A model generated the notes under the pieces. It was not told the DNA's origin. It saw only the letters and a program-made list of their open reading frames with translations, and did not search any database. Below, piece after piece: positions 1 through 64,000 of a stretch of DNA of 64,000 bases. The DNA is from Cladocopium goreaui (lineage: Eukaryota; Sar; Dinophyceae; Suessiales; Symbiodiniaceae): positions 1 through 64,000 of the forward strand of contig CAMXCT020001854.1 of assembly GCA_947184155.2 (NCBI GenBank), given 5' to 3'. Position numbers and translations under genes: made by a program. The first letter of the stretch is position 1; every line of letters begins with the position of its first letter.

Positions 1-982
1 CCTGAGAAAGTTGCTCACTTCTCACCACGTCGGAGGGGCTACTGGCACGCTGTAACATGTCAATGACTGTGTCTTCAGTGCTCTGCAAAGCAGCAGCTTG
101 TACAGCGTTGAAAACTTCTTTACGGGCAGGGTAACCATACCATTCCAGAGAGTGGCAAAGCACCGAGGCAATCGTAATCTCCTGCCACGGGTCCGCTTGT
201 GCGTCTAGGAGCAGCTGGACATTAGTCCTGTGTCGATGGAGGACAGCAAGAAAAAGGGGTGGGAGCGCTCCTTTCACGGGCATCACCGAGGCACCAGCTT
301 CAAGCAAAATTTGTACGTGCTGTGAGCTGCCCAACTCAACTGCTAGCTCCAACATGGTGGTAGGTTTTGTTTTGGGCGGAATGATATTGGGGTCAGCATG
401 GGCTTGTAGCAGTAGGTAAGTTAGTGTGGCTCCATGTCGAGGAAAACAGTGGCCAGCAGTAGGCTGGTAAGCGTACGGATCAGCAGAGTGGTCTCGAAGG
501 ATAGCAGAAGCTACTAATGTACTAATATGCCCTTCCTCCGTTGTCATGTCCATAAGGCCTACGCCCTTACCAAGAAGATAGCTTACATCAATCACATCCT
601 TGTGGCAAATGGCAGTGAGAAGGTCTCGGTATTGCTGTGCTGACGGGACTTGTAACGACTGCACTATATAGCAGAATGTTGCCTCATTTGTATCTGTGTC
701 GAACTGAACGGCCCTCAAAGGCAATTGGATTGCTGACGAGCTGGCTGCATACAGGACCACTTGGAAAGGTGAGTCTAACCTGAGCACCTTAGCCGTCTGT
801 TCAATAATATCCCATCCGAGGGTTGTCCGTTCCACGACGTCCATCGTCAGGGTTGTTTCACCACGGATTCCATGGCAGACACGGAGTCGCATACTTACCC
901 CTGGAAATAAGTAATCGGAGGCAACCCTGACAGTCTTTAGCCAGAGGGGCCTCGCACTTATATTTGCAACCACGAAATTCAT
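1..982 (-). CDS. Ubiquitin-like plus ankyrin-repeat protein, partial (3' end off window)
   Basis: An open minus-strand frame starts at ATG 982 (an in-frame TAG lies just upstream) and runs off the left edge, giving about 327 residues. From the internal Met at 892 the sequence has a beta-grasp look (a first strand MRLRV, then alternating hydrophobic strands), resembling ubiquitin-like domains. From about 600 down to 150 it shows ankyrin-type units with LLLQAHADPN, ILLEAGA and LLLDAQADP helix-turn signatures. Ubiquitin-like/ankyrin proteins are common in dinoflagellate gene sets as I know them. The gene is last in the minus-strand series and has no covarying hairpin in its leader. Ankyrins usually bind proteins; the partner is unknown. 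The ankyrin call is firm and the ubiquitin-like call tentative. Confidence 0.75.
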   Translation of the reverse strand, partial: MNFVVANISARPLWLKTVRVASDYLFPGVSMRLRVCHGIRGETTLTMDVVERTTLGWDIIEQTAKVLRLDSPFQVVLYAASSSAIQLPLRAVQFDTDTNEATFCYIVQSLQVPSAQQYRDLLTAICHKDVIDVSYLLGKGVGLMDMTTEEGHISTLVASAILRDHSADPYAYQPTAGHCFPRHGATLTYLLLQAHADPNIIPPKTKPTTMLELAVELGSSQHVQILLEAGASVMPVKGALPPLFLAVLHRHRTNVQLLLDAQADPWQEITIASVLCHSLEWYGYPARKEVFNAVQAAALQSTEDTVIDMLQRASSPSDVVRSEQLSQ

Positions 983-1492
983 AGATGCCTAGGCAGGATG
1001 CAGAGGGGTGTATAAGGAACTGTAAAAGGACTAGTAACATATCAGACCATCTAAATTTGAGCCGATATTGCTTAGCAGATCACACGAGAAGAGTTCGCAA
1101 GGGCTTGCAAGTAGATACAACGAAAACATAGTAGCCAGTCAGAAGAAAACGGCATGTGCTGTATAGCATATCTAGGATCCCATAGGTCTAAAGATCGATC
1201 TAGTTGGTATGTGACAAGACTTGTATCAGGAAAGTCTCGGTGAGGATCAGGAGTCCGATGCTTTTATTTGAGCTGAAAATTCTGCGGGCCTTCTATCGAG
1301 CAGCGTGGCAAGGGGTCACATGCAAGAAGACTCCTCTACTCGACTGCCAGAAATCTGGTAGCAGATATAGCAAGTAGGCGCACTTACCATCTTTTTATGT
1401 CCTGCATCCTCAGCGTGAGGAAAGAGCCACAGTCTTCGCTGCAGTTCCTTCGGACTGTAGACAGCATGCAGATGTCAAAAGTCTAATGTCAC
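983..1492. other. Intergenic stretch with no recognised gene
   Basis: About 500 bases between two minus-strand genes. I see no convincing ORF, no copy of the conserved-loop hairpin and no repeat. Confidence 0.5.
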
Positions 1493-2656
1493 TCAGGTTT
1501 GACTTCCCTCTGTAGCTGGATCTGTGCACGATTCTGTCGGAGCAGCTGAAGCAGCTTGAACCAACTCTTCCTCTTTAGCCGTGGCTTGTTCATGCTCGAT
1601 CTGCACCAAGTTGCCCACGACTTCTTCCATTTGGGTGGCTGCCTCCATTACGAAGGTTAATAGAGTGCGTGCATACGCCAGCTGTTTAGCGGCCCGGGCC
1701 CGGCCCTCTGTTGCAGGTCCTAGCGGCGGTACCTCACCATGCCGCCACATTGTGACTTTGCTTGTTGTATGATTTGGCATGGAGGGTGATTGCGGCTCCG
1801 ATCGACCAGCAAAGGTCGCATTGAGTTTCTGCAAGTCGCGTTCACTGTAATTCCCAGTCGGGTCGAGCTGTTGGGTACTTGTCTGTCCCGTGGGGTCTGT
1901 ATACTTCCTCTTGCCATGCAAGTTCTCCTCTCTTCGCGGCATAGACTTTATGGCACTTTTGTGTTCAAAGCCAGTCTTGAAAGTTTCGTGAGCTGCTGAA
2001 CTACAGCGGGATTCTCTGTTCAGGGCAATAATTTTGTCCATCACCTTGCCTGAGCTATTGGTCATTTCTGTGAAGGGCCAGCAGGGCGTGCGATTCGCCA
2101 GGATATTGTGTTCATGCATCCGGTCAACATAGAAATGATTCAATTTCTCATTGTGTCGATGGTTCGTGATGACAGCAAATCTTCTGGGACTGACCCAAAT
2201 CCATAAATCCTCCTGAAAGGACTCTGTGGCATAGAAGGGCCAGATCTGCCGGCCTCCCATTTCCACAAAACAAAAATTGGTGTAGACGTCATCACTGGCT
2301 TCGGTATCTATATGACAAAAGTCATGTGACAGCTTGGCGGAACTGGACCCTGGATAGGCCCAGTCCACTGGGCTCTTCATGTCATCATTGAGTATAATGT
2401 TCCAACATTCGCCATTGATGTACATTCTATATTCATAGAAGGACCATGCATGGAGCTGCTTGGCGTGCTCGTAGCAGCCTTGCTGCCGATAGACCTGGAT
2501 GCCGTCGTATTCCGCAATGTAGGACTCTTTGTACTCAAGTCGCTGGTGTTCACTGTGAGCCTCAGTATCATTACTGCCACCAGCGGGGCCCGCTTGGTCA
2601 GGCCCAGTCAGTGGGCCTGCTTTTAGCGTGACCTTATCACCGATCCACTGCGCCAT
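1493..2656 (-). CDS. Hypothetical protein, member of an in-window paralogous pair
   Basis: 387 residues from the first real ATG at 2656 (the frame is open to 2779 but only from a TTG codon). Function not recognised. Residues of the N-terminal half align by eye with the product at 5273-6082. Both have NGE-x-WNI, then a His-Phe pair, D(D/E)VY, a PF-(Y/A)-A block, W-x(2-4)-RRFA(V/I) and a closing MH-x-(H/Y)NIL-(A/G)NR. The C-terminal third is polar and charged, with a predicted helix rich in Glu/Gln (about residues 330-375) that may be a coiled coil. A conserved hairpin lies at 2871-2907, 215 nt upstream. No signal peptide or membrane segment is evident. Confidence 0.65.
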   Translation of the reverse strand: MAQWIGDKVTLKAGPLTGPDQAGPAGGSNDTEAHSEHQRLEYKESYIAEYDGIQVYRQQGCYEHAKQLHAWSFYEYRMYINGECWNIILNDDMKSPVDWAYPGSSSAKLSHDFCHIDTEASDDVYTNFCFVEMGGRQIWPFYATESFQEDLWIWVSPRRFAVITNHRHNEKLNHFYVDRMHEHNILANRTPCWPFTEMTNSSGKVMDKIIALNRESRCSSAAHETFKTGFEHKSAIKSMPRREENLHGKRKYTDPTGQTSTQQLDPTGNYSERDLQKLNATFAGRSEPQSPSMPNHTTSKVTMWRHGEVPPLGPATEGRARAAKQLAYARTLLTFVMEAATQMEEVVGNLVQIEHEQATAKEEELVQAASAAPTESCTDPATEGSQT

Positions 2657-2870
2657 GACTGCCCACCAGGGTTTACAAGGGTATGGCAGAAGCAGGAACG
2701 GTGTGCAGGAAGAGAGAGGAGAGGAAACAATCACAGACGAGTGAGAGGGACGGACCAGAAAGTAAACACGAGGGGCCAACAGTTACGGACAGCAGCAGAG
2801 GTGGCAATAGGGGGCAGCCAAAGAGAGGGGAAGAAGACGACGGCAAAAGAGAGGGGGAGAATAGAGAGAG

Positions 2871-2907
2871 GGTACTCCCCTGACACGTCTTTGGTCAGAG
2901 GAGTGGG
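2871..2907. promoter_or_regulatory. Conserved-loop hairpin, copy 1
   Basis: Inner stem CTGAC (2880-2884) pairs with GTCAG (2894-2898) around loop ACGTCTTTG (plus strand). An outer helix continues across one mismatch. It lies in the leader of the gene starting at 2656. The stem differs from other copies by paired changes (CTGAC/GTCAG here, CCGAC/GTCGG and CTGTC/GACAG elsewhere). Confidence 0.75.
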
Positions 2908-3011
2908 AGCCCTGTACATGGGACGGTGGTTTGAGCCACAGGTATGCGATAGGGTATACTAAGAATGATGCCGTATCTCTACCTGTCGACATGTACCAAA
3001 GTCACGTGTAC

Positions 3012-3608
3012 TCATGAAGCACATGCTGAGCATGCATGCTGCCTTGGCGGAGACACGACTCTCTTTTTGCCAGAATTTTGAATTGGCAATATCACACCTA
3101 AGGATGATAAGCATAGTCCTTGCTTCGCGTCAGTTGATTCATCAAAAAAAGTTAAACAGTGAGTAAGTTCAGTGTAACTGTGTTGTACATAAGCTGTGGC
3201 AATGTACATTGTAGATGAATCCGTGAGGCCTATTCCTTCACGGGACAGCTGTTCAAGGAGCCCATCATCAAGGCGATCTACCGTCTCTTCCTTGATCGAA
3301 AAAACGCAAGGGGTCCTATGCATGAGTCCATTGGATATGAGGAGATAGTCTTGAATTTGTTGCTCTTCGATTCGGATTACTGCGTGTGTAGCAGTGTGTG
3401 CAATCCAAGTCTCCGCATCAGGCATTCGTAGGTGCAAAATTAGCAGTTCGATGTTGTCTCCTATCACTGCAGACGGAGGTCTTGCTTCGAGCGAGGTTGC
3501 TCCGATAACTCCATCCACAACGTCTAAGTGCTTCATTTCGTCACCATGGCAATTCCGTATGCGCTGTCTGACTAGGTCTCCGTGTCTAGCGTAATTGCTT
3601 GGAAACAT
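3012..3608 (-). CDS. Hypothetical protein
   Basis: 198 residues from ATG 3608. Not recognised. The middle is an alternating hydrophobic/acidic region suggestive of a compact alpha/beta fold (residues about 35-165). The C-terminus is basic and cysteine-bearing (C-x2-C-A near the end). It sits 170 nt downstream of the gene at 3779-4525 on the same strand, with no hairpin between them, so the two could share a transcript; hairpin copy 1 lies just past its stop. Confidence 0.5.
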   Translation of the reverse strand: MFPSNYARHGDLVRQRIRNCHGDEMKHLDVVDGVIGATSLEARPPSAVIGDNIELLILHLRMPDAETWIAHTATHAVIRIEEQQIQDYLLISNGLMHRTPCVFSIKEETVDRLDDGLLEQLSREGIGLTDSSTMYIATAYVQHSYTELTHCLTFFDESTDAKQGLCLSSLGVILPIQNSGKKRVVSPPRQHACSACAS

Positions 3609-3778
3609 CTAGTGATCTCAACCGATAACTACTGAGTGGTAATGTTGGATGTGTGTTGTGAGGTATCAACTCTTGAGCAAACGATGGCACGCGTAGGTAA
3701 TGAGTGGCACATAAACCATGTTGCTGCACCGATCTGTTATGCGGCAATTCTAAAATCCACAGCCATTTCACTGTTTTG

Positions 3779-4525
3779 TTAAAGGAGGACGACCTCCGGC
3801 GCACTCAACTCTCTGTCGGGACTGCGAATGGCCGCAGTGGGCGGGTCCTGCACGAGAAGACTAAATCTTATGTCGGGAGCCATCATTCTGGCCACTTCCG
3901 CTAGAAGCGTGTTAGGTTGGAGTCTTTGCATCGTTGAATTAGTTCCAACGGCTGCGGTGGTCCAGATGCGGAGGTTCGGTGGCACCCCTGACCGTAATAG
4001 TAGGAAAGCAACTTCCACTACTGTATCAGCTGCTTGCCGCATGGTTCTGCGGTCCAAGAATCCGCCCAGGGTCGCAGTGATATGTATTGTCTGAATGATT
4101 AACCGAAATGGTCGGGCATCCATTGGCACTGGGGCAAGTCCCGCCTGATCGGTCATGCCTCCATCAGCAGCTGGGACTAAGTAAAGGTGGTTGACCCACA
4201 CACCTCGTGTAGACGGGCGACTAAAACCTGCCACTCGGACTATGTCCTCGTACGATGCTGCTAGTGCTGTCAAGAGATGCTGTGTGATGCGCTGTCCATC
4301 CACTTCAACTTGCTGGAGGTCAGCTTCTAACGTGTTATATATCAACTGCAGTCCATGTGCTTCTTCTGGAAAAAAGGTGACACATCCACTCTGCACTAGC
4401 CGTACTGTGCGCCTGAGGTCTCGTACAGCCACCATAAGGTCTTGCGCTGCTTCCAAGCTATATAAAATCATCTTAACTGGCATAGGGAAGTGGTGTTCTT
4501 CTCCGCGGAGTCGCACATAATCCAT
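3779..4525 (-). CDS. Hypothetical protein
   Basis: 248 residues from ATG 4525. Not recognised. The sequence is balanced and largely hydrophobic-helical: a Leu-rich first 90 residues, then a strand-rich middle around GVWVNHLYLVP and long helices after it. There is no catalytic motif I can name and no transmembrane segment or signal peptide. Conserved hairpin copy 2 (4634-4670) lies 109 nt upstream of the start, as for other genes in this series. Confidence 0.55.
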   Translation of the reverse strand: MDYVRLRGEEHHFPMPVKMILYSLEAAQDLMVAVRDLRRTVRLVQSGCVTFFPEEAHGLQLIYNTLEADLQQVEVDGQRITQHLLTALAASYEDIVRVAGFSRPSTRGVWVNHLYLVPAADGGMTDQAGLAPVPMDARPFRLIIQTIHITATLGGFLDRRTMRQAADTVVEVAFLLLRSGVPPNLRIWTTAAVGTNSTMQRLQPNTLLAEVARMMAPDIRFSLLVQDPPTAAIRSPDRELSAPEVVLL

Positions 4526-4633
4526 GGCAGTGCGGGTAGAGAGAGTGGAGGCCCACTATACACAAATATTGCTGTCTTGCATTTATCGTGAGTGAAGAAT
4601 GAGATGGCAGTTAGCTGATGTTGTTGTCAGTCA

Positions 4634-4670
4634 GTTGCAATCCCGACACGTCTTTGGTCGGAAAGGCAAC
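4634..4670. promoter_or_regulatory. Conserved-loop hairpin, copy 2
   Basis: Inner stem CCGAC (4643-4647) pairs with GTCGG (4657-4661) around ACGTCTTTG. After a symmetric 4 x 4 internal loop, an outer stem GTTGC (4634-4638) pairs with GCAAC (4666-4670). It lies in the leader of the gene starting at 4525. Confidence 0.8.
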
Positions 4671-5272
4671 GTGTCCGACATGGTTACTTTATGTATGATA
4701 TGTTGAGTATTGAAGTATGTCGGTAATGCCTCTAAGACGACTGTCTCGCTAGGGTATCTCAGCCAGTATGATGGAGGAGATTAGTTATGTTCCTGTCCCG
4801 TTATCACTGAAGTAAACGCCCATCTAATCTTCACACCTTTGACTTAGAGAAGGGCCTAGGACATCAAGCAAGTAACCAATTGTGCACGAGTTAATACCAC
4901 TGAACAAGGATGGACAAGTTAAATGCGGGTTGGGGGTCATCCTGAGCCCTTCGTGAACATTCATTAAATGTAAATACACCGGACTGTCATATAACCAGCT
5001 AATAGGTGTGTAGGGGATATTGCTTGTTAGACATGCCAGCTTAGTAGGGATGAAGAACCTGTGAGCAAACACACGCACATGTTCACACTGCAGTCACCAC
5101 CAACAATGTCACAAAGGATGAAAGTGCCCCTACCAGGTGAGCATGTGGTGCAGTTCCCTTAAAGGTTATTTGCGTGATAAGCGAGAATAACCACAGGAAG
5201 AGATGACCCGTGAGCGCCTCTTTTGATTTGCTGGCAATCAACTTCACCTGACTTCTGCTACATCGTTGGGCC
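4671..5272. other. Intergenic stretch with no recognised gene
   Basis: About 600 bases between hairpin copy 2 and the stop of the gene at 5273. The short open frames here have no features that set them apart from chance. Confidence 0.45.
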
Positions 5273-6082
5273 TCACAGGTCGGTAAAGATGGTTGCATAA
5301 GCTTCACTGAGGGCATACCAATTTTGCTGTAGTCGGTAAAGTGCTCGGTTAGCTTCTTGCACAAGGTCATTATGTTGCCTTTGCAGCACTTGTATACCTT
5401 CACTAAGTTGGAAGATCCTATCCGCTTCATCTGCATGATTCGGAAACTGGCCTGCTATCGCAGCTTGGCACTCTTGCGAGAGCCGGAAATCAAAGCACGG
5501 TCGATCATCTTCATGGACAGCACTGTTGATTCGTGATTGCTCACTCAGTGCAATTCCTTCTAGGGTTGGCTGCAGTGTTTCAATGCGATTACCTAATATA
5601 TTATAAGCATGCATAATTTCTGCAATAATAGCACATTGTTGGGCATTCTTTGCAACTATTGCAAAGCGTCTGGAGTTGGCCCAGCATGCATATCCGTTGT
5701 GTCGCACCTCTGCCGCGAAGGGATAGAAACCACCGTATCCTGCGATATTCAACCAGGCCTGCAGGTAAACCTCGTCACACTCTCGAGGAATGACCTTATG
5801 GAATCCATGGGGCAGTGTAGCCCCCATCGCTACTGTCGTCTCCTCCGGAAGCCATGTTTCATCTTCAGCCCATAGGATGTTCCATTTTTCACCATTGAGC
5901 CATGTGCATACTTCCATCAAGTTAAATGCCCTACACTCTATGTTGACATTGTGACATAGCCTATGGATAGGATACTTGCCGCGATGTAGATTTGTCAGCA
6001 TATTTGGAGTGCTCTGAATGGTTTCGACGTTATAACCTTTCCAATGGTAGTTCCTCAGAAATGTCATGAGCGCGGTCGACAT
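5273..6082 (-). CDS. Hypothetical protein, second member of the paralogous pair
   Basis: 269 residues from ATG 6082. It is paralogous to the product at 1493-2656: shared NGE-x-WNI, DEVY, PFAAE, W-x-N-SRRFAIV and MHAYNILGNR blocks over about 110 residues. It lacks the long polar C-terminal extension and ends in a Gln/Leu-rich helix (last 50 residues) that could be a coiled coil. Function unknown. The conserved block suggests a folded domain kept under selection in both copies. Hairpin copy 3 is only 26 nt upstream of the ATG, the tightest spacing seen. Confidence 0.65.
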   Translation of the reverse strand: MSTALMTFLRNYHWKGYNVETIQSTPNMLTNLHRGKYPIHRLCHNVNIECRAFNLMEVCTWLNGEKWNILWAEDETWLPEETTVAMGATLPHGFHKVIPRECDEVYLQAWLNIAGYGGFYPFAAEVRHNGYACWANSRRFAIVAKNAQQCAIIAEIMHAYNILGNRIETLQPTLEGIALSEQSRINSAVHEDDRPCFDFRLSQECQAAIAGQFPNHADEADRIFQLSEGIQVLQRQHNDLVQEANRALYRLQQNWYALSEAYATIFTDL

Positions 6083-6107
6083 GGCTACGAGGGTGGAGCG
6101 TTTGCCA

Positions 6108-6144
6108 GGTGCAGTCCCGACACGTCTTTGGTCGGAAAAGCACC
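6108..6144. promoter_or_regulatory. Conserved-loop hairpin, copy 3
   Basis: Outer stem GGTGC (6108-6112) with GCACC (6140-6144), 4 x 4 internal loop, inner stem CCGAC (6117-6121) with GTCGG (6131-6135), loop ACGTCTTTG. It has the same geometry as copy 2 but a completely different outer-stem sequence, so the pairing and not the sequence is conserved. Confidence 0.85.
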
Positions 6145-7390
6145 GTGGCTTGGCAGCTGAGGGAAACCTATACTATGTATGGTAGTGTCAGGCAACAAAG
6201 TTAGCAACATTGAAGGTAGCACATCATGAGGTCAGCTGTTTTGTCTGAACTATGTCTGAGCCGATAGACTACGTGTACTGGCAAGGTGTTATGACATTCG
6301 TTACCCTGTATTAAAATTCCAGTGGCTGCCGGAATGGTACAGCTTTAATGTAACATGTCACTCAAGCTGAAAACACTCCATTCTTATTTTCTCAATAGCT
6401 GGACAAAATTGCGCAACACGCGGCGTAGCTACATTGGGACTGGCCAGTCGCTCAGAGCTCAGGAAAGGTGGGAACAGGGAGTTTGGAGGCACATCATCAT
6501 CTTGCTTCTTTTATAACACTGGCACTTCACAGTCAGTGGTAAAACCATTGCTAAGGTGAGCGCGGGAAGCAGTTCTCTCTCACATCATGTAGTTCTTCGC
6601 CTGTTGCTTCGCCTTGAGCAAATGGTAGTGGGCGGACTGCAAGTTGTCCAATAAAGTACAGCAAGCTGTGTACTTATTAATGACGCGTTTAATATGTAGA
6701 AGTCGTTCATCACAGCTCGATGTATCCGATGTAGCACACGCCATGGCAGGCAATCCGGTAACTGAAATTGTGTGATCTCTTTGAACTCAACAGACTATCA
6801 CAATTCATGTGGGAGAGGAATGTAAGACGGTTGAATTCCGGGACCACAGGAGTCCATTGACTGTTTATGTGAGGGACCCCTGTCACGTCTTTGGACAGAA
6901 GTACCCTGTGTAGTCTTAGCAAGGGAAAGTGATACATACTTCTGACAGGTCCATTGCGTGGTTATGGAGGAAATTACACACAAGGACAATTATGGGAGGT
7001 AGCACTAATTCTTGAGGTAACTGATAAATTCACAATCTTGGTCAGTTACTGCATATACCGCTGCTGAGGAGCCAAGAGGTGGGATATGCATAGAATCCTC
7101 GACATTCGGTACTACCGATCAGGTACTTAGTTGGAGTGTAGCTCATGGAACAGGGGAGCGCAGACTTGGATAAGACAGGCACAAGCAAATTAAACCAGAT
7201 AGAGAGAAGCAACAGGAGGGAGGTCAATATGTAGAGTGCCGTTAGAATCTCGCTACCTAGTGTCGAAGCCAAAGAGGGAGAGAGGAGTAGTGCTCAACTG
7301 GCAAGACAACCCCTCAGTTGACCAGTCATTTTGTCCTCTGCGCTGATAACTCGTTTGTGGCACAAACACATTGCGCAGCGATAAGTCTGC
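6145..7390. other. Gene-poor stretch holding one hairpin
   Basis: About 1.2 kb without a convincing ORF. Apart from the hairpin at 6871-6907 nothing is recognised; it could hold a decayed gene of the minus-strand series. Confidence 0.4.
6871..6907. promoter_or_regulatory. Conserved-loop hairpin, copy 4
   Basis: Inner stem CTGTC (6880-6884) with GACAG (6894-6898) around ACGTCTTTG. Outer pairing is AGGG (6872-6875) with CCCT (6904-6907). There is no intact ORF directly downstream on the minus strand, which suggests a lost gene. Confidence 0.75.
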
Positions 7391-7771
7391 TCATTCATCC
7401 AACTTCCGCTTCACAGAAATCTGACTTTGTTGCTTGCCGTGCTTGTCTTGCCACCGACTTGCCTCCCATCGCTGAAAGATTTTGGCTCGATCAATGGCAG
7501 TCAAAGATTTCCGGTCAGCCTGTTCTTCACTCGGTTCTCGTGTTGAGACTACGTGATTCCCTTCTTCGTTTGCCAGGAGTACTAGAGCTTGATCGAGCGC
7601 CCTTAATGCCAATTTCAGTTGATTGATAGCATTTTCAGTGCCCGTACCGGCTAGGTTTGCATTGTCAGTTGCCTTGGCCAAGCCTTTTCGCAACTGCGTG
7701 ACTTGATGGGATAGCAGGTTCGCTGAGCATGGCAATGGTTTTTGTCTAGGTCTCTCGCTCTCCGTGCCCAT
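7391..7771 (-). CDS. Small hypothetical protein with a heptad-like Leu region
   Basis: 126 residues from the first ATG (7771); the frame is open to 7792 only from a TTG codon. The central part (about residues 20-70) has regularly spaced Leu/Ala and may form a short coiled coil. The C-terminal half is highly charged and ends in a Lys/Arg cluster (KRKLDE), possibly nuclear or nucleic-acid binding. It is the first small gene after the 2015-residue polymerase protein (260 nt gap). Function unknown. Confidence 0.5.
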   Translation of the reverse strand: MGTESERPRQKPLPCSANLLSHQVTQLRKGLAKATDNANLAGTGTENAINQLKLALRALDQALVLLANEEGNHVVSTREPSEEQADRKSLTAIDRAKIFQRWEASRWQDKHGKQQSQISVKRKLDE

Positions 7772-8031
7772 TGGCAGAGATATGGAGTACAAAATTAACT
7801 AGCTGTGAGCAATAAACGGCTCATGAGCTGCACAATTATGCCTTGCCTCATAGCAGTTAAGCAGAGAAAGATGATCAAACAAATAAAAAGATGAGAGCCA
7901 ATAGCAGGTTCTACAACACTTATCAAACTCATTGGACTGAGGGGCTCGATAAGCCAGGCAAAACCGAAAAAACTGACTACCCTAGTATGTGTTCGTTGGC
8001 TGAGGTACAAGGAATGGGTATTTAGGTTGCT

Positions 8032-11000
8032 CTACGCCGTTTGGCCATGCGTTCCGTAGCCCGATGTTGGTGCTTGTGTGTTCCATCGGATGGGTCTCGT
8101 CCCGAATAGCTCACTTTCGATGTTTCTTTTCCTTTCGGTACGGAGGAGGGGGGAGGGATTTGTGGCCACGTTGACATCCTCGAGAGTCTGTATAAGAGCC
8201 TGAGCATCTGCGGCGAGTTCACGTAAACTGAAAAGGGGGGGATCGCATAAATCTAGCTGTAATTGATGGAGCATTACCCGTTCAGCTTCATAAAGTAAAT
8301 GTGGAGAGATTTCTTTTGGGAGCCAGAGTCCATCATGAAGCCAGATTGCTGATGTTACGTGACACCTTCTTGTTAGTTCCTTGTAGTAAGAGATCATAAT
8401 GTGTTCTTCATACCATTCAAGAGTTCGAAAAGCAGCACCTCTGACATGAGCAGCATATTGTGGCCTCCTTACGGGCAGGTGGTGGTTAACAAGAGCTTGT
8501 GTTGCTGATTCAATTTGAAGGCTGAGGTGATATAGTGCTGGAGGACAAGTGATATGGTGTTCCCTTTCAATTTTAGAACACGCTTCACTTGCCCCTGCAT
8601 TCATTACGATTAGCGGATGTCGCTTGACCACAGCAAACCGCTGATTTAGCGGCACTAACCCTAGCAGATCCATGAGTATCGCTCTCAGATCTACTATGTG
8701 TGGGAGGTGACTGCTGCGAAGGAGTCGTCGCATTATTTCGTAGAAAGCGCCGACCATGTCAACTTCCTTGTGCGTGTGTCCAAATAGGAGTAATCTTACC
8801 TTTCGTGGCAGTCTTTGAGCACAGGGACCTCTGCCATACAGTCGGCCCAGACAGTCTGTTGCAGATGCTGTATACTCTACTACTCGGGGTTTCGTGAGAT
8901 TGGCAGTGCCCGCTAAATAGGCCTCCACCTCTTTGCGGTATTGCTGGTTTGCAGTTTGCATCATAAATTTATTTACCAATTCTATGCTTACAGTCGGGAC
9001 TTCGGTAAGTAATAAGATCGTAACACCTAACGGCCTCTCTTCCAGTACAATAGCTCCAGATCGCATGGCCAACTGATAGGGCGCTTCAACCGCGATTTCG
9101 GTAGGCTCGCTTGTATGAGCTGGGAAGGCCTGTGCCGCTCGGCTCGCTATTCCAGCAAGATAGTCTGCGAGTATATTGGCTTCTCTTGGGCGGTATACCC
9201 ATTTTCCATGGTCAAAAAACCTCGATTGTTTCCAGCGAATTTGCTGTATAATAGGCTGTAGGTCGATCCGACGAAAGCGTCCTGCAAAGGCTAAGTGCTT
9301 TACGATGGGGAGGATATCCCCTTGTAAGTAGGCCTGGTCAACTGCGTAGCTTCTGTGTACCATTTCTTCACACAAAAGGTCTGTTGCGAGATTAGCTGAC
9401 ACCGCCTCAGCAAAGATATTGTCTGGGCAGCTAGGTAGTGCAATAGCTCTCCACTTCAGCAGCGTTAGGCCTTCTCGCTGAAGTTCTAAGAGAGCAGCGC
9501 CCGCCCCACCTGTTCCCTTATCAGCATGACAGGACCCGTCAAATTGTACTAGTAGTGTAGTTTTGTCCAAATTGAGACAACTACTAAGTACTTCATCGGT
9601 GCCTATAGGCTGTAATGCCGTAAGACGGCAATGATAGTCACCACACTCACACTGGAAAGTGGAAAGCGAGACATTTGGGGAAACTCCTGTTCCGACCTGG
9701 ATAGTTTGCTGAATTAATTGCAGTGGTTCAGAGCCTAAGGGGACAACCGCAACTGTTTGATTGGCTTCCACTGCTTCACGAGTAATGCATACTCGAGCAG
9801 GGGCAAGGGCACACGAAATGTGAAGTGGGGGTTTGTCACAGCACGAGAGTAGCGATTCATCAACAGAACAGTGGGCGGAAACTAACTGTGTCCTTATATG
9901 CTGCATACGAAGGTCCAGGGGTAGTTCTGTTTGTATTCTTTGCACGAGGTTATGTATCCAGGTATCCATGGGGGTAAGGGGAGCAGAGATTTGATGTCTC
10001 ATTGCACCTGATTCCCGTAGTAGCAACCTGAATTGATGAACTACTCGCGATGCTATTGCTAAGTGCTTAGCGCTTTTTCTTGACCCTTCGGCCAGCGACA
10101 GTATTGAATTATCTCCTGTCAGGCTTCTTAACGCGCTGATAGGTACTACACACCACCGAATCCAATGTCCTACAGTATTGTCTCCCTTTGAACATGCAAT
10201 GCATTTTTCCCAGTCTTCACTTGCCGGTAGTTCTTCTTGTGTAGGGAGTATTCTGCGTGATGCCTCAAGCAGTCTGACAAGGGAGTCTGTCGTGAAGGCC
10301 GTCAGCTGTTTGGTTACTATACATGTTTCACAAATTGCAATTTGATAGCCGCCGAGTGGGTATGCACGGCCAAAGTTTGCACAGAGAGCACATTTTTTTT
10401 GCCGACTTTGGCCACGTCGTGCTAACCACTCATCATCATCCTCATTAAATGCCCAGCGTAACAAGGTGAACCTAGTAATACTAGGAATCCATCGCTTGTT
10501 GGCCTCGCACGCATGGCTGAGCCATGCCCAGCTGATTCCTCCCGTCCATCCAGCTGTTAGTATCTTATTACGAATATAGTGAGATGCTAGCTGCATCATG
10601 TGATGGAGCACACATTTTTTGACTGCGTTTATTCGTTGTTTGATTGTACCACTTCCTGATACTGCTCTTGTTAGGACACCTTCCCCAACGACACGTGCCC
10701 ACGCTTGCCATAGTATCCTAACTTCGTGTGTTTGCCTGTTCACTGCCGGTGGAGTTTCAATGTAAAGTTCATGAACCTTTCCTCCTTTTCGCAGAAAAAG
10801 CCCTAATGCAGAAACAAGGATACTCACGCCCGGGTCAAGTAGTGGTGCAATTTTACACAGTCGAAATACGAATGCAAGGAGGTCATGTCTAATCCAACTT
10901 CGTCCTAGTAAGAGTTCCGTTGCTGCCGCGCGTAGCATTTGAAGATCTTCCGTGGCAGCACCAAAATAGGATGTAGTGTATAGTACCACACTTTGTGCAA

Positions 11001-14000
11001 ACGTATTGAAAGCAATGCTCTTAGAGACAACTGAGAGGACTGGTTGCCGAAACAGCCTGAGCCGATGTATAAACTTTTCGGCAGCCTTAGGATTGATTTG
11101 TTTAAGGGTAGTAGGGTGTGTAGTTACTGTCCATAAGTCACGATCCGACAATTGGGCGCGCCCTAGCAATAATAGTCCGAGAGAGGTCGCAACACCTTGG
11201 ATGCAGTGTGCCCCGAAACCTGACTGATCTAACTGACGAAGCACCCAGCTTGGAAGCGGGCTGTTGATTACTAGAGCTGTTTTACATCTACAGTTACACT
11301 CTAGTGCCAGCAATGAGCATATGGGTGTGTAGTCTGTTCCATTAAGGATACCGCAAGCTTCTCGAGGGGTCAACCCTATACACTTGTCAGCTCGTGCAAG
11401 TAGGAGTGTCTTTTGGGAAAGGATAGCCGATAAGATCGCTGCTCGTGCGGTGGGGTATTTCTTTTGCCGGAGAATAACTTCACTTTCGATCCGCCCAGGC
11501 AGGGATTGGACTGAAAAGGGGGGACAGTTAGTGCTGATAGCTTGCCAACAGGCATGCTGGTCAATTTGAAAACCTGCCGACCAGCAACATTGATAGCATT
11601 TGTGGACTCTACTAACCCAGGTAATGTCATGTCCTGGTCCTGCAATCGTGTTGTCATCAATGTATCCCTGAACACTAAGGACCCGGGGGATACGATTCAT
11701 ATAGTGATATATCGGGTCCATTGCCAAGCAGAATAGGAACACTGAAAAAGACCTTCCCATGTCAACTCCCACATGCACCGCCCTAGGCGGCAGAAGTCTG
11801 CCTTGAACTTTATGGCGGATGAGCCTTCCAAATAAGATGTATTTGGCATAATTACAGACCCATGTCGGCGCGTTACGCATTCGCAGGATATGTAAGATCC
11901 AATAGGGATTAACCCGCTCAAAGGCCTTTGATAGGTCAACTAGTAGTGCAGCCACGGGAGTATTGCTATCCAGTAAGGCTTGTATGGCATGGACAGCATG
12001 CTGCGGTTCTTTAAAGCAATTCATGACGACCTGCGAGGGATGCATATATGCACAAGTTGCTTTCATGACTACAGCAGCAATGGTGCCATCAACAAGCCTA
12101 TCACAAGTATTGGGCATTCCTAAGGGCCTGAAATAGTCAGCAGTCGGACCTACTTTTGCCTTGGGTATCCAAACCCCTACTTGTACAGGTGCAGCTCGTA
12201 GGCCTGCTAGCATTTTCATCATCAGCTGATCTAGGACTGGGTAGCTATCTTCAGGGGAAAGCCTCCATGCAGAGTAGGGGATTCCATCAGGGCCAGGGGC
12301 TGAATCTTTAGTGCCAAGGAGTGTATGGAGAAAGTCCTGTTTCTGGGGAAGCTCAATACTCGGCCACGACGAAGCAGTCTGGTACTCCCGTAAAATGGGT
12401 TCCCATTCTTGAAGAGAGTCTTGAGGCTTTACAAACCAAAAGTTCCGCGTGTCAAGCATGGCTTCGTCCAACATCTGGGAGGTGGTGCACTGTTCTCCCT
12501 GCTGATTGAGGATCGGCCCATTATAAATGACGCCCTTGGGGCAAATAGATCGCAAACGGTTCCAGAACGTAATGTTATTGCCGATACCTCTGGCTTGTTG
12601 ATTTACCTGCTCAAGGGCGGGATATTGCCGAGTCATCGTGATCTGGTCTAGAAAATCAAAAATCTGTTTTAACAGATCACTTCGGATTGTTATTTTTCCT
12701 GGATATAGCTCACTAACCCCGTTGGAAGTAAATATATGGTAAGTGGCAGCCTGGAGTGCATGGAAATGCTTTGCAGGTACGTGTAACACCTCAGCTCGAA
12801 TTTTAAGGAATTTCCGCAGAAGTTCATGCTCAGGAATTCGAGGGTGATCCGATGGAATAGGTTGTTGTCTCCACCACGACCAAAGGGTGGACACAAACTC
12901 AACTTCATCTGTTTGGGGTAGTCTTTGGATCCTTCTTATCAGCTCTTGTAGATCGTTAGGAACCATATAGGGGTCAGCCTCGTTCTTTCCAGGGCAAAAC
13001 ACGTTAGTTGGGATGGTTTGATGGACTGGGTCTTTCATGTCACTTTTGACTCTTGGTCGAACTACAAAGGTCGCGGTGAGCTGGTAATGTCCACTTAGGT
13101 GATGTCGCCTATTGGCTGCTACCATAACATCTATTTGGGCTGCAGCTATATAATCAGTAGGACATAATACTCTGTCGAGTGCTGAACTTCCAGTAGGGCT
13201 TTCAAAGGTGTGAAGTTGCGGATGCGTGTCGAGAACTTGCGCGTGGACTAATAATTCATTCCAAAGGTCCGGGCAGCTAGCATCCACTTGGTTAAAATCT
13301 CCCCCCATATAAAGGGGAAAGTCGACTCTACTGGTCTTGACCCAGGTGATTAATTCTTTCAACTCAACGACCTTGGTTTGTGGATGTAGATACACTGACA
13401 AGAGTCCGATGGTAGAATATCTGTCTTGGATTACGGCAAGGACAATGCGACCTGGTATGACAACTTCTGTTCGGTCAAGTTTCCACCCAGGTGGAATTAG
13501 GGCTGCTGAACCACCCGACACTCCACCTCTTTCTGTTAACAATCCTTGGGTGTGTGCAACTTGAATACCTGGTATATTATGGTGCAAGACCTGATGGGTT
13601 TCAGCATGCCATCTGGTTTCTTGTAGTAAAACCGGGCCTGTTCGTAGCAGTCGTTTAATGAGTCGCATTTTGGCATCCCCTGCTCTAGTTGTGAGTGTCC
13701 ACCCTGATACATTCCACACGTGTAATCGTTTAAGCCTGAATGGAAGATCTTGTCTGATAGCTTTTCGATATTCGAGAATGCTTCGTCCTATTTCTTCTAC
13801 TGCAAGAGAAGGTAATGTTCGTGAATCACACATAAGTTGCTGATAAAAATCATCAACACCCTGATGGAAAAGTGTGGCAACATGTTGCAGGGTTAACTTC
13901 CACCATGGTGTTCGGACATGGAGTATATGGGGCAATATTGATAGGTCACGTATCTTGGATAGATATGGCGGGCACTGAGTCCCTGTTTCGAATAGATAAG

Positions 14001-14079
14001 TCGTTTTGACACATCGCGTAAGCATCTTGAGCAGTGTACGGAGCAGAGGAGCAGGCAAGTTCCGCAGAATCATCATCAT
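8032..14079 (-). CDS. EEP endonuclease - reverse transcriptase - zinc motifs - RNase H - TV-Pol-like fusion protein
   Basis: 2015 residues. The endonuclease/exonuclease/phosphatase domain (about 118-340) shows N in VWNVSGW, QET at 154-156, GDFN at 260-263, LDR at 301-303 and SGHY at 329-332. The RT (about 560-850) shows SAPGPDGIP, RPLGMPN, motif A VDLSKAF (Asp 715), a divergent motif B GVDMGRSFSV and motif C YIDD (806-809). Zinc-type clusters are C-x2-C...C-x2-C (1230-1253) and C-x2-C-x8-H-x4-C (1293-1310). RNase H (about 1507-1645) has FDGS (Asp 1514), AEA (Glu 1558) and LADY. At 1736-1935 lie GRLYGRG, AQRLPRKVR, EVDMVGAFYE and WLHDGLWLP, resembling TV-Pol family-A-like polymerases. The first half matches LINE architecture; the last domain does not belong to any LINE I know. 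ATG 14079 is the first Met, but the frame is open upstream into the 446-residue ORF. Confidence 0.85.
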   Translation of the reverse strand: MMMILRNLPAPLLRTLLKMLTRCVKTTYLFETGTQCPPYLSKIRDLSILPHILHVRTPWWKLTLQHVATLFHQGVDDFYQQLMCDSRTLPSLAVEEIGRSILEYRKAIRQDLPFRLKRLHVWNVSGWTLTTRAGDAKMRLIKRLLRTGPVLLQETRWHAETHQVLHHNIPGIQVAHTQGLLTERGGVSGGSAALIPPGWKLDRTEVVIPGRIVLAVIQDRYSTIGLLSVYLHPQTKVVELKELITWVKTSRVDFPLYMGGDFNQVDASCPDLWNELLVHAQVLDTHPQLHTFESPTGSSALDRVLCPTDYIAAAQIDVMVAANRRHHLSGHYQLTATFVVRPRVKSDMKDPVHQTIPTNVFCPGKNEADPYMVPNDLQELIRRIQRLPQTDEVEFVSTLWSWWRQQPIPSDHPRIPEHELLRKFLKIRAEVLHVPAKHFHALQAATYHIFTSNGVSELYPGKITIRSDLLKQIFDFLDQITMTRQYPALEQVNQQARGIGNNITFWNRLRSICPKGVIYNGPILNQQGEQCTTSQMLDEAMLDTRNFWFVKPQDSLQEWEPILREYQTASSWPSIELPQKQDFLHTLLGTKDSAPGPDGIPYSAWRLSPEDSYPVLDQLMMKMLAGLRAAPVQVGVWIPKAKVGPTADYFRPLGMPNTCDRLVDGTIAAVVMKATCAYMHPSQVVMNCFKEPQHAVHAIQALLDSNTPVAALLVDLSKAFERVNPYWILHILRMRNAPTWVCNYAKYILFGRLIRHKVQGRLLPPRAVHVGVDMGRSFSVFLFCLAMDPIYHYMNRIPRVLSVQGYIDDNTIAGPGHDITWVSRVHKCYQCCWSAGFQIDQHACWQAISTNCPPFSVQSLPGRIESEVILRQKKYPTARAAILSAILSQKTLLLARADKCIGLTPREACGILNGTDYTPICSLLALECNCRCKTALVINSPLPSWVLRQLDQSGFGAHCIQGVATSLGLLLLGRAQLSDRDLWTVTTHPTTLKQINPKAAEKFIHRLRLFRQPVLSVVSKSIAFNTFAQSVVLYTTSYFGAATEDLQMLRAAATELLLGRSWIRHDLLAFVFRLCKIAPLLDPGVSILVSALGLFLRKGGKVHELYIETPPAVNRQTHEVRILWQAWARVVGEGVLTRAVSGSGTIKQRINAVKKCVLHHMMQLASHYIRNKILTAGWTGGISWAWLSHACEANKRWIPSITRFTLLRWAFNEDDDEWLARRGQSRQKKCALCANFGRAYPLGGYQIAICETCIVTKQLTAFTTDSLVRLLEASRRILPTQEELPASEDWEKCIACSKGDNTVGHWIRWCVVPISALRSLTGDNSILSLAEGSRKSAKHLAIASRVVHQFRLLLRESGAMRHQISAPLTPMDTWIHNLVQRIQTELPLDLRMQHIRTQLVSAHCSVDESLLSCCDKPPLHISCALAPARVCITREAVEANQTVAVVPLGSEPLQLIQQTIQVGTGVSPNVSLSTFQCECGDYHCRLTALQPIGTDEVLSSCLNLDKTTLLVQFDGSCHADKGTGGAGAALLELQREGLTLLKWRAIALPSCPDNIFAEAVSANLATDLLCEEMVHRSYAVDQAYLQGDILPIVKHLAFAGRFRRIDLQPIIQQIRWKQSRFFDHGKWVYRPREANILADYLAGIASRAAQAFPAHTSEPTEIAVEAPYQLAMRSGAIVLEERPLGVTILLLTEVPTVSIELVNKFMMQTANQQYRKEVEAYLAGTANLTKPRVVEYTASATDCLGRLYGRGPCAQRLPRKVRLLLFGHTHKEVDMVGAFYEIMRRLLRSSHLPHIVDLRAILMDLLGLVPLNQRFAVVKRHPLIVMNAGASEACSKIEREHHITCPPALYHLSLQIESATQALVNHHLPVRRPQYAAHVRGAAFRTLEWYEEHIMISYYKELTRRCHVTSAIWLHDGLWLPKEISPHLLYEAERVMLHQLQLDLCDPPLFSLRELAADAQALIQTLEDVNVATNPSPLLRTERKRNIESELFGTRPIRWNTQAPTSGYGTHGQTA

Positions 14080-14164
14080 TGCAGGTACAAGAATCAGTTT
14101 AGTCCCTCCGTTGGGGCTTCTCCCAATGCGAAGAGCAGTCTGCTCTACTCCTCCGTACCTGCAA
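14079..14164. repeat. Perfect 10-bp inverted repeat at the ORF junction
   Basis: TTGCAGGTAC (14079-14088) and GTACCTGCAA (14155-14164) are exact inverted copies, 66 nt apart. A second palindrome, AGAGCAG-TC-TGCTCT, lies inside. The structure spans the stop of the 446-residue ORF and the ATG of the 2015-residue ORF, which are in different frames. Confidence 0.7.
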
Positions 14165-15485
14165 AGATAAGATATTCTCCTGATGGGTCCAGTGTATGCG
14201 ATTGTATGAGCTGAGTCCCAAGTTGCCTAGGCATTCGCCGCATGGACGATGACTGCGTATACCACATTGGTGACCATACAACAGGGGTGGCAACTTTGTA
14301 CGCGACAAAGGACTTAGATCTTGTAAGACCTTGAACTTGATGATTGTCAACAACGTGTACAGCGATCCATTGTGGAGTGGCACCACTAATATCTCGTGCT
14401 AATACACCTATAATACTTAAGCCGCCTGTGCCATCCAGACCACCGAGTAAATGGATGACAGTGCTAGCGGGCGAGGCGTTGTGCATAAAGCACTGCGGGG
14501 CACCAAGTGTGTGCAAGTAACACAAGGCACAAAAAGGGCACTGTAAAGCCGCAAATTCACTAAGGTGTATATAGTGCTGTCCATTATCAATTCGAGCAAG
14601 TATCGGGTAGGTCGCAAATGTATGATAAGAAACTTGCACCACATCAGCAAATATCTTTGGCATGTTGGCATGAATGAGAAAGTCTTTACTTTGTCGGTAG
14701 TCGAATGCGACCGTTCCAAAGCGAAACGGTTGATCAGGCTCATGAGAAAGCAACAGGAATAGCAGGCAAGGTCGCTGTATCCCAACATAGATAAGGGGAG
14801 GTTGCATGATTTTTGGTGCCCAAATGATAAAACCGTAGGGAAATTGGTGCTTTACACTAAGCGTTGCAATCTGGAAAACAACAAATAGTTGTTTGATAGC
14901 AGTAAGCTGTTCAGCACCCGTATATTCTCTCAACAGTTCAATATGCTTTGCTTTGATCTCTTGAGCTTCAGCATGAAATCCAAGACCATTTTTAACAGCC
15001 AAGTAAAGCCTGTGCGCTGATAGGGTAACATTTTCATATGTGTTTGAGGACTCTAGCACCCAATCAATCCGAGTTTGGGTTATAATATTGCTCAGCTCTT
15101 TATCCCCAAAGGGGGGTTTATCCTCACTGTGGGTTCCTTGATACTTCGGAGGTTTGGATCCTTGTAAAAAGGCGAAAACTGTCGGCTGGTGCACTATTGG
15201 AGGGCAAGCTGATTCGACACTGTCATTAAGAGTATAGTGCCTCCATTTCGCTTCAAAGTCAACTTTGTCATCTTTGAGTTGAACTCCTCGAGCGGCTGCT
15301 TGTTCCAGAACCAGTTTCAGCAGGTCTTGGTATTTGGAATATACTTCTTGAATACTCGGTAGGTCTTTGTGGTACGGCTGCGCATCATTGCTTCCCTCAA
15401 CCCACTGTTGCAGCTGATTATCAGTACCGAGAGCCGCACTGATGAGAGATGGGTGAAAGCTATTTCCACAAAAGTCTCGAATCAC
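14145..15485 (-). CDS. Continuation of C5 methyltransferase (motif X) plus unknown region
   Basis: 446 residues counted from a GTG; the frame is open to the TAG at 15531 and has no ATG near its beginning, so it is unlikely to start independently. Residues 2-20 read IRDFCGNSFHPSLISAALG, a good motif X (GN-x-(h)-P) of a C5 cytosine methyltransferase whose earlier motifs lie in the upstream ORF. The rest is not recognised. It contains a cysteine cluster C-x2-C-x2-C...C-x2-H in the second half, possibly zinc-binding. It most likely forms part of a longer protein interrupted by a frameshift. It ends at a TAG 66 nt before the next ATG, inside an inverted repeat. Confidence 0.6.
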   Translation of the reverse strand: MIRDFCGNSFHPSLISAALGTDNQLQQWVEGSNDAQPYHKDLPSIQEVYSKYQDLLKLVLEQAAARGVQLKDDKVDFEAKWRHYTLNDSVESACPPIVHQPTVFAFLQGSKPPKYQGTHSEDKPPFGDKELSNIITQTRIDWVLESSNTYENVTLSAHRLYLAVKNGLGFHAEAQEIKAKHIELLREYTGAEQLTAIKQLFVVFQIATLSVKHQFPYGFIIWAPKIMQPPLIYVGIQRPCLLFLLLSHEPDQPFRFGTVAFDYRQSKDFLIHANMPKIFADVVQVSYHTFATYPILARIDNGQHYIHLSEFAALQCPFCALCYLHTLGAPQCFMHNASPASTVIHLLGGLDGTGGLSIIGVLARDISGATPQWIAVHVVDNHQVQGLTRSKSFVAYKVATPVVWSPMWYTQSSSMRRMPRQLGTQLIQSHTLDPSGEYLIFAGTEE

Positions 15486-15486
15486 T

Positions 15487-15621
15487 TTATCCGTGAGAAG
15501 AGAAGGCCCATGTCTTTCTGTCGTGTCCTGCTAGTTTGCGTACTTCTTGGACCGTCAGAATTCTCATTGGCAGCACAATATTTGGGTTATGAAAGATAGG
15601 CACTAGTTGTTCAATGTTCAT
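15487..15621 (-). CDS. C5 methyltransferase motif IX segment in a third frame
   Basis: A 44-codon open frame whose ATG (15621) overlaps the stop of the 1754-residue ORF and which ends in TAA at 15487. It encodes MRILTVQEVRKLAGHD, the expected motif IX region (LT-x2-E-...-GH) between the catalytic part upstream and motif X downstream. The A6 run in the upstream ORF and the GGG run near 15507 are the simplest places for single-base shifts. This could be two indel mutations, two assembly errors or genuine recoding. Confidence 0.6.
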   Translation of the reverse strand: MNIEQLVPIFHNPNIVLPMRILTVQEVRKLAGHDRKTWAFSSHG

Positions 15622-18600
15622 CTTTTTTGGATGTGGTCGCTCTGTCTGTTTGAAGAGTAATAAGGAAACTTTTCCATATGGGGAGAAAGTGAGCAGGGAT
15701 GAAGCTTGCCCATGGCAGGTTTGGGACCCTAACTCCCTCAGCCATTTGGGCTAACAACATGAAAGATTTCCTCCCACCGAAAAAGGAATAATCCCATAGG
15801 AGTGCACTGGGCTGGTAGCCTGTCCAGGAAAGCTTCAGGATTCCATTGTTTGACAGCCCTCTTGTTCGGAGTAATGGGGCCAATGGTAAGTTTTCACCGT
15901 TCAAGGTCACTAAAGGGCCCCATTCATCGATAAAAGTGAGCGGAACACTGGCCAGTTTCTCTGTGTCCATGTGACTCCGTAGAAATACCCTTTTTCGCTG
16001 AATGCCATAATAGGGACCAGTGTCCCATACCCACCGACTGGTTGGTTGTTTACTAGGAAGTCCAAGACAATATAGAAACATTTGGAAGTGTTCAGACTGC
16101 TCAAGGCGCTGCATGCCTTTAGGTTTGCGGTCAGTTTGTACAATTTGCATGCTTCCAGCATTCTCTGTCAAATATCGGACCGATTCTGGTCCAAAGAGCT
16201 TCTGAAGATGCAGAATTACAAGGTAAACCACAAAAAAGAGCATACTTCGCTGACCTGTCAGCCCAAGCAATCCATTTAGGTAACCTGCATAAGTAAGATC
16301 TTGACAGGGAGATCCTGCAACAACAATCCACTTGATTGTAGGATACATTGCCTTGGCTTGACGAAGGATCAGAGAGTCACGGGCAACTAGATCCCATACA
16401 TCTTTAACGTAGATGGTAGCAACCCCTTCAATCGTATATGCCCACTGTTGGTCTTCACGCAGTCCTATTTCGGCAGCAACAAGCCGCCGTAAGACAGGGT
16501 CAATTTCTGCTGCGATGAAGATAGTAGGGGGTTTACCTAGTTTTTTCTTAATGATGTGATAGACCGATCCGACTCCATCAAACATCGAGATAACACCAAC
16601 GTTGGCCAGCGTTGCATGTGCGATAATCCTAGGTAATCCTTCAGGGTCAATCTCTTCAACTACATTCTCATTCTTACTATCTTTAGGGGGTCCATGTCTG
16701 GTCACCTTCGCCCTCTTCTTGCTCGACTTGGTTTTCGCATTGTTCTTGCATGAGGGGGGAGAGAGCTGCGAGGTTCGCGTTCTTTTCTGCTTCTGAGGCG
16801 TTTTGAGGAAGCCTTTGACAACCTTTAACTGTCTTTTGCGATACTGCGCAACGTCACCTCCTCCTGCTGCTTCAGAAAGTTGCTTTGTCATTAGGATTGC
16901 TTTGGGTGACTTAACTGGCAGTATGACAAGCCCACTGATGAGGAGCTTCCCGCTGACATGCTTACAGTCCGCAACTCGTATACCATTGTTATGGTCGTAC
17001 ATACTTATCATTCCAGGCTGACTAGTATGCAGGACTATGAGCTGGCTGTCAAAGTCAAGCCTAGTGGTGGCTATGAGACACTGGATTTCGTACTCTCTGT
17101 CTTGGAACATGAATTTGTGCCCAAGCGGGAGTCGTTCTTCCTCGAGCTTCGGAAGGGAGCATCCTGGAGGTACTTTGATTCGAACGATAATCAAGGGGCC
17201 AAATTTGCCGCATTTCCACTTGGCATTGGCAGTGTCTAGACATGAACAAGCTTGACACTCTGTCAATTCATTAGTATTCCAGATTGGAATTAACAAGTCG
17301 CAAAGTTCATCTATACCTGTATTAGGCTTGACTGTGGCAGTGAAGGTGTCAATTGGTGTTGCGCTAGACTGTAAGCACACCTGACATTGTAATACAAATC
17401 TTGAGAAAAGAAAATTACGAGTACTCTGACTAAGGTTTGCGCAAATGATTGAGTAGAGTTCATATACTGCATCGTTTTGTGCAGTGCCGTTAGGGGGAAT
17501 GGTGCTGAGTGTCGCAAGGGACAGGCAGGCATCAAAACATGTAAAGGGAAAAACCGTAGGTACTTGATGGACCCAACTCCACCCTACCCCTACTGCTGCA
17601 AGGGCTGCCTGTCGCACATGGATACTAACATGTGTTGGGATCCACGGCCCTCTTGATAGGAGGTACAATGCAGTATTCATGCTAGACATGTGACAACAGT
17701 TAATCGCAATGTCTTGGGCTTTATTAGCTAAGGCCGCAATAACGGGAGCATCAAGGGTCGGGAACCATTTGCGGCTGGATTCAGCAAAAGGAGAGAGAGG
17801 GGCAAACTGAGCTGGTTGGGACTGACTTTGAGTTTCACGTTCAAAGGATGTCTGGGCGGGGTCATTTTGCTTAGTATGGTCATCTTCCCCAGTGATATCA
17901 ATGCACACACGCGTTTTGTCGTTGGCCGGGAGGACAGAACTGCGTTTAAGGGCAGCCTGGATAGGGGGAAGTGCTTCTCCTTGATGTAAGGAGGAGGCCT
18001 GGGAAGACTTGGTCCTTGTGGGGGTTGCAATGCCAGGGGGATCTTCACCGATTTCTACGACAATAGAGTCATCAGGTAACAATGGCTGTTTTTCTGGCGA
18101 AGGATCATTTCTAATAGGGGCCTTAGAGGCAAGATCTGGAGGCTGACATTGACTTGGAAGTGTAGGTACAATGGGGTCACTGCACTCAGGTTTCGCATTG
18201 TCATTTGGTGAGGAAGGGGAGACACCAGGTGGGGAGGACGGAGTGACAACAGGGTCAGAAGGTTCATTAGACAGTCTGCCTTTGCTTGCAAGCCCACCTT
18301 TCACTTCACCACAAGTAAGTTTGGGCTCTTGGATGCTAGTTTTCTGACTGCTAAGAGCTTCTCCTTCACGTGTAGGGGGTTTCTTGACGGGGGTGGAGAG
18401 AAGTGCCGGTTGGGGAGGTAGCATCTCCTTATCTTCCTGCTCGCTTTTGCGTATATTATTTCCGTGATGGTCTTGATCAACAACCATTTCAGTAATCTGT
18501 TGCTCACCGGTGTCAGTTGGGTGACTAGCAGGTAGGTTGGTCCATGGGATGGTTGGGCTGACAGTAGGGGGGTCAGTGCGTGCATCCCCATGGGTTAATT

Positions 18601-20875
18601 GCCCTTCTGGAACGTTACCAGCACGCTGCGCACCATTAAGTTCACCTTGACTGCCTGACCGCTCTGCATTTGACTTCGCAGTGTCATGGACGCTTGCCCC
18701 AGCAACAGCCTCAGTGAGGGGGGGACTGTTTTGATACGGATTGACCTGCTGGGAGGGCGGAGTTGGTGGGGGGGTGACGCCTAAAACTGCGTAAGCCGGA
18801 AGCTGGTCAATTGCTTTCTTGCTGCTGGGGGGGGCAGACGGGGTCCTAAGCAGTTTGGCACCCTGGTCAGTTCGTTTGTCCTTCATGAGCGGCTGGTGCT
18901 GTGTGGAGCTTGTCGAAAGTACCGCGGTGGTTTTAAAATTGGTTCTGTTGTTGTCGAATGTACTAAATTTCCATGCAGCAATGGCTTCAACTTTAGTATC
19001 AGCAGTTAGCATGGTACTGAAGTCAAAGTGGGGAGGCACGAGCATAACGAGATAACAAGTTTTGAAGGGGTATATTTGTAAAGCATCGACCTTAGTAAGG
19101 TATAATGAGCTTTCGAGGCCATCAACTCGATTGATTTGACATTGCCTTCCTGACGGGATTTCAAACATCATGATTCTGGTAAATTTGGACACTTGTTCAA
19201 ACCTAAGGAAGTTTTGCTTGCAGAATTCTCCTTTTGCACTGTTCACTGCTTCAAAATGACTAAAATGAGTCAAAAAGATGTCCAGTGTATCTATTACAGG
19301 AATAGATTCCAGGAAGAGAATCCACGGGTAGGTCTCTTCAGAATACGTATATGATACCTGTTGAGTCTGCAAGTCAACTGCTGAGTCCTTCAGAAGTCCG
19401 AACCGTCGCTTCTGAGAAGCATTCTGGGTGCTGACAGGGGCAATGACAGTGAGTCTGTTTTTGAAGCTTGGATTACACTTTTCACCAATTCTACGCCAAT
19501 GCTCTCCTTTGGTCTCGTGCCTGGGTGGTTCACCCGGTGCACCAGTTTGTGGCAGTATGTTTCCACAATGCTCTATCGTGCAGACAATATTGTTATCTCT
19601 TTTGTCCTTGACTGAGAAAGAACATGGGAAGTTCTGCTTAACTTCATGAGGGATCCAAAAGGTGAGCATCGCGACATTGGCATTGAAAACGATTGTTTGA
19701 AATTCAAATTTGGATGCTGAAAACGCATTAATGAGTGCAAGACCGAGCTCTGAGTCAATGACTGCTACTTCATTTTCCAGGAGTGGGATGATGCTACTTT
19801 TTGCAATTTGAAGTGGTATAAAGGGCATACTGCCTATTGGTGCATACCTTACTTCCATTCGGTACCGGTTGCTGCCCATGGCAGTCACTTGACTAAGGAC
19901 AAATTGTGTCGATTGCTGGCGTTGCCCAAAGGGCAAGTACGTTGTTGAACAATGCAATAAATTGCGGAGCACTTCGATTTCTATGCATTCTAGTTTCAGC
20001 ATTACTTGAGCTTTAGATAGGAAGAAGTACTTAATTCTAAAGGACATGAGCTCCAGCGCAAGTGCATTTCGTTCTTGATCACTTAAGTGCCGAGTGGACA
20101 TAACAGTGAAAGTAGCAGCCTCCCGCAATTTATGTAAACGAGTCCAGTCAATACCTTCTTTAATCTGAAACTGGGTGGCTTGTGCTGTGTTAATTTCTTT
20201 CTGTAACGATTCGATTGCTTCACGGATTTTGGTTCTTTGTAAGCAAGAGTTCTTTTCATATTTGATGGTAAGCGGCACGCTTCCTTTTGACTTATCAGAA
20301 TTATAGCAGCCATTTGGTGATGTACTAGTCTCGCTGACTCCTGGATACTGCCCTTGTCGTAGTTCTTTGCCAACAAAATTTTCAAAGGCGATACGGGCAG
20401 GCATTATCAGCTCATCAGTTATCGTGTCAGGGATTTGCCATTCAATTACGGCTGGACTGCTTGACAGGCTATCCATTTTGACAAGATATAGTACAGTAGG
20501 ATATTTTTGATATTTGAGGGTTCCAGTGAGCTGCTTTATTTCTCGAATGGCTGCAATGTGTCTCTGGCAAGTGTCAAAAACTTTTGCTGCTATTTCGACT
20601 GGGCCAGTGTTGGCATGACACTCATAGATAAGTATAACAGTCTGTTGCATCGTTGCCAGTGTTTTCATAGCACTTTGAGCCGCTCCAAAAGAGGGAAACG
20701 CATAAGCAGTAGTCTCTTGCTTCGCTATCTGTGAATGCAGCTGATCATAGGTGGTCAGAAGTATGCCTTCAGGTGCTTTGATCTTACTCGGAAAATGTAC
20801 CATCAGAGTGGCATGCAATCCAAGTGCACCGAGATATTCCGCAGCAGCCTGTTGAGCCTCGATGTGTTCAGCCAT
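15611..20875 (-). CDS. USP-like / C5 cytosine methyltransferase multidomain protein
   Basis: 1754 residues from ATG 20875. The N-terminal ~680 residues are unrecognised. About 690-1030 is low-complexity Pro/Ser/Thr. At 1055-1320 the layout resembles ubiquitin-specific proteases: N-C-C-H-M-S-S in place of the N-T-C-Y-M-N-S Cys box, paired CQVC (1164-1167) and CQAC (1207-1210) zinc-ribbon cysteines, then a VLHTS and DHNNG region. The expected catalytic GHY His is not visible, so activity is doubtful. A basic linker (about 1345-1420) leads to a C5 methyltransferase from about 1427: motif I SMFDGVG, motif IV GSPCQDL (Cys 1524), ENAG in place of ENV (1571-1574), motif VIII QRKR (1626-1629). Motifs IX and X lie in other frames downstream. 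Eight conserved hairpins precede it. Confidence 0.8.
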   Translation of the reverse strand: MAEHIEAQQAAAEYLGALGLHATLMVHFPSKIKAPEGILLTTYDQLHSQIAKQETTAYAFPSFGAAQSAMKTLATMQQTVILIYECHANTGPVEIAAKVFDTCQRHIAAIREIKQLTGTLKYQKYPTVLYLVKMDSLSSSPAVIEWQIPDTITDELIMPARIAFENFVGKELRQGQYPGVSETSTSPNGCYNSDKSKGSVPLTIKYEKNSCLQRTKIREAIESLQKEINTAQATQFQIKEGIDWTRLHKLREAATFTVMSTRHLSDQERNALALELMSFRIKYFFLSKAQVMLKLECIEIEVLRNLLHCSTTYLPFGQRQQSTQFVLSQVTAMGSNRYRMEVRYAPIGSMPFIPLQIAKSSIIPLLENEVAVIDSELGLALINAFSASKFEFQTIVFNANVAMLTFWIPHEVKQNFPCSFSVKDKRDNNIVCTIEHCGNILPQTGAPGEPPRHETKGEHWRRIGEKCNPSFKNRLTVIAPVSTQNASQKRRFGLLKDSAVDLQTQQVSYTYSEETYPWILFLESIPVIDTLDIFLTHFSHFEAVNSAKGEFCKQNFLRFEQVSKFTRIMMFEIPSGRQCQINRVDGLESSLYLTKVDALQIYPFKTCYLVMLVPPHFDFSTMLTADTKVEAIAAWKFSTFDNNRTNFKTTAVLSTSSTQHQPLMKDKRTDQGAKLLRTPSAPPSSKKAIDQLPAYAVLGVTPPPTPPSQQVNPYQNSPPLTEAVAGASVHDTAKSNAERSGSQGELNGAQRAGNVPEGQLTHGDARTDPPTVSPTIPWTNLPASHPTDTGEQQITEMVVDQDHHGNNIRKSEQEDKEMLPPQPALLSTPVKKPPTREGEALSSQKTSIQEPKLTCGEVKGGLASKGRLSNEPSDPVVTPSSPPGVSPSSPNDNAKPECSDPIVPTLPSQCQPPDLASKAPIRNDPSPEKQPLLPDDSIVVEIGEDPPGIATPTRTKSSQASSLHQGEALPPIQAALKRSSVLPANDKTRVCIDITGEDDHTKQNDPAQTSFERETQSQSQPAQFAPLSPFAESSRKWFPTLDAPVIAALANKAQDIAINCCHMSSMNTALYLLSRGPWIPTHVSIHVRQAALAAVGVGWSWVHQVPTVFPFTCFDACLSLATLSTIPPNGTAQNDAVYELYSIICANLSQSTRNFLFSRFVLQCQVCLQSSATPIDTFTATVKPNTGIDELCDLLIPIWNTNELTECQACSCLDTANAKWKCGKFGPLIIVRIKVPPGCSLPKLEEERLPLGHKFMFQDREYEIQCLIATTRLDFDSQLIVLHTSQPGMISMYDHNNGIRVADCKHVSGKLLISGLVILPVKSPKAILMTKQLSEAAGGGDVAQYRKRQLKVVKGFLKTPQKQKRTRTSQLSPPSCKNNAKTKSSKKRAKVTRHGPPKDSKNENVVEEIDPEGLPRIIAHATLANVGVISMFDGVGSVYHIIKKKLGKPPTIFIAAEIDPVLRRLVAAEIGLREDQQWAYTIEGVATIYVKDVWDLVARDSLILRQAKAMYPTIKWIVVAGSPCQDLTYAGYLNGLLGLTGQRSMLFFVVYLVILHLQKLFGPESVRYLTENAGSMQIVQTDRKPKGMQRLEQSEHFQMFLYCLGLPSKQPTSRWVWDTGPYYGIQRKRVFLRSHMDTEKLASVPLTFIDEWGPLVTLNGENLPLAPLLRTRGLSNNGILKLSWTGYQPSALLWDYSFFGGRKSFMLLAQMAEGVRVPNLPWASFIPAHFLPIWKSFLITLQTDRATTSKKDEH

Positions 20876-20971
20876 TCTGGCTTTGTCTTCTCACCAAGAG
20901 AAAGGTTGTATGTGAGAGGTGTGTGAGTGGTATGACAAGTAGCCCGAGATAAGATAGGGGAGGGGGAGTAC

Positions 20972-21761
20972 CTGTCGCGTCTTTGGACAGATAAACCCGT
21001 AGAACAGGGGGAGAGAAACGAAACAAGGTAAGAGAGTGTAAAGAATGGAGTCACTTCAATAGGTTCGAAATGGTTCGAAATGGAAGTAACGAGAACCGAT
21101 TTAACAAATCAACTTAAAAAAAAGGGGGGGGACGAGGTGTCTCGAAATGCAAAACAGAGGGGGGGTGGGTAGAGGATACAGAGCACCTGTCACGTCTTTG
21201 GACAGATACACTGTGTGATCAGAGGCAGCGGTGGAGAGAACAGCGACCTGTCACGTCTTTGGACAGACACACTGTGTGAAATAGAGAGTAGTCCAGATGA
21301 AAAACAGAGGAGACGAGAGGAAACAAACCAAAAAAATCAAGTTAGAAGAGGGACCTTGGTAAAGCGGTGGAGTAGAAGGACAGTGACCTGTCACGTCTTT
21401 GGACAGATACACTGTGTGAACTCAAACTGGTAAAAAGAGAGAGAAGAAAGCAATCAGATCAAAAGAGGACCTTGGTAAAGCAGTGCAGTGGAGAGAACAG
21501 TGACCTGTCACGTCTTTGGACAGATACACTGTGTTGGCGTCAAATCAGGTAAAAAGGGGGAACTTGGTAGAGCAATGTAGTAAAAGTACAGTGACCTGTC
21601 ACGTCTTTGGACAGAAACACTGTGTGAGTGCAAAAATTCAAGAGGAAAAATGAAAACAGCGAGCCTGTCACGTCTTAGGACAGACACCCTGTGTGAAAAC
21701 AAATCGTCTAAAAAAGGGGTGAGTGTAGGTTGCGCAAGGTGCCTGTCACGTCCTTGGACAG
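20972..21761. repeat. Array of eight conserved-loop hairpins
   Basis: Eight copies have cores at 20972-20990, 21187-21205, 21248-21266, 21388-21406, 21505-21523, 21596-21614, 21665-21683 and 21743-21761. All have CTGTC/GACAG inner stems. Loops are ACGTCTTTG except for GCGTCTTTG (first), ACGTCTTAG (seventh) and ACGTCCTTG (eighth). Several have an outer ACAGTG/CACTGT stem (for example 21380-21385 with 21410-21415). Spacers are purine-rich and unrelated. The array fills the leader of the 1754-residue gene. Confidence 0.9.
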
Positions 21762-22084
21762 ACACCCAGGCAACAAAGAAAACCAAACCTTAAGATCTGA
21801 AGCTCGATGCCAATCGCAGAGATTTGAGCAAGCAAAAACCAGAAACTAAGGTTCGCACACTTTCTCAACCAGTTGCTCTATATCTAAGGGCCAGGTAAAA
21901 ACTAAAAAAGAGCAACCAACTGAAACACAATCAAACCTTAAAAGGGGGGGTTCCGACAGCACAGGAGGAATCGAGCACAGTAAGTCGCCCCAGCAACAAA
22001 CTACGCAACAAGTCCCTTACCCCTGGGCTAACTACGCAGTTACCAGTACTCTCCTCTGCAACAGGTGTGCTCGGCTACTGGTAA

Positions 22085-22132
22085 CTTGAACCGAAAACTT
22101 GAGCCAAAGCTGGCTTGAGCCAAAGGCTACGG
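22085..22132 (-). repeat. Tandem dinoflagellate spliced-leader relics
   Basis: On the minus strand three consecutive units end in CAAG: CCGTAGCCTTTGGCTCAAG (22132-22114), CCAGCTTTGGCTCAAG (22113-22098) and TTTTCGGTTCAAG (22097-22085). The first matches the 22-nt dinoflagellate spliced leader with two bases missing; the others look like older, truncated copies. Such tandem relics are known from recycled (reverse-transcribed, trans-spliced) dinoflagellate mRNAs. They point towards the hairpin array and the methyltransferase and RT genes, so they may mark the 5' end of a retroposed transcript. Confidence 0.8.
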
Positions 22133-22519
22133 GGAGGTTCTGGACAGGCAACTTGTGTCAGCTGTGTTAAGGTCCTCAGTCCGGTAATGTTGTACGCTCG
22201 CATGCATGAGCTGTAGCTGTCGACTAATCACTTCTCGTTCTGTAACATTGGCACGGGCTTCTACTCGAATGCGCAGACTTCTTATGCAACAGCAGGCTGT
22301 GCGAATGTCTCTGCAGTCTTGCTCGTTGATAACACCTGCAAGGAGTTCTGTTTGCTGCAATACGGCGTGGGTATCTTCCAAAGTTCTGAGAGTATTTGTC
22401 AGTCTGTGCACATAGTCCTGCAGTAGGAGGAGATCCTGTGCCTCATTGTGAACCTGGGGTTCCTGAGGCAGGCATACTACTTCGTTTGATTGCACGGAGC
22501 TCATATGGTCGGGTGACAT
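22127..22519 (-). CDS. Small hypothetical helical protein
   Basis: 130 residues from ATG 22519. Not recognised. Residues about 25-110 are strongly helical with Leu/Val spacing compatible with a coiled coil, and there is a CCC cluster. Its stop codon is the TAG inside the first spliced-leader relic, so the original C-terminus may have been replaced where a retroposed copy joined. Confidence 0.45.
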   Translation of the reverse strand: MSPDHMSSVQSNEVVCLPQEPQVHNEAQDLLLLQDYVHRLTNTLRTLEDTHAVLQQTELLAGVINEQDCRDIRTACCCIRSLRIRVEARANVTEREVISRQLQLMHASVQHYRTEDLNTADTSCLSRTSP

Positions 22520-22848
22520 TCAAGCAATGCAGGTACTGGATTGCCTGAGCAAGACAGCAACGGGCGCCATGGCTTGATGTACTTTGACATCAGACTAAAC
22601 TCCCATGCAACAATTAAGGTAGCACACCATGAACACAAACAAATTAAAAACCCAGAGCAGGATTAAGATATCCGCCCCCTACCGCCTCCCTTCCCCGATT
22701 GGCTCAGACATGCTGACAGTATAGGCAATTGTAGCAGGTGGCCATCAACCATGAGTACCCCATGGTGACAACCCCTCTCGACCTAAAGCAAGTTACGCAC
22801 TAAATGCACGGAGGATAAATTTAGGGTCTCTGCGTCACTTCATGTGGC
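22520..22848. other. Intergenic stretch
   Basis: About 330 bases without a supported gene. It contains a small ACCATG/CATGGT inverted repeat near 22749-22767; no conserved-loop hairpin is present. Confidence 0.4.
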
Positions 22849-23097
22849 TCACTGGAACTGCTCGTGCGATGCAACGCGAGGCTCTCTACTGCTACTGGCA
22901 CCACTGGCTGCAGCAGCGGCAGAGGGTGGATCACTGCTTGCCGCTGGTTTCATCATTTGAGCGATAAGCGGGTGGGTTTGTTTGTCGCGCAGGATTCGCG
23001 TCATTTCGCGAGTGAATGCCGCAGGGTCATCCACTAATGCTTTCGCTTCCGCCAGTGGCCGATCAAGGACAATGGCAATGAGCATTTCGCCCCCCAT
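22849..23097 (-). CDS. Small hypothetical protein
   Basis: 82 residues from ATG 23097. Not recognised. The N-terminal 50 residues form a plausible alpha-helical domain; the C-terminal 30 are an Ala/Ser-rich tail. It lies in the minus-strand series, 58 nt after the 23156-23443 frame. Confidence 0.4.
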   Translation of the reverse strand: MGGEMLIAIVLDRPLAEAKALVDDPAAFTREMTRILRDKQTHPLIAQMMKPAASSDPPSAAAAASGASSSREPRVASHEQFQ

Positions 23098-23155
23098 CTT
23101 TATGGATTATAGTCGGTCGGCTTGGATCTCGGCGAGGATTGCCACTGCCTTATTC

Positions 23156-23443
23156 TCACACAGTGCGTTCCCATTCTTCTAGGGCTCTTTGCGCCAGGGT
23201 GTCCGTCTGCGGTGGGGCTTTGAGGGCCGCCGGTGTCCCTAGTGTTCTTATGAAGAGGCTATCAGGGGGAACGGGGGATGGGAAGTGCTGAATGGCCGCT
23301 ACTGCACGTTGCACGTCACTTGTTTGTACATCATATGACGTGGTTGTTTTTTTGCTTATGGCAGGTTCGGAGTCGGCCCATAGTTGCTGTAGCCTGGGTT
23401 CGGTTCCATATACTTTCGGTTCCATACTGCATGATGGGACCAT
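23156..23443 (-). CDS. Small hypothetical ORF overlapping the 370-residue ORF
   Basis: 95 residues from ATG 23443, overlapping the 3' end of the larger upstream frame by 88 nt in another phase. The overlap encodes similarly composed Pro/Tyr/Asn-rich peptide in both frames. It may be the true C-terminal part of the upstream protein, joined by a frameshift, or a separate overlapping gene. No family recognised. Confidence 0.4.
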   Translation of the reverse strand: MVPSCSMEPKVYGTEPRLQQLWADSEPAISKKTTTSYDVQTSDVQRAVAAIQHFPSPVPPDSLFIRTLGTPAALKAPPQTDTLAQRALEEWERTV

Positions 23444-24468
23444 TGGGGCGCGTCACGGTTGATTTCTACTGAATCCCTTTTCATGTCATATTCTTTGAGC
23501 ATGTCATCTAATTCTTGTAAGCTCGCAGCTCTGTGAATACAGCATTGTCTGACAGCGCCATCAATGTGGAGTGGCCATCCCACAGGCATATGGGAATCTT
23601 CCAGGAGTCCGTCACCATTTTCCTCTATGATTGTACCCAACATTGGGACATCGATAGTTGCTTTAAGGCTGACCTGTGCACGTTTGCACTTCCATGTGTC
23701 AGGTGCTAAGAGACCTCGGCCAGCCAGGAGCTCAAGTGACTGGAATTGTGGTTGGTCAGTCGCTGGTAGCACCTCTTCTTTGATGACTAACTTCAGTCCA
23801 TGCAGTGGCTGGGGTTGCTCTTTCTGAGGGTCTTGAGGTTGCTGGGATGTAGTGTCTCTGGGTGTTGTGTCTTCAAACCAGGTGGGATGGACTGACTGGA
23901 CTCCTATGGGACTTGCAGAACTGGTAGTTTTAATGCTTTCTCTGCGCAGGCTATGGTAGACGGGCGGGATCATCCATGCCGGCACAAAGACTGTGATGAA
24001 CTGCACATTCCAGATAACCTGCAGGTTCTGCGGCTTGACTTCAGGCGTGATACATCTTACTTGACCATCGATCACTCTAGTGTATGATTCAGAGCGATCA
24101 AAGGACGCCGTGACTTTCAGGCCTAGATAAAGTTCTCTGAGCCAGTATTCCTTAAGCATCATAAAGGAAAGGTGAGGTGCCCTCACTTCCAATACGTGCG
24201 AGGCTGGCATTAGTAGAGTTACCATCCATTCAGCTAAGAACTCAATCATTTTGACTTCGAGTTTAGGAAGGATGGCTTGAACTGCTCGTAGTGCACCCGC
24301 GATGTCTGGAACATGCCTACGCGAGGGCAACCCAACTGTTCGCTTGGCATACTCGTCAGCAAAGTAAAGTCTGCACAACTTTGAGACCCATTGGCTCGGT
24401 TTCTCCATGTCTATGGTGATCTTAGCTAGGGGCCATGGGTCTGGGAGCGTGGACAGACAATGCAACAA
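23356..24468 (-). CDS. Hypothetical protein, probably 5' truncated
   Basis: 370 residues as bounded. The apparent start at 24468 is a TTG and the frame stays open to a TAG near 24560 without an ATG, so the N-terminus is probably missing. The first 170 residues look like a folded helical and strand domain; the middle is Pro/Gln/Thr-rich; the C-terminal 100 residues are mixed. No known motif. It is the rightmost gene of the minus-strand series, and the DNA beyond it has a different character, so the block's right edge is probably near 24.5 kb. Confidence 0.5.
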   Translation of the reverse strand: MLHCLSTLPDPWPLAKITIDMEKPSQWVSKLCRLYFADEYAKRTVGLPSRRHVPDIAGALRAVQAILPKLEVKMIEFLAEWMVTLLMPASHVLEVRAPHLSFMMLKEYWLRELYLGLKVTASFDRSESYTRVIDGQVRCITPEVKPQNLQVIWNVQFITVFVPAWMIPPVYHSLRRESIKTTSSASPIGVQSVHPTWFEDTTPRDTTSQQPQDPQKEQPQPLHGLKLVIKEEVLPATDQPQFQSLELLAGRGLLAPDTWKCKRAQVSLKATIDVPMLGTIIEENGDGLLEDSHMPVGWPLHIDGAVRQCCIHRAASLQELDDMLKEYDMKRDSVEINRDAPQWSHHAVWNRKYMEPNPGYSNYGPTPNLP

Positions 24469-24574
24469 TTCGGAGGTCAGGTCCGCCGAGATGACGGGGA
24501 GGGCTTCTCCTTGTGGGCGATAGTCAACTGCAGGTCCCGCCGTGCCTTTGTGGGTGCGTTCCTAGCGTCATGTC

Positions 24575-24735
24575 GCAACCCCAAAAACAGGATTGCCACA
24601 CGCTCCAACGCGTGGATTTGGCGCGCCCGTTTTTGGTCTCGCCGGCTATTAAAATAGAAATTGAAAACAGCCTCGAAATGGCCCTGTCCAAAGCGAAAAG
24701 CGGTAGCGCGTGGCAATCCCATTTTTGGCAGTGTG
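24575..24735. mobile_element. MITE-like inverted-repeat unit
   Basis: GGATTGCCACACGCT near 24592-24606 is matched in reverse by AGCGCGTGGCAATCC near 24706-24720, with further imperfect pairing of flanking A5/T5 tracts. The total pairing is about 22 of 26 bases. The size (about 150 bp) and lack of coding capacity suggest a MITE or a hairpin; no target-site duplication was established. Confidence 0.4.
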
Positions 24736-24826
24736 GAACCTTGCGACCTGCTCGAAACACGAAGCTCTTACATTACGCAAGTAAATCAAAGTTGGGTTTT
24801 GTTTAAGCAGCAAGCTTTCAACGCAA

Positions 24827-25706
24827 CTGGGGAGGACCACTTCTTGGAGTCCAAAAAGCCAATGTGTTTACGGCCCCGAAAATGAGATTGCTGCAGTGAC
24901 CTTTTTTGCGAAAAATGGCGCAGCTTTAACAAAAAGCAAAACTTTTGCAAGTGTAACGGAATGGCAGGATTCCGGGGAAAACGGTTGCTGATTGAAGGTC
25001 TCTAGCCGCCCCGCCTGCATGTTGCCAATCTTTGCCAAAGCGCCATGTTGTTTGGAATTGTTTGGGTGTTGTTGTCGCAGGCTTTCGCAACATGGCTTGG
25101 GTGAGGTGCTGATTCCGCTGCGACATTGCTGGCGGGATGCTTTTTTCTGTGTTTGCGTTGGCAGTGAATCGTTTTGTCACGATTGGGCGTCGCACTGCTC
25201 AGTTTTGTTTTGGTCTCTTGATGCGTTGTTTGTTTTTGGGCTCCCCCCCATTCGCCCCCCTAGACTCCTAACGCGGCAACTTTGCGGGTCAGGTTGTGTA
25301 TGTCGCCCGGAGTTCAGTATCATCCGGTTAAAGAATAATAGTATATATTTAAAACCGGATGAATCCTTTGTTTACATTGGGGGAAGAGTTTCGATTTCAT
25401 GACTCCAGCAGATTCCGTAAGAAGGCTGGAGATGCAAAACTTCCGTTTTACCACAGTTTTGTGCCAGTTTTGATGTCGTTAGCTGCGGAGTCTTGCCGGA
25501 GTCGGGCGGAGTCGGTACACCTGCTGAAACCCTATTTACAATGGGGAAAGGGTTGAAAGAGTTCCAACTTTGTGACTCCAGACGACTCCGCAAGAAACCG
25601 CAAGATGCGCAAGATGATGTCACTGAACTGTTCGATTTGTTTGATGCCCATTTTTGGGGTTGGAAAGGTATATAGAATTTGGACTCCCAAAAGCGGTCCT
25701 CCCCAG
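24827..25706. repeat. Imperfect 29-bp inverted repeat enclosing a non-coding unit
   Basis: A 29-nt motif starting CTGGGGAGGACC at 24827-24855 recurs inverted at 25678-25706 with three mismatches. Between them lie two diverged direct copies of an about 70-bp unit (around 25365-25435 and 25535-25605), sharing GACTCCAG...GACTCC/GATTCC and GTAAGAA/GCAAGAA. No coding region is supported. It could be a non-autonomous DNA element. Confidence 0.45.
25320..25362. repeat. Perfect 10-bp inverted repeat with AT-rich loop
   Basis: TCATCCGGTT (25320-25329) pairs with AACCGGATGA (25353-25362) across an AT-rich spacer containing TATATATTTA. It lies inside the larger inverted-repeat unit. Confidence 0.6.
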
Positions 25707-26206
25707 TACCTGCAGCGCATTGCAACATAACAAAAACAAAGGGTCAGCCTGAAATCCAGAGGAAAGACCACTCTTCCGAGTGGGCCAGCTGATCAACTGC
25801 TCAGACTGTCCAGCAGAGAGTGCCACTGGTTCGCACCAGTGTAACTCGCTGCAGTGCAGCCTGGTCCAGGGCTCCGCCCGCCTACAACCTACTGTACTTC
25901 CCTTACAGAACACGAAGTTAACCAAGCAACAGAACAGCCAAGCTGAGACAACAGGAGGAAGTCAAAGTGGCGGATGTGTGTGTATTGCTGGAGTCGACAG
26001 TTCTCAGCCATTCTTAGTCACCTTAGTACTCTGCGGAAAGACGTGACATTGGAAATCAAGATTCTTTGATGCCTTCAGCTGATGCTCGTGAAATTCCTGT
26101 AGATAGGGTTGTTGTGAACGCAGCATTGCAGGCAGCGCAACATGCTGCAGCTGAACTTGAGAGGAAGCCGCACAACCCACTGTGTCGCTACAGACTCAAA
26201 AACATG
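25707..26206. other. Flank of the LTR element, no recognised gene
   Basis: About 500 bases with short open frames only. Nothing was recognised before the 5' LTR copy. Confidence 0.4.
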
Positions 26207-27828
26207 CAGGGTGCTTGGTTGGTGCGACCTGCCATTCATTAAGCATAAGCATTTAGTAGTGAAGCTGGACTATGGAAGATGTCTACAGTCGACTCGAGCG
26301 GTTTCGATATTACTTTGTAGCATTTGAGATTGCAGGAGTTGGTTCGAGATATCGATCTATGAATCTGAGTGAATCTACATGAAGTTCAGGACACTTTGTG
26401 TACAGTGTGAAGCCTTATTTGGCTTTATGACTTGAAGCGAATGCTTCCAGAAGCATTCGCTATGCAGTTGAGTCGGGATGTTATGACTCCATCGATTTCG
26501 GAAGCTCTTTGACCTCTTAGAGGTGTATGAATCCGACTGAGATGTTTTTGGATCATCCATCTCGATTCTTGACATGGCTTCGTACATCTGAGATGTTGAT
26601 GAAGCCTGTTTTGTTGCCACTTGCGAGTATTTGAGATACTTTGGCATTGTGAGGACAATGCCTACGTATCTTATTTGAGGTACTCCGGCATTGTGAGGAC
26701 AATGCCTACGTACCTTATTTGAGATACTCCGGTATTGTGAGGACAATGCCTACGTATCTTCCTTGGCCTCTGGATATTTGATCTGGAAGTCTACTTTGTG
26801 ATCTTTGCATCTGTGGCCTACAGCTGACGTTTGGTTATTACAGTAAGCGAACTACTTTAGCGCTATGACTGGTTATGACTGGACATTGGCTGGAAAGTTA
26901 AGCAGATCATTTGAGTATGTGAGATACTCCGGCATTGTGAGGACAATGCCTACGTATCTGGTTTAGCCTCTGGGTGCTTGATCTGGAAAGCTGTATTATG
27001 ATCTTTATGCCTCTGACTTGCTGCTGACTTTTGGTTGTGACAGTAAGCGAACTATGTTAGCGCTATGACTGTTTACGACTGGATATTGGCTAGGAAGTCG
27101 AACAGAGTATTCTATTCTCCTTGGTAGTTTGGAACTATGAGAACACATCTCTATGTGAAAGACTGTTTTGGAGATGGAACATGAGGTTCCTATGTTGCTC
27201 TGTATTGCGAGAGGATTTTGTATAGGAATTTGACTGGAACATTTCGTTCTTAACTAGCCGTGTGACTAGTCTAGACGTTTGGTAGAGACTAGTAACACCG
27301 GCTAGCTGGTTACTTGCGTTTGAATGAGAACCAGTTTGATTTGAGAACTTTTGGAGATGTTTCTGATGTTTTTGTGACTAGGTGATTTGTATATCATAGC
27401 AGTTCGGAATTGTTTCAACAACCTTTAAGGGAAGGTTGTGTGTTGGAAACCTGGAATCGAGTTTCCCAGTTGAGACATCGGCTCAAGGGAGTGGTGTCGA
27501 ATGTTCCGAAGCGAACTGAACTGCAGTATCACTTAGGGCATTGGAAACAGTAGCCACACTTGGACTTTGTTGCTTCCCTTTGGGTTTGTGGCCGTGTGCC
27601 TGCCCTGGATCTTGTTGACCTGTCCTGTTGTGTGGCGTCTGGAGAGAAAAGAGGGAGTCTGACGTGCACTTAGGAGTCGGGGTGGAACAAGTTCCTTTCT
27701 TTGACTTTGTAGGGAAGTAAGTAACTGCGGAGTTGCAAACACAGTAGGTGTTCACTTCTGGCGTAGTGATCTAACGAAAGCGTTGATTTGGGTACACGAG
27801 AGGTGTACTTGGGTTTACGTTTTTCACA
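26207..27828 (+). repeat. 5' LTR
   Basis: It matches 43259-44874 almost base for base and ends ...TTTTTCACA directly before the primer-binding site. The 21 bases between the right copy's purine tract and the shared CAGGG are absent here, so this LTR's first bases are missing or replaced. It contains four hairpins (26634-26959). Confidence 0.85.
26634..26959. repeat. Four hairpins inside the LTR
   Basis: Copies at 26634-26671, 26678-26715, 26722-26759 and 26922-26959. The design is an outer stem AGATAC/GTATCT, 3 x 3 internal loop, inner stem GGCATTGT/ACAATGCC and a GAGG tetraloop. Copy 2 has AGGTAC/GTACCT, a compensatory A-T to G-C exchange. Copy 3 has one G-T-type change. The same array is in the right LTR (43680-44005). 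Confidence 0.85.
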
Positions 27829-27841
27829 TGGTAGCGGAGCG
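27829..27841 (+). other. Primer-binding site
   Basis: TGGTAGCGGAGCG starts immediately after the LTR terminus. TGG plus complementarity to a tRNA acceptor end is the usual LTR-element arrangement; TGGTA-GC resembles initiator-Met-type sites. The exact dinoflagellate tRNA was not checked. Confidence 0.7.
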
Positions 27842-28902
27842 CTGAAAAGGGCTACCCACACCATCTTCCGCTGACCGTTGTTTGTGACAAGATGCTAAGG
27901 ACATCATCTAAGGTGAAATTGGGATCTTGGATATTGGAGCTCCGTGTTCTATGCGCAGAGGCAGAGATGAGCTCGTACTAAGGTGCACCTTTTCCACAGG
28001 AGGTGATGGTCTGAAAGTATAAGGTCACTAGGGAGTGTGAAGTTGGTTTGAGTCTGTTTGGGTTCAGGTAACTTTGGGACCCTGTTTTATGTATAGATTT
28101 CTACGGATCATGAGGATCGTGGGACTGTTTTATTTGGACGACTCTTCGTTTGCAAGTTGTGCAAGATTCGGCAGGGTTTGTTCTTGGTAGGCTGGACAGA
28201 AGTGGATCCATAGTAAGCTGTCGACAGCGGTACCTGTAGGAGAACATACAGAGTTAGTCAGCCCTGGGCAGGACGTGTGACTTGGACGGAGGAGTTGAGT
28301 CTGTGGTGACAGTGGATTCTGTCAGAGCAAGTTTTGTATTTTTTACCTTGTGTAGGTACGTTGTCTGTAGGAGGCGTCCATGTGGTCTTGGCAGTGTTCT
28401 GGTAGGGGTCTGTGTCATGGTGTGACGTATTGCTAGCGTAGGGTCACGAGTGCAAGGCTACGCTGGAGTATCTGAAGATGTTTGCATGGATGGAACGTTC
28501 CTGGACGTAAGAATTTCGTTTCGGCAGTAGAAAGTGACGGTAGGTAACTTGCTGCAGAGGTGTAACTTGGAAATCCCTGAGGGTGGGGCAGCAGATTGCC
28601 AGGTTTGACATCCTCGGACACTGAGGTATTGGACCAAGGTGCAAAGGTTGGGAACCGATAGTGTCAGGTATGTGGTTCTTGTGTACAACTAAGGCACGCC
28701 TTGGGTCTTGAGCTCAGTTGGTATTTAGAAGTGTGATAAGAGAAGGTGTGTCAGGTGACTGAGGTGAGCATGTGAAGAGCGCTTTCTGAATTGTCATAAC
28801 AGTGTTACTCAATCTGAGGATTTGATTTGTTTTGTTTGGAGCCCAATACGCATGAAATTTTGTTTTATTTGAGTACATTGTGGATGATTGAAGGTGGAAG
28901 TC
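27842..28902. other. LTR-element leader, no recognised gene
   Basis: About 1.06 kb between primer-binding site and first ORF. It is G/T-rich like the rest of the interior and has no supported coding frame. Confidence 0.4.
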
Positions 28903-29376
28903 ATGCTTGTCACTGATGACGCCAAGTATGGTTCAAGAAGGTCAGAGGTAGCTCTGGCTGCTATGTCTAAACAGGAGTCGACATCCGTGACGTCTAGCAC
29001 TAAGCCATCAGTGATTAAGGAGAGCTTCGGCAAGAAGGGCCAGTCTATCAAAGCTGCGAGGCGTCGAGCATATCCCATTGATGCGGCTACCTGTACCGCA
29101 TCTGTTGTCATTGATGTGGATCGGCGACGTAGAGAATATCCCATTGACGCGGCTACTTGTGCCACACCCGTTGTCATTAATGCGGAAGAGGGTATGGCGG
29201 GCATCAGAAGGGAGCTACCGTTGATCGATGCTGCGGCAATGTCTATATCTGGGAAGGAAGGTCACGGGGATGCACGTGCCGACTCGGATGATGAGTTGAC
29301 GAGTGTGAGTGACGTCCCGGAGAGGACAGCTGAAGAAGACTTGCTCAGAGAAGTTGGGCTGAGTGATCCTAGTTAG
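28903..29376 (+). CDS. LTR-element ORF with internal peptide repeats
   Basis: About 157 residues from ATG 28903 (the frame is open slightly upstream from a TTG). It contains two near-identical units around YPIDAATC-x-A-x-VVI encoded by a tandem 66-bp repeat, and a third weaker unit (LPLIDAAAMSI). The C-terminus is acidic (DSDDELTSVSD). Not recognised; the repeat and the acidic tail suggest a scaffold or structural (gag-like) role. Its position just after the leader fits a gag-region gene. Confidence 0.5.
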   Translation: MLVTDDAKYGSRRSEVALAAMSKQESTSVTSSTKPSVIKESFGKKGQSIKAARRRAYPIDAATCTASVVIDVDRRRREYPIDAATCATPVVINAEEGMAGIRRELPLIDAAAMSISGKEGHGDARADSDDELTSVSDVPERTAEEDLLREVGLSDPS

Positions 29377-29733
29377 GCCATAGTTTGCTGGTTTGGGAGG
29401 AGACGTCAGTAGGAATAGCTTTTGTGCTTTGCGGTTGGCTGCCTGGAAAGAGATAACTCGTTTAGCTCCGTTTTGTTGATGTCGGAGCTTGAGACGTTGA
29501 ACTGTCTGTGACCTAGAGGTGTATAAGGTCGTTGGCTTAGAGAGGTAAAGCTGGAAGCGACAAGGAAAGCCGTTGGGTCAGTTTTTGTGATGTCTGCACA
29601 TGAGAAGTGTTGAAGTTTTTGGGTTTCCAAGAATAGGAGCTTTGGATGAACCTCCATTTTCGTTTCCGCAGCTGTTTGTGACTGTTTTGTGTCAAGAGTC
29701 CTGAGACCGTGGCTGTGTGTCCGTGTTTCCAAT

Positions 29734-30108
29734 ATGGAGTCGATCAAGCTCTGGATTGCTTTGATGCCTAAGCAGCTGGAAGAGTTGAATAAGGGCAATG
29801 AAGTGTTTCCAGATGAATACTCCGGCCGTTTTGGTCTACGTTTGGGACCTAAGGAGGCTGTGGATCGTGCTCAGTACTTTATGGATTGGACACCTGAAGG
29901 TTTGAAGGGTGAGTTCCATCAGAAAGACTATGCGGTGATGGAAATGGAAGTCTTTGCGCTCGGGTACCTTGTGAAAGTTGAGAGTGGAGTCTTGGAGAAG
30001 ACTAAGCCCACGGAGTATCGCTGGCATGGACCTGTGAAGTGCGAGGAGTGGGATAGCAACGGGCGCTTGTTGTACCGCCTTAGTGAGATGGCTGTCAAGT
30101 TCATTTAA
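29734..30108 (+). CDS. LTR-element hypothetical protein
   Basis: 124 residues from ATG 29734. Not recognised. It is compact, with aromatic-rich beta-type segments (GRFGLRLGPKEAVDRAQYF) and ends KFI-stop. No metal-binding or catalytic motif is seen. Codon use looks like its neighbours in the interior. Confidence 0.5.
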   Translation: MESIKLWIALMPKQLEELNKGNEVFPDEYSGRFGLRLGPKEAVDRAQYFMDWTPEGLKGEFHQKDYAVMEMEVFALGYLVKVESGVLEKTKPTEYRWHGPVKCEEWDSNGRLLYRLSEMAVKFI

Positions 30109-30687
30109 CTGGTCAGGGTCCAAGTGTAGCGATCGGGCAGACCATGGAGTATTAGGAATAGTTTTTGAATCACAGTTTGAAATGCGGAAGGGAAAGAAGA
30201 AAGAGTTCCTTCGGCAGCCTGGAGGGTCTGCGTTGCTTATGTGATGGATGGACAGTTTGCATTGCTGTAGGGAAACTTTGAATTTGGATATCTGGAATTG
30301 TCATGCAGAGTTGGAGATTGACTGTAGGGTCATGGGTCGTTGGTTCAGAGGGACTGTATGCGGCAAGAATCACAGTCAAGAGATCAGCCTGTGTTGAGAC
30401 TTGCAGTGATGTGTGTTTTGTTTCACTCCTTTTTGTGGCATGTTGGCTGTAGGTCATGTGTTGAAAGTGACTTGTCGATTGATTGCCTGGAGAGGAGCGT
30501 TGAGAATATTTTGATAGGCTGAGGTTGGGAGTAGGTCCTGGAGGTCACTAGTGTAGGTGTTTGGACTGTGGAGACTCCGACAACTTGCCTAGAAGTCTTT
30601 GGAGATAAGAGTTGAGAAATCACTGGAATGTGAGTGGCTCAAGCGTTTAAGCTCAAGGAAAGTATCGCCACATAGTCTATACCAGGA

Positions 30688-30978
30688 ATGGACAATCGCG
30701 ACAACCGACCACTACGTGAAGCAATGGAAGAAAGGTACATTGAGTGGATTGTCGGATTGGAGAAGTTGACGAGTATCTTTCGGATAGTCCAGACTATGCT
30801 TGTTCTCATGGAATGGCTTCTACCTTTGCTTGAAGATGTTCGTTTGAATGCGAACCAACGGGACATCATGACAATGTTCCGTGATCATCTCTCAGAATTG
30901 GAGATCGAGATGCAAAGGCAGATTTTTGAGATGCGTGAGCGTATCTTAGGCCGATATCAGAGGTCACTGCAAGGTTGA
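30688..30978 (+). CDS. LTR-element small helical protein
   Basis: 96 residues from ATG 30688. Almost wholly alpha-helical and amphipathic, with Glu/Arg-rich heptads in the second half, a probable coiled coil. Not recognised; such proteins in LTR elements often belong to the gag region (inference). Confidence 0.5.
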   Translation: MDNRDNRPLREAMEERYIEWIVGLEKLTSIFRIVQTMLVLMEWLLPLLEDVRLNANQRDIMTMFRDHLSELEIEMQRQIFEMRERILGRYQRSLQG

Positions 30979-31762
30979 AATACCTGTGACCCATTTCTGT
31001 GTGATCAAGTTGCCAGATGTAGTCAATAGAGTTTCTGGCAGTATTGGTATGCGTGAGAGAAATAGGTGAAAGTGCGGCTTGAGCGCGTGCAATTGATGAT
31101 TGGCACATTTCAGTTGTTTGTTTGATGCAGTCATGTTGCAAGAGTGTGGAATGCCGTCATGTGGAATCTCGTTTTTAAATGAAACGGAACAAACAAATGA
31201 AACACAAACAAATTTTGATTGTTTTGTGCAATGCGCCTTGTTTTTGTTGCAGTTAGATTTTTGTTTGTTTGTCAGTTGGCGAGAGCAATTTTTGCGGAAA
31301 TGGCTTGTTGAAGGGTTCTGATCAAACCACGGAGACATCCTCATTTCCTGAACATGTGCATGTCTGTCAATCGATTTTTTTGAGTTGGTGCTGCATACAA
31401 TAGGGATTGCACAGTGAACTCACGAGAACTTGTTTTAGTTTTAGGGATGGTGACTGTTTTGGTGGTTTGTAGAGAGAAGGACAGTCAGGTTTTTCCCTGA
31501 TTTTGCTGCTTTGGAAGTGAGGCCAGATTGTGTTGCATGTTGGAACTTGTGATACTGGTTCGCAAAATTCTGGTATGCTGGTGGCGTCCAGAATTTTGGG
31601 AAACAGTCTTGTGAATGATTTGTGTTGTTTAGTGACTTGTGTTGTTTGGCATGTCTTTCATGTTGGTATGATGGAAATGGAAGAATGCGGCTCTACCTTC
31701 AACAGGGATTGTCTGCCCGTGTCGTCCAAGCCTTGCATCGTAGACTCGCGAGGGTAGTCAGC

Positions 31763-32493
31763 ATGGCAGGTGAAGGTGGACCCCACATTCATGGTGTGCC
31801 AGGGGAAGGTGAACTCCGTGGCAATGATGCGGAAGGAGACCGAGCTGACCGATCGAGATCACCAGCTCGAGCCGCGTTGGAAGCCCCTGGAGCCGCGTTG
31901 GAAGCCCCTGGAGCCGCGTTGGAAGTCCCTGGAATGCCAGCTGAAGAAGGCCGTGATGTGGAGGTTCCTCCAAACCCTGAGGATGTCATTGAGGATACCA
32001 TTGGGGATCCCGAGATTTCGATGATGATGGCTTCAAAGGCCTTGGCGCAGAGTATCCTGGCATGCTCACGCCGAATTGCAGCCATGTCGGAAGAGCTGAA
32101 CCAGGCCATGGAAGGGTACAATGAAGGACGCCTGGAATTAGTGAAAAGCCTGGGAAGTATCAAAGAGCAGCTTGCTCTTCATGCACATGGGGCAACGGCG
32201 ATGGGTAGTACCGTTGCTCATCAAAGCAACGAGGTAAAAAAGCTGCTCGCTGCTTTCGACAAGTTCAGTCACATAGCCAAATGGTCGCTGAAAGGCAACA
32301 ATACCCTTGAAGATAACATTGGCTCTGTGAAAGAAGAAGTGGAAAATCGAGGGGAGAAAATAGAACAGGCCATCAAGGTAGGCCTTGGAGAGGTGACTGG
32401 CCTCCTTCGAGATCTCATCCGGGTGATCGGAGAAAAGGGTGAACCAGATCCTTCGAAGGCCCCAGGGATGCCGATGCCTGAAAGGATGGTTAC
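31763..32493 (+). CDS. LTR-element coiled-coil ORF, interrupted by YR element 1
   Basis: From ATG 31763 (MAGEGGPH; the frame is open upstream). An N-terminal Pro/Ala segment carries three 21-bp tandem repeats (peptide EAPGAAL, about 31876-31938). A long helical region from about 32010 to 32440 has features of a coiled coil. The reading frame enters element 1 at GGTTAC (32488-32493). A Gly/Pro-rich continuation appears after the element at 41071 but is off by one base, so the frame join is not exact. Gag-like by position and composition; function unknown. Confidence 0.55.
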
Positions 32494-33004
32494 TTCTGCT
32501 TGCAGACGACACTTTCTCTCCGTAGTACTAAACAGGGCTCTACTGTGCCCGGTCTGTATATATATGTGCAATTGACCTCTCCTATATATACTCCCATGTC
32601 CCCGCGTCTCTGCGCGAAGCTCACATACCTGTTTATGATATTTGACCGGCTAAGTAAATGCGCAAGCACTGGAAACTTTGGCCCTTAAACTCTGGAAACC
32701 AAAACCCAACCAAGAGAAACCCAAACCAAATCTTATTTCTCTGCGGTTTATCTGAAACCAGCCGTTGCATGCGCTGAGTGGTTTGGTTATCTCTGTGGAG
32801 GGGTTTTTGTCAGAGTTTATTTTTGAAGAGCTGCTGTCATCAAAATTTTTAAGTCAATGTTTTAACACTATATCAGAGATCTTGACAAGTTGTTTCTTAT
32901 TATCACCACCTGAATATCTTGAGGACTCGATGTCAATGTTGTAGCAACTTTGGATTAAGGGTGGTGGGCGGGTTCCATAAAACTTTGGAACGGCAGAAAA
33001 CTGT
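32488..33004 (+). repeat. Element 1 split direct repeat A1
   Basis: 517 bp, matching 40073-40589 with one visible difference. It begins at GGTTAC shared with the flanking target. Confidence 0.9.
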
Positions 33005-33198
33005 AGAGTCGGGGGTGTATGCCATGGAGTTGCAGTGGTGACCCTACTCTTAAGGGAAAAGCATTGATAGCGGCACTTGAGGCTGAGAAGAAGTTTCAAT
33101 TTCCTGTTTTTGCTCGTGGTTTTCTCACTGGATTTTGGACAGGTGTGGCCTTCATTTGCTGGATGCTACTTTGCTAACTCAGTATCTGCCCTTTTTCA

Positions 33199-35327
33199 AT
33201 GATTGATGGAGATGATCCAGGTTGCTCATCCCCGAGACCTTTGCGAGGTTTCCGCAGACGATGGACTGATTTGGGGTCCGTTGCAGCTGCTTCACAGGTG
33301 GGTTCCTCAGAACAGGATTTTGATGCAAATGCAAATTTACCGGAGTTTACTTCACCTGGACTGGACTTGTTTGGATTCCCTGGCGATTCAGACTGCATCG
33401 ATGGTTGGGCGCTTATCCATGAGGGTTTAGCCAGAGAGGAATCTGAATTGTACGAGCCTGAGTCACCTGTAAATGAAGCCGCTGTTTTTCAACGTGGACC
33501 TGATGTCACAGACCCTTTGGGAGTTGAATCTGTATGGCAACATTGTGCTTTGGCTGCTCAGAGCAAGCGTCAGAGGTTGGACAGGACAAAGATGCCTTGG
33601 GAACAGTCTCCATTCAGTACAGCATTTGGTGTTGCTGACAAGTGGAGTGGAACTGCTGTTTCAAACCTTGATGACATGTTCAAACCTTCACTTTTTGGTT
33701 GCATGGATGTTTTACAGTCGAGGGTTGTTTCTGAGCATGCTGATGCTGCACCGTCTGTGGTGACAACTACGCCTGTAGTCAGCATCAACCTCAGAAAGGT
33801 GCGACGGGAAATGCCTGACGAAGACCTCAGACGGGTTGCACTGGCAAAACTCAGAGACATCATATTACAAGACCCGTTGGCTACGCAGTTGGGTACAAGT
33901 GTTCACAACATGTTGCAGGCAGGTTGCAGTCATGAGGTTGCACTTCAGTCGATTGCAGACTGCTTCAGGATGAAGGCTTCTTCGACTTTGCAGAAGCGGG
34001 CAAGTTCCTTGTGGCGTTTGGGACGGCTGCTCAGAACAGGTGGCTTCTTGAACCTCCTGAGGGTCACAGAAGAGGCCCTATACAGAGCTTTGTGTGACTT
34101 GCGGGAGGGTGGATCAGGGGCCACGACTGCACAGCACATGTTGGAGGCTTTGCATTTTTTGGATGCGACGGCAAGATTGGTTTTGATTGATCTTCGAACT
34201 GTCATATCAGGACGTTGCAAGGGCGTTGCAAAAGACATGTTCCTCATGAAAAACCCTCTTGAACAGAAGCATCCATTGACTTTGGAGAATGTGAGGTTTT
34301 TGGAGGATCTGTACCATACCCTTCCAAACAGTATGAAGTGCATATTGGGCCAACTCCTATTTTGTGTGCACTCCTGCTGTCGATGGCGGGACTCACAGAG
34401 AGTCAAGATGCTGTGGGTGGAGCAAGGGCATGGTGAGACCTTGGTCCATGCAGACGCCCTGGCATCCAAGACGGCCGTCAGTGCAGAAGCGCGCACGAGG
34501 TACTTGCCTTATGTGGCGCTGGGCTCTGGCGTCAATGGTGTGGACTGGGGTGCTGATTGGGTGACAGTACGTATGTTGGAAGGCCTCGAATATCAGGACT
34601 TCATTTTGCCGAGCTTTTCTGAGAGAGCAAGTTGCTGGACGGAGAGTCCAATGAGCGCGTCAGAGGCGACGTACTGGCTCAGAGAGTTCCTTGGAGAGTC
34701 ATTGTCTCCCATGGATGCTTTCATGTATGGATCTCACAGCTGCAAGTCTACACTTTTGACCTGGGCAGGGAGGTGCGTGACAATTTCATTCACTCCGATG
34801 GAGCGCAGGTTACTGGGCCATCATCTTGAACCCAGCATGAAGAGCATTTTGACTTATTCAAGAGAGGCTTTCACAACTGTGTATTCAAAAGTTTTGCAGA
34901 TGTTTCGTTTGATGCGTGATGGATCTTACAATCCGGACTTGCCGGCCATTGACCGCGTTGTCCAGCTCTCAGAAACGGTGCAGAAGAACCACAGACAGCT
35001 GGTGTTGACACTTCAGTTGCTGATGCATGTGACAGTGATTCAGAATCCAGTGTGGCTTCTGATTGTGGCGCAGCTGGTGAAGAGTGCTGTGAACCAGGCT
35101 TGGGTGAGGACATGGGTTTGACCTCGCTCTTCCCAGATTTTCCTGGGGTACCTGAAGCAGCGTTGATGGTGCACAAAGTATCCAAACTTGTTCATGCCAT
35201 GAATGAAGATGGTTTTCTTGTTTGTGGCCGGAGGCCCTCAGTGAATTTCATGCAGTACAGTCGAATGACCAGAGACCGTGACCTGTGTGAAGGATGCCGA
35301 CAATGCAGGAACTCCTTTCAGCATTGA
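33199..35327 (+). pseudogene. Element 1 tyrosine recombinase, frameshifted near 34975
   Basis: From ATG 33199 the frame runs to 35121, but its last ~45 codons are out of phase. An acidic linker and the conserved C-terminal zinc-type motif continue in another frame to 35327 (CGR...C-x2-C). Recombinase signatures: box I Arg in CCRWRDSQ, a Lys in ASKTA, HSCKST in place of H-x2-R, LLGHH, and the Tyr of TYSRE. The equivalent intact proteins are at 48915-51218 and 55190-57295. A single-base indel around 34970-34985 explains the break. Without the repair the protein would retain the catalytic Tyr but lose the C-terminal domain. Confidence 0.8.
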
Positions 35328-35973
35328 CCTGTAGAGCGCTGACCTTGGCAAATCTTGAGCGATGCAAGAGGAAAAGACTTTGGCGCAACCGAGCGTCGAT
35401 TGATTGTCCATCTCGTTTTTGCTTCAGTGTGTCAATGCAAGATTTTCTCACCTGTTTGACTGTTGGGGCCTGTTTCATAAACTCTGTAGTGGCATTGTAT
35501 AGATTGTTAGGTAGAGGTTTGGTTTGATGAATCGATATCATCTTGTCTGACAAAACCAAACGTTGCGAAACAAAACGCAAACTTTGCAGAAGCAGTCAAA
35601 CTCATGTTGTGGGAGTTTCACATCAGAGTGATCCAACAAACCCACGGGACATGGGATTAAAGACATGTTGGACTTGCAGTTTCCTTGTGGAGTTGTGGCA
35701 GCGGAAAACCAGCATTCCGTGGCTTGTCAAAGCTCAGAGGCAGCTGAAAAGTCTGGACGTTAGAAGAATGGTTTGGTGATCCAAAGTGCAATGATCAGTT
35801 TTACAAACTCTTTCTTGCAGTGCACAACATATTGGTCAGTTGGACCCCTTGTGCATTGATGGAAAATTTTGCATGCAAAGGTTTTTATACTTGTACTGAG
35901 TTTCAGGTGAATACGTTGAACATGATTTTATTTGCAACCAAAGCTAGCGGAGTTTCTCCGTTGCTGAGCCGCG
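35328..35973. other. Element 1 YR-Gag intergenic region
   Basis: About 650 bases with no gene. It contains pyrimidine-rich AG sites (around 35820 and 35907) that could be trans-splice acceptors for the Gag message. Confidence 0.35.
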
Positions 35974-37168
35974 ATGTCATCGACCTTGGATTCAGAAGCT
36001 GCATTTACTGACCGCGCAAAGCAGGTTGGGCTGGAATCATGGGTGGTTGATAAAATCAGAGAGAAGCGGTTTGCGACATTTGGCAAATTTGCATTTGGTT
36101 TTTCGTATTCTCCTAGCAGTGCTGATGAGACTCCTTTGCGTGAGTTCATGACAAAGCTTTTGGACGAAGAGCCTAGCAGCGATCAGATGTCGTCTCTCAG
36201 ACGATTATTCTTCGAGAGTCACACCATGGCTCTCACGGATGTGAGGCAGAGAGCAGAAAGTAACCCCGATCCTGGGGTACCAACTCGGAAGTTGCCTACG
36301 GCAGAAAGGATTGCCAGGCAGAAAGCTCAAGAAGGTCGCCTAGGAGGACTGGTTTTCAATCCGACGACAATACCGTCGAATCATTTGGTGGACTTGTTCG
36401 TTGATATGATTGAGACAGGGATACTGGTATATGTGAAACCAGAAGCTTGTTGCAATCGTGCTCAAGAAGTTGAGATGGTCAAAAAGGATCCCTCAGTATC
36501 CACTGATGCAGCTGGGCTCCTTAAGTTGGGGGCAAAGAGTTCTGACCCGACTTGTGAGGCCAACACAGAGATCAAACTTAGAGCGGCATGGCAGAGGAGG
36601 AATTTAGCAATGGACCTGGCCGGATTGGCCTCCTTTGATGTTACTGAATGCTGGACCCAATTCCTCTTTACCCAGCTACTGCGAGAACAGCCAAAAGGTT
36701 TCTCCAAGATCACCCTCCAGCAGCTTCTGGACTGCGACAAGCAGCTCTTCATTCAAGCCTCCCATATCACCATGGGGCGACTGTCAGCTGATCCCCAAGG
36801 GAAGAAACCTTTGGACGAAACGTTTTTGAAGTTGAAGGACGCCACAGAAATTTTGCAGTATCTCACGCCGCTGCCTTCACACCGAGCTCATGACCCTCCG
36901 CCTTCAGCGGACAGCGCGAACAGAGCAGCCCTCAAAGGGCAAAGGCAAAGGCAAAGGCGGCTCAGGAGGCCCTGGACCACGTGCACAGCTACCAGATGGC
37001 TGTGTCACACATGATGATGACAAGCGGCCACTTTGTTTTGCCTACCAGTCAGGCAAGTGCAAGTTCAAGGGGGCCCCGGGAAAACGGTGCGCTCGTGGAT
37101 ATCACAAGTGCTACAAGAAAGGTTGCTATCGGCCAAAGCCGTATTACCTATGCAACCATTCAGACTGA
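35974..37168 (+). pseudogene. Element 1 Gag-like protein with CCCH-type motif, one frameshift
   Basis: From ATG 35974. The start resembles the other copies (M-S-S-x-x-D-SEAAF). Homologous blocks include R(R/-)LFFE and KLP-x-x-ER. The frame slips by one base in the GGCAAA repeats around 36915-36940, then encodes a KGKGKGK basic linker and C-x7-C-x9-C-x4-H plus further Cys. It ends at TGA 37166-37168, here followed by AGG and not CTA. The MTase remnant continues in the same frame after that stop. Confidence 0.75.
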
Positions 37169-39680
37169 AGGAGTCCGGAGGGCGTTTCACTGGTGCAAAA
37201 TTCAAATGTTCCATTATTTGTGGAGATTTTTTGCGGGACGAGGGTCCCTTTCTCGTGCGTTTACACAGGAGGGTTTTTCAGGTTTTGAGCATAGACCATG
37301 ATGGCAGCAAAGCGGTGGTTCCTATGATTACATTGGATTTAACAACCTCTTCTGGACAAGCTATCCTTTGGGATATACTGCAGTCTCCCAACTTGTTGAG
37401 GATCCACCTGGGATTACCTTGCGGAACGGCTAGCCTGGCCCGTGAAAGGTCAGTTTCTGAAGCTCTACGTGCACAAGGAGCTCCAAAACCCGCCGCCGTT
37501 ACGTTCGGCGATGTTCCCTCTTGGGCTTCCAAACTTGAGTGATTACCACCGTGCCAAGGTGGACAATGCAAACATTTTGTACAAGCTGGCCATTGATATA
37601 ATTTTGTTTTACAAGCTCGGACAAATCATTGTCGGGGTGGAGAACCCAGCAAACAGCTGGCTTTGGGCGGCTTTGGTCAAGCTTTCTTTAGAGCACTCAA
37701 CAGCTGCAGCAGAGGCCTATAATGCTTTGGAGAAGGTCATTTTCCATAGATGCTGCCATGGGTCTACACGCCGCAAGGCAACTGGATGGCTTGGTACTGC
37801 AGGGGTATATACAGATCTGGAAGCTACATGTCCAAAATGACCACGTGCATGAGCCATAGGGCATCCACTGGGCTGCAGGCGCTGGGGTTTTTGACACTTC
37901 AGCGGAGACCGCCTATCCGGCATTACTGGCACAGCGTGCAGTTCAATGCATGCTGAAGGTGGTAGCTCAGAGCCAGCTTTCTTTGCAGGCGTTTCCAAGA
38001 CTCCATGATTTGGCAACAGCTGCCCAAGGCAAGCAATCTAGATGTCACTCTCAGCTGATACCAGAATTTCATCCTTTCTCCAAGCAGCTTGTCTCTGAAT
38101 CACAACAACAAGGACCCAAACCCTCTGGCTCCTCATTTAGGGGGTGATAGTCGGGAGGAGCCTCAGACAGGCACAGATGGACAGCAGTCAGTTGAGGGCG
38201 TGCGGAAGTTTGTGAAGGTTGGTGTATACCACACCCCCAAACAGTTTCTCAGTCGTGCAAAGGAGCTAAACACCCCATTGATGCTACAGACCACCTTGAA
38301 CCTGTCACGCGTCAGGCTCTGCAGGTTAATTTGAGATACCCTGCAGAGGTGGTGAAGCTTGAACGCAAGAAGAATCCCCCCTTTTGCAAAACTATTGGCT
38401 TCGCAGATTGACTCCCAGGAGAAAGCCTTGCATCATGGGTTGCTGGAGGGCTTTGCTAAGGTACTTTCAGGAAAACGAATTTTGGTTTGGGAACAGTTGC
38501 TGCGCAAGTACCAGTACGACACTGATGTTTGGGTCGACAGCAGCAGTTTACAGTTTCAACCGTGTCAGTCGCCGCATCTGGCGGTTGTTTGACAAAATGC
38601 TGCTGATCTCCTGTGGGGTATTCTATGACGACTACCCCCCTTTTTCTCGCATGCAGAACTTGCTGAAGATTCAGATGTCAGTGATAGTGCACTGCTTGAC
38701 ATCCTTAGGTGGAAGCATGCTCGTACGGGGCCAAAAGGCCTCCCTTTTTCGCAACGTTTTCAGGTGTTGGGGTGCACGCTGGACCTGAGCCTTGTGCCTC
38801 GGGGTGATGTTGTCACTGAGAACAAGCCTGGGCGATTGGACAGGATCCGAGAGCAGCTTACTCGGATTAAGCAAGCTGGCAAGATCAATCTGCACGAAGC
38901 CCAAATACTCCATGGATTCCTTCGCTGCTCCTACGGCTTCTTTGCCGGGCGCCATTTGTTTCAAATTTGTGCAGAGATTGAAAACTTCCTGTCTACGTCG
39001 GTCACCTCTCGCCGAGCCAATGTTTCAGATTTTTGGGACTATGCTGCAGACATGTTGGAGCGCAGCAAGCCTTGAACAATTTCTTCTGCGGGCGAGAGAC
39101 GCCCAATCTTGATCTTCACGGATGGAGCTTGGGAATCTGGAGTTTCAGGTCTGGGTTCTGTTCAGGTGGAATGTACCACCGGTGAGAGTCATGTGCTTTC
39201 TGGAGAAGTGCCTGGTGTTCTCATTGACCATGGAAGCAACAGGTGGACGAACAGCTTATATGTCGGATTGAGCTGTCTGCCCTGGTAGCTTTGAGGTGGC
39301 GTTTCCGAAAGCTCATTGATCAGCGGCGAGTGATTTGGTTTGTTGACAATGAAGCAGCCAGGTTTTCGGCCATCTAAGGCATTAGTGCCACTACAACCAT
39401 GCGAGCCTTGGTGCGTGAGTTTTTCAGCTTAGAGGCGGAATCTCCGTCCTTCCCTTGGATTGAACGAGTGCCCAACGCACCGAATCCTGGAGATGGCCCA
39501 TCGCGCATTTCCCTTGAAGAAGTCATGACTTTTGTTGGGCGTGGACGCCTGCAGTGTTCTGGAGCATCCGGCAGAACTCATTTCACGCTTGATCCAATCC
39601 AGCCGGTCTTTGAAGAAGGGGTGAAAATTCCGACCAGCTGGAATGTTGAAACCAAAAATTTGGGTGCTACCCATCAATAG
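37169..39680 (+). pseudogene. Element 1 MTase-RT-RNase H remnant
   Basis: In the Gag frame VEIFCGT (about 37220) matches the MTase motif I. The domain continues in two other frames with LPCGTASLAR (about 37415), VENPANSWLW (about 37640) and CCHGSTRRKATGW (about 37750). After linker fragments the RT region from the fingers through motif A is missing: sequence jumps near 38540 to a late-palm segment with FYDDY (about 38624). RNase H remnants are FTDGAWE (39117), VDNEAARF (followed by an in-frame stop near 39375) and GDGPSR. It cannot encode a working RT. Confidence 0.8.
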
Positions 39681-40072
39681 CCAGAATGGTCAGAATGTTT
39701 TGAGAAAACTTGTCAGATCCTGTGCGATCATCCTCAACGAGACATATTTACCCCGGACTCCTTGCGAAGGCAAGGCATTGGCCGGAAAAAGGATTGCTGC
39801 GTGAGTATCCGCTGTCCTGCACTATTCATTCACTGAAAGCTGTCGTTTTGCACTGTTGCCATGTCCGTTTATTTGATTCGTTTTTTCACGAAGTTTTTGG
39901 CGAAGTGAAGCGACGGTGGCAGGCGTTTTCGATCGGTTTGGGGTCTCTTTTGTTTCCAGTGTTTTGGCCGGTGATAGATATCATAACGGGTTGTTTGTTG
40001 TTTGGGAGTACATGTTTGTTTTAATTTGGCCTGGTCTCACATATAATACAGACTTTTGTACATATGGGAGAA
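39618..40072 (+). repeat. Element 1 split direct repeat B1
   Basis: 455 bp, matching 40616-41070 with about one difference. It overlaps the C-terminal end of the RNase H frame and abuts A2 without a gap. Confidence 0.9.
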
Positions 40073-40589
40073 GGTTACTTCTGCTTGCAGACGACACTTT
40101 CTCTCCGTAGTACTAAACAGGGTTCTACTGTGCCCGGTCTGTATATATATGTGCAATTGACCTCTCCTATATATACTCCCATGTCCCCGCGTCTCTGCGC
40201 GAAGCTCACATACCTGTTTATGATATTTGACCGGCTAAGTAAATGCGCAAGCACTGGAAACTTTGGCCCTTAAACTCTGGAAACCAAAACCCAACCAAGA
40301 GAAACCCAAACCAAATCTTATTTCTCTGCGGTTTATCTGAAACCAGCCGTTGCATGCGCTGAGTGGTTTGGTTATCTCTGTGGAGGGGTTTTTGTCAGAG
40401 TTTATTTTTGAAGAGCTGCTGTCATCAAAATTTTTAAGTCAATGTTTTAACACTATATCAGAGATCTTGACAAGTTGTTTCTTATTATCACCACCTGAAT
40501 ATCTTGAGGACTCGATGTCAATGTTGTAGCAACTTTGGATTAAGGGTGGTGGGCGGGTTCCATAAAACTTTGGAACGGCAGAAAACTGT
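40073..40589 (+). repeat. Element 1 split direct repeat A2
   Basis: Second copy of A1, beginning GGTTAC directly after B1. Confidence 0.9.
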
Positions 40590-40615
40590 CCCTCCCAAAA
40601 CCCACCCGTTTTCTG

Positions 40616-41070
40616 GGGGTGAAAATTCCGACCAGCTGGAATGTTGAAACCAAAAATTTGGGTGCTACCCATCAATAGCCAGAATGGTCAGAATGTTTTG
40701 AGAAAACTTGTCAGATCCTGTGCGATCATCCTCAACGAGACATATTTACCCCGGACTCCTTGCGAAGGCAAGGCATTGGCCGGAAAAAGGATTGCTGCGT
40801 GAGTATCCGCTTTCCTGCACTATTCATTCACTGAAAGCTGTCGTTTTGCACTGTTGCCATGTCCGTTTATTTGATTCGTTTTTTCACGAAGTTTTTGGCG
40901 AAGTGAAGCGACGGTGGCAGGCGTTTTCGATCGGTTTGGGGTCTCTTTTGTTTCCAGTGTTTTGGCCGGTGATAGATATCATAACGGGTTGTTTGTTGTT
41001 TGGGAGTACATGTTTGTTTTAATTTGGCCTGGTCTCACATATAATACAGACTTTTGTACATATGGGAGAA
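40616..41070 (+). repeat. Element 1 split direct repeat B2
   Basis: Second copy of B1. It ends in GGGAGAA, followed by GGAAGGTTACCC of the LTR-element ORF. Confidence 0.9.
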
Positions 41071-41622
41071 GGAAGGTTACCCATCCTTCCCGCTTCAGAA
41101 TGTTCCAAGCGGAGTTGGACAGGTGGGAACTCCTGCCACACCTGGTATGGCTGGAATGACTGGGAACACGGTTCCATCGTCCGTGCATGGACATGCCCCG
41201 AAGGGGGCGTCTGGACATGGATCCTCTGCAGGCGGAGTGCCAGTGCATGGAGCCCCAGGAGCCTCGGCATATGGACTGCCGACTAATGTGCAGCCACCGC
41301 AGGTGGCGCCTCCTGCAGCGCCATCAGTGACTATGCCAGCAGGACTGATGACACCGCCTGCCCTGAGTCCCTGTTTGTGGGCTTCTGCCCTATCAACCCT
41401 GGGGAGCAGAGGCCGGCCATGTCTTTGCATCCTGGGCTGACTACGCCAGGCCAACGGCAAGGGGCTATCATGTCGAAAGATGCAACCAGCGGTGAAGTCC
41501 GCACGTTATCCCCTACGCCATACAAGGGCGCCCAAGTGAATGCCCTCATATCGCTTTGGGCACCAGGCGGCCTGGCCATGTTGCGCGATGGGCAACAACA
41601 GTGTCGTCGGGTGTATCAATAG
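41071..41622 (+). pseudogene. LTR-element ORF, 3' portion after element 1
   Basis: A Gly/Pro/Ala-rich frame (peptide VGTPATPGMAGMTG) runs from the element's right edge to about 41370. It then continues after a shift in a second frame (41377-41622) ending GLAMLRDGQQQCRRVYQ. Composition matches the Pro/Met-rich end of the ORF interrupted at 32493, so I read it as that gene's 3' half with one or two frameshifts. Its function is unknown; it is probably part of a gag-like product. Confidence 0.45.
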
Positions 41623-43228
41623 AGATGCTGGTGCCGCCCTGGGATGACATCTGAGAGAGGCCTGAATATTTTTTTGTGAAGGATTAGCAGTTTTCTTTGC
41701 GGCAGAGAGAATAGCTAGTATCGGCTAGCTCGAGGTTCACTCTGGTGCACCATTGCTATGACTGTGTCTGTGATTCAGACCTCCTGCACTGCAAAAGGGG
41801 GTGAGCCTGCAAGGTTTGATATTGCTTGGGATGAATCAGCTCTGGATTGGAACGGTGTCATGTTTGCGTTGTCCTTGGACATGCTTGTGAATTTGGGCAT
41901 GTTTGTGAACTTGCTTGTGAATTTGGACATGTTTGTGAACTTGGTTATGAACTTGGACATGCTTGTGAACTTGAGCATGTTTGTGAACTTGAGCATGTTT
42001 GTGAATTTGTTGTGAACTTGTGCATTGTGATTGATTCATTGTTGAGTGTGGTTTGTGTTTATCTGCCGCCGTTTTCCAAATGATGACAAGGCCAGACCTG
42101 ATTCTTAATTGAGGAGAATCAAAGTAGGTCCAGGCCAAACGTCTGATGGAAACCCTTGGAAGGTTTTGTTTTTGATTTTGAGCGTCTTGTGATTGATTTG
42201 ATTGTGATATCAGTGGATTGGACATCCCTGACTTGAGATACATGTCAGTGTTGTTGAAATTGCTTTTGATAGGTTTGCGCATCTTGATGTCAGTGGAATG
42301 GATTTCCCTGGCGTTGTGAACATGTTCGTAGGTAGTGATTGTGAAGTTGCTTAGGTAGTTGTTTTCTTTGTTTGAACATGCAATAGATCAACTTTTATGA
42401 TGGCCAGAATTCATTTGAGGTTTTTGAAGGTTGATGGACTTTATCTCAAAAAGGGGGACAAGGTCCAGCCTTGGAAGTTTGCCCTGAGCTTAGTGCATCT
42501 CATGCCTAGCGTGCCCGAAACTTAGAACGCTTGGTATCTAAGGTGTTCCAAGCTTAGTGTATCTAGTCTATAGCTTGTCTGAGACCGAGTTTGCCTGGTG
42601 CATCAATGTATTCGTGTTCAAAACTTTGATACCACGAATATGGTTTTGGACTGTGAGTAGTTGAGGCTGATGACAGTTTTGCTTGTCTGACGCGTTTATC
42701 TTCCATTGGAGGATGCGGATTAGCTGAAACAGTCGGCCTTGGTTTTGTGTTGACTCCGACAGTGCTTCGTCTGTCTCCGTCTTGGATCTTGTGTGTGTGT
42801 GTGTTGTTGGTGTTTGTTGTTTGTTCTAGGGATCCACAAACAGCACCGTAGTTGATCGTGAATTGACGCCATGGTTTCTTCGATCAGTTGATGATCTGGT
42901 TTTGGAGATAGAAATCGTTTCAAAGAGATACCTGGGATGATGGATGGATTCTGAACCGATGATTTCCGACTGGCTGAAGATTGGTGGAAGTTTTGCTTCT
43001 GGAGATACTCCTGGAGTATTGCTGAAATCAGTGATGGCGATGGTTATGGATATGAATCGACTATTTCGTTGTGAAGAGTGAAGCATTGGAGGGACAACTT
43101 TGTTTTGAGGATCATGCAGAACTGGATTGATTCTATCTTGCGTTCAAGCTGAAAGTTGATTGGAAGCAATTGAACTTTCAGAGACAGTTATTTTGGATAT
43201 GTGTACAGAGATGAATGAATGACATGTC
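41623..43228. other. LTR-element 3' non-coding region
   Basis: About 1.6 kb, with a minisatellite at 41876-42020 and otherwise no supported gene before the purine tract. Confidence 0.45.
41876..42020. repeat. Minisatellite with an about 18-bp unit
   Basis: Imperfect tandem copies of a unit like CATGTTTGTGAACTTGGA, about eight in number, with variation between ATGCTT/ATGTTT and AATTTG/AACTTG. Confidence 0.8.
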
Positions 43229-43237
43229 GAAAGGGGG
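43229..43237 (+). other. Polypurine tract
   Basis: GAAAGGGGG precedes TGTGAAAG, a good position for second-strand priming and the true 3' LTR start at about 43238. Confidence 0.6.
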
Positions 43238-44874
43238 TGTGAAAGTTTATGTCCCTTACAGGGTGCTTGGTTGGTGCGACCTGCCATTCATTAAGCATTT
43301 AGTAGTGAAGCTGGACTATGGAAGATGTCTACAGTCGACTCGAGCGGTTTCGATATTACTTTGTAGTATTTGAGATTGCAGGAGTTGGTTCGAGATATCG
43401 ATCTATGAATCTGAGTGAATCTACATGAAGTTCAGGACACTTTGTGTACAGTGTGAAGCCTTATTTGGCTTTATGACTTGAAGCGAATGCTTCCAGAAGC
43501 ATTCGCTATGCAGTTGAGTCGGGATGTTATGACTCCATCGATTTCGGAAGCTCTTTGACCTCTTAGAGGTGTATGAATCCGACTGAGATGTTTTTGGATC
43601 ATCCATCTCGATTCTTGACATGGCTTCGTACATCTGAGATGTTGATGAAGCCTGTTTTGTTGCCACTTGCGAGTATTTGAGATACTTTGGCATTGTGAGG
43701 ACAATGCCTACGTATCTTATTTGAGGTACTCCGGCATTGTGAGGACAATGCCTACGTACCTTATTTGAGATACTCCGGTATTGTGAGGACAATGCCTACG
43801 TATCTTCCTTGGCCTCTGGATATTTGATCTGGAAGTCTACTTTGTGATCTTTGCATCTGTGGCCTACAGCTGACGTTTGGTTATTACAGTAAGCGAACTA
43901 CTTTAGCGCTATGACTGGTTATGACTGGACATTGGCTGGAAAGTTAAGCAGATCATTTGAGTATGTGAGATACTCCGGCATTGTGAGGACAATGCCTACG
44001 TATCTGGTTTAGCCTCTGGGTGCTTGATCTGGAAAGCTGTATTATGATCTTTATGCCTCTGACTTGCTGCTGACTTTTGGTTGTGACAGTAAGCGAACTA
44101 TGTTAGCGCTATGACTGTTTACGACTGGATATTGGCTAGGAAGTCGAACAGAGTATTCTATTCTCCTTGGTAGTTTGGAACTATGAGAACACATCTCTAT
44201 GTGAAAGACTGTTTTGGAGATGGAACATGAGGTTCCTATGTTGCTCTGTATTGCGAGAGGATTTTGTATAGGAATTTGACTGGAACATTTCGTTCTTAAC
44301 TAGCCGTGTGACTAGTCTAGACGTTTGGTAGAGACTAGTAACACCGGCTAGCTGGTTACTTGCGTTTGAATGAGAACCAGTTTGATTTGAGAACTTTTGG
44401 AGATGTTTCTGATGTTTTTGTGACTAGGTGATTTGTATATCATAGCAGTTCGGAATTGTTTCAACAACCTTTAAGGGAAGGTTGTGTGTTGGAAACCTGG
44501 AATCGAGTTTCCCAGTTGAGACATCGGCTCAAGGGAGTGGTGTCGAATGTTCCGAAGCGAACTGAACTGCAGTATCACTTAGGGCATTGGAAACAGTAGC
44601 CACACTTGGACTTTGTTGCTTCCCTTTGGGTTTGTGGCCGTGTGCCTGCCCTGGATCTTGTTGACCTGTCCTGTTGTGTGGCGTCTGGAGAGAAAAGAGG
44701 GAGTCTGACGTGCACTTAGGAGTCGGGGTGGAACAAGTTCCTTTCTTTGACTTTGTAGGGAAGTAAGTAACTGCGGAGTTGCAAACACAGTAGGTGTTCA
44801 CTTCTGGCGTAGTGATCTAACGAAAGCGTTGATTTGGGTACACGAGAGGTGTACTTGGGTTTACGTTTTTCACA
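43238..44874 (+). repeat. 3' LTR
   Basis: Shared with the 5' LTR from 43259 to 44874. The extra 21 bases at its start follow the purine tract directly and begin with TG; the repeat ends in CA (TG...CA form). It carries the same four hairpins (43680-43717, 43724-43761, 43768-43805, 43968-44005). Confidence 0.85.
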
Positions 44875-45055
44875 GATAACATCGGCAGATTTCAATTGAT
44901 GTGCATCATTATTTACAAGCAATTTTCCGCGAAAGCAACCGTGAAAGATATTACGAAACACTTTTCGCCGCGAAAGCCAAAACTGAGCGCGCGAAAGAAG
45001 CGCGAAAGCCTGAAGGACATCGCGTGATTTTTCACGCGAAAGGCCTCCCCAACCC

Positions 45056-45274
45056 CACCACCATCACCATCATCAGGATCATCGTCATCATCGTCATCGT
45101 CATCGTCATCGGTTTCGTCATCGTCATCGTCACTGGCATCGTTCTCGTCATCGTGATGATGATGATGATGATGATCATCATCATCATCATCATCATGAGC
45201 ATCATCATCATCATCATCTCCTCATCCTGAAGATCCTCCTCCTCATCATCATCCCGATCATCTGCCGCATCCGC

Positions 45275-45332
<58 letters not shown>

Positions 45333-45400
45333 ACATCATCATCACCATCATCATCATCATCATCATGAGCATCATCATCACCATCATCATCATCATCATC

Positions 45401-45431
<31 letters not shown>

Positions 45432-45640
45432 TCGTCATCATCATCATCATCATCATCGTCATTGTCAGTGTCATTGTCTTCGCCATTGTCATCGTCACCG
45501 GCATTGTCATTTTCAGCCGTCATCGTAGTTGTCAGCGTCAGCGTCATTGTCATCGTCATCAACTTTGTTATCATCATCATCATCATCATCATCATCACCA
45601 TCCTCATCATCATCGTCATCATCGGCATCAGGTTCGATCC
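45056..45640. repeat. CAT/ATC trinucleotide microsatellite
   Basis: About 580 bp dominated by CAT units with interspersed GTC/GTCATC. Long reading frames through it (poly-Asp, poly-Met and poly-Ile/Ser) are artefacts of the repeat. Confidence 0.9.
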
Positions 45641-47127
45641 CCCCTGGTCCCCCCCGAGCCTTCCCGAGAGGGAGATTTCCGGCTGGTAGAGGGTCAGCAT
45701 CCTCACTTTCATCTTCATCCCATTGATGCCCGCAGCTGCTCAGCAACAAAAACAAGGTGTGGTGAACAAAGAGATTTGGATAGGCATCCTCTCTCATGAG
45801 ATCTGGAAAACGCACAGCGTGAAATCTCGCCATGACACCAAAGGGTTTGAAGCGGAAACGCCACCGACATTTCCCTGCTGACACTGAAGATACGTCTTCC
45901 CTTCCTTCTTTCTCCTACCCCGCTAGCTTTCGTCATCCACCCCCGGCCTCAAGTTCTCCGTGGGTGATACCTTGAGTAGCAGTGTTGATTGCAAGTTGTG
46001 GAGGTTTAAGAGGACACAATCAAAGGCTTTTAAGGCGTGAAGCCGCTTGGACTCGAGAAGTTTTGCTCGACATGGCCCAAGTGTTGGCTAGATATTTCAC
46101 CCTGCGTGATCAGACAACCAGAGCATTTACAGGCTGTTGTGCTCTCAAATGCCACATGTACAAAACGACCTGATCCCGATACAGTCGTCCTCATGGCTCA
46201 GTGGTATGGCGTCTCTCTTGACGCTGATACACTGCCGGTGGTGGCTCAATTCCCCGCTGGTCCGCGAGTAAGACTCAAGTTCACAGGACCGTGCCTCAGA
46301 GCATAAACGGCGGTCACAATGCGACCTAATCCCGATACCTTTGAGAGCCGAGCACAAACGTCGGCACCTGCTGCAAACATGCCTTCCTACTTACCCCCAC
46401 CAAAGCTCAGCCATTTCCTTCCTGACAAACCGAGGTCCTGACAACGCCCCGATCAATGCGACGACTCCCGCAGTGGGCTGCTTGAGTAGGACCACAAGGA
46501 TCCCAAACTTGCAAAATATCAGACGTAGAATCTGCAGAACTTGAATTGGAAGCGTTTCCCAGAGCTGACAAATAGTGTCGGTGTGCGTGTCGAAGCAAAA
46601 ACTGGAGAGAATTTATGGAGAATGCATCGATGCCACACGATAGTCCCAGCAGAGGTGGTAAGGACACCTTCACCGAGGAATCGAAATCAAAGTCAGTGAC
46701 CAGTGACTGAAGCACTTGCTGATTCAGCGACAAGGAAAATATGGAGTCAAGCTTTGAACCGCCAAACTTGGTCGGGCTGCATCATTGTTTGTGCGCTCAG
46801 AAGCCATGCAGTTGACATAGTGCGTGGCAAATCATACGCATCTGAGAAAAGTGGAGAAGAAGTAATTTCGGTGTTTCAACTCTTCGCCCATGCAACAAAG
46901 AAGCGCAAAAGAAAAAGATGTAAGAACACGAAAATGTATAGCAATGTGTTCCACATAGTACCTGAGTTAAATTTGATGAATGTACCTGAAAGTATGAAAG
47001 TACAATTATGGCATGTTGACGCAAGCCCATCATGTGCCCCACCCCACCCCGTGCGGACGTAGCACCCCACCCCATATTGACGTAGTATCAACATCTTGTG
47101 CCAGGTCGAATGAACGCGGCCGAAGGT
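45641..47127. other. Unique stretch with no recognised gene
   Basis: About 1.5 kb between two repeat regions. There are several short open frames on both strands, but none has a recognisable motif or composition that would support a gene. Confidence 0.4.
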
Positions 47128-47432
47128 ACGTTAACAACCCCACCCCCCCCACCCAGTGACGTAACGTTAGATGTGCATGGGACGCAAGTTAACATGAACG
47201 TTAACATCCCCACCCCCACTCAATGACGTAACGTTAGATGTGCATGGGACGCAAGTTAACATGAACGTTAACATCCCCACCCCCCCCAGTGACGTAACGT
47301 TAGATGTGCATGGGACGCAAGTTCACATGAACGTTAACATCCCCCCCCCCACCCAGTGACGTAACGTTAGATGTGCATGGGACGCAAGTTAACATGAACG
47401 TTAACATCCCCACCCCTCCCCACCCAGTGACG
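47128..47432. repeat. Tandem repeat, about 68-70-bp unit, four copies
   Basis: Units contain GTGACGTAACGTTAGATG, GCATGGGACGCAAGTT and a variable C-rich run (CCCCACCC...). Copies begin near 47155, 47224, 47290 and 47357, with a partial fifth near 47425. Confidence 0.85.
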
Positions 47433-47489
47433 TGAAATATGTGTGTTTTAAAAAACGGCCAAAACGCTGGCGCGGTTTTCCCCCCGCTG

Positions 47490-48389
47490 GCTAGTACTAG
47501 TACTAGTAGTAGTACTGCTACTGCTACTGCTAGTGCTACTGCTACTGCTACACTAGTACTACTAGTACTACTACTAGTACTACTACTAGTACTACTACTA
47601 GTACTACTACTAGTACTACTACTAGTACTACCACTACTACTACTAGTACTACTACTACTAGTACTACTACTACTAGTACTACTATTACTAGTACTACTAC
47701 TACTAGTACTACTACTACTAGTACTACTACTACTAGTACTACAAGTACTACTACTACTAGTACTACTACTACTAGTACTACTACTAGTAGTACTACTACT
47801 AGTACTACTACTAGTAGTAGTAGAAGTAGTAGTAGAAGTAGTAGTACTAGTAGTAGTACTAGTAGTAGTAGTACTAGTAGTAGTAGTACTAGTAGTAGTA
47901 GTACTACTACTAGTACTAGTACTAGTACTAGTAACTAGTAGTAGTAGTAGTAGTAGAAGTAGTAGTACTAGTAGTAGTACTAGTAGTAGTACTAGTAGTA
48001 GTAGTACTAGTAGTAGTAGTACTACTACTAGTACTAGTACTAGTACTACTAGTACTACTACTACTAGTACTACTACTACTAGTACTACTACTAGTACTAC
48101 TACTACTAGTAGTACTACTACTAGTACTACTACTACTAGTACTACTACTAGTACTGCTACTACTACTACTAGTACTACTACTACTAGTACTACTACTACT
48201 AGTACTACTACTACTAGTACTACTACTACTAGTACTACTGCTACTAGTACTACTACTACTAGTCTACTACTTCTACTACTACTAGTCTACTACTTCTACT
48301 ACTAGTACTACTACTACTAGTACTACTACTAGTACTACTACTAGTACTACTACTAGTACTACCACTAGTACTACTACTACTACTACTAG

Positions 48390-48424
<35 letters not shown>

Positions 48425-48437
48425 GTACTACTACTAG

Positions 48438-48472
<35 letters not shown>

Positions 48473-48480
48473 ACTACTAC
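47490..48480. repeat. CTA/TAG trinucleotide array that switches strand
   Basis: About 1 kb of TAC-type units punctuated by CTAG. Between about 47790 and 48020 the units read as TAG/AGT, the reverse complement, before returning to TAC. The array can fold on itself over hundreds of bases. A 288-codon frame over it is not a gene. Confidence 0.9.
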
Positions 48481-48730
48481 TACTAATTACTACGAGGACG
48501 ACGACGACGACGACGACGACTACTACTACTATTGCTCCTCCTCCTCCTACCACTAATTCTGGTGCGACGAAGACAAGGGCGACGGGGACAACGACGATTA
48601 CTAGTAGTAGCAGAAGCAGAAACAGAAGTAGAAGCAGAAACAAAAGCAAAAGTAGAAGTAGAAACAAAAGTAGAAGTAATAATAGTAGGAGCAAACGCGG
48701 TGCTGGTGGTGGCGGTGGTGGCAACAGTTT
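48481..48730. repeat. GAC/AGA low-complexity tail
   Basis: Short runs of GAC, TCC, AGAAGC and GGT units continue the simple-sequence region up to the left flank of YR element 2. Confidence 0.75.
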
Positions 48731-48914
48731 GTGAAGCTATCTGAAAGAATGCGAACTAATCGAGTGAAACTGCAGTGAACGTTGTGAACGTCCGAGAAAC
48801 TGGTTGAAGTGATTTAGACCTGTCTGTGCATGTGCAACATGACATGTCAATTTAACATGTGAAACATGTTTCTTTTCTTGGTCATTTTTCACTGGCGGGG
48901 GTAGTTAGTGTACC

Positions 48915-51218
48915 ATGGATATTCACGATGGTTTCTTCGGTTGCTCGTCCGATACTCCTGCCAGTGGCATGCCTGTCAACGTTGATGATGAGCCACAGGC
49001 AGATGGTGCTAGTGGCTCACTGGGAATCCTCCCAGGCGTCTCAGATGTTTACCTGGAGGTGGCGCAACCGGAAGGCCTCGGTTACTCAGCAGAGGCAACT
49101 TGTGAGGCCGATGATGAGGCGCTTGGAGATGATCTCAGAGGATACAGGAAGAGGTGGGCATGCAAAAGAAAGTTGACCGCAGAAACAGAATACAGCCCAT
49201 CTGTGCTCCCAGATGCATTTCCTCCTGAACCTCCAAAAGCAGGGCTGGCAAAAGTTAGCTCCAGCAGTGACGATGCCGCAGCTTTTGTGAACTCCTTTAT
49301 AGATCGTATGTCTCCCTCGCAAATAGTGATGCCTTGTGAGAATGATTTCATGGCGCCAATTTTTGGCAACGAAATTGCAAGTGCGAAGCTGTCCATGCCT
49401 GCACAGTGGAGTGACACGTTTGTGGACCCCTTGAAACATGCAATGCCTGAGGCAGTTCCACAGGCTGTTCAACCCGTGGAGTTCAGTATCATGAAGTGTG
49501 TCAGGAACCTTGCAGACATGGACTTCATACAATCACGGGAGAAGCAGATGAAACAAGCTTTGTTGAAATTGAAGTGCGTGTTGGAGATCGGCTGGGAGTT
49601 CAGTGGAGTTGGGAGGCTGTGCATTGATGCTACAGGGACACCACGCGCCGACATGGAGGAGACGCTGGTGTCCATCGTGGGGACTAGATCACCATCGACA
49701 GTCATCAAGCGATGCAACGCGGTGCTGGCCTTCCAGCGTTGGTTGATAACCTGGGTGGACGCTGTGGCCTTCCCCTTCTCGGAGCAGATGGTTTGGGACT
49801 ACTTGGTCCACCTGCGCAATTGCGGAGCTGCAGCAACCAAGGCGTTGTCATTCATCCAGACGCTCAGGTTCTGCCAGTACGTACTGCAGGTTGATGGAGC
49901 TGATGAGTGTGTGGCTAGCAGACGACTTGTGGGGCAGTCGGAGATTCAGGCATCCCTGAAAGGCCCAACAAAACAGGCCAGGCCATTGACGGTGACTGAA
50001 GTTCGCAAGCTGCAGAGGTTCATGGCAGATCCGTCGAATGACCTGAAAGAGAGGTTGATCTGCAGCCATCTTGTGCTGATGGTATACACAAGGAGTCGCA
50101 ACAGTGACCTGGCTCATGTTCACGACATCTCTCATGATAGCACGCTCAAAGATGGGCATGATGAGTTCAGCGGCTTCATACAGTTTACAACAAGGTATCA
50201 CAAATCGGCACGGTCAGTTGAGACGAAGTCACTGCTGATGCCCATCATCGCATGCGGTGAGTCTGTCGGGCCTGAGCCTTGGCTGGACATTTGGATGGCT
50301 CTCAGGAAGAAAGCCGGGTTGGCCACTTCTGGCCTTTTAGAAGGTGCCGTGATGCCCACACCAGATGTCAGGTCAGCTGGAACGTGGGCAGTACGACCCA
50401 TCTCTTGCGCAGAGACTACAAAGTTGCTGCGCGCTTTTCTGCAGTGCGATGACCCGGACTTGAAGTCGCACTCATTGAAGAGGACAGCCTTAAGCTGGGC
50501 AGCAAAAGCAGGCTTGGACAGGGAGCACCGACGCCTCCTGGGGCGGCATGCAAGTGCGGTGCAAGGCTCAGATAGCATCTATGCTACCGACCTCATGGTG
50601 GACCCCGTCAGAGCCCTTGGCGCTGTGGTGAAGCTCATCAGGGAGGATCGGTTTATGCCTGATGGGGACAGAGCGAATTTCTTCCCAGAAGGGAACCCGG
50701 CCAAGCCTGATGCGCCGGTCTTCCAGCCCAGGACGCCAGGCAACTTCAAGATGCCAATGACGCCAGCAGTGGCGCCGCATGATGCACTGGAGCGGGAACT
50801 GCCTTGCCAAGAGGTCAAGGAAGAGGCGGTTGCACCCGATGGAGCTCCATGCATAACAGAAGAGATCGACCTCGTCACTACGGAGTCTGAGACCTCTACA
50901 AGTGGAGAGGAATTCGCGACATCAGAGCCTGAGGCTGAGGGCGAGCTAGAGCCGTCAGACGCCAACGTCCTAAATGAGGATGCAGATGACGCCTGGGTTC
51001 AGCACAAGAAGACCAAGGTCATCCACGCCATCGCTGGTGCAGGGAGCCTGGTGTCAGGATCGGTCTACGCCAATGGCGAGCTTGTGCAGAACAGAGCAAC
51101 CAAGTGTGGGCGGCTGGCAGGTGCCAACTTCGCGGTGGTCACCACCATTGAGGACTGGACCTCGAAGTGCCGGCTCTGCTTCAAGGGCAAAAGGGACCCT
51201 TGGGCTAATTTTCGATGA
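48915..51218 (+). CDS. Element 2 tyrosine recombinase
   Basis: 767 residues from ATG 48915. The N-terminal ~200 residues are acidic and poorly ordered. The SAM-like core-binding region is around 49640-49960. Catalytic region: TRSRNSDL (box I Arg, about 50093), Lys in YHKSAR, HSLKRT (about 50469, Lys in place of the usual box II Arg), LLGRH and the Tyr of IYATD (about 50580). An acidic linker leads to a C-terminal zinc-type motif, H-x6-H...CGR...KCRLC. Presumed role: integration of the circular cDNA without target duplication, as in YR retroelements. Confidence 0.85.
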   Translation: MDIHDGFFGCSSDTPASGMPVNVDDEPQADGASGSLGILPGVSDVYLEVAQPEGLGYSAEATCEADDEALGDDLRGYRKRWACKRKLTAETEYSPSVLPDAFPPEPPKAGLAKVSSSSDDAAAFVNSFIDRMSPSQIVMPCENDFMAPIFGNEIASAKLSMPAQWSDTFVDPLKHAMPEAVPQAVQPVEFSIMKCVRNLADMDFIQSREKQMKQALLKLKCVLEIGWEFSGVGRLCIDATGTPRADMEETLVSIVGTRSPSTVIKRCNAVLAFQRWLITWVDAVAFPFSEQMVWDYLVHLRNCGAAATKALSFIQTLRFCQYVLQVDGADECVASRRLVGQSEIQASLKGPTKQARPLTVTEVRKLQRFMADPSNDLKERLICSHLVLMVYTRSRNSDLAHVHDISHDSTLKDGHDEFSGFIQFTTRYHKSARSVETKSLLMPIIACGESVGPEPWLDIWMALRKKAGLATSGLLEGAVMPTPDVRSAGTWAVRPISCAETTKLLRAFLQCDDPDLKSHSLKRTALSWAAKAGLDREHRRLLGRHASAVQGSDSIYATDLMVDPVRALGAVVKLIREDRFMPDGDRANFFPEGNPAKPDAPVFQPRTPGNFKMPMTPAVAPHDALERELPCQEVKEEAVAPDGAPCITEEIDLVTTESETSTSGEEFATSEPEAEGELEPSDANVLNEDADDAWVQHKKTKVIHAIAGAGSLVSGSVYANGELVQNRATKCGRLAGANFAVVTTIEDWTSKCRLCFKGKRDPWANFR

Positions 51219-51786
51219 CCCTGTTGTGCTGCAGGAGAAAAAGCTCATGGCTTGCACCACCATTGACAAGTGTCATTTCAGCATCATCACATGTGCAACT
51301 GTCCACTCATGTCCGTTGGTTTTTCTCAGTGATGGTGCCCAACATGTGTTGGCACGTCCCATGTGGGACAACCACCTATGTTGGTGGTATTAGCACCTAT
51401 GTTGGTGCAGGCCATTCCATGTGGGATGGCCCAGCTATGCATGTGCATAGCAGACGGCATGTGCCGGCAGTGCCATGTGGCACTAATCAAGACCAAGTGG
51501 TCATGATCCATGTGGTGTGGTGCAGCCTTTTTGTGGCCCTTACGTTCAGCATGTGCTTGAACATGCAAGCTGTCAGTGTGTATCAAATCTACATGTAGTT
51601 GCAGTTGTACACCTATTTTAATTTGCACTTGATTGCAACAGTATGTGCTGTTGAACATTGTTCCTTCTTTCAGTTTCAGCTACTGTGCGACTTGCATGGG
51701 TTGAATTGCATCAGGTCGGAGAACGGCATGTTTATTTTTGTTTTTGCACTGACTTTGAATCTTTCGTTTGCCGGCGAACTGCAGCC
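51219..51786. other. Element 2 YR-Gag intergenic region
   Basis: About 570 bases with no gene, containing ATGTTGG-rich short repeats around 51340-51420. A pyrimidine tract TTGTTCCTTCTTTCAG (ending 51674) could be a trans-splice acceptor for the Gag-Pol message. Confidence 0.4.
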
Positions 51787-53040
51787 ATGACCTCTATAGT
51801 AGAGTCTGAAGCTCACTTCAGGAAGAGATGCCAGGAAACAGGTCTGTCTGACCGTGGGCTGGCTGCAGTGATTGCAGCAGGGTACACAAATCTGGGCCAG
51901 CTAGCATTTGCCAGCGGCCAACCTGGGCAACCTCTCAACGAGGCTGAGTTCCAGCGGTTTGCCCAAAATGTCTTGGGTGGACTAGCTACTTTGGCCGACA
52001 CCAGCACTCTGAAGCGTTTGGTTTTCGAAGGGCAGACTGTCTTACTGGCCCAGCTGAGAGATCAGGTTGTGAACCCGGACGCTGCCACCACCAGAAAACT
52101 CCCTGCAATCGAGCGCAGCACCAAGATGCAGAACTTGAAAGCGCGCCTGGTGGGTGTGGTCATAGAGAAGGCGCTGGAGCCAAGCTATGCGCTGTTGGAT
52201 GCGGTGGCACAGCAATGGGAGGCCAAGCAACTGGCCTACTTGTCCCCGGAGAAATGCACCTCCCGAGAATGGGAGATCACTATGTCGAAGACCTCAAAGC
52301 AGTTGTCAATTGACACTGACAAGCTGCTTGTCAAGAGCGAACAGTCAGTGCCAGACCAGCAGGTGTCAACAGAGATGCAGGTCTATGAAGCCCTACGACG
52401 CCGTGGTATAGCACTGGCATTCACGGACTCACTGACGTGGGAGGTGCATGAGCGGTACTTGCAGCGTTTGTTCCAACACATGAGGAACGAGGCCCCTGAA
52501 GGGTATAGCAAGACAACGTTGCAACAGGTCCTCCGTGCCGACAGAGATGTTTTTCTGCACATGGTCCAGAGAGATGTATCGATGCGGAGGGCTCCGGACA
52601 ACACCTTGCCTATGGACACCGCCATCTTGGAAGCAGTGTCGTCGTATGAGGTTGGCTTCAGCTTGATGCCGCTGCCGAAGAAGATCGAAAGGTCTGAGCC
52701 CAAAGCATCAGCAGCAGCACCGTCTTATGGAAACTGGCCGCAGGGCCGCAGGAACCCGCAGCAGCCTTACTCAAAGGGGCAAGGCAAAGCTGGAAAGGGA
52801 AAAGGTAAGACAAAGAAGGCAGCAGCAATGGTGCCCAAGGAGCTGCAAGGAAGAGACAACGTATCTCTTGATGCTCATGGCCGGAGGCTTTGCTTTGAGT
52901 TCAACTTGGGCCGTTGCTCCCGGGTCCCGAATGGTGGCGAATGTGAAAGGGGCTTCCACCTTTGCATGCGACGTGGATGTCATGCACCTCATCCTGAATC
53001 TGAACACCCGAAGGAGAAGGGGTCCGCGAAGCCCAATTGA
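51787..53040 (+). CDS. Element 2 Gag-like protein with CCCH-type motif
   Basis: 417 residues from ATG 51787 (MTSIVESEAHF), chosen because the start matches the other two copies (M...SEA-x-F); the frame is open upstream from a TTG. Shared blocks: LKRLVFEGQT, TRKLPAIER, then a helical second half. A Lys/Gly-rich basic linker precedes C-x7-C-x8-C-x4-H followed by C-x4-C...H, a zinc-knuckle-like RNA-binding tail. It ends at TGA followed by CTA, and Pol continues in the same frame. Confidence 0.8.
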   Translation: MTSIVESEAHFRKRCQETGLSDRGLAAVIAAGYTNLGQLAFASGQPGQPLNEAEFQRFAQNVLGGLATLADTSTLKRLVFEGQTVLLAQLRDQVVNPDAATTRKLPAIERSTKMQNLKARLVGVVIEKALEPSYALLDAVAQQWEAKQLAYLSPEKCTSREWEITMSKTSKQLSIDTDKLLVKSEQSVPDQQVSTEMQVYEALRRRGIALAFTDSLTWEVHERYLQRLFQHMRNEAPEGYSKTTLQQVLRADRDVFLHMVQRDVSMRRAPDNTLPMDTAILEAVSSYEVGFSLMPLPKKIERSEPKASAAAPSYGNWPQGRRNPQQPYSKGQGKAGKGKGKTKKAAAMVPKELQGRDNVSLDAHGRRLCFEFNLGRCSRVPNGGECERGFHLCMRRGCHAPHPESEHPKEKGSAKPN

Positions 53041-53043
53041 CTA
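53038..53043 (+). promoter_or_regulatory. Predicted UGA CUA readthrough site, element 2
   Basis: The Gag stop TGA is followed by CTA and the frame stays open into MTase/RT with no intervening ATG. UGA-CUA is a well-known efficient leaky-stop context. The same arrangement occurs in element 3. Confidence 0.7.
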
Positions 53044-54898
53044 TACAAACGCATCAACGATGCGGCAGCTGCTGGGGCCTCCTTGGCCGATTGTTTGGTC
53101 ATCGAGATCTTTGCAGGAAGCTGCCGGGTTACAGCAAGCCTACGCCAGTTGGGTTTAGGCAGCAGTTTTGGTGTAGATCACCAAAGAGGTAAAAACGCCT
53201 CAGGGCCTGTGATCGTTGCAGACCTGTGCACGCCTGAAGGGGTTGCACTACTCTGGTCGTGGCTGCAGAATGAACGAGTTCTAGCAGTCTTTTTGGCGCC
53301 GCCATGTGGATCAGCCTCAAGAGCGAGACAGATACCGCTGAAGCGAAAACGTTTTGGTCATCCTGAAAGGGGACGTCATGGACCACGACCTTTGCGGGAT
53401 GATGAACACCCCAATGGGCTCCCTAACCTCTCTGATACAGATAATCGTAGGGTCTCATTGGCAAATCAACTTTATTTTCTTACGGCACAGATTGTGGAAT
53501 GGGCCGTTGAAAACGGAGTCATTGTATGTGTGGAAAATCCGCAGTTCAGTTTCTTTTGGACCACAACCTTTTGGCAACAAGTTGCACATCTTTTACAATA
53601 TTCTGTATTTCATTCATGTCAGTATGGAAGTGCGCGACAAAAGAAGACTATGTTGGCTTTCAATGTCAGTGAATTTCATGCGATAAATGCCACCTGCAAA
53701 GGACAGAACAGCAAGCATAAGCATGCGCAATGGGGTTTTAACCGCAAGACAAAGTCTTTTGCGACAGCTGAAGAAACTGCATACCCAATGGGGTTGGCGA
53801 AGATGATTGCAATGGTCATTGTGCGTTGTCTGTTAAACCTTGGCATCAAAGGCAATCCAGAAACGTTGGAAGCTGTGCAGCCTGTGGCACTCCAGGCGTT
53901 GCAGAAGATGCGGGCTGCGACCGGCACACAATCAAGGTCTAGCCGGATTCCTGCCTTGGTGCCTACATACAAGTTGAGGTTTCGGATTGGCGGCCACTCA
54001 GACGCGCTGCCTGACATTAATATTTTTCAAAGAGTGCGCAAGGATGTTACAATCTCCTCCTCACCAACACAGATCCTTCCAAAAGGCTCCAAACTTTTGG
54101 CACTTGCTCCGGTGGACAACCTGGTCACGGGGGATGAGATGCCTGCCCAACCGGAGATTTTCAAAGTAGGCACCCCTACCCTGGATTCGTCGTGCGTGAT
54201 TCAGACATGGGGGGTGCCTTGGGAACCTGAACAATTTGTGCAGGAGGTGGTCAAAGCCGGCCATCCAATGGACATGGCGACATTCCTTCCACCAAGGTTG
54301 CAGTCCCTACTGACTAACTATGAGACAATGAGCAGCTGCGACAGGGTGGACAGCAGACTTACGGCAGTGAAGTTTTGGCTGAAGAGGGCAATGGAGCTTA
54401 AAGGTGATGAAAGTGAATTTCATAGCAACCTGGATCCAGCAGTGGCTAGTGTCCTGCGTGGAAAGCGCATTCTCTTGTGGAAACAGATGCTTGAATCAAT
54501 TGAATATGAGGACATGGATGTCGTGAACGAGTTTGTGAGTGGAACAAAATTGGTGGGTGAGGCTCAATCGACAGGTTTGTGGCCGAAGAAGTTCAAGCCT
54601 GCCTCACTCACCGAAAGCGACCTGTCCCACATCGCGATGTCGCAGCGATCAGTCTTGAATTACAAATCTTTTGAATTTATGGATGATGAAACATTGAACG
54701 CCGTCTGGAGTCAAACGTTGGACGAGGTTGAGGCCGGAGAGCTATCTGGCCCGTATGAGGTTGAACAGGTACCTCAGGAAATCCTTTGAGCAGGCGATTT
54801 GGCATCAAGCAATCATCAAAGGTGAGATGTGTGGATGATTTCACCCAATCCTCCATCAATGCTTGCGCTCAGACATGTGAATCGCCGAAGCCACATAC
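53041..54898 (+). CDS. Element 2 Pol, first part: C5-MTase-like domain, linker and RT fingers (one frameshift)
   Basis: It follows the Gag stop in the same frame without an ATG. MTase: IEIFAGSCRVT (motif I, about 53098-53130), APPCGSASRAR (motif IV Cys, about 53305), VCVENPQFSFFW (motif VI, about 53530), then a Ser/Arg/Gln segment in place of CCHG-x-RRK. A long linker contains RGKRILLWKQML, conserved in all copies. The frame hits TGA at 54787-54789 (EQVPQEIL). One base out of phase, RRFGIKQSSKVRCVDDF (RT fingers) continues to PKPHT at 54898, where element 3 is inserted. The shift is a single-base indel or -1 recoding at CCTTTGA. Confidence 0.75.
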
Positions 54899-55172
54899 GT
54901 TGGGACTCCTCCCAAGGGGAGGATACAAACCTTATTCCAAAAAGCAAAAATTTTGGTGAAACCAAAATTAGCTACGTGTGTTTCCAACAACTCGGTTGTA
55001 TTGACAACGCGGGTTTGTTTCTTTTGTTAATGTTTTGAGTTGTGAAACAAACAGACCAAAACAAATCTGAATCAATCTGTCAACTGACACATGCTGATTC
55101 AACGTTTCCCGATATATTTTGGTTTAAGGGAGGGCGTGGTGGGAGATGCTTTGCTTGTTTGACTTAGCAAGA
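54899..55172 (+). repeat. Element 3 split direct repeat A1
   Basis: 274 bp beginning GTTGGGACTCC; matches 62400-62673 with one difference (TTGCTTG against TTGTTTG). Confidence 0.9.
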
Positions 55173-55189
55173 GCAGGGGGGTCGAATAG

Positions 55190-57295
55190 ATGGCCTATGA
55201 TGTACCTGAAGAACTTCGAGATGAAGGATTTCAGGTGTTGGAAGCTCAAGCTGCTGTTTTAGAGGCACAGGCAGCAGCTGAAAACCTGGCTCTTGAGTTG
55301 GAACATTCTGAAAGCATGCAACGTGAAACCGAGATTGCAAGTGACATGCATGGACCTTTAGCTGAACAGTTCACTGCGGTACCTGGTTTTTCACATGATG
55401 GTCATGATTTCTTCGGCATGTCTTTTGATGACATTGATGCGCGATCGAGCAGTTCCCGCGGTGCAGATGCGGCTGTTACGGTTACTCCAGGGTATTCAGC
55501 TGAGAACACGTTTGGTTTTGCTCGTGTTGCACTTCAACCTGAAGGTGTTAAACATTTTTGGGAGACTGGTTTTTGGAATGACTTCATGAACCCGGATGTC
55601 AGTTTTCTCAGTTCCTTTGATGGCAACTTCAAACGGCCGTTTGACAACACCTTTGATGGAGCATCAGAAGAGGTAGCTGAGGTCGCTGAACGAAAACCCA
55701 AAACGTTGAAACAAGGGGCAACCTTCATGGATCATGTTCGTGATGTACCAGTCGCTAGTTGGAAAGATCAACGTGATGCAGAGTGGCAAGTAGCTATATT
55801 CAGGTGGCATGCAATGTTGTCTGTTTGGGACCCCAAAGTTACAGTGGTTGGACAGATGATGGCACTGGATGGATTTGGAGCACAAGCGCAGCTGCTCGTT
55901 GATATTTTCTGCAACAGGGCTCCTGCAACAGTCATGAAGCGATGCCGCAGCATGTCTCGCATGACAAACTACTTCATTGCACGGGGCCGCAGTTTTCCTT
56001 GTGATGAGTCTCAGGTCTACGAGTTCATGTGTGTTGAACGCAGTGCTGGAGCACCGTGCAGCAGATTGAAAGGGTTCATAGAGGCACTGACTTTCTGTAG
56101 GCATGTTCTTGGAGTTACAGAGTTTGACAGTGCTACAACAAGCCGACGTTGTCAAGGTGTGGCGTCCTTAGATGTGCATCATAAACTGAAGCAGTCTGAA
56201 CCCTTGTCAGTTAAACAGTTGGTCATGTTGCACGGTGTCCTTTTTGAAGATGACGAGATTTGGAACAGAGTTTTTGCTGGTATGTTGCTCTTCTGCGTGT
56301 ACGCACGCTCCAGATGGTCCGACGCTCAGCATGGTGAGAAACTACTGGAGGACCTGGACAGCAGTGGGGCATGTGCATACATAGAAGTATCAACTGGAGT
56401 TCACAAGACAGCAAAAGCGTTGCAGCTGCGTCACATGTACCTTCCGTTGGTAGCACCATGTGAGGGAGTTACAAGTGGAAACTGGGGCACAGAATGGTGC
56501 CGAGTGCGCAAAGAACTTGGCATACATGATTTGTCAGTTTACCCTTTGATGCCTGCTCCAAACTCTCAGAGGGAAGCTACTGTGCGGCCCTTATCAACTT
56601 CAGAGGCGGGCAGTTGGATGCGTGATTTATTGAAAATTGACAATGCAGACAAAAGCCAAAGGTTTTCTTCACACTCACTGAAAGCAACGTGCCTCAGCTA
56701 TGCAGCCAAACGAGGGCTGCCTTTGGAGGACCGCCTCAGCTTGGGTTACCATACACATAGTTTGAAAATGGCCTTAGTATACTCAAGAGATGGTGCTTCG
56801 AGACCATTGAGAGTTCTTGAGACTCTTTTGAGGGAGATTCGTTTAAAACGATTTGACCCCAACGATACTCGCAGTGGCCGGCTCAGTCAACTTCAAAAAC
56901 TTGAAGCTGATGAAAAGTCAGAAACGTTTGACGATGTTGGCAAGAGTTTTGAAATTGTTTCACAAGTGAGTTCAGAGAATTTTCTTCCGGTGTCGGAGGC
57001 AGGTGATGCAGGTGAAAATGTCGATGATAGCGACCATGCCACCACAGGCTCCGAAAGTGAGTCGGATGTGGAAACGACAGTCCTGCCGCGAGTGTCCTAC
57101 AAGGACATCAAGGCGCCGGAAGGTACAAGATTGCATCAGCATTTAAAGCTGAAGACTCTACATTTGATGAAGACCGAAAACCGAGTGGTTTTTCTTTGTG
57201 GCAGAAAAACCAGCCATTTGTATGGAGTTGCAGAGGGACGTCAGCCGTTTGACACTCCCAAGTGCAGACAATGTTTTCGTGCGAAGCTTGACTGA
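55190..57295 (+). CDS. Element 3 tyrosine recombinase, intact
   Basis: 701 residues from ATG 55190. An acidic, Ala/Glu-rich N-terminal 190 residues precede the core. Catalytic motifs: ARSRWSDAQ (about 56304), HKTAK (about 56401), HSLKAT (56672), LGYHTH and the Tyr of VYSRD (about 56777). As in the other two copies box II has Lys where Arg is usual. The C-terminus has an acidic linker and a zinc-type tail: H-x-L at LHLM, then CGRKTSHL...KCRQC. It starts 18 nt after A1, so it is the 5'-most gene. Most described DIRS/Ngaro/PAT elements place the YR at the 3' end. Confidence 0.9.
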   Translation: MAYDVPEELRDEGFQVLEAQAAVLEAQAAAENLALELEHSESMQRETEIASDMHGPLAEQFTAVPGFSHDGHDFFGMSFDDIDARSSSSRGADAAVTVTPGYSAENTFGFARVALQPEGVKHFWETGFWNDFMNPDVSFLSSFDGNFKRPFDNTFDGASEEVAEVAERKPKTLKQGATFMDHVRDVPVASWKDQRDAEWQVAIFRWHAMLSVWDPKVTVVGQMMALDGFGAQAQLLVDIFCNRAPATVMKRCRSMSRMTNYFIARGRSFPCDESQVYEFMCVERSAGAPCSRLKGFIEALTFCRHVLGVTEFDSATTSRRCQGVASLDVHHKLKQSEPLSVKQLVMLHGVLFEDDEIWNRVFAGMLLFCVYARSRWSDAQHGEKLLEDLDSSGACAYIEVSTGVHKTAKALQLRHMYLPLVAPCEGVTSGNWGTEWCRVRKELGIHDLSVYPLMPAPNSQREATVRPLSTSEAGSWMRDLLKIDNADKSQRFSSHSLKATCLSYAAKRGLPLEDRLSLGYHTHSLKMALVYSRDGASRPLRVLETLLREIRLKRFDPNDTRSGRLSQLQKLEADEKSETFDDVGKSFEIVSQVSSENFLPVSEAGDAGENVDDSDHATTGSESESDVETTVLPRVSYKDIKAPEGTRLHQHLKLKTLHLMKTENRVVFLCGRKTSHLYGVAEGRQPFDTPKCRQCFRAKLD

Positions 57296-57728
57296 CCGAG
57301 CTGAGGGCTGAAAACTTTAGCAGCGGTTTTTGTCATGTGTGTCATGTTGAAATTTTCCTGTAACAAGATGACATTTCGAATCGTGTGAACATGTGAGTCA
57401 CGTGACGCATGTGCATGCAGTGGATCACATACTTGTATTTCAAGTCATTGCTTGAGGTTGCAAAACGAGGGACTCAGGATTGTCAGATGTCACTTAGCGG
57501 TGATCGGCAGTGAGAGGCTCACAGACAACATGTGTTAGGACTGCTTGTCACATTGTTTGCAACTTTGCAATGTTATTTTCCAGTTTCATTTTTGTTTCAG
57601 TTGTGCAGACATCCACAACCAAACGAACATTTCATGACTTGACACGACCATGCAGAAATTTCAGAGACTGTTGCATGGACGTTTGAGTGACCAATAGGGT
57701 CATAGGCAGTTCGGTCAGAACCGGCGCA
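57296..57728. other. Element 3 YR-Gag intergenic region
   Basis: 430 bases with no gene. A strong pyrimidine tract and AG at about 57575-57600 (TTTCATTTTTGTTTCAG) precede Gag, compatible with spliced-leader trans-splicing of a Gag-Pol mRNA. Confidence 0.45.
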
Positions 57729-58940
57729 ATGGCACTGGTAGATTCCGAAGCTGCATTTGCAAGTCATTGTGATGCCATAGACAGGAGTCATGAGTTGCGC
57801 AATCTTTGCATCGCAGCAGAACTCACGACTTTCATGAGAATGGCTTTTGCTATTGGCACACCACAGGTGCCAGCAACTGATGAGGCTTTTAGAGCCTTTG
57901 CCACTGAGCTCAACGGTGGGGTTGAGCCATCGCTGACACTGATGTCACTACTGAGAAGGCTGCATTTTGAGGCAGTCACTATGGTGGTGGCGCATCTGAA
58001 GACAAACGTAGTGACAGATGCGAGTACAGAAGGAGGCAGGAAACTACCGCCAGTTGAAAAGGTAGCCAGGTTGAATGACCAACAAGCACGGCTACGGGGC
58101 GTCAACATCAAGGGTGAACTGCAGCCATCGTATGCGTTAGTTGACATCATAGCTGGAATTTTCGACAGTGGGTCGATCATATGGGTGCCGCCGAGTAAGT
58201 GCACGAAGAGGGATGCCGAGGTTCAACAGACCTTGAAGGAAAAGCCAACGACATTGACGTTGGAACAACAAACATTGAAGCTTAGCACCGCCGACCCGAA
58301 GTTGAAGGCGGACACATCAAATGAACTTTTGATGCAATGGGCATTGCAGAGGAGGGGTTTGGCTTTTGATCAGTGCAAATTAATTTCAAATGACATCCAT
58401 GAACGTTGGGTGAACATGCTGCTCATGCAACTGACCAGGGAAGCCCCAAGTGGATATGCCAAAGTCAACATGGAGCAGATCTTGCGTGCAGACAGAGAAA
58501 TGTTTACAGTAATGGCCCAGGAGCACAGCGGACCCTTTCTGAATGGACCAAAGGGTGAGCTGCCACTGGACCTTTTGATGACAAGGCTTACCACTGACCC
58601 CAGGATCAGCACGCACCTTCTGCCTTTGCCCCATGCAGCTGGGAGAACGGCAGCGGCATCGTCAGTTGATGAGGGTGCAACCAGGCCTGCACCTACACGA
58701 AATTTGCAGCCAAAGAAAAAGGCCAAAGCGTCGTCCAAGGCCAAGGCAAATTGCCCTGATGAACTGAAAGGGTACAAACAATTCGATGATAACAACACAC
58801 CCATCTGTTGGGCATTTAACATGAGCAAGGGATGCCAAGAAGAGACAAAGAATGGCCGCTGTAAAAAGGGCATGCATGTGTGCATCAAGTGCAAGCGCAG
58901 CAATCACAGCTTGGTGACGTGCCGCGTTAAAAACGCCTGA
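57729..58940 (+). CDS. Element 3 Gag-like protein with CCCH-type motif
   Basis: 403 residues from ATG 57729 (MALVDSEAAF). The upstream frame is open only from a GTG; the chosen start matches copies 1 and 2. Conserved blocks: LRRLHFEAVTMV, KLPPVEKVAR, LQRRGL region, LMQLTREAPSGYAKV. A Lys-rich linker (KKKAKASSKAKA) precedes C-x8-C-x8-C-x4-H then C-x2-C...H-x4-C. Role: presumably RNA binding and particle or RNP assembly. It ends TGA CTA, followed in the same frame by Pol. Confidence 0.85.
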   Translation: MALVDSEAAFASHCDAIDRSHELRNLCIAAELTTFMRMAFAIGTPQVPATDEAFRAFATELNGGVEPSLTLMSLLRRLHFEAVTMVVAHLKTNVVTDASTEGGRKLPPVEKVARLNDQQARLRGVNIKGELQPSYALVDIIAGIFDSGSIIWVPPSKCTKRDAEVQQTLKEKPTTLTLEQQTLKLSTADPKLKADTSNELLMQWALQRRGLAFDQCKLISNDIHERWVNMLLMQLTREAPSGYAKVNMEQILRADREMFTVMAQEHSGPFLNGPKGELPLDLLMTRLTTDPRISTHLLPLPHAAGRTAAASSVDEGATRPAPTRNLQPKKKAKASSKAKANCPDELKGYKQFDDNNTPICWAFNMSKGCQEETKNGRCKKGMHVCIKCKRSNHSLVTCRVKNA

Positions 58941-58943
58941 CTA
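58938..58943 (+). promoter_or_regulatory. Predicted UGA CUA readthrough site, element 3
   Basis: Gag TGA followed by CTA. The in-frame continuation is open for 1089 codons and its first ATG (59205) lies inside the MTase motif I, so Pol has no sensible independent start. Confidence 0.75.
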
Positions 58944-61900
58944 AAGGTTCACAAACAAGTGCAACGAGTTTCACACCGTGCAGTCAATGGCAAACGCAAA
59001 CAAGTTTCGTTGGGTGCGGGTACAACAGTTTTTGCCGAAAGTTCTCAGTCAAGTGATGAAGTCATTGACAACGGAGATCAAGCTCAAGACGAGCCGAAAG
59101 ATGCCGAACCAAGCGGCAAACAAGTTTCATCCGTCGAAGACGGCAGTGCCAACAACTTGCCCTTTAAGGGCAGAGATTTTTCTGGGAAGTCATTGGATAG
59201 CATCATGGTGATTGAAATTTTTGCTGGAACAGCGCGGCTAACACGTGCTGTACGTGACATTGGTTTGAGTGGTCTGGCAGTTGACAAAGACAGCAACCGT
59301 GCGCAAAATGTGCACATTGCAAATTACGACCTGAACGATCCAGCACAGTTTCAGGCACTATGTGAGTTGGTTCAAAAACACCATGATCAAATCCTATGGG
59401 TGCATTTTGCACCTGCATGCGGAACAGCCTCCCGAGCGAGGGGAAGGCCCTTGCCGAAATTGCAGAAGCTTGGAGTCAAAGTGCCACAGCCTCTTAGAAG
59501 CGATGAGCAGCCCATGGGACTAGATGGACTTGGAGGACTTGACAAAGTCAAAACAGAAACAGCAAACATCACATATGAGAACATGTGCTTGCTGGCCCGC
59601 ATATGTCACAGTTTTTACATTGCGATTTCAATTGAAAATCCTGAAAACTCAATCTTTTGGAAGGTACCTGCAGTACTCAAATTGCTTTCTGAGATTGGTG
59701 GTTTCATGACAGTTTTTGACAATTGTTGCCATGGCGGGACGAGACGTAAAGGTACATCATGGTGGGCAAACGTTGATTGGTTCAGACAGCTTGCGATACG
59801 CTGCGACAACTCCCATTTTCATGAAAAATGGGCTGCTGACATAGTTGATGGCAAGGTCTGCTTTCCAACTCAACTAGAAGCAGCCTACCCAGTTCTCCTG
59901 TGCAGGCGGCTTGCATCAATAGCACGAGACAAAGCACTTGCTTTTGGAGCGATCGAAACATTCAATTTGGAGGAACAAACTGCGCAAACGCCATCAACTC
60001 AGCACCGCATTCTTTTAGACATGCTGCCTCGGGGTCGAAAGTTTCGACCCTTAGTTTCAGAATTTGGGCGCTATGAGAAATGGGCCATTTCTGCAAGCCA
60101 TGGACCTGATGATGCAACAATTTTACAAAACTTCCCAAAGGGTGCCAAGATTGTACATCGACAGTTTCAAGGGGGGAATTTTCGAGTCGATGAGAATGCT
60201 GAAGTAAAAATGCATGAGTCGTGCATAGGTGAGTCACCTGCCATTGAGCTAATAACGGTGGGCGTGCCAAGAGATGCAACAGACTTTCTTGATAGAGCAG
60301 TCAAAGCAGGACATCCAAGGACAGTTGCAGTGCATTTGTCAGACATGGTCAAACATGTTTTGCGCATGAACTTTGGAGGGGACGATTATGGCCTAGCCAA
60401 AGAACGAGCTGCCTTTTTGTGGAAGTGGAGCAATAGAGCAAAAGAACTGGCGGAGGATGAGAAGCGTCTTCATAAATCACTGCAGCCCCATTTACAACAT
60501 CTCTTACAAGGAAAGCGCCTCCTCCTTCTGAAGGAAGTATTGACGTCGCTGAACTATCCTGACAGTACTTTGGTTGACGAGATATCAGCGGGTTTTACTT
60601 TACATGGTTGGATGCAGGAGTCAAATGTTTTTCCAAAGGATCTCAAACGTCCTGAGTATTCACTTGACATGGTGAAGAACATGGCGAAGGGTCTAAACCA
60701 AATGATTTTTTCGCAGGTGAATGCTACTAGTAATGATGAACTTGCAAAGGCTACTTGGGACAGCACGGTGGATGAGATCGAAAAACAATGGGTGTGGAGA
60801 GATGTCACGAGCGACATTTCAGAGGTCATACTTGCCAAAAGGTTTGGTCTTCAGCAGAAAAACAAGATAAGGGTCATAGATGATTGTTCGCTGGGTGGCT
60901 ACAACAAGACCTATGGCACCAAAGAAAAACTCCGAGTTCACGCTGTTGATCAAATTGCAGCATATCTCTCATGGATATGCACTGAACTTGGTGAGCAACT
61001 GGATGATGAATTGGTGGGACGCACATACGACTTGCGTAGTGCATACAAGCAGTTTGGTGTCAGTGCAGAGACCCGGAGTCAACTGCGTTTGTTGGTTTGG
61101 GACGTTGAGCAAAGCAAGCCAACACTGCTAGGCGTGAATGCCTTACCCTTTGGAGCAGCGGGGTCAGTCAGTGCTTTCCTGCGTATAAGCATGGCATTGT
61201 GGTTCATTGGAACCGTAGGGCTCAAACTTTGTTGGACGGTTTTCTATGATGACTATACAGGTATTTGCAAGAAGCGCATGAGCCATGGAACAGGCATAGC
61301 CGCCGAAGCACTGTTTGATCTCTTTGGTATGTGGTTTGCCAAAGAAGGTACAAAAGCAGTTGACTTCAGCAGCCAAGTCAAAACCTTGGGACTGGTGATA
61401 CGGTTGGGCAATGCAACTGGTCCTTTCACCATAGGTCACACGACTGAACGCAGACAAGAACTTTGCGAAGCTCTGGAAGCCATTTTAGAAGCAAAGCGTA
61501 TTGAGCCAAAGCAGGCAGAGAGGTTGCGTGGCAGGATGCAATGGTTTGAAGGGTATGCTTTTGGTCGCATTGCTCAGCACAGTCTTAAAGTCTTGGGTGA
61601 ACTTTCCCTCCGACAACAAAGATTTGTCAACTTGAATGAAAATGAAATGTCAGCAATCAATTTTTTGCTTTCTAGAGTTAAGAGTGCGGAGGCCATTCGC
61701 ATTACAACAACCTTGCTTGACAACTACTTGATATTCACGGACGGTGCATGCGAAGGTGACACTGAAAAGACAGGCAGTGTGGGTGGCGTTCTTGTGGGGC
61801 CGAACGGCCAAGTGTTGGAACATTTTTCCTCCAGAGTTCCGAGCAGCTATATGGATTCACTACTGGAAGCTTCAGACAATCCAATATATGAACTTGAACT

Positions 61901-62210
61901 TCTACCGGTACACATAGCCTTATCTTTGTGGAGCCACCGTCTCCAGTCGTCGCATGTGGTGATGTATCTTGATAATGATGCAGCAAGAGCTGCAATGTGC
62001 AAGGGATATGGGGCGACCGTTGCAGCACAACGTATCGTCCAAAAGGTCATGGAAACAGAGTGCTCTTGCGAATTGAAAACCTGGTTCGCTCGAGTCCCTA
62101 CACACTCGAACATAGCAGACGGACCCAGCCGTTTGCAGTGTCACGAGATCGAGCTAATGGGATCCAAAGAACTTAAAGTGGACTGGAACGTTGTTCTAGA
62201 GGACTTATAG
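58941..62210 (+). CDS. Element 3 Pol: C5-MTase-like - linker - RT - RNase H, intact
   Basis: 1089 codons after the Gag stop, in the same frame. MTase-like: MVIEIFAGTARLT (59205), FAPACGTASRARG (Cys codon at 59418), ISIENPENSIFW (about 59629), CCHGGTRRKGTSWW (about 59727). The linker has GKRLLLLKEVL. RT: KRFGLQQKNKIRVIDDC (about 60838), LRSAYKQFGV (motif A region, about 61030), LPFGAAGSVSAFLR (about 61143), FYDDYTG (61243). RNase H: IFTDGACEGD (about 61732), Glu in YELELLP, LDNDAA (about 61969), NIADGPSR (about 62110). DIRS methyltransferases are Dam-like; this one has the Pro-Cys and Glu-Asn-Pro signatures of C5 enzymes. Confidence 0.9.
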   Translation, partial: LKVHKQVQRVSHRAVNGKRKQVSLGAGTTVFAESSQSSDEVIDNGDQAQDEPKDAEPSGKQVSSVEDGSANNLPFKGRDFSGKSLDSIMVIEIFAGTARLTRAVRDIGLSGLAVDKDSNRAQNVHIANYDLNDPAQFQALCELVQKHHDQILWVHFAPACGTASRARGRPLPKLQKLGVKVPQPLRSDEQPMGLDGLGGLDKVKTETANITYENMCLLARICHSFYIAISIENPENSIFWKVPAVLKLLSEIGGFMTVFDNCCHGGTRRKGTSWWANVDWFRQLAIRCDNSHFHEKWAADIVDGKVCFPTQLEAAYPVLLCRRLASIARDKALAFGAIETFNLEEQTAQTPSTQHRILLDMLPRGRKFRPLVSEFGRYEKWAISASHGPDDATILQNFPKGAKIVHRQFQGGNFRVDENAEVKMHESCIGESPAIELITVGVPRDATDFLDRAVKAGHPRTVAVHLSDMVKHVLRMNFGGDDYGLAKERAAFLWKWSNRAKELAEDEKRLHKSLQPHLQHLLQGKRLLLLKEVLTSLNYPDSTLVDEISAGFTLHGWMQESNVFPKDLKRPEYSLDMVKNMAKGLNQMIFSQVNATSNDELAKATWDSTVDEIEKQWVWRDVTSDISEVILAKRFGLQQKNKIRVIDDCSLGGYNKTYGTKEKLRVHAVDQIAAYLSWICTELGEQLDDELVGRTYDLRSAYKQFGVSAETRSQLRLLVWDVEQSKPTLLGVNALPFGAAGSVSAFLRISMALWFIGTVGLKLCWTVFYDDYTGICKKRMSHGTGIAAEALFDLFGMWFAKEGTKAVDFSSQVKTLGLVIRLGNATGPFTIGHTTERRQELCEALEAILEAKRIEPKQAERLRGRMQWFEGYAFGRIAQHSLKVLGELSLRQQRFVNLNENEMSAINFLLSRVKSAEAIRITTTLLDNYLIFTDGACEGDTEKTGSVGGVLVGPNGQVLEHFSSRVPSSYMDSLLEASDNPIYELELLPVHIALSLWSHRLQSSHVVMYLDNDAARAAMCKGYGATVAAQRIVQKVMETECSCELKTWFARVPTHSNIADGPSRLQCHEIELMGSKELKVDWNVVLEDL

Positions 62211-62234
62211 TTTGGTGTGCGTCTTCTAATGGGG

Positions 62235-62399
62235 AGAGCTCGGGCACACCTTGGATGGATCCCCATTTGCTCGTGGAAAAATAAATTGTCCGAGTGTTGT
62301 GCGTTTCCATTTTCAGTGATGCATTATTTTAAGTTTATTTTTCGCGCGAAATGCGTAGCGCAAAATTAAGCGACACGTGGCGGTTTGGGAAAGGAATAA
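62235..62399 (+). repeat. Element 3 split direct repeat B1
   Basis: 165 bp starting AGAGCTCGGG, identical by eye to 62739-62903, directly abutting A2. Confidence 0.9.
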
Positions 62400-62673
62400 G
62401 TTGGGACTCCTCCCAAGGGGAGGATACAAACCTTATTCCAAAAAGCAAAAATTTTGGTGAAACCAAAATTAGCTACGTGTGTTTCCAACAACTCGGTTGT
62501 ATTGACAACGCGGGTTTGTTTCTTTTGTTAATGTTTTGAGTTGTGAAACAAACAGACCAAAACAAATCTGAATCAATCTGTCAACTGACACATGCTGATT
62601 CAACGTTTCCCGATATATTTTGGTTTAAGGGAGGGCGTGGTGGGAGATGCTTTGTTTGTTTGACTTAGCAAGA
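62400..62673 (+). repeat. Element 3 split direct repeat A2
   Basis: Second copy of A1; begins GTTGGGACTCC immediately after GGAATAA of B1. Confidence 0.9.
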
Positions 62674-62738
62674 CCCACCCAAAAACATTTTGATGTTTTT
62701 CTCCCCCCCTAATTTTTACTTGCCTAGCCCAAAGCCTA

Positions 62739-62903
62739 AGAGCTCGGGCACACCTTGGATGGATCCCCATTTGCTCGTGGAAAAATAAATTGTCCGAGTG
62801 TTGTGCGTTTCCATTTTCAGTGATGCATTATTTTAAGTTTATTTTTCGCGCGAAATGCGTAGCGCAAAATTAAGCGACACGTGGCGGTTTGGGAAAGGAA
62901 TAA
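62739..62903 (+). repeat. Element 3 split direct repeat B2
   Basis: Second copy of B1. It ends GGAATAA; the following A-GTTGAC belongs to the interrupted element 2 RT. Confidence 0.9.
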
Positions 62904-64000
62904 AGTTGACATTTTGTGCAGCATGTGCCTGGCTTTGATGAAGGTAGCAACAAGAGATTCCACATGGGAGGCAAGGAGCTTCGATCTGAAGAGGGCGTAC
63001 CGGCAGTGCGCTATCCACCCTGAGCACTCCAAGTACAGCTACATCGCGGTGGCTCATCCTGCAGAGAAGCGAATCAAATGCTTCAAAATGAAGGCGCTCC
63101 CATTCGGCAGTGTCATGTCAGTACATTCTTTTCTACGGCTGTCCCACAGCCTGTGGGCGATCATGGTTTCAATTTTTGGTGTGTTCATTTCAAATTACTT
63201 CGACGATTTTGTCGCCCTGGCCACCTCATGTGAAACGACTTCGGTCACCGCTGCTGTGACGTTAACGTTCAAGATGCTGGGGTGGATCTTCGCTGAGACC
63301 GGAGACAAAGCACCACCGTTTGCCAGCGTTGTTGCAGCTCTTGGGGTGACGATTGATGTTTCCCTTCTTCATCGCGGCCGTGTTCGGATCGACAACACTG
63401 AGAGCCGAAAAGCTGAGATCGCGGCCGCCATCGCCCAGATCCTTGATACAGGCACGTTAATCAGGCCTGATGCATTGCGTTTGAGAGGAAGGTTACAATT
63501 TGTGGCTGGTCAGATTTTTGGCCGTATTGCTAAGCGTTCATTGGCACTCATTACAAAGCATGCCTATGGTGAATGTGGCCCGACCATCTCTGACGAGACG
63601 CGTCATGCGTTGAAACTTTTTCATCAACTGATCTTGATGGATGTGCCGAGGGAGGTTTCCTTGACAACGGGACGCTCCTGGTACATCTTTACAGACGCAT
63701 GCTATGAACCGGATAATGCAGAAAAGACAGCTGGAATTGGAGCTGTGTTGGTTGATCAATTTGGCAGGTACAGAGGTTTCTTTTCAGTTTTTCTTACAGA
63801 AGATTTGCTGGCCAAGCTCAACATCACCAAGCGGAAGACCATCATTTTCGAATGTGAACTACTTGCAATTTTTGTTGCAATGACATGCTGGTCACAACAC
63901 TTACAAGATTCGCAGGTGGTGGTGTGCACTGATAATGAGGGCGTAAAGGATGCGCTCATAGCTTGTCAGACCTCCAGCTACAATGCTACCCCGATTTTGG
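62904..64000 (+). CDS. Element 2 Pol, second part: RT and RNase H (partial, runs off window)
   Basis: An open frame with no stop from the right edge of element 3 to the window end, about 365 codons. Joined to the segment ending at 54898 it continues the RT (PKPHT then VDIL). RT motifs: LKRAYRQCAIHP (motif A region, about 62991), LPFGSVMSVHSFLR (about 63097), NYFDDFVAL (about 63193). RNase H: IFTDACYEPD (about 63687), FECELLAI (about 63847), VCTDNEGV (about 63922). The C-terminal RNase H part and the element's right repeats lie beyond the window. Confidence 0.85.

What the first reader, a model, noticed from the sequence alone, without database searches (positions are those of the whole stretch)
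2871..21761. Intergenic hairpin family with invariant 9-nt loop and covarying stems
Twelve hairpins share loop ACGTCTTTG (sense-strand CAAAGACGT), but the inner stem appears as CTGTC/GACAG, CCGAC/GTCGG and CTGAC/GTCAG. Outer stems differ completely yet still pair: GTTGC/GCAAC, GGTGC/GCACC, ACAGTG/CACTGT. Covariation with a fixed loop means the folded form is selected. Single copies sit in the leaders of successive minus-strand genes (26-215 nt before ATGs at 6082, 4525 and 2656), suggesting a shared RNA processing or translation signal, a transcription signal, or a recombination site bounding gene cassettes. I know of no family with this loop.
Basis: seen in the sequence. Interest (0 to 1): 0.88.

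Follow-up and report, generated by a model that had tools for sequence, protein, structure and literature searches.

The report
Leader hairpins of giant dinoflagellate retrotransposon
A repeated RNA hairpin with an almost fixed loop sits in front of most genes of a roughly 34,000-base mobile element in what looks like a dinoflagellate nuclear genome, and its base pairs have co-evolved, so the element probably uses it as a signal in its own messenger RNA.

Summary
Twelve hairpins lie where stated, all on the minus strand, and a covariance model adds a thirteenth. The genome they come from (1.17 Gb) holds 1,362 exact copies of one stem type and 355 of another; a reversed control gives 0. Among 38 non-redundant copies the stem covaries far beyond shuffles. 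The sense (gene) strand usually folds better than the antisense.

Window 22109-1 is part of one dispersed LINE-type retroelement. It starts with a spliced-leader relic, ends in a short A-run about 34 kb later, and encodes at least 11 ORFs, most under purifying selection. ORFs include a cytosine-methyltransferase-like domain, an RT protein, ankyrin repeats and an SF1 helicase. It is a giant relative of SymbioLINE-Dnmt elements.

Hairpins precede seven ORFs. The two leaders with hairpin arrays hold no AUG before the ORF start (10 of 10 and 4 of 4 copies). I favour a leader (translation) signal read by a protein. Packaging or RNP assembly is the main rival, because one hairpin pair lies after the last large ORF. 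The mechanism is inferred, not shown.

The parts
22098..22132 (-). tandem relic of the dinoflagellate spliced leader; 5' end of the retroelement
   Evidence: Homology of five copies ends at 22108/22109 and of two more within the relic. An SL-like sequence is at the 5' end of the window copy and of 9 other copies (8 by regex, C161 by eye); C128 and C35 start inside the leader without one. SL motif recalled.
20876..22097 (-). ORF1 leader, 1222 nt, no ATG
   Evidence: 0 ATG, dinucleotide shuffles mean 7.6, 0 of 500 reach 0; first ATG is the ORF1 start in 10 of 10 copies
21722..21782 (-). hairpin 1 (loop CAAGGACGT)
21644..21704 (-). hairpin 2 (loop CTAAGACGT)
21575..21635 (-). hairpin 3
21484..21544 (-). 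hairpin 4
21367..21427 (-). hairpin 5
21227..21287 (-). hairpin 6
21166..21226 (-). hairpin 7
20951..21011 (-). hairpin 8 (loop CAAAGACGC), last before ORF1
15611..20875 (-). ORF1, 1754 aa, C-terminal cytosine-methyltransferase-like domain
   Evidence: TIGR00675 E 0.004, PF00145 E 0.037, both below cut-off; motifs by eye
14145..15485 (-). ORF2, 446 aa from a GTG (longest ATG frame 220 aa), no family found
   Evidence: dN/dS 0.14 to the C257 copy
8032..14079 (-). RT ORF, 2015 aa: endonuclease, reverse transcriptase, RNase H-like
   Evidence: RVT_1 E 1.4e-9; Exo_endo_phos E 0.0078 and RVT_3 E 0.018, both below cut-off; many homologues carry PF00078 with PF03372 and/or PF13456
7391..7771 (-). ORF of 126 aa
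   Evidence: dN/dS 0.30 to C257, 0.39 and 0.45 to two others
6859..6919 (-). hairpin 9
6580..6744 (-). shortened ORF; the C158 copy has a 127-aa ORF here. Window lacks about 185 bases at ~6600 that C158, C33 and C257 have
6096..6156 (-). hairpin 10 (CCGAC/GTCGG)
5273..6082 (-). ORF of 269 aa, no known family or fold found
   Evidence: dN/dS 0.03-0.16 in four copies; 47 homologues
4622..4682 (-). hairpin 11 (CCGAC/GTCGG)
3779..4525 (-). ORF of 248 aa
   Evidence: dN/dS 0.13 to C257, 0.17 and 0.33 to two others
3012..3608 (-). ORF of 198 aa, no hairpin before it
   Evidence: dN/dS 0.14 to C257 but 0.63 and 0.43 to two others
2859..2919 (-). hairpin 12 (CTGAC/GTCAG)
1493..2656 (-). ORF of 387 aa, paralogue of the 269-aa ORF (25% identity)
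906..965 (-). hairpin 13 (8-nt loop TAAAGACT)
   Evidence: E 6e-4; homologue in L063 (C257); the stretch is deleted in C158
2..892 (-). ankyrin-repeat ORF, runs off the window; start placed by me at the first ATG after hairpin 13
   Evidence: Ank_2 E 9e-9 on the frame read from 982; ATG at 892; dN/dS 0.14 to C257

Best explanation
The hairpins are a cis-acting RNA element on the sense RNA of a giant, multi-ORF LINE-type retroelement of a dinoflagellate. Shown: position in the retroposed transcript, better folding of the sense strand, covariation, extra conservation, and placement just before seven ORFs. Inferred: a protein (element- or host-encoded) reads the fixed loop and inner stem, and the hairpin marks the start of a translated leader. 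Either ribosomes enter there on the polycistronic RNA, or the hairpin is the 5' part of a separately trans-spliced mRNA. In both cases the ribosome scans from the hairpin to the next AUG. Probability about 0.95 that it is a selected sense-RNA hairpin of this element; about 0.45 that the leader/translation role is its main role.
For: Element: window 22109-1 recurs co-linearly at 89-99% identity in C158, C33 and C257, apart from internal insertions and deletions and contig ends. Different flanks, SL at the 5' end of 10 of 12 copies examined and a ~10-nt A-run at the 3' end of 3 of 3. Internal hairpins are in the same order at nearly equal spacing in C158, C252, C261, C150 and C161. RNA: sense MFE lower than antisense in 87, higher in 31 of 119 distinct hairpins; U.G at pair 6 in 36 of 38. 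Selection: covariation score 0.408 vs 0.163 shuffled, 0 of 500; five hairpin windows 9 of 250 differences vs 84 of 717 in flanks, window vs C257, p 9e-5; 8-copy ORF1 leader 96% identity to majority in cores vs 84% elsewhere. Leader role: 0 ATG in the 1222-nt ORF1 leader, and the first ATG is the ORF1 start in 10 of 10 copies; the first ATG after the first hairpin of the helicase leader is its start in 4 of 4 copies; four spacers upstream of single hairpins are not depleted (32 ATGs, 32.8 in shuffles). The first ATG after the hairpin(s) is the ORF start in 5 of 7 leaders, one of which (ankyrin) is so by my choice of start.
Against: A hairpin pair follows the last large ORF, with ATGs directly after it and 2.4 kb before the A-run; the 212-nt spacer before that pair also has no ATG (1.9 in shuffles, 60 of 500). 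Two leaders (ORF127, ORF248) hold 2 and 1 extra ATGs, and the five single-hairpin leaders alone are only weakly ATG-poor: 3 seen, 6.4 in shuffles. ORF198, ORF2, the RT ORF and the 126-aa ORF have no hairpin before them. No SL relic was seen at an internal hairpin, but the loci were chosen for hairpins. The array leaders being ATG-free also fits plain scanning from the spliced leader, without any role of the hairpins. No RNA or protein-binding data.
Confidence: 0.5

Rival explanations
1. RNP assembly or packaging signal: many binding sites for one element-encoded RNA-binding protein along the 34-kb RNA (5' array, one per spacer, 3' pair), placed in non-coding gaps because coding sequence cannot hold them.
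For: Fixed loop plus fixed inner pairs look like a protein-binding hairpin; 8 copies in the 5' leader and 2 near the 3' end, i.e. towards both ends of the RNA.
Against: Within spacers the hairpin lies near the next ORF (14-222 nt from stem end to ATG in the four measured; I ran no placement statistic), and hairpin-array leaders are ATG-free. No RNA-binding domain was found by Pfam in the ORFs scanned.
Confidence: 0.3
2. RNA-processing signal: the hairpin directs cleavage, polyadenylation or spliced-leader addition that splits the RNA into single-gene mRNAs.
For: The host lineage trans-splices mRNAs (PMC6050394 abstract, search listing); ATG-bearing spacers end at the hairpin.
Against: Hairpins of the 5' array lie ~340 nt or more inside an already SL-capped RNA. 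No internal SL-bearing retrocopy seen (small and biased sample). I noticed no constant acceptor site at the hairpins (by eye).
Confidence: 0.15
3. DNA-level site (recombination between cassettes, transcription factor or terminator site).
For: Hairpin plus ORF modules could be shuffled; ORF269 and ORF387, each with a hairpin, are paralogues.
Against: Sense strand folds better, conserved U.G pair, single orientation (12 of 12), all inside one transcript that moves by reverse transcription.
Confidence: 0.04

Closest known systems
SymbioLINE-Dnmt retrotransposons (de Mendoza et al. 2018, PMC5890265; abstract, sections 6 and 7 and a term search of the main text seen)
   Same: Dinoflagellate LINE; ORF with a cytosine methyltransferase upstream of an endonuclease/RT/RNase H ORF; conserved UTRs
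   Different: Those sections describe a DNMT ORF and an RT ORF, flanking site duplications and no poly(A); the main text does not contain the words hairpin, helicase, ankyrin or stem-loop (supplements not seen). Here ~34 kb, at least 11 ORFs including a helicase, a short A-run, and the hairpin family
Terminons, giant Penelope-like elements (PMC6431247, passages seen)
   Same: Retroelements up to 40 kb with accessory ORFs and an RNA structural motif
   Different: Penelope class lacking endonuclease, telomeric, hammerhead ribozyme; here a LINE with an endonuclease-like domain and a plain hairpin
Pr77/HDV-like ribozyme of L1Tc (PMC4035085, PMC4748587; starts of abstracts seen in listings)
   Same: Structured RNA or control element at the 5' end of a LINE in a trans-splicing protist
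   Different: A single 77-nt hallmark at the 5' end; no Rfam family matches the window here
SF1 helicase-bearing insect LINEs (PMC6338049, passages seen)
   Same: LINE carrying a viral-type SF1 helicase
   Different: Insect elements of other LINE clades; the helicase here is a separate 2524-aa ORF with its own hairpin-rich leader

Membership tests
SymbioLINE-Dnmt | DNMT domain in an ORF upstream of the RT ORF | tested here: met
   ORF1 C-terminus hits TIGR00675 (E 0.004) and PF00145 (E 0.037), both below curated cut-offs; catalytic motifs by eye. Weak by profile; no PDB match to a methyltransferase.
SymbioLINE-Dnmt | Endonuclease-RT-RNase H ORF | tested here: met
   RVT_1 above cut-off, the other two below; many homologues carry PF00078 with PF03372 and/or PF13456
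SymbioLINE-Dnmt | No poly(A) tail | tested here: not met
   ~10-nt A-run at the 3' end in 3 of 3 copies
SymbioLINE-Dnmt | Flanking target-site duplication | tested here: inconclusive
   No convincing duplication in the 2 copies with both ends fetched; one shares only an A-rich stretch
Any Rfam RNA family | Match at or above gathering score | tested here: not met
   0 in the window; in the ORF1 leader one hit at E 0.56 on the other strand. The part of the element beyond the window was not scanned.
Selected RNA structure | Covariation beyond shuffles and slid registers | tested here: met
IRES | Internal initiation in a bicistronic reporter | not testable with these tools
   no wet data
Terminon/Penelope element | Hammerhead ribozyme | tested here: not met
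   No Rfam family in the window; the 3' part of the element was not scanned
Terminon/Penelope element | Penelope-type RT without endonuclease | tested here: not met
   Weak endonuclease match in the RT ORF, and PF03372 in many homologues; no RT tree was built

The most novel reading that the evidence does not exclude
A ~34-kb LINE works like a polycistronic RNA virus: one spliced-leader RNA carries at least 11 ORFs, and a shared, protein-read hairpin opens successive cistrons for translation or for subgenomic mRNA formation.
Probability: 0.35. Interest if true: 0.92.

Novelty: new variant of a known kind. Interest (0 to 1): 0.8.

Why it matters
LINEs normally have one or two ORFs (recalled). 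A LINE of ~34 kb with many selected ORFs and a dedicated, repeated RNA signal would, as far as I recall, be among the largest known, and would show a eukaryotic retroelement running a multi-gene RNA programme. It also makes testable how dinoflagellates translate long polycistronic RNA. The hairpin is a simple tag for finding such elements in other dinoflagellate genomes.

Tried and rejected
Rejected: chance; a known Rfam family, for the window; a prokaryotic motif (at chance level); host-gene leaders in a cluster (the unit is a dispersed element). Tried without result: relatives of the helicase and RT in viral contigs; solved structures for the helicase and the ORF1 C-terminus; fold of the 269-aa protein (mean pLDDT 71.5; 0 matches at E <= 0.001 in PDB or BFVD); literature searches for the loop, the hairpin and giant dinoflagellate LINEs. 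The loop 9-mer occurs in 170 papers; the 20 listed have unrelated titles and none was opened. The first dN/dS run mixed the paralogues ORF269 and ORF387 and was replaced. Genome-wide counts of further stem types and a search for SL-led internal retrocopies could not be run. Left out of the hairpin set: loops in L039 and L044 with stem TTTGG and TCAAG/TCAAA, which do pair when wobbles are allowed (the L039 one scores 19.8 bits, E 0.004) but lack the C and G ends.

Full report
Check of the observation. A covariance model built from 38 non-redundant copies (A2), 11 of them from the window, recovers all 12 and a 13th at 906-965 with an 8-nt loop. The same short-loop form recurs in the leader of the helicase ORF in 5 copies. 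The hairpin is a 7-bp inner stem whose sixth pair is U.G in 36 of 38 copies, then a 3-nt internal loop, then an outer stem of at least 4 bp.

Covariation. On A2 the 11 pairs are standard in 90.0% of 418 cells (shuffled 76.7%, 0 of 500; slid registers 35-44%), 50 cells have changes on both sides (15.2 shuffled) and the covariation score is 0.408 (0.163 shuffled, 0 of 500). Two coarser measures are less clear-cut: 7 pairs with a double change (shuffled 5.4, 20 of 500) and 23 further pair types (19.5, 28 of 500). Pair 2 from the loop appears as UA 24, UG 7, AU 4, GC 2, GU 1; pair 7 as GU 13, AU 10, GC 7, UA 3, CG 2, UG 2 with one misfit. Pairs 3 and 5 never vary and pairs 1, 4 and 6 hardly do. 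The outer helix pairs in 73.7% of cells in this gap-free register. The copies are related, so shuffles overstate independence; the slid control and a single-step A-U to G.U change at one homologous hairpin argue the same way. The 119 distinct 69-mers were collected with a pairing filter. Among exact loops in the 20 loci none had fewer than 4 of 5 pairs, but the demand for C and G at the stem ends left out two loops in L039 and L044.

Which strand. Sense RNA folds better than antisense in 87 of 119 (31 the other way; means -19.2 and -16.6 kcal/mol). All 12 regex cores in window 1-22109 are on the element's sense strand.

What carries it. The genome holding the window is 1.17 Gb in 6,202 contigs; the window is contig 1854 from its first base. 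It holds 1,362 exact CTGTC-type and 355 CCGAC-type hairpins. Window 1-22109 recurs in order in C158 and C257, and 1357-19886 in C33 up to where I fetched; C158 and C257 have internal deletions in ORF1, C158 also lacks window ~502-1215, and C33 has a 1-kb insertion. Homology of five further copies stops at window 22108/22109, inside a spliced-leader relic. Such a relic stands at the 5' end of 10 of 12 copies examined: nine by regex (window, C80, C113, C158, C257, C150, C252, C255, C261) and C161 by eye; C128 and C35 begin inside the leader without it. In the window, C257 and C161 it is in tandem. C113 and C255 have a different leader subtype with hairpin arrays. Past window base 1, copies C158 and C257 continue into the leader of a 2524-aa ORF, which is seen whole in C43, C113 and C150. 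Three copies end at the same point with about ten A. In C150 the two ends are about 34 kb apart on one contig. I fetched only its end regions, but its internal hairpins (15.3, 17.7, 31.6 and 31.7 kb from the 5' end) follow the window's order (15.2, 17.5 kb). In C252, C261 and C158 successive internal hairpins are 952-954 and 1459-1474 bases apart, in the window 763 (after its ~185-base loss) and 1474; C150 and C161 give 2425 and 2436 for the two steps together. Distances from the 5' end differ (13.0-17.4 kb to the first internal hairpin), and C252 and C161 are longer overall, so copies carry insertions and deletions.

Genes. In order: ORF1 with a C-terminal cytosine-methyltransferase-like domain (weak: E 0.004 and 0.037, both below cut-off), ORF2, the endonuclease/RT/RNase H ORF (RVT_1 E 1.4e-9), a 126-aa ORF, a 127-aa ORF (shortened in the window), ORFs of 269, 248, 198 and 387 aa, an ankyrin ORF, and the 2524-aa ORF with an SF1 helicase (on the excised region AAA_19 E 2e-4, below cut-off, and Viral_helicase1 21.4 bits against a cut-off of 21; on the whole protein 14.4 bits). 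dN/dS against the C257 copy is 0.07-0.15 for ORF1, ORF2, RT, 269, 248, 198, 387 and ankyrin, 0.13 for the 127-aa ORF (C158 vs C257) and 0.30 for the 126-aa ORF; the helicase ORF gives 0.09-0.14 in four long comparisons. Against some very close copies values are higher (ORF1 0.37 and 0.48, 126-aa 0.45, ORF248 0.33, ORF198 0.63 and 0.43, ankyrin 0.43), in line with decay of single copies (rows under 60 codons or with 5 or fewer differences and HSPs under 60% identity were dropped). So the parts downstream of RT have been kept by selection and travel with it.

Hairpins and genes. Arrays of 8 and 4 precede ORF1 and the helicase ORF; single hairpins precede the 127-, 269-, 248- and 387-aa and ankyrin ORFs; a pair lies after the helicase ORF. 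Five hairpin windows diverge less than their flanks (9 of 250 against 84 of 717, window vs C257); I pooled only this copy, the closer ones having few differences. The ORF1 leader has no ATG in 1222 nt (shuffle mean 7.6, 0 of 500), and in 10 of 10 copies its first ATG is the ORF1 start. The helicase leader has none in 613 nt (12 of 500 shuffles) and its first ATG after the first hairpin is the ORF start in 4 of 4 copies. Four spacers before single hairpins carry ATGs at shuffle frequency (32; 32.8). After single hairpins 3 ATGs are seen where shuffles give 6.4, which is weak. The first ATG after the hairpin is the ORF start in 5 of 7 leaders, the ankyrin one by my own choice of start; the 127- and 248-aa ORFs are the exceptions.

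Mechanism. The placement and the ATG-free array leaders fit a signal that opens a scanned leader. The ORF1 leader alone would also fit plain scanning from the spliced leader. I cannot tell internal entry from separately trans-spliced mRNAs. The 3' pair does not fit the leader role and keeps an RNP or packaging role alive, alone or in addition. Fixed loop and fixed inner pairs suggest a protein reader; none was found.

Known relatives. SymbioLINE-Dnmt is the nearest published element I found. Its main text mentions no helicase, ankyrin or hairpin and describes no poly(A). I therefore file the element as a giant variant related to that group, and the hairpin as an RNA family not found in Rfam (window scanned) or in the papers listed by my nine searches. 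Giant retroelements of another class (Terminons) and helicase-bearing LINEs in insects are known. The dinoflagellate assignment rests on the recalled spliced-leader motif, abstracts in search listings on SL-tagged retrogenes (PMC6050394; PMC12014239) and a homologue named symbB.

Changes after checking: the count of spliced-leader 5' ends, the spacing statement, the ankyrin caveat, the ATG-free spacer before the 3' pair and the two left-out loops were mended; the first-ATG claim was tested.

Noticed in passing
window 26246-27145 and 43292-44191: Near-identical direct repeats 17,046 bases apart (100% over the 300 nt reported), possibly the long terminal repeats of a very large element with other repeats nested inside
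   Followed up: no
window 32485-32784 and 40070-40369; 54895-55172 and 62396-62673: Two further pairs of 99% direct repeats about 7.5 kb apart, which look like LTR pairs around long ORFs
   Followed up: no
window 22134-24550: A separate dispersed repeat lies just upstream of the retroelement; copies C161 and C150 (by eye) are flanked by pieces of the same repeat
   Followed up: partly
L039:4519 and L044:4496: The exact loop with a different, partly wobble-paired stem (TTTGG/TCAAG or TCAAA), in a sequence shared by two contigs and outside the element; chance or a distant relative
   Followed up: no
window 45062-45623 and 47491-48531: Long CATCAT and CTACTA arrays, largely inside open frames
   Followed up: no
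L057: Two identical 3'-type hairpins 2,728 bases apart in C97, suggesting a local duplication in another subfamily
   Followed up: no
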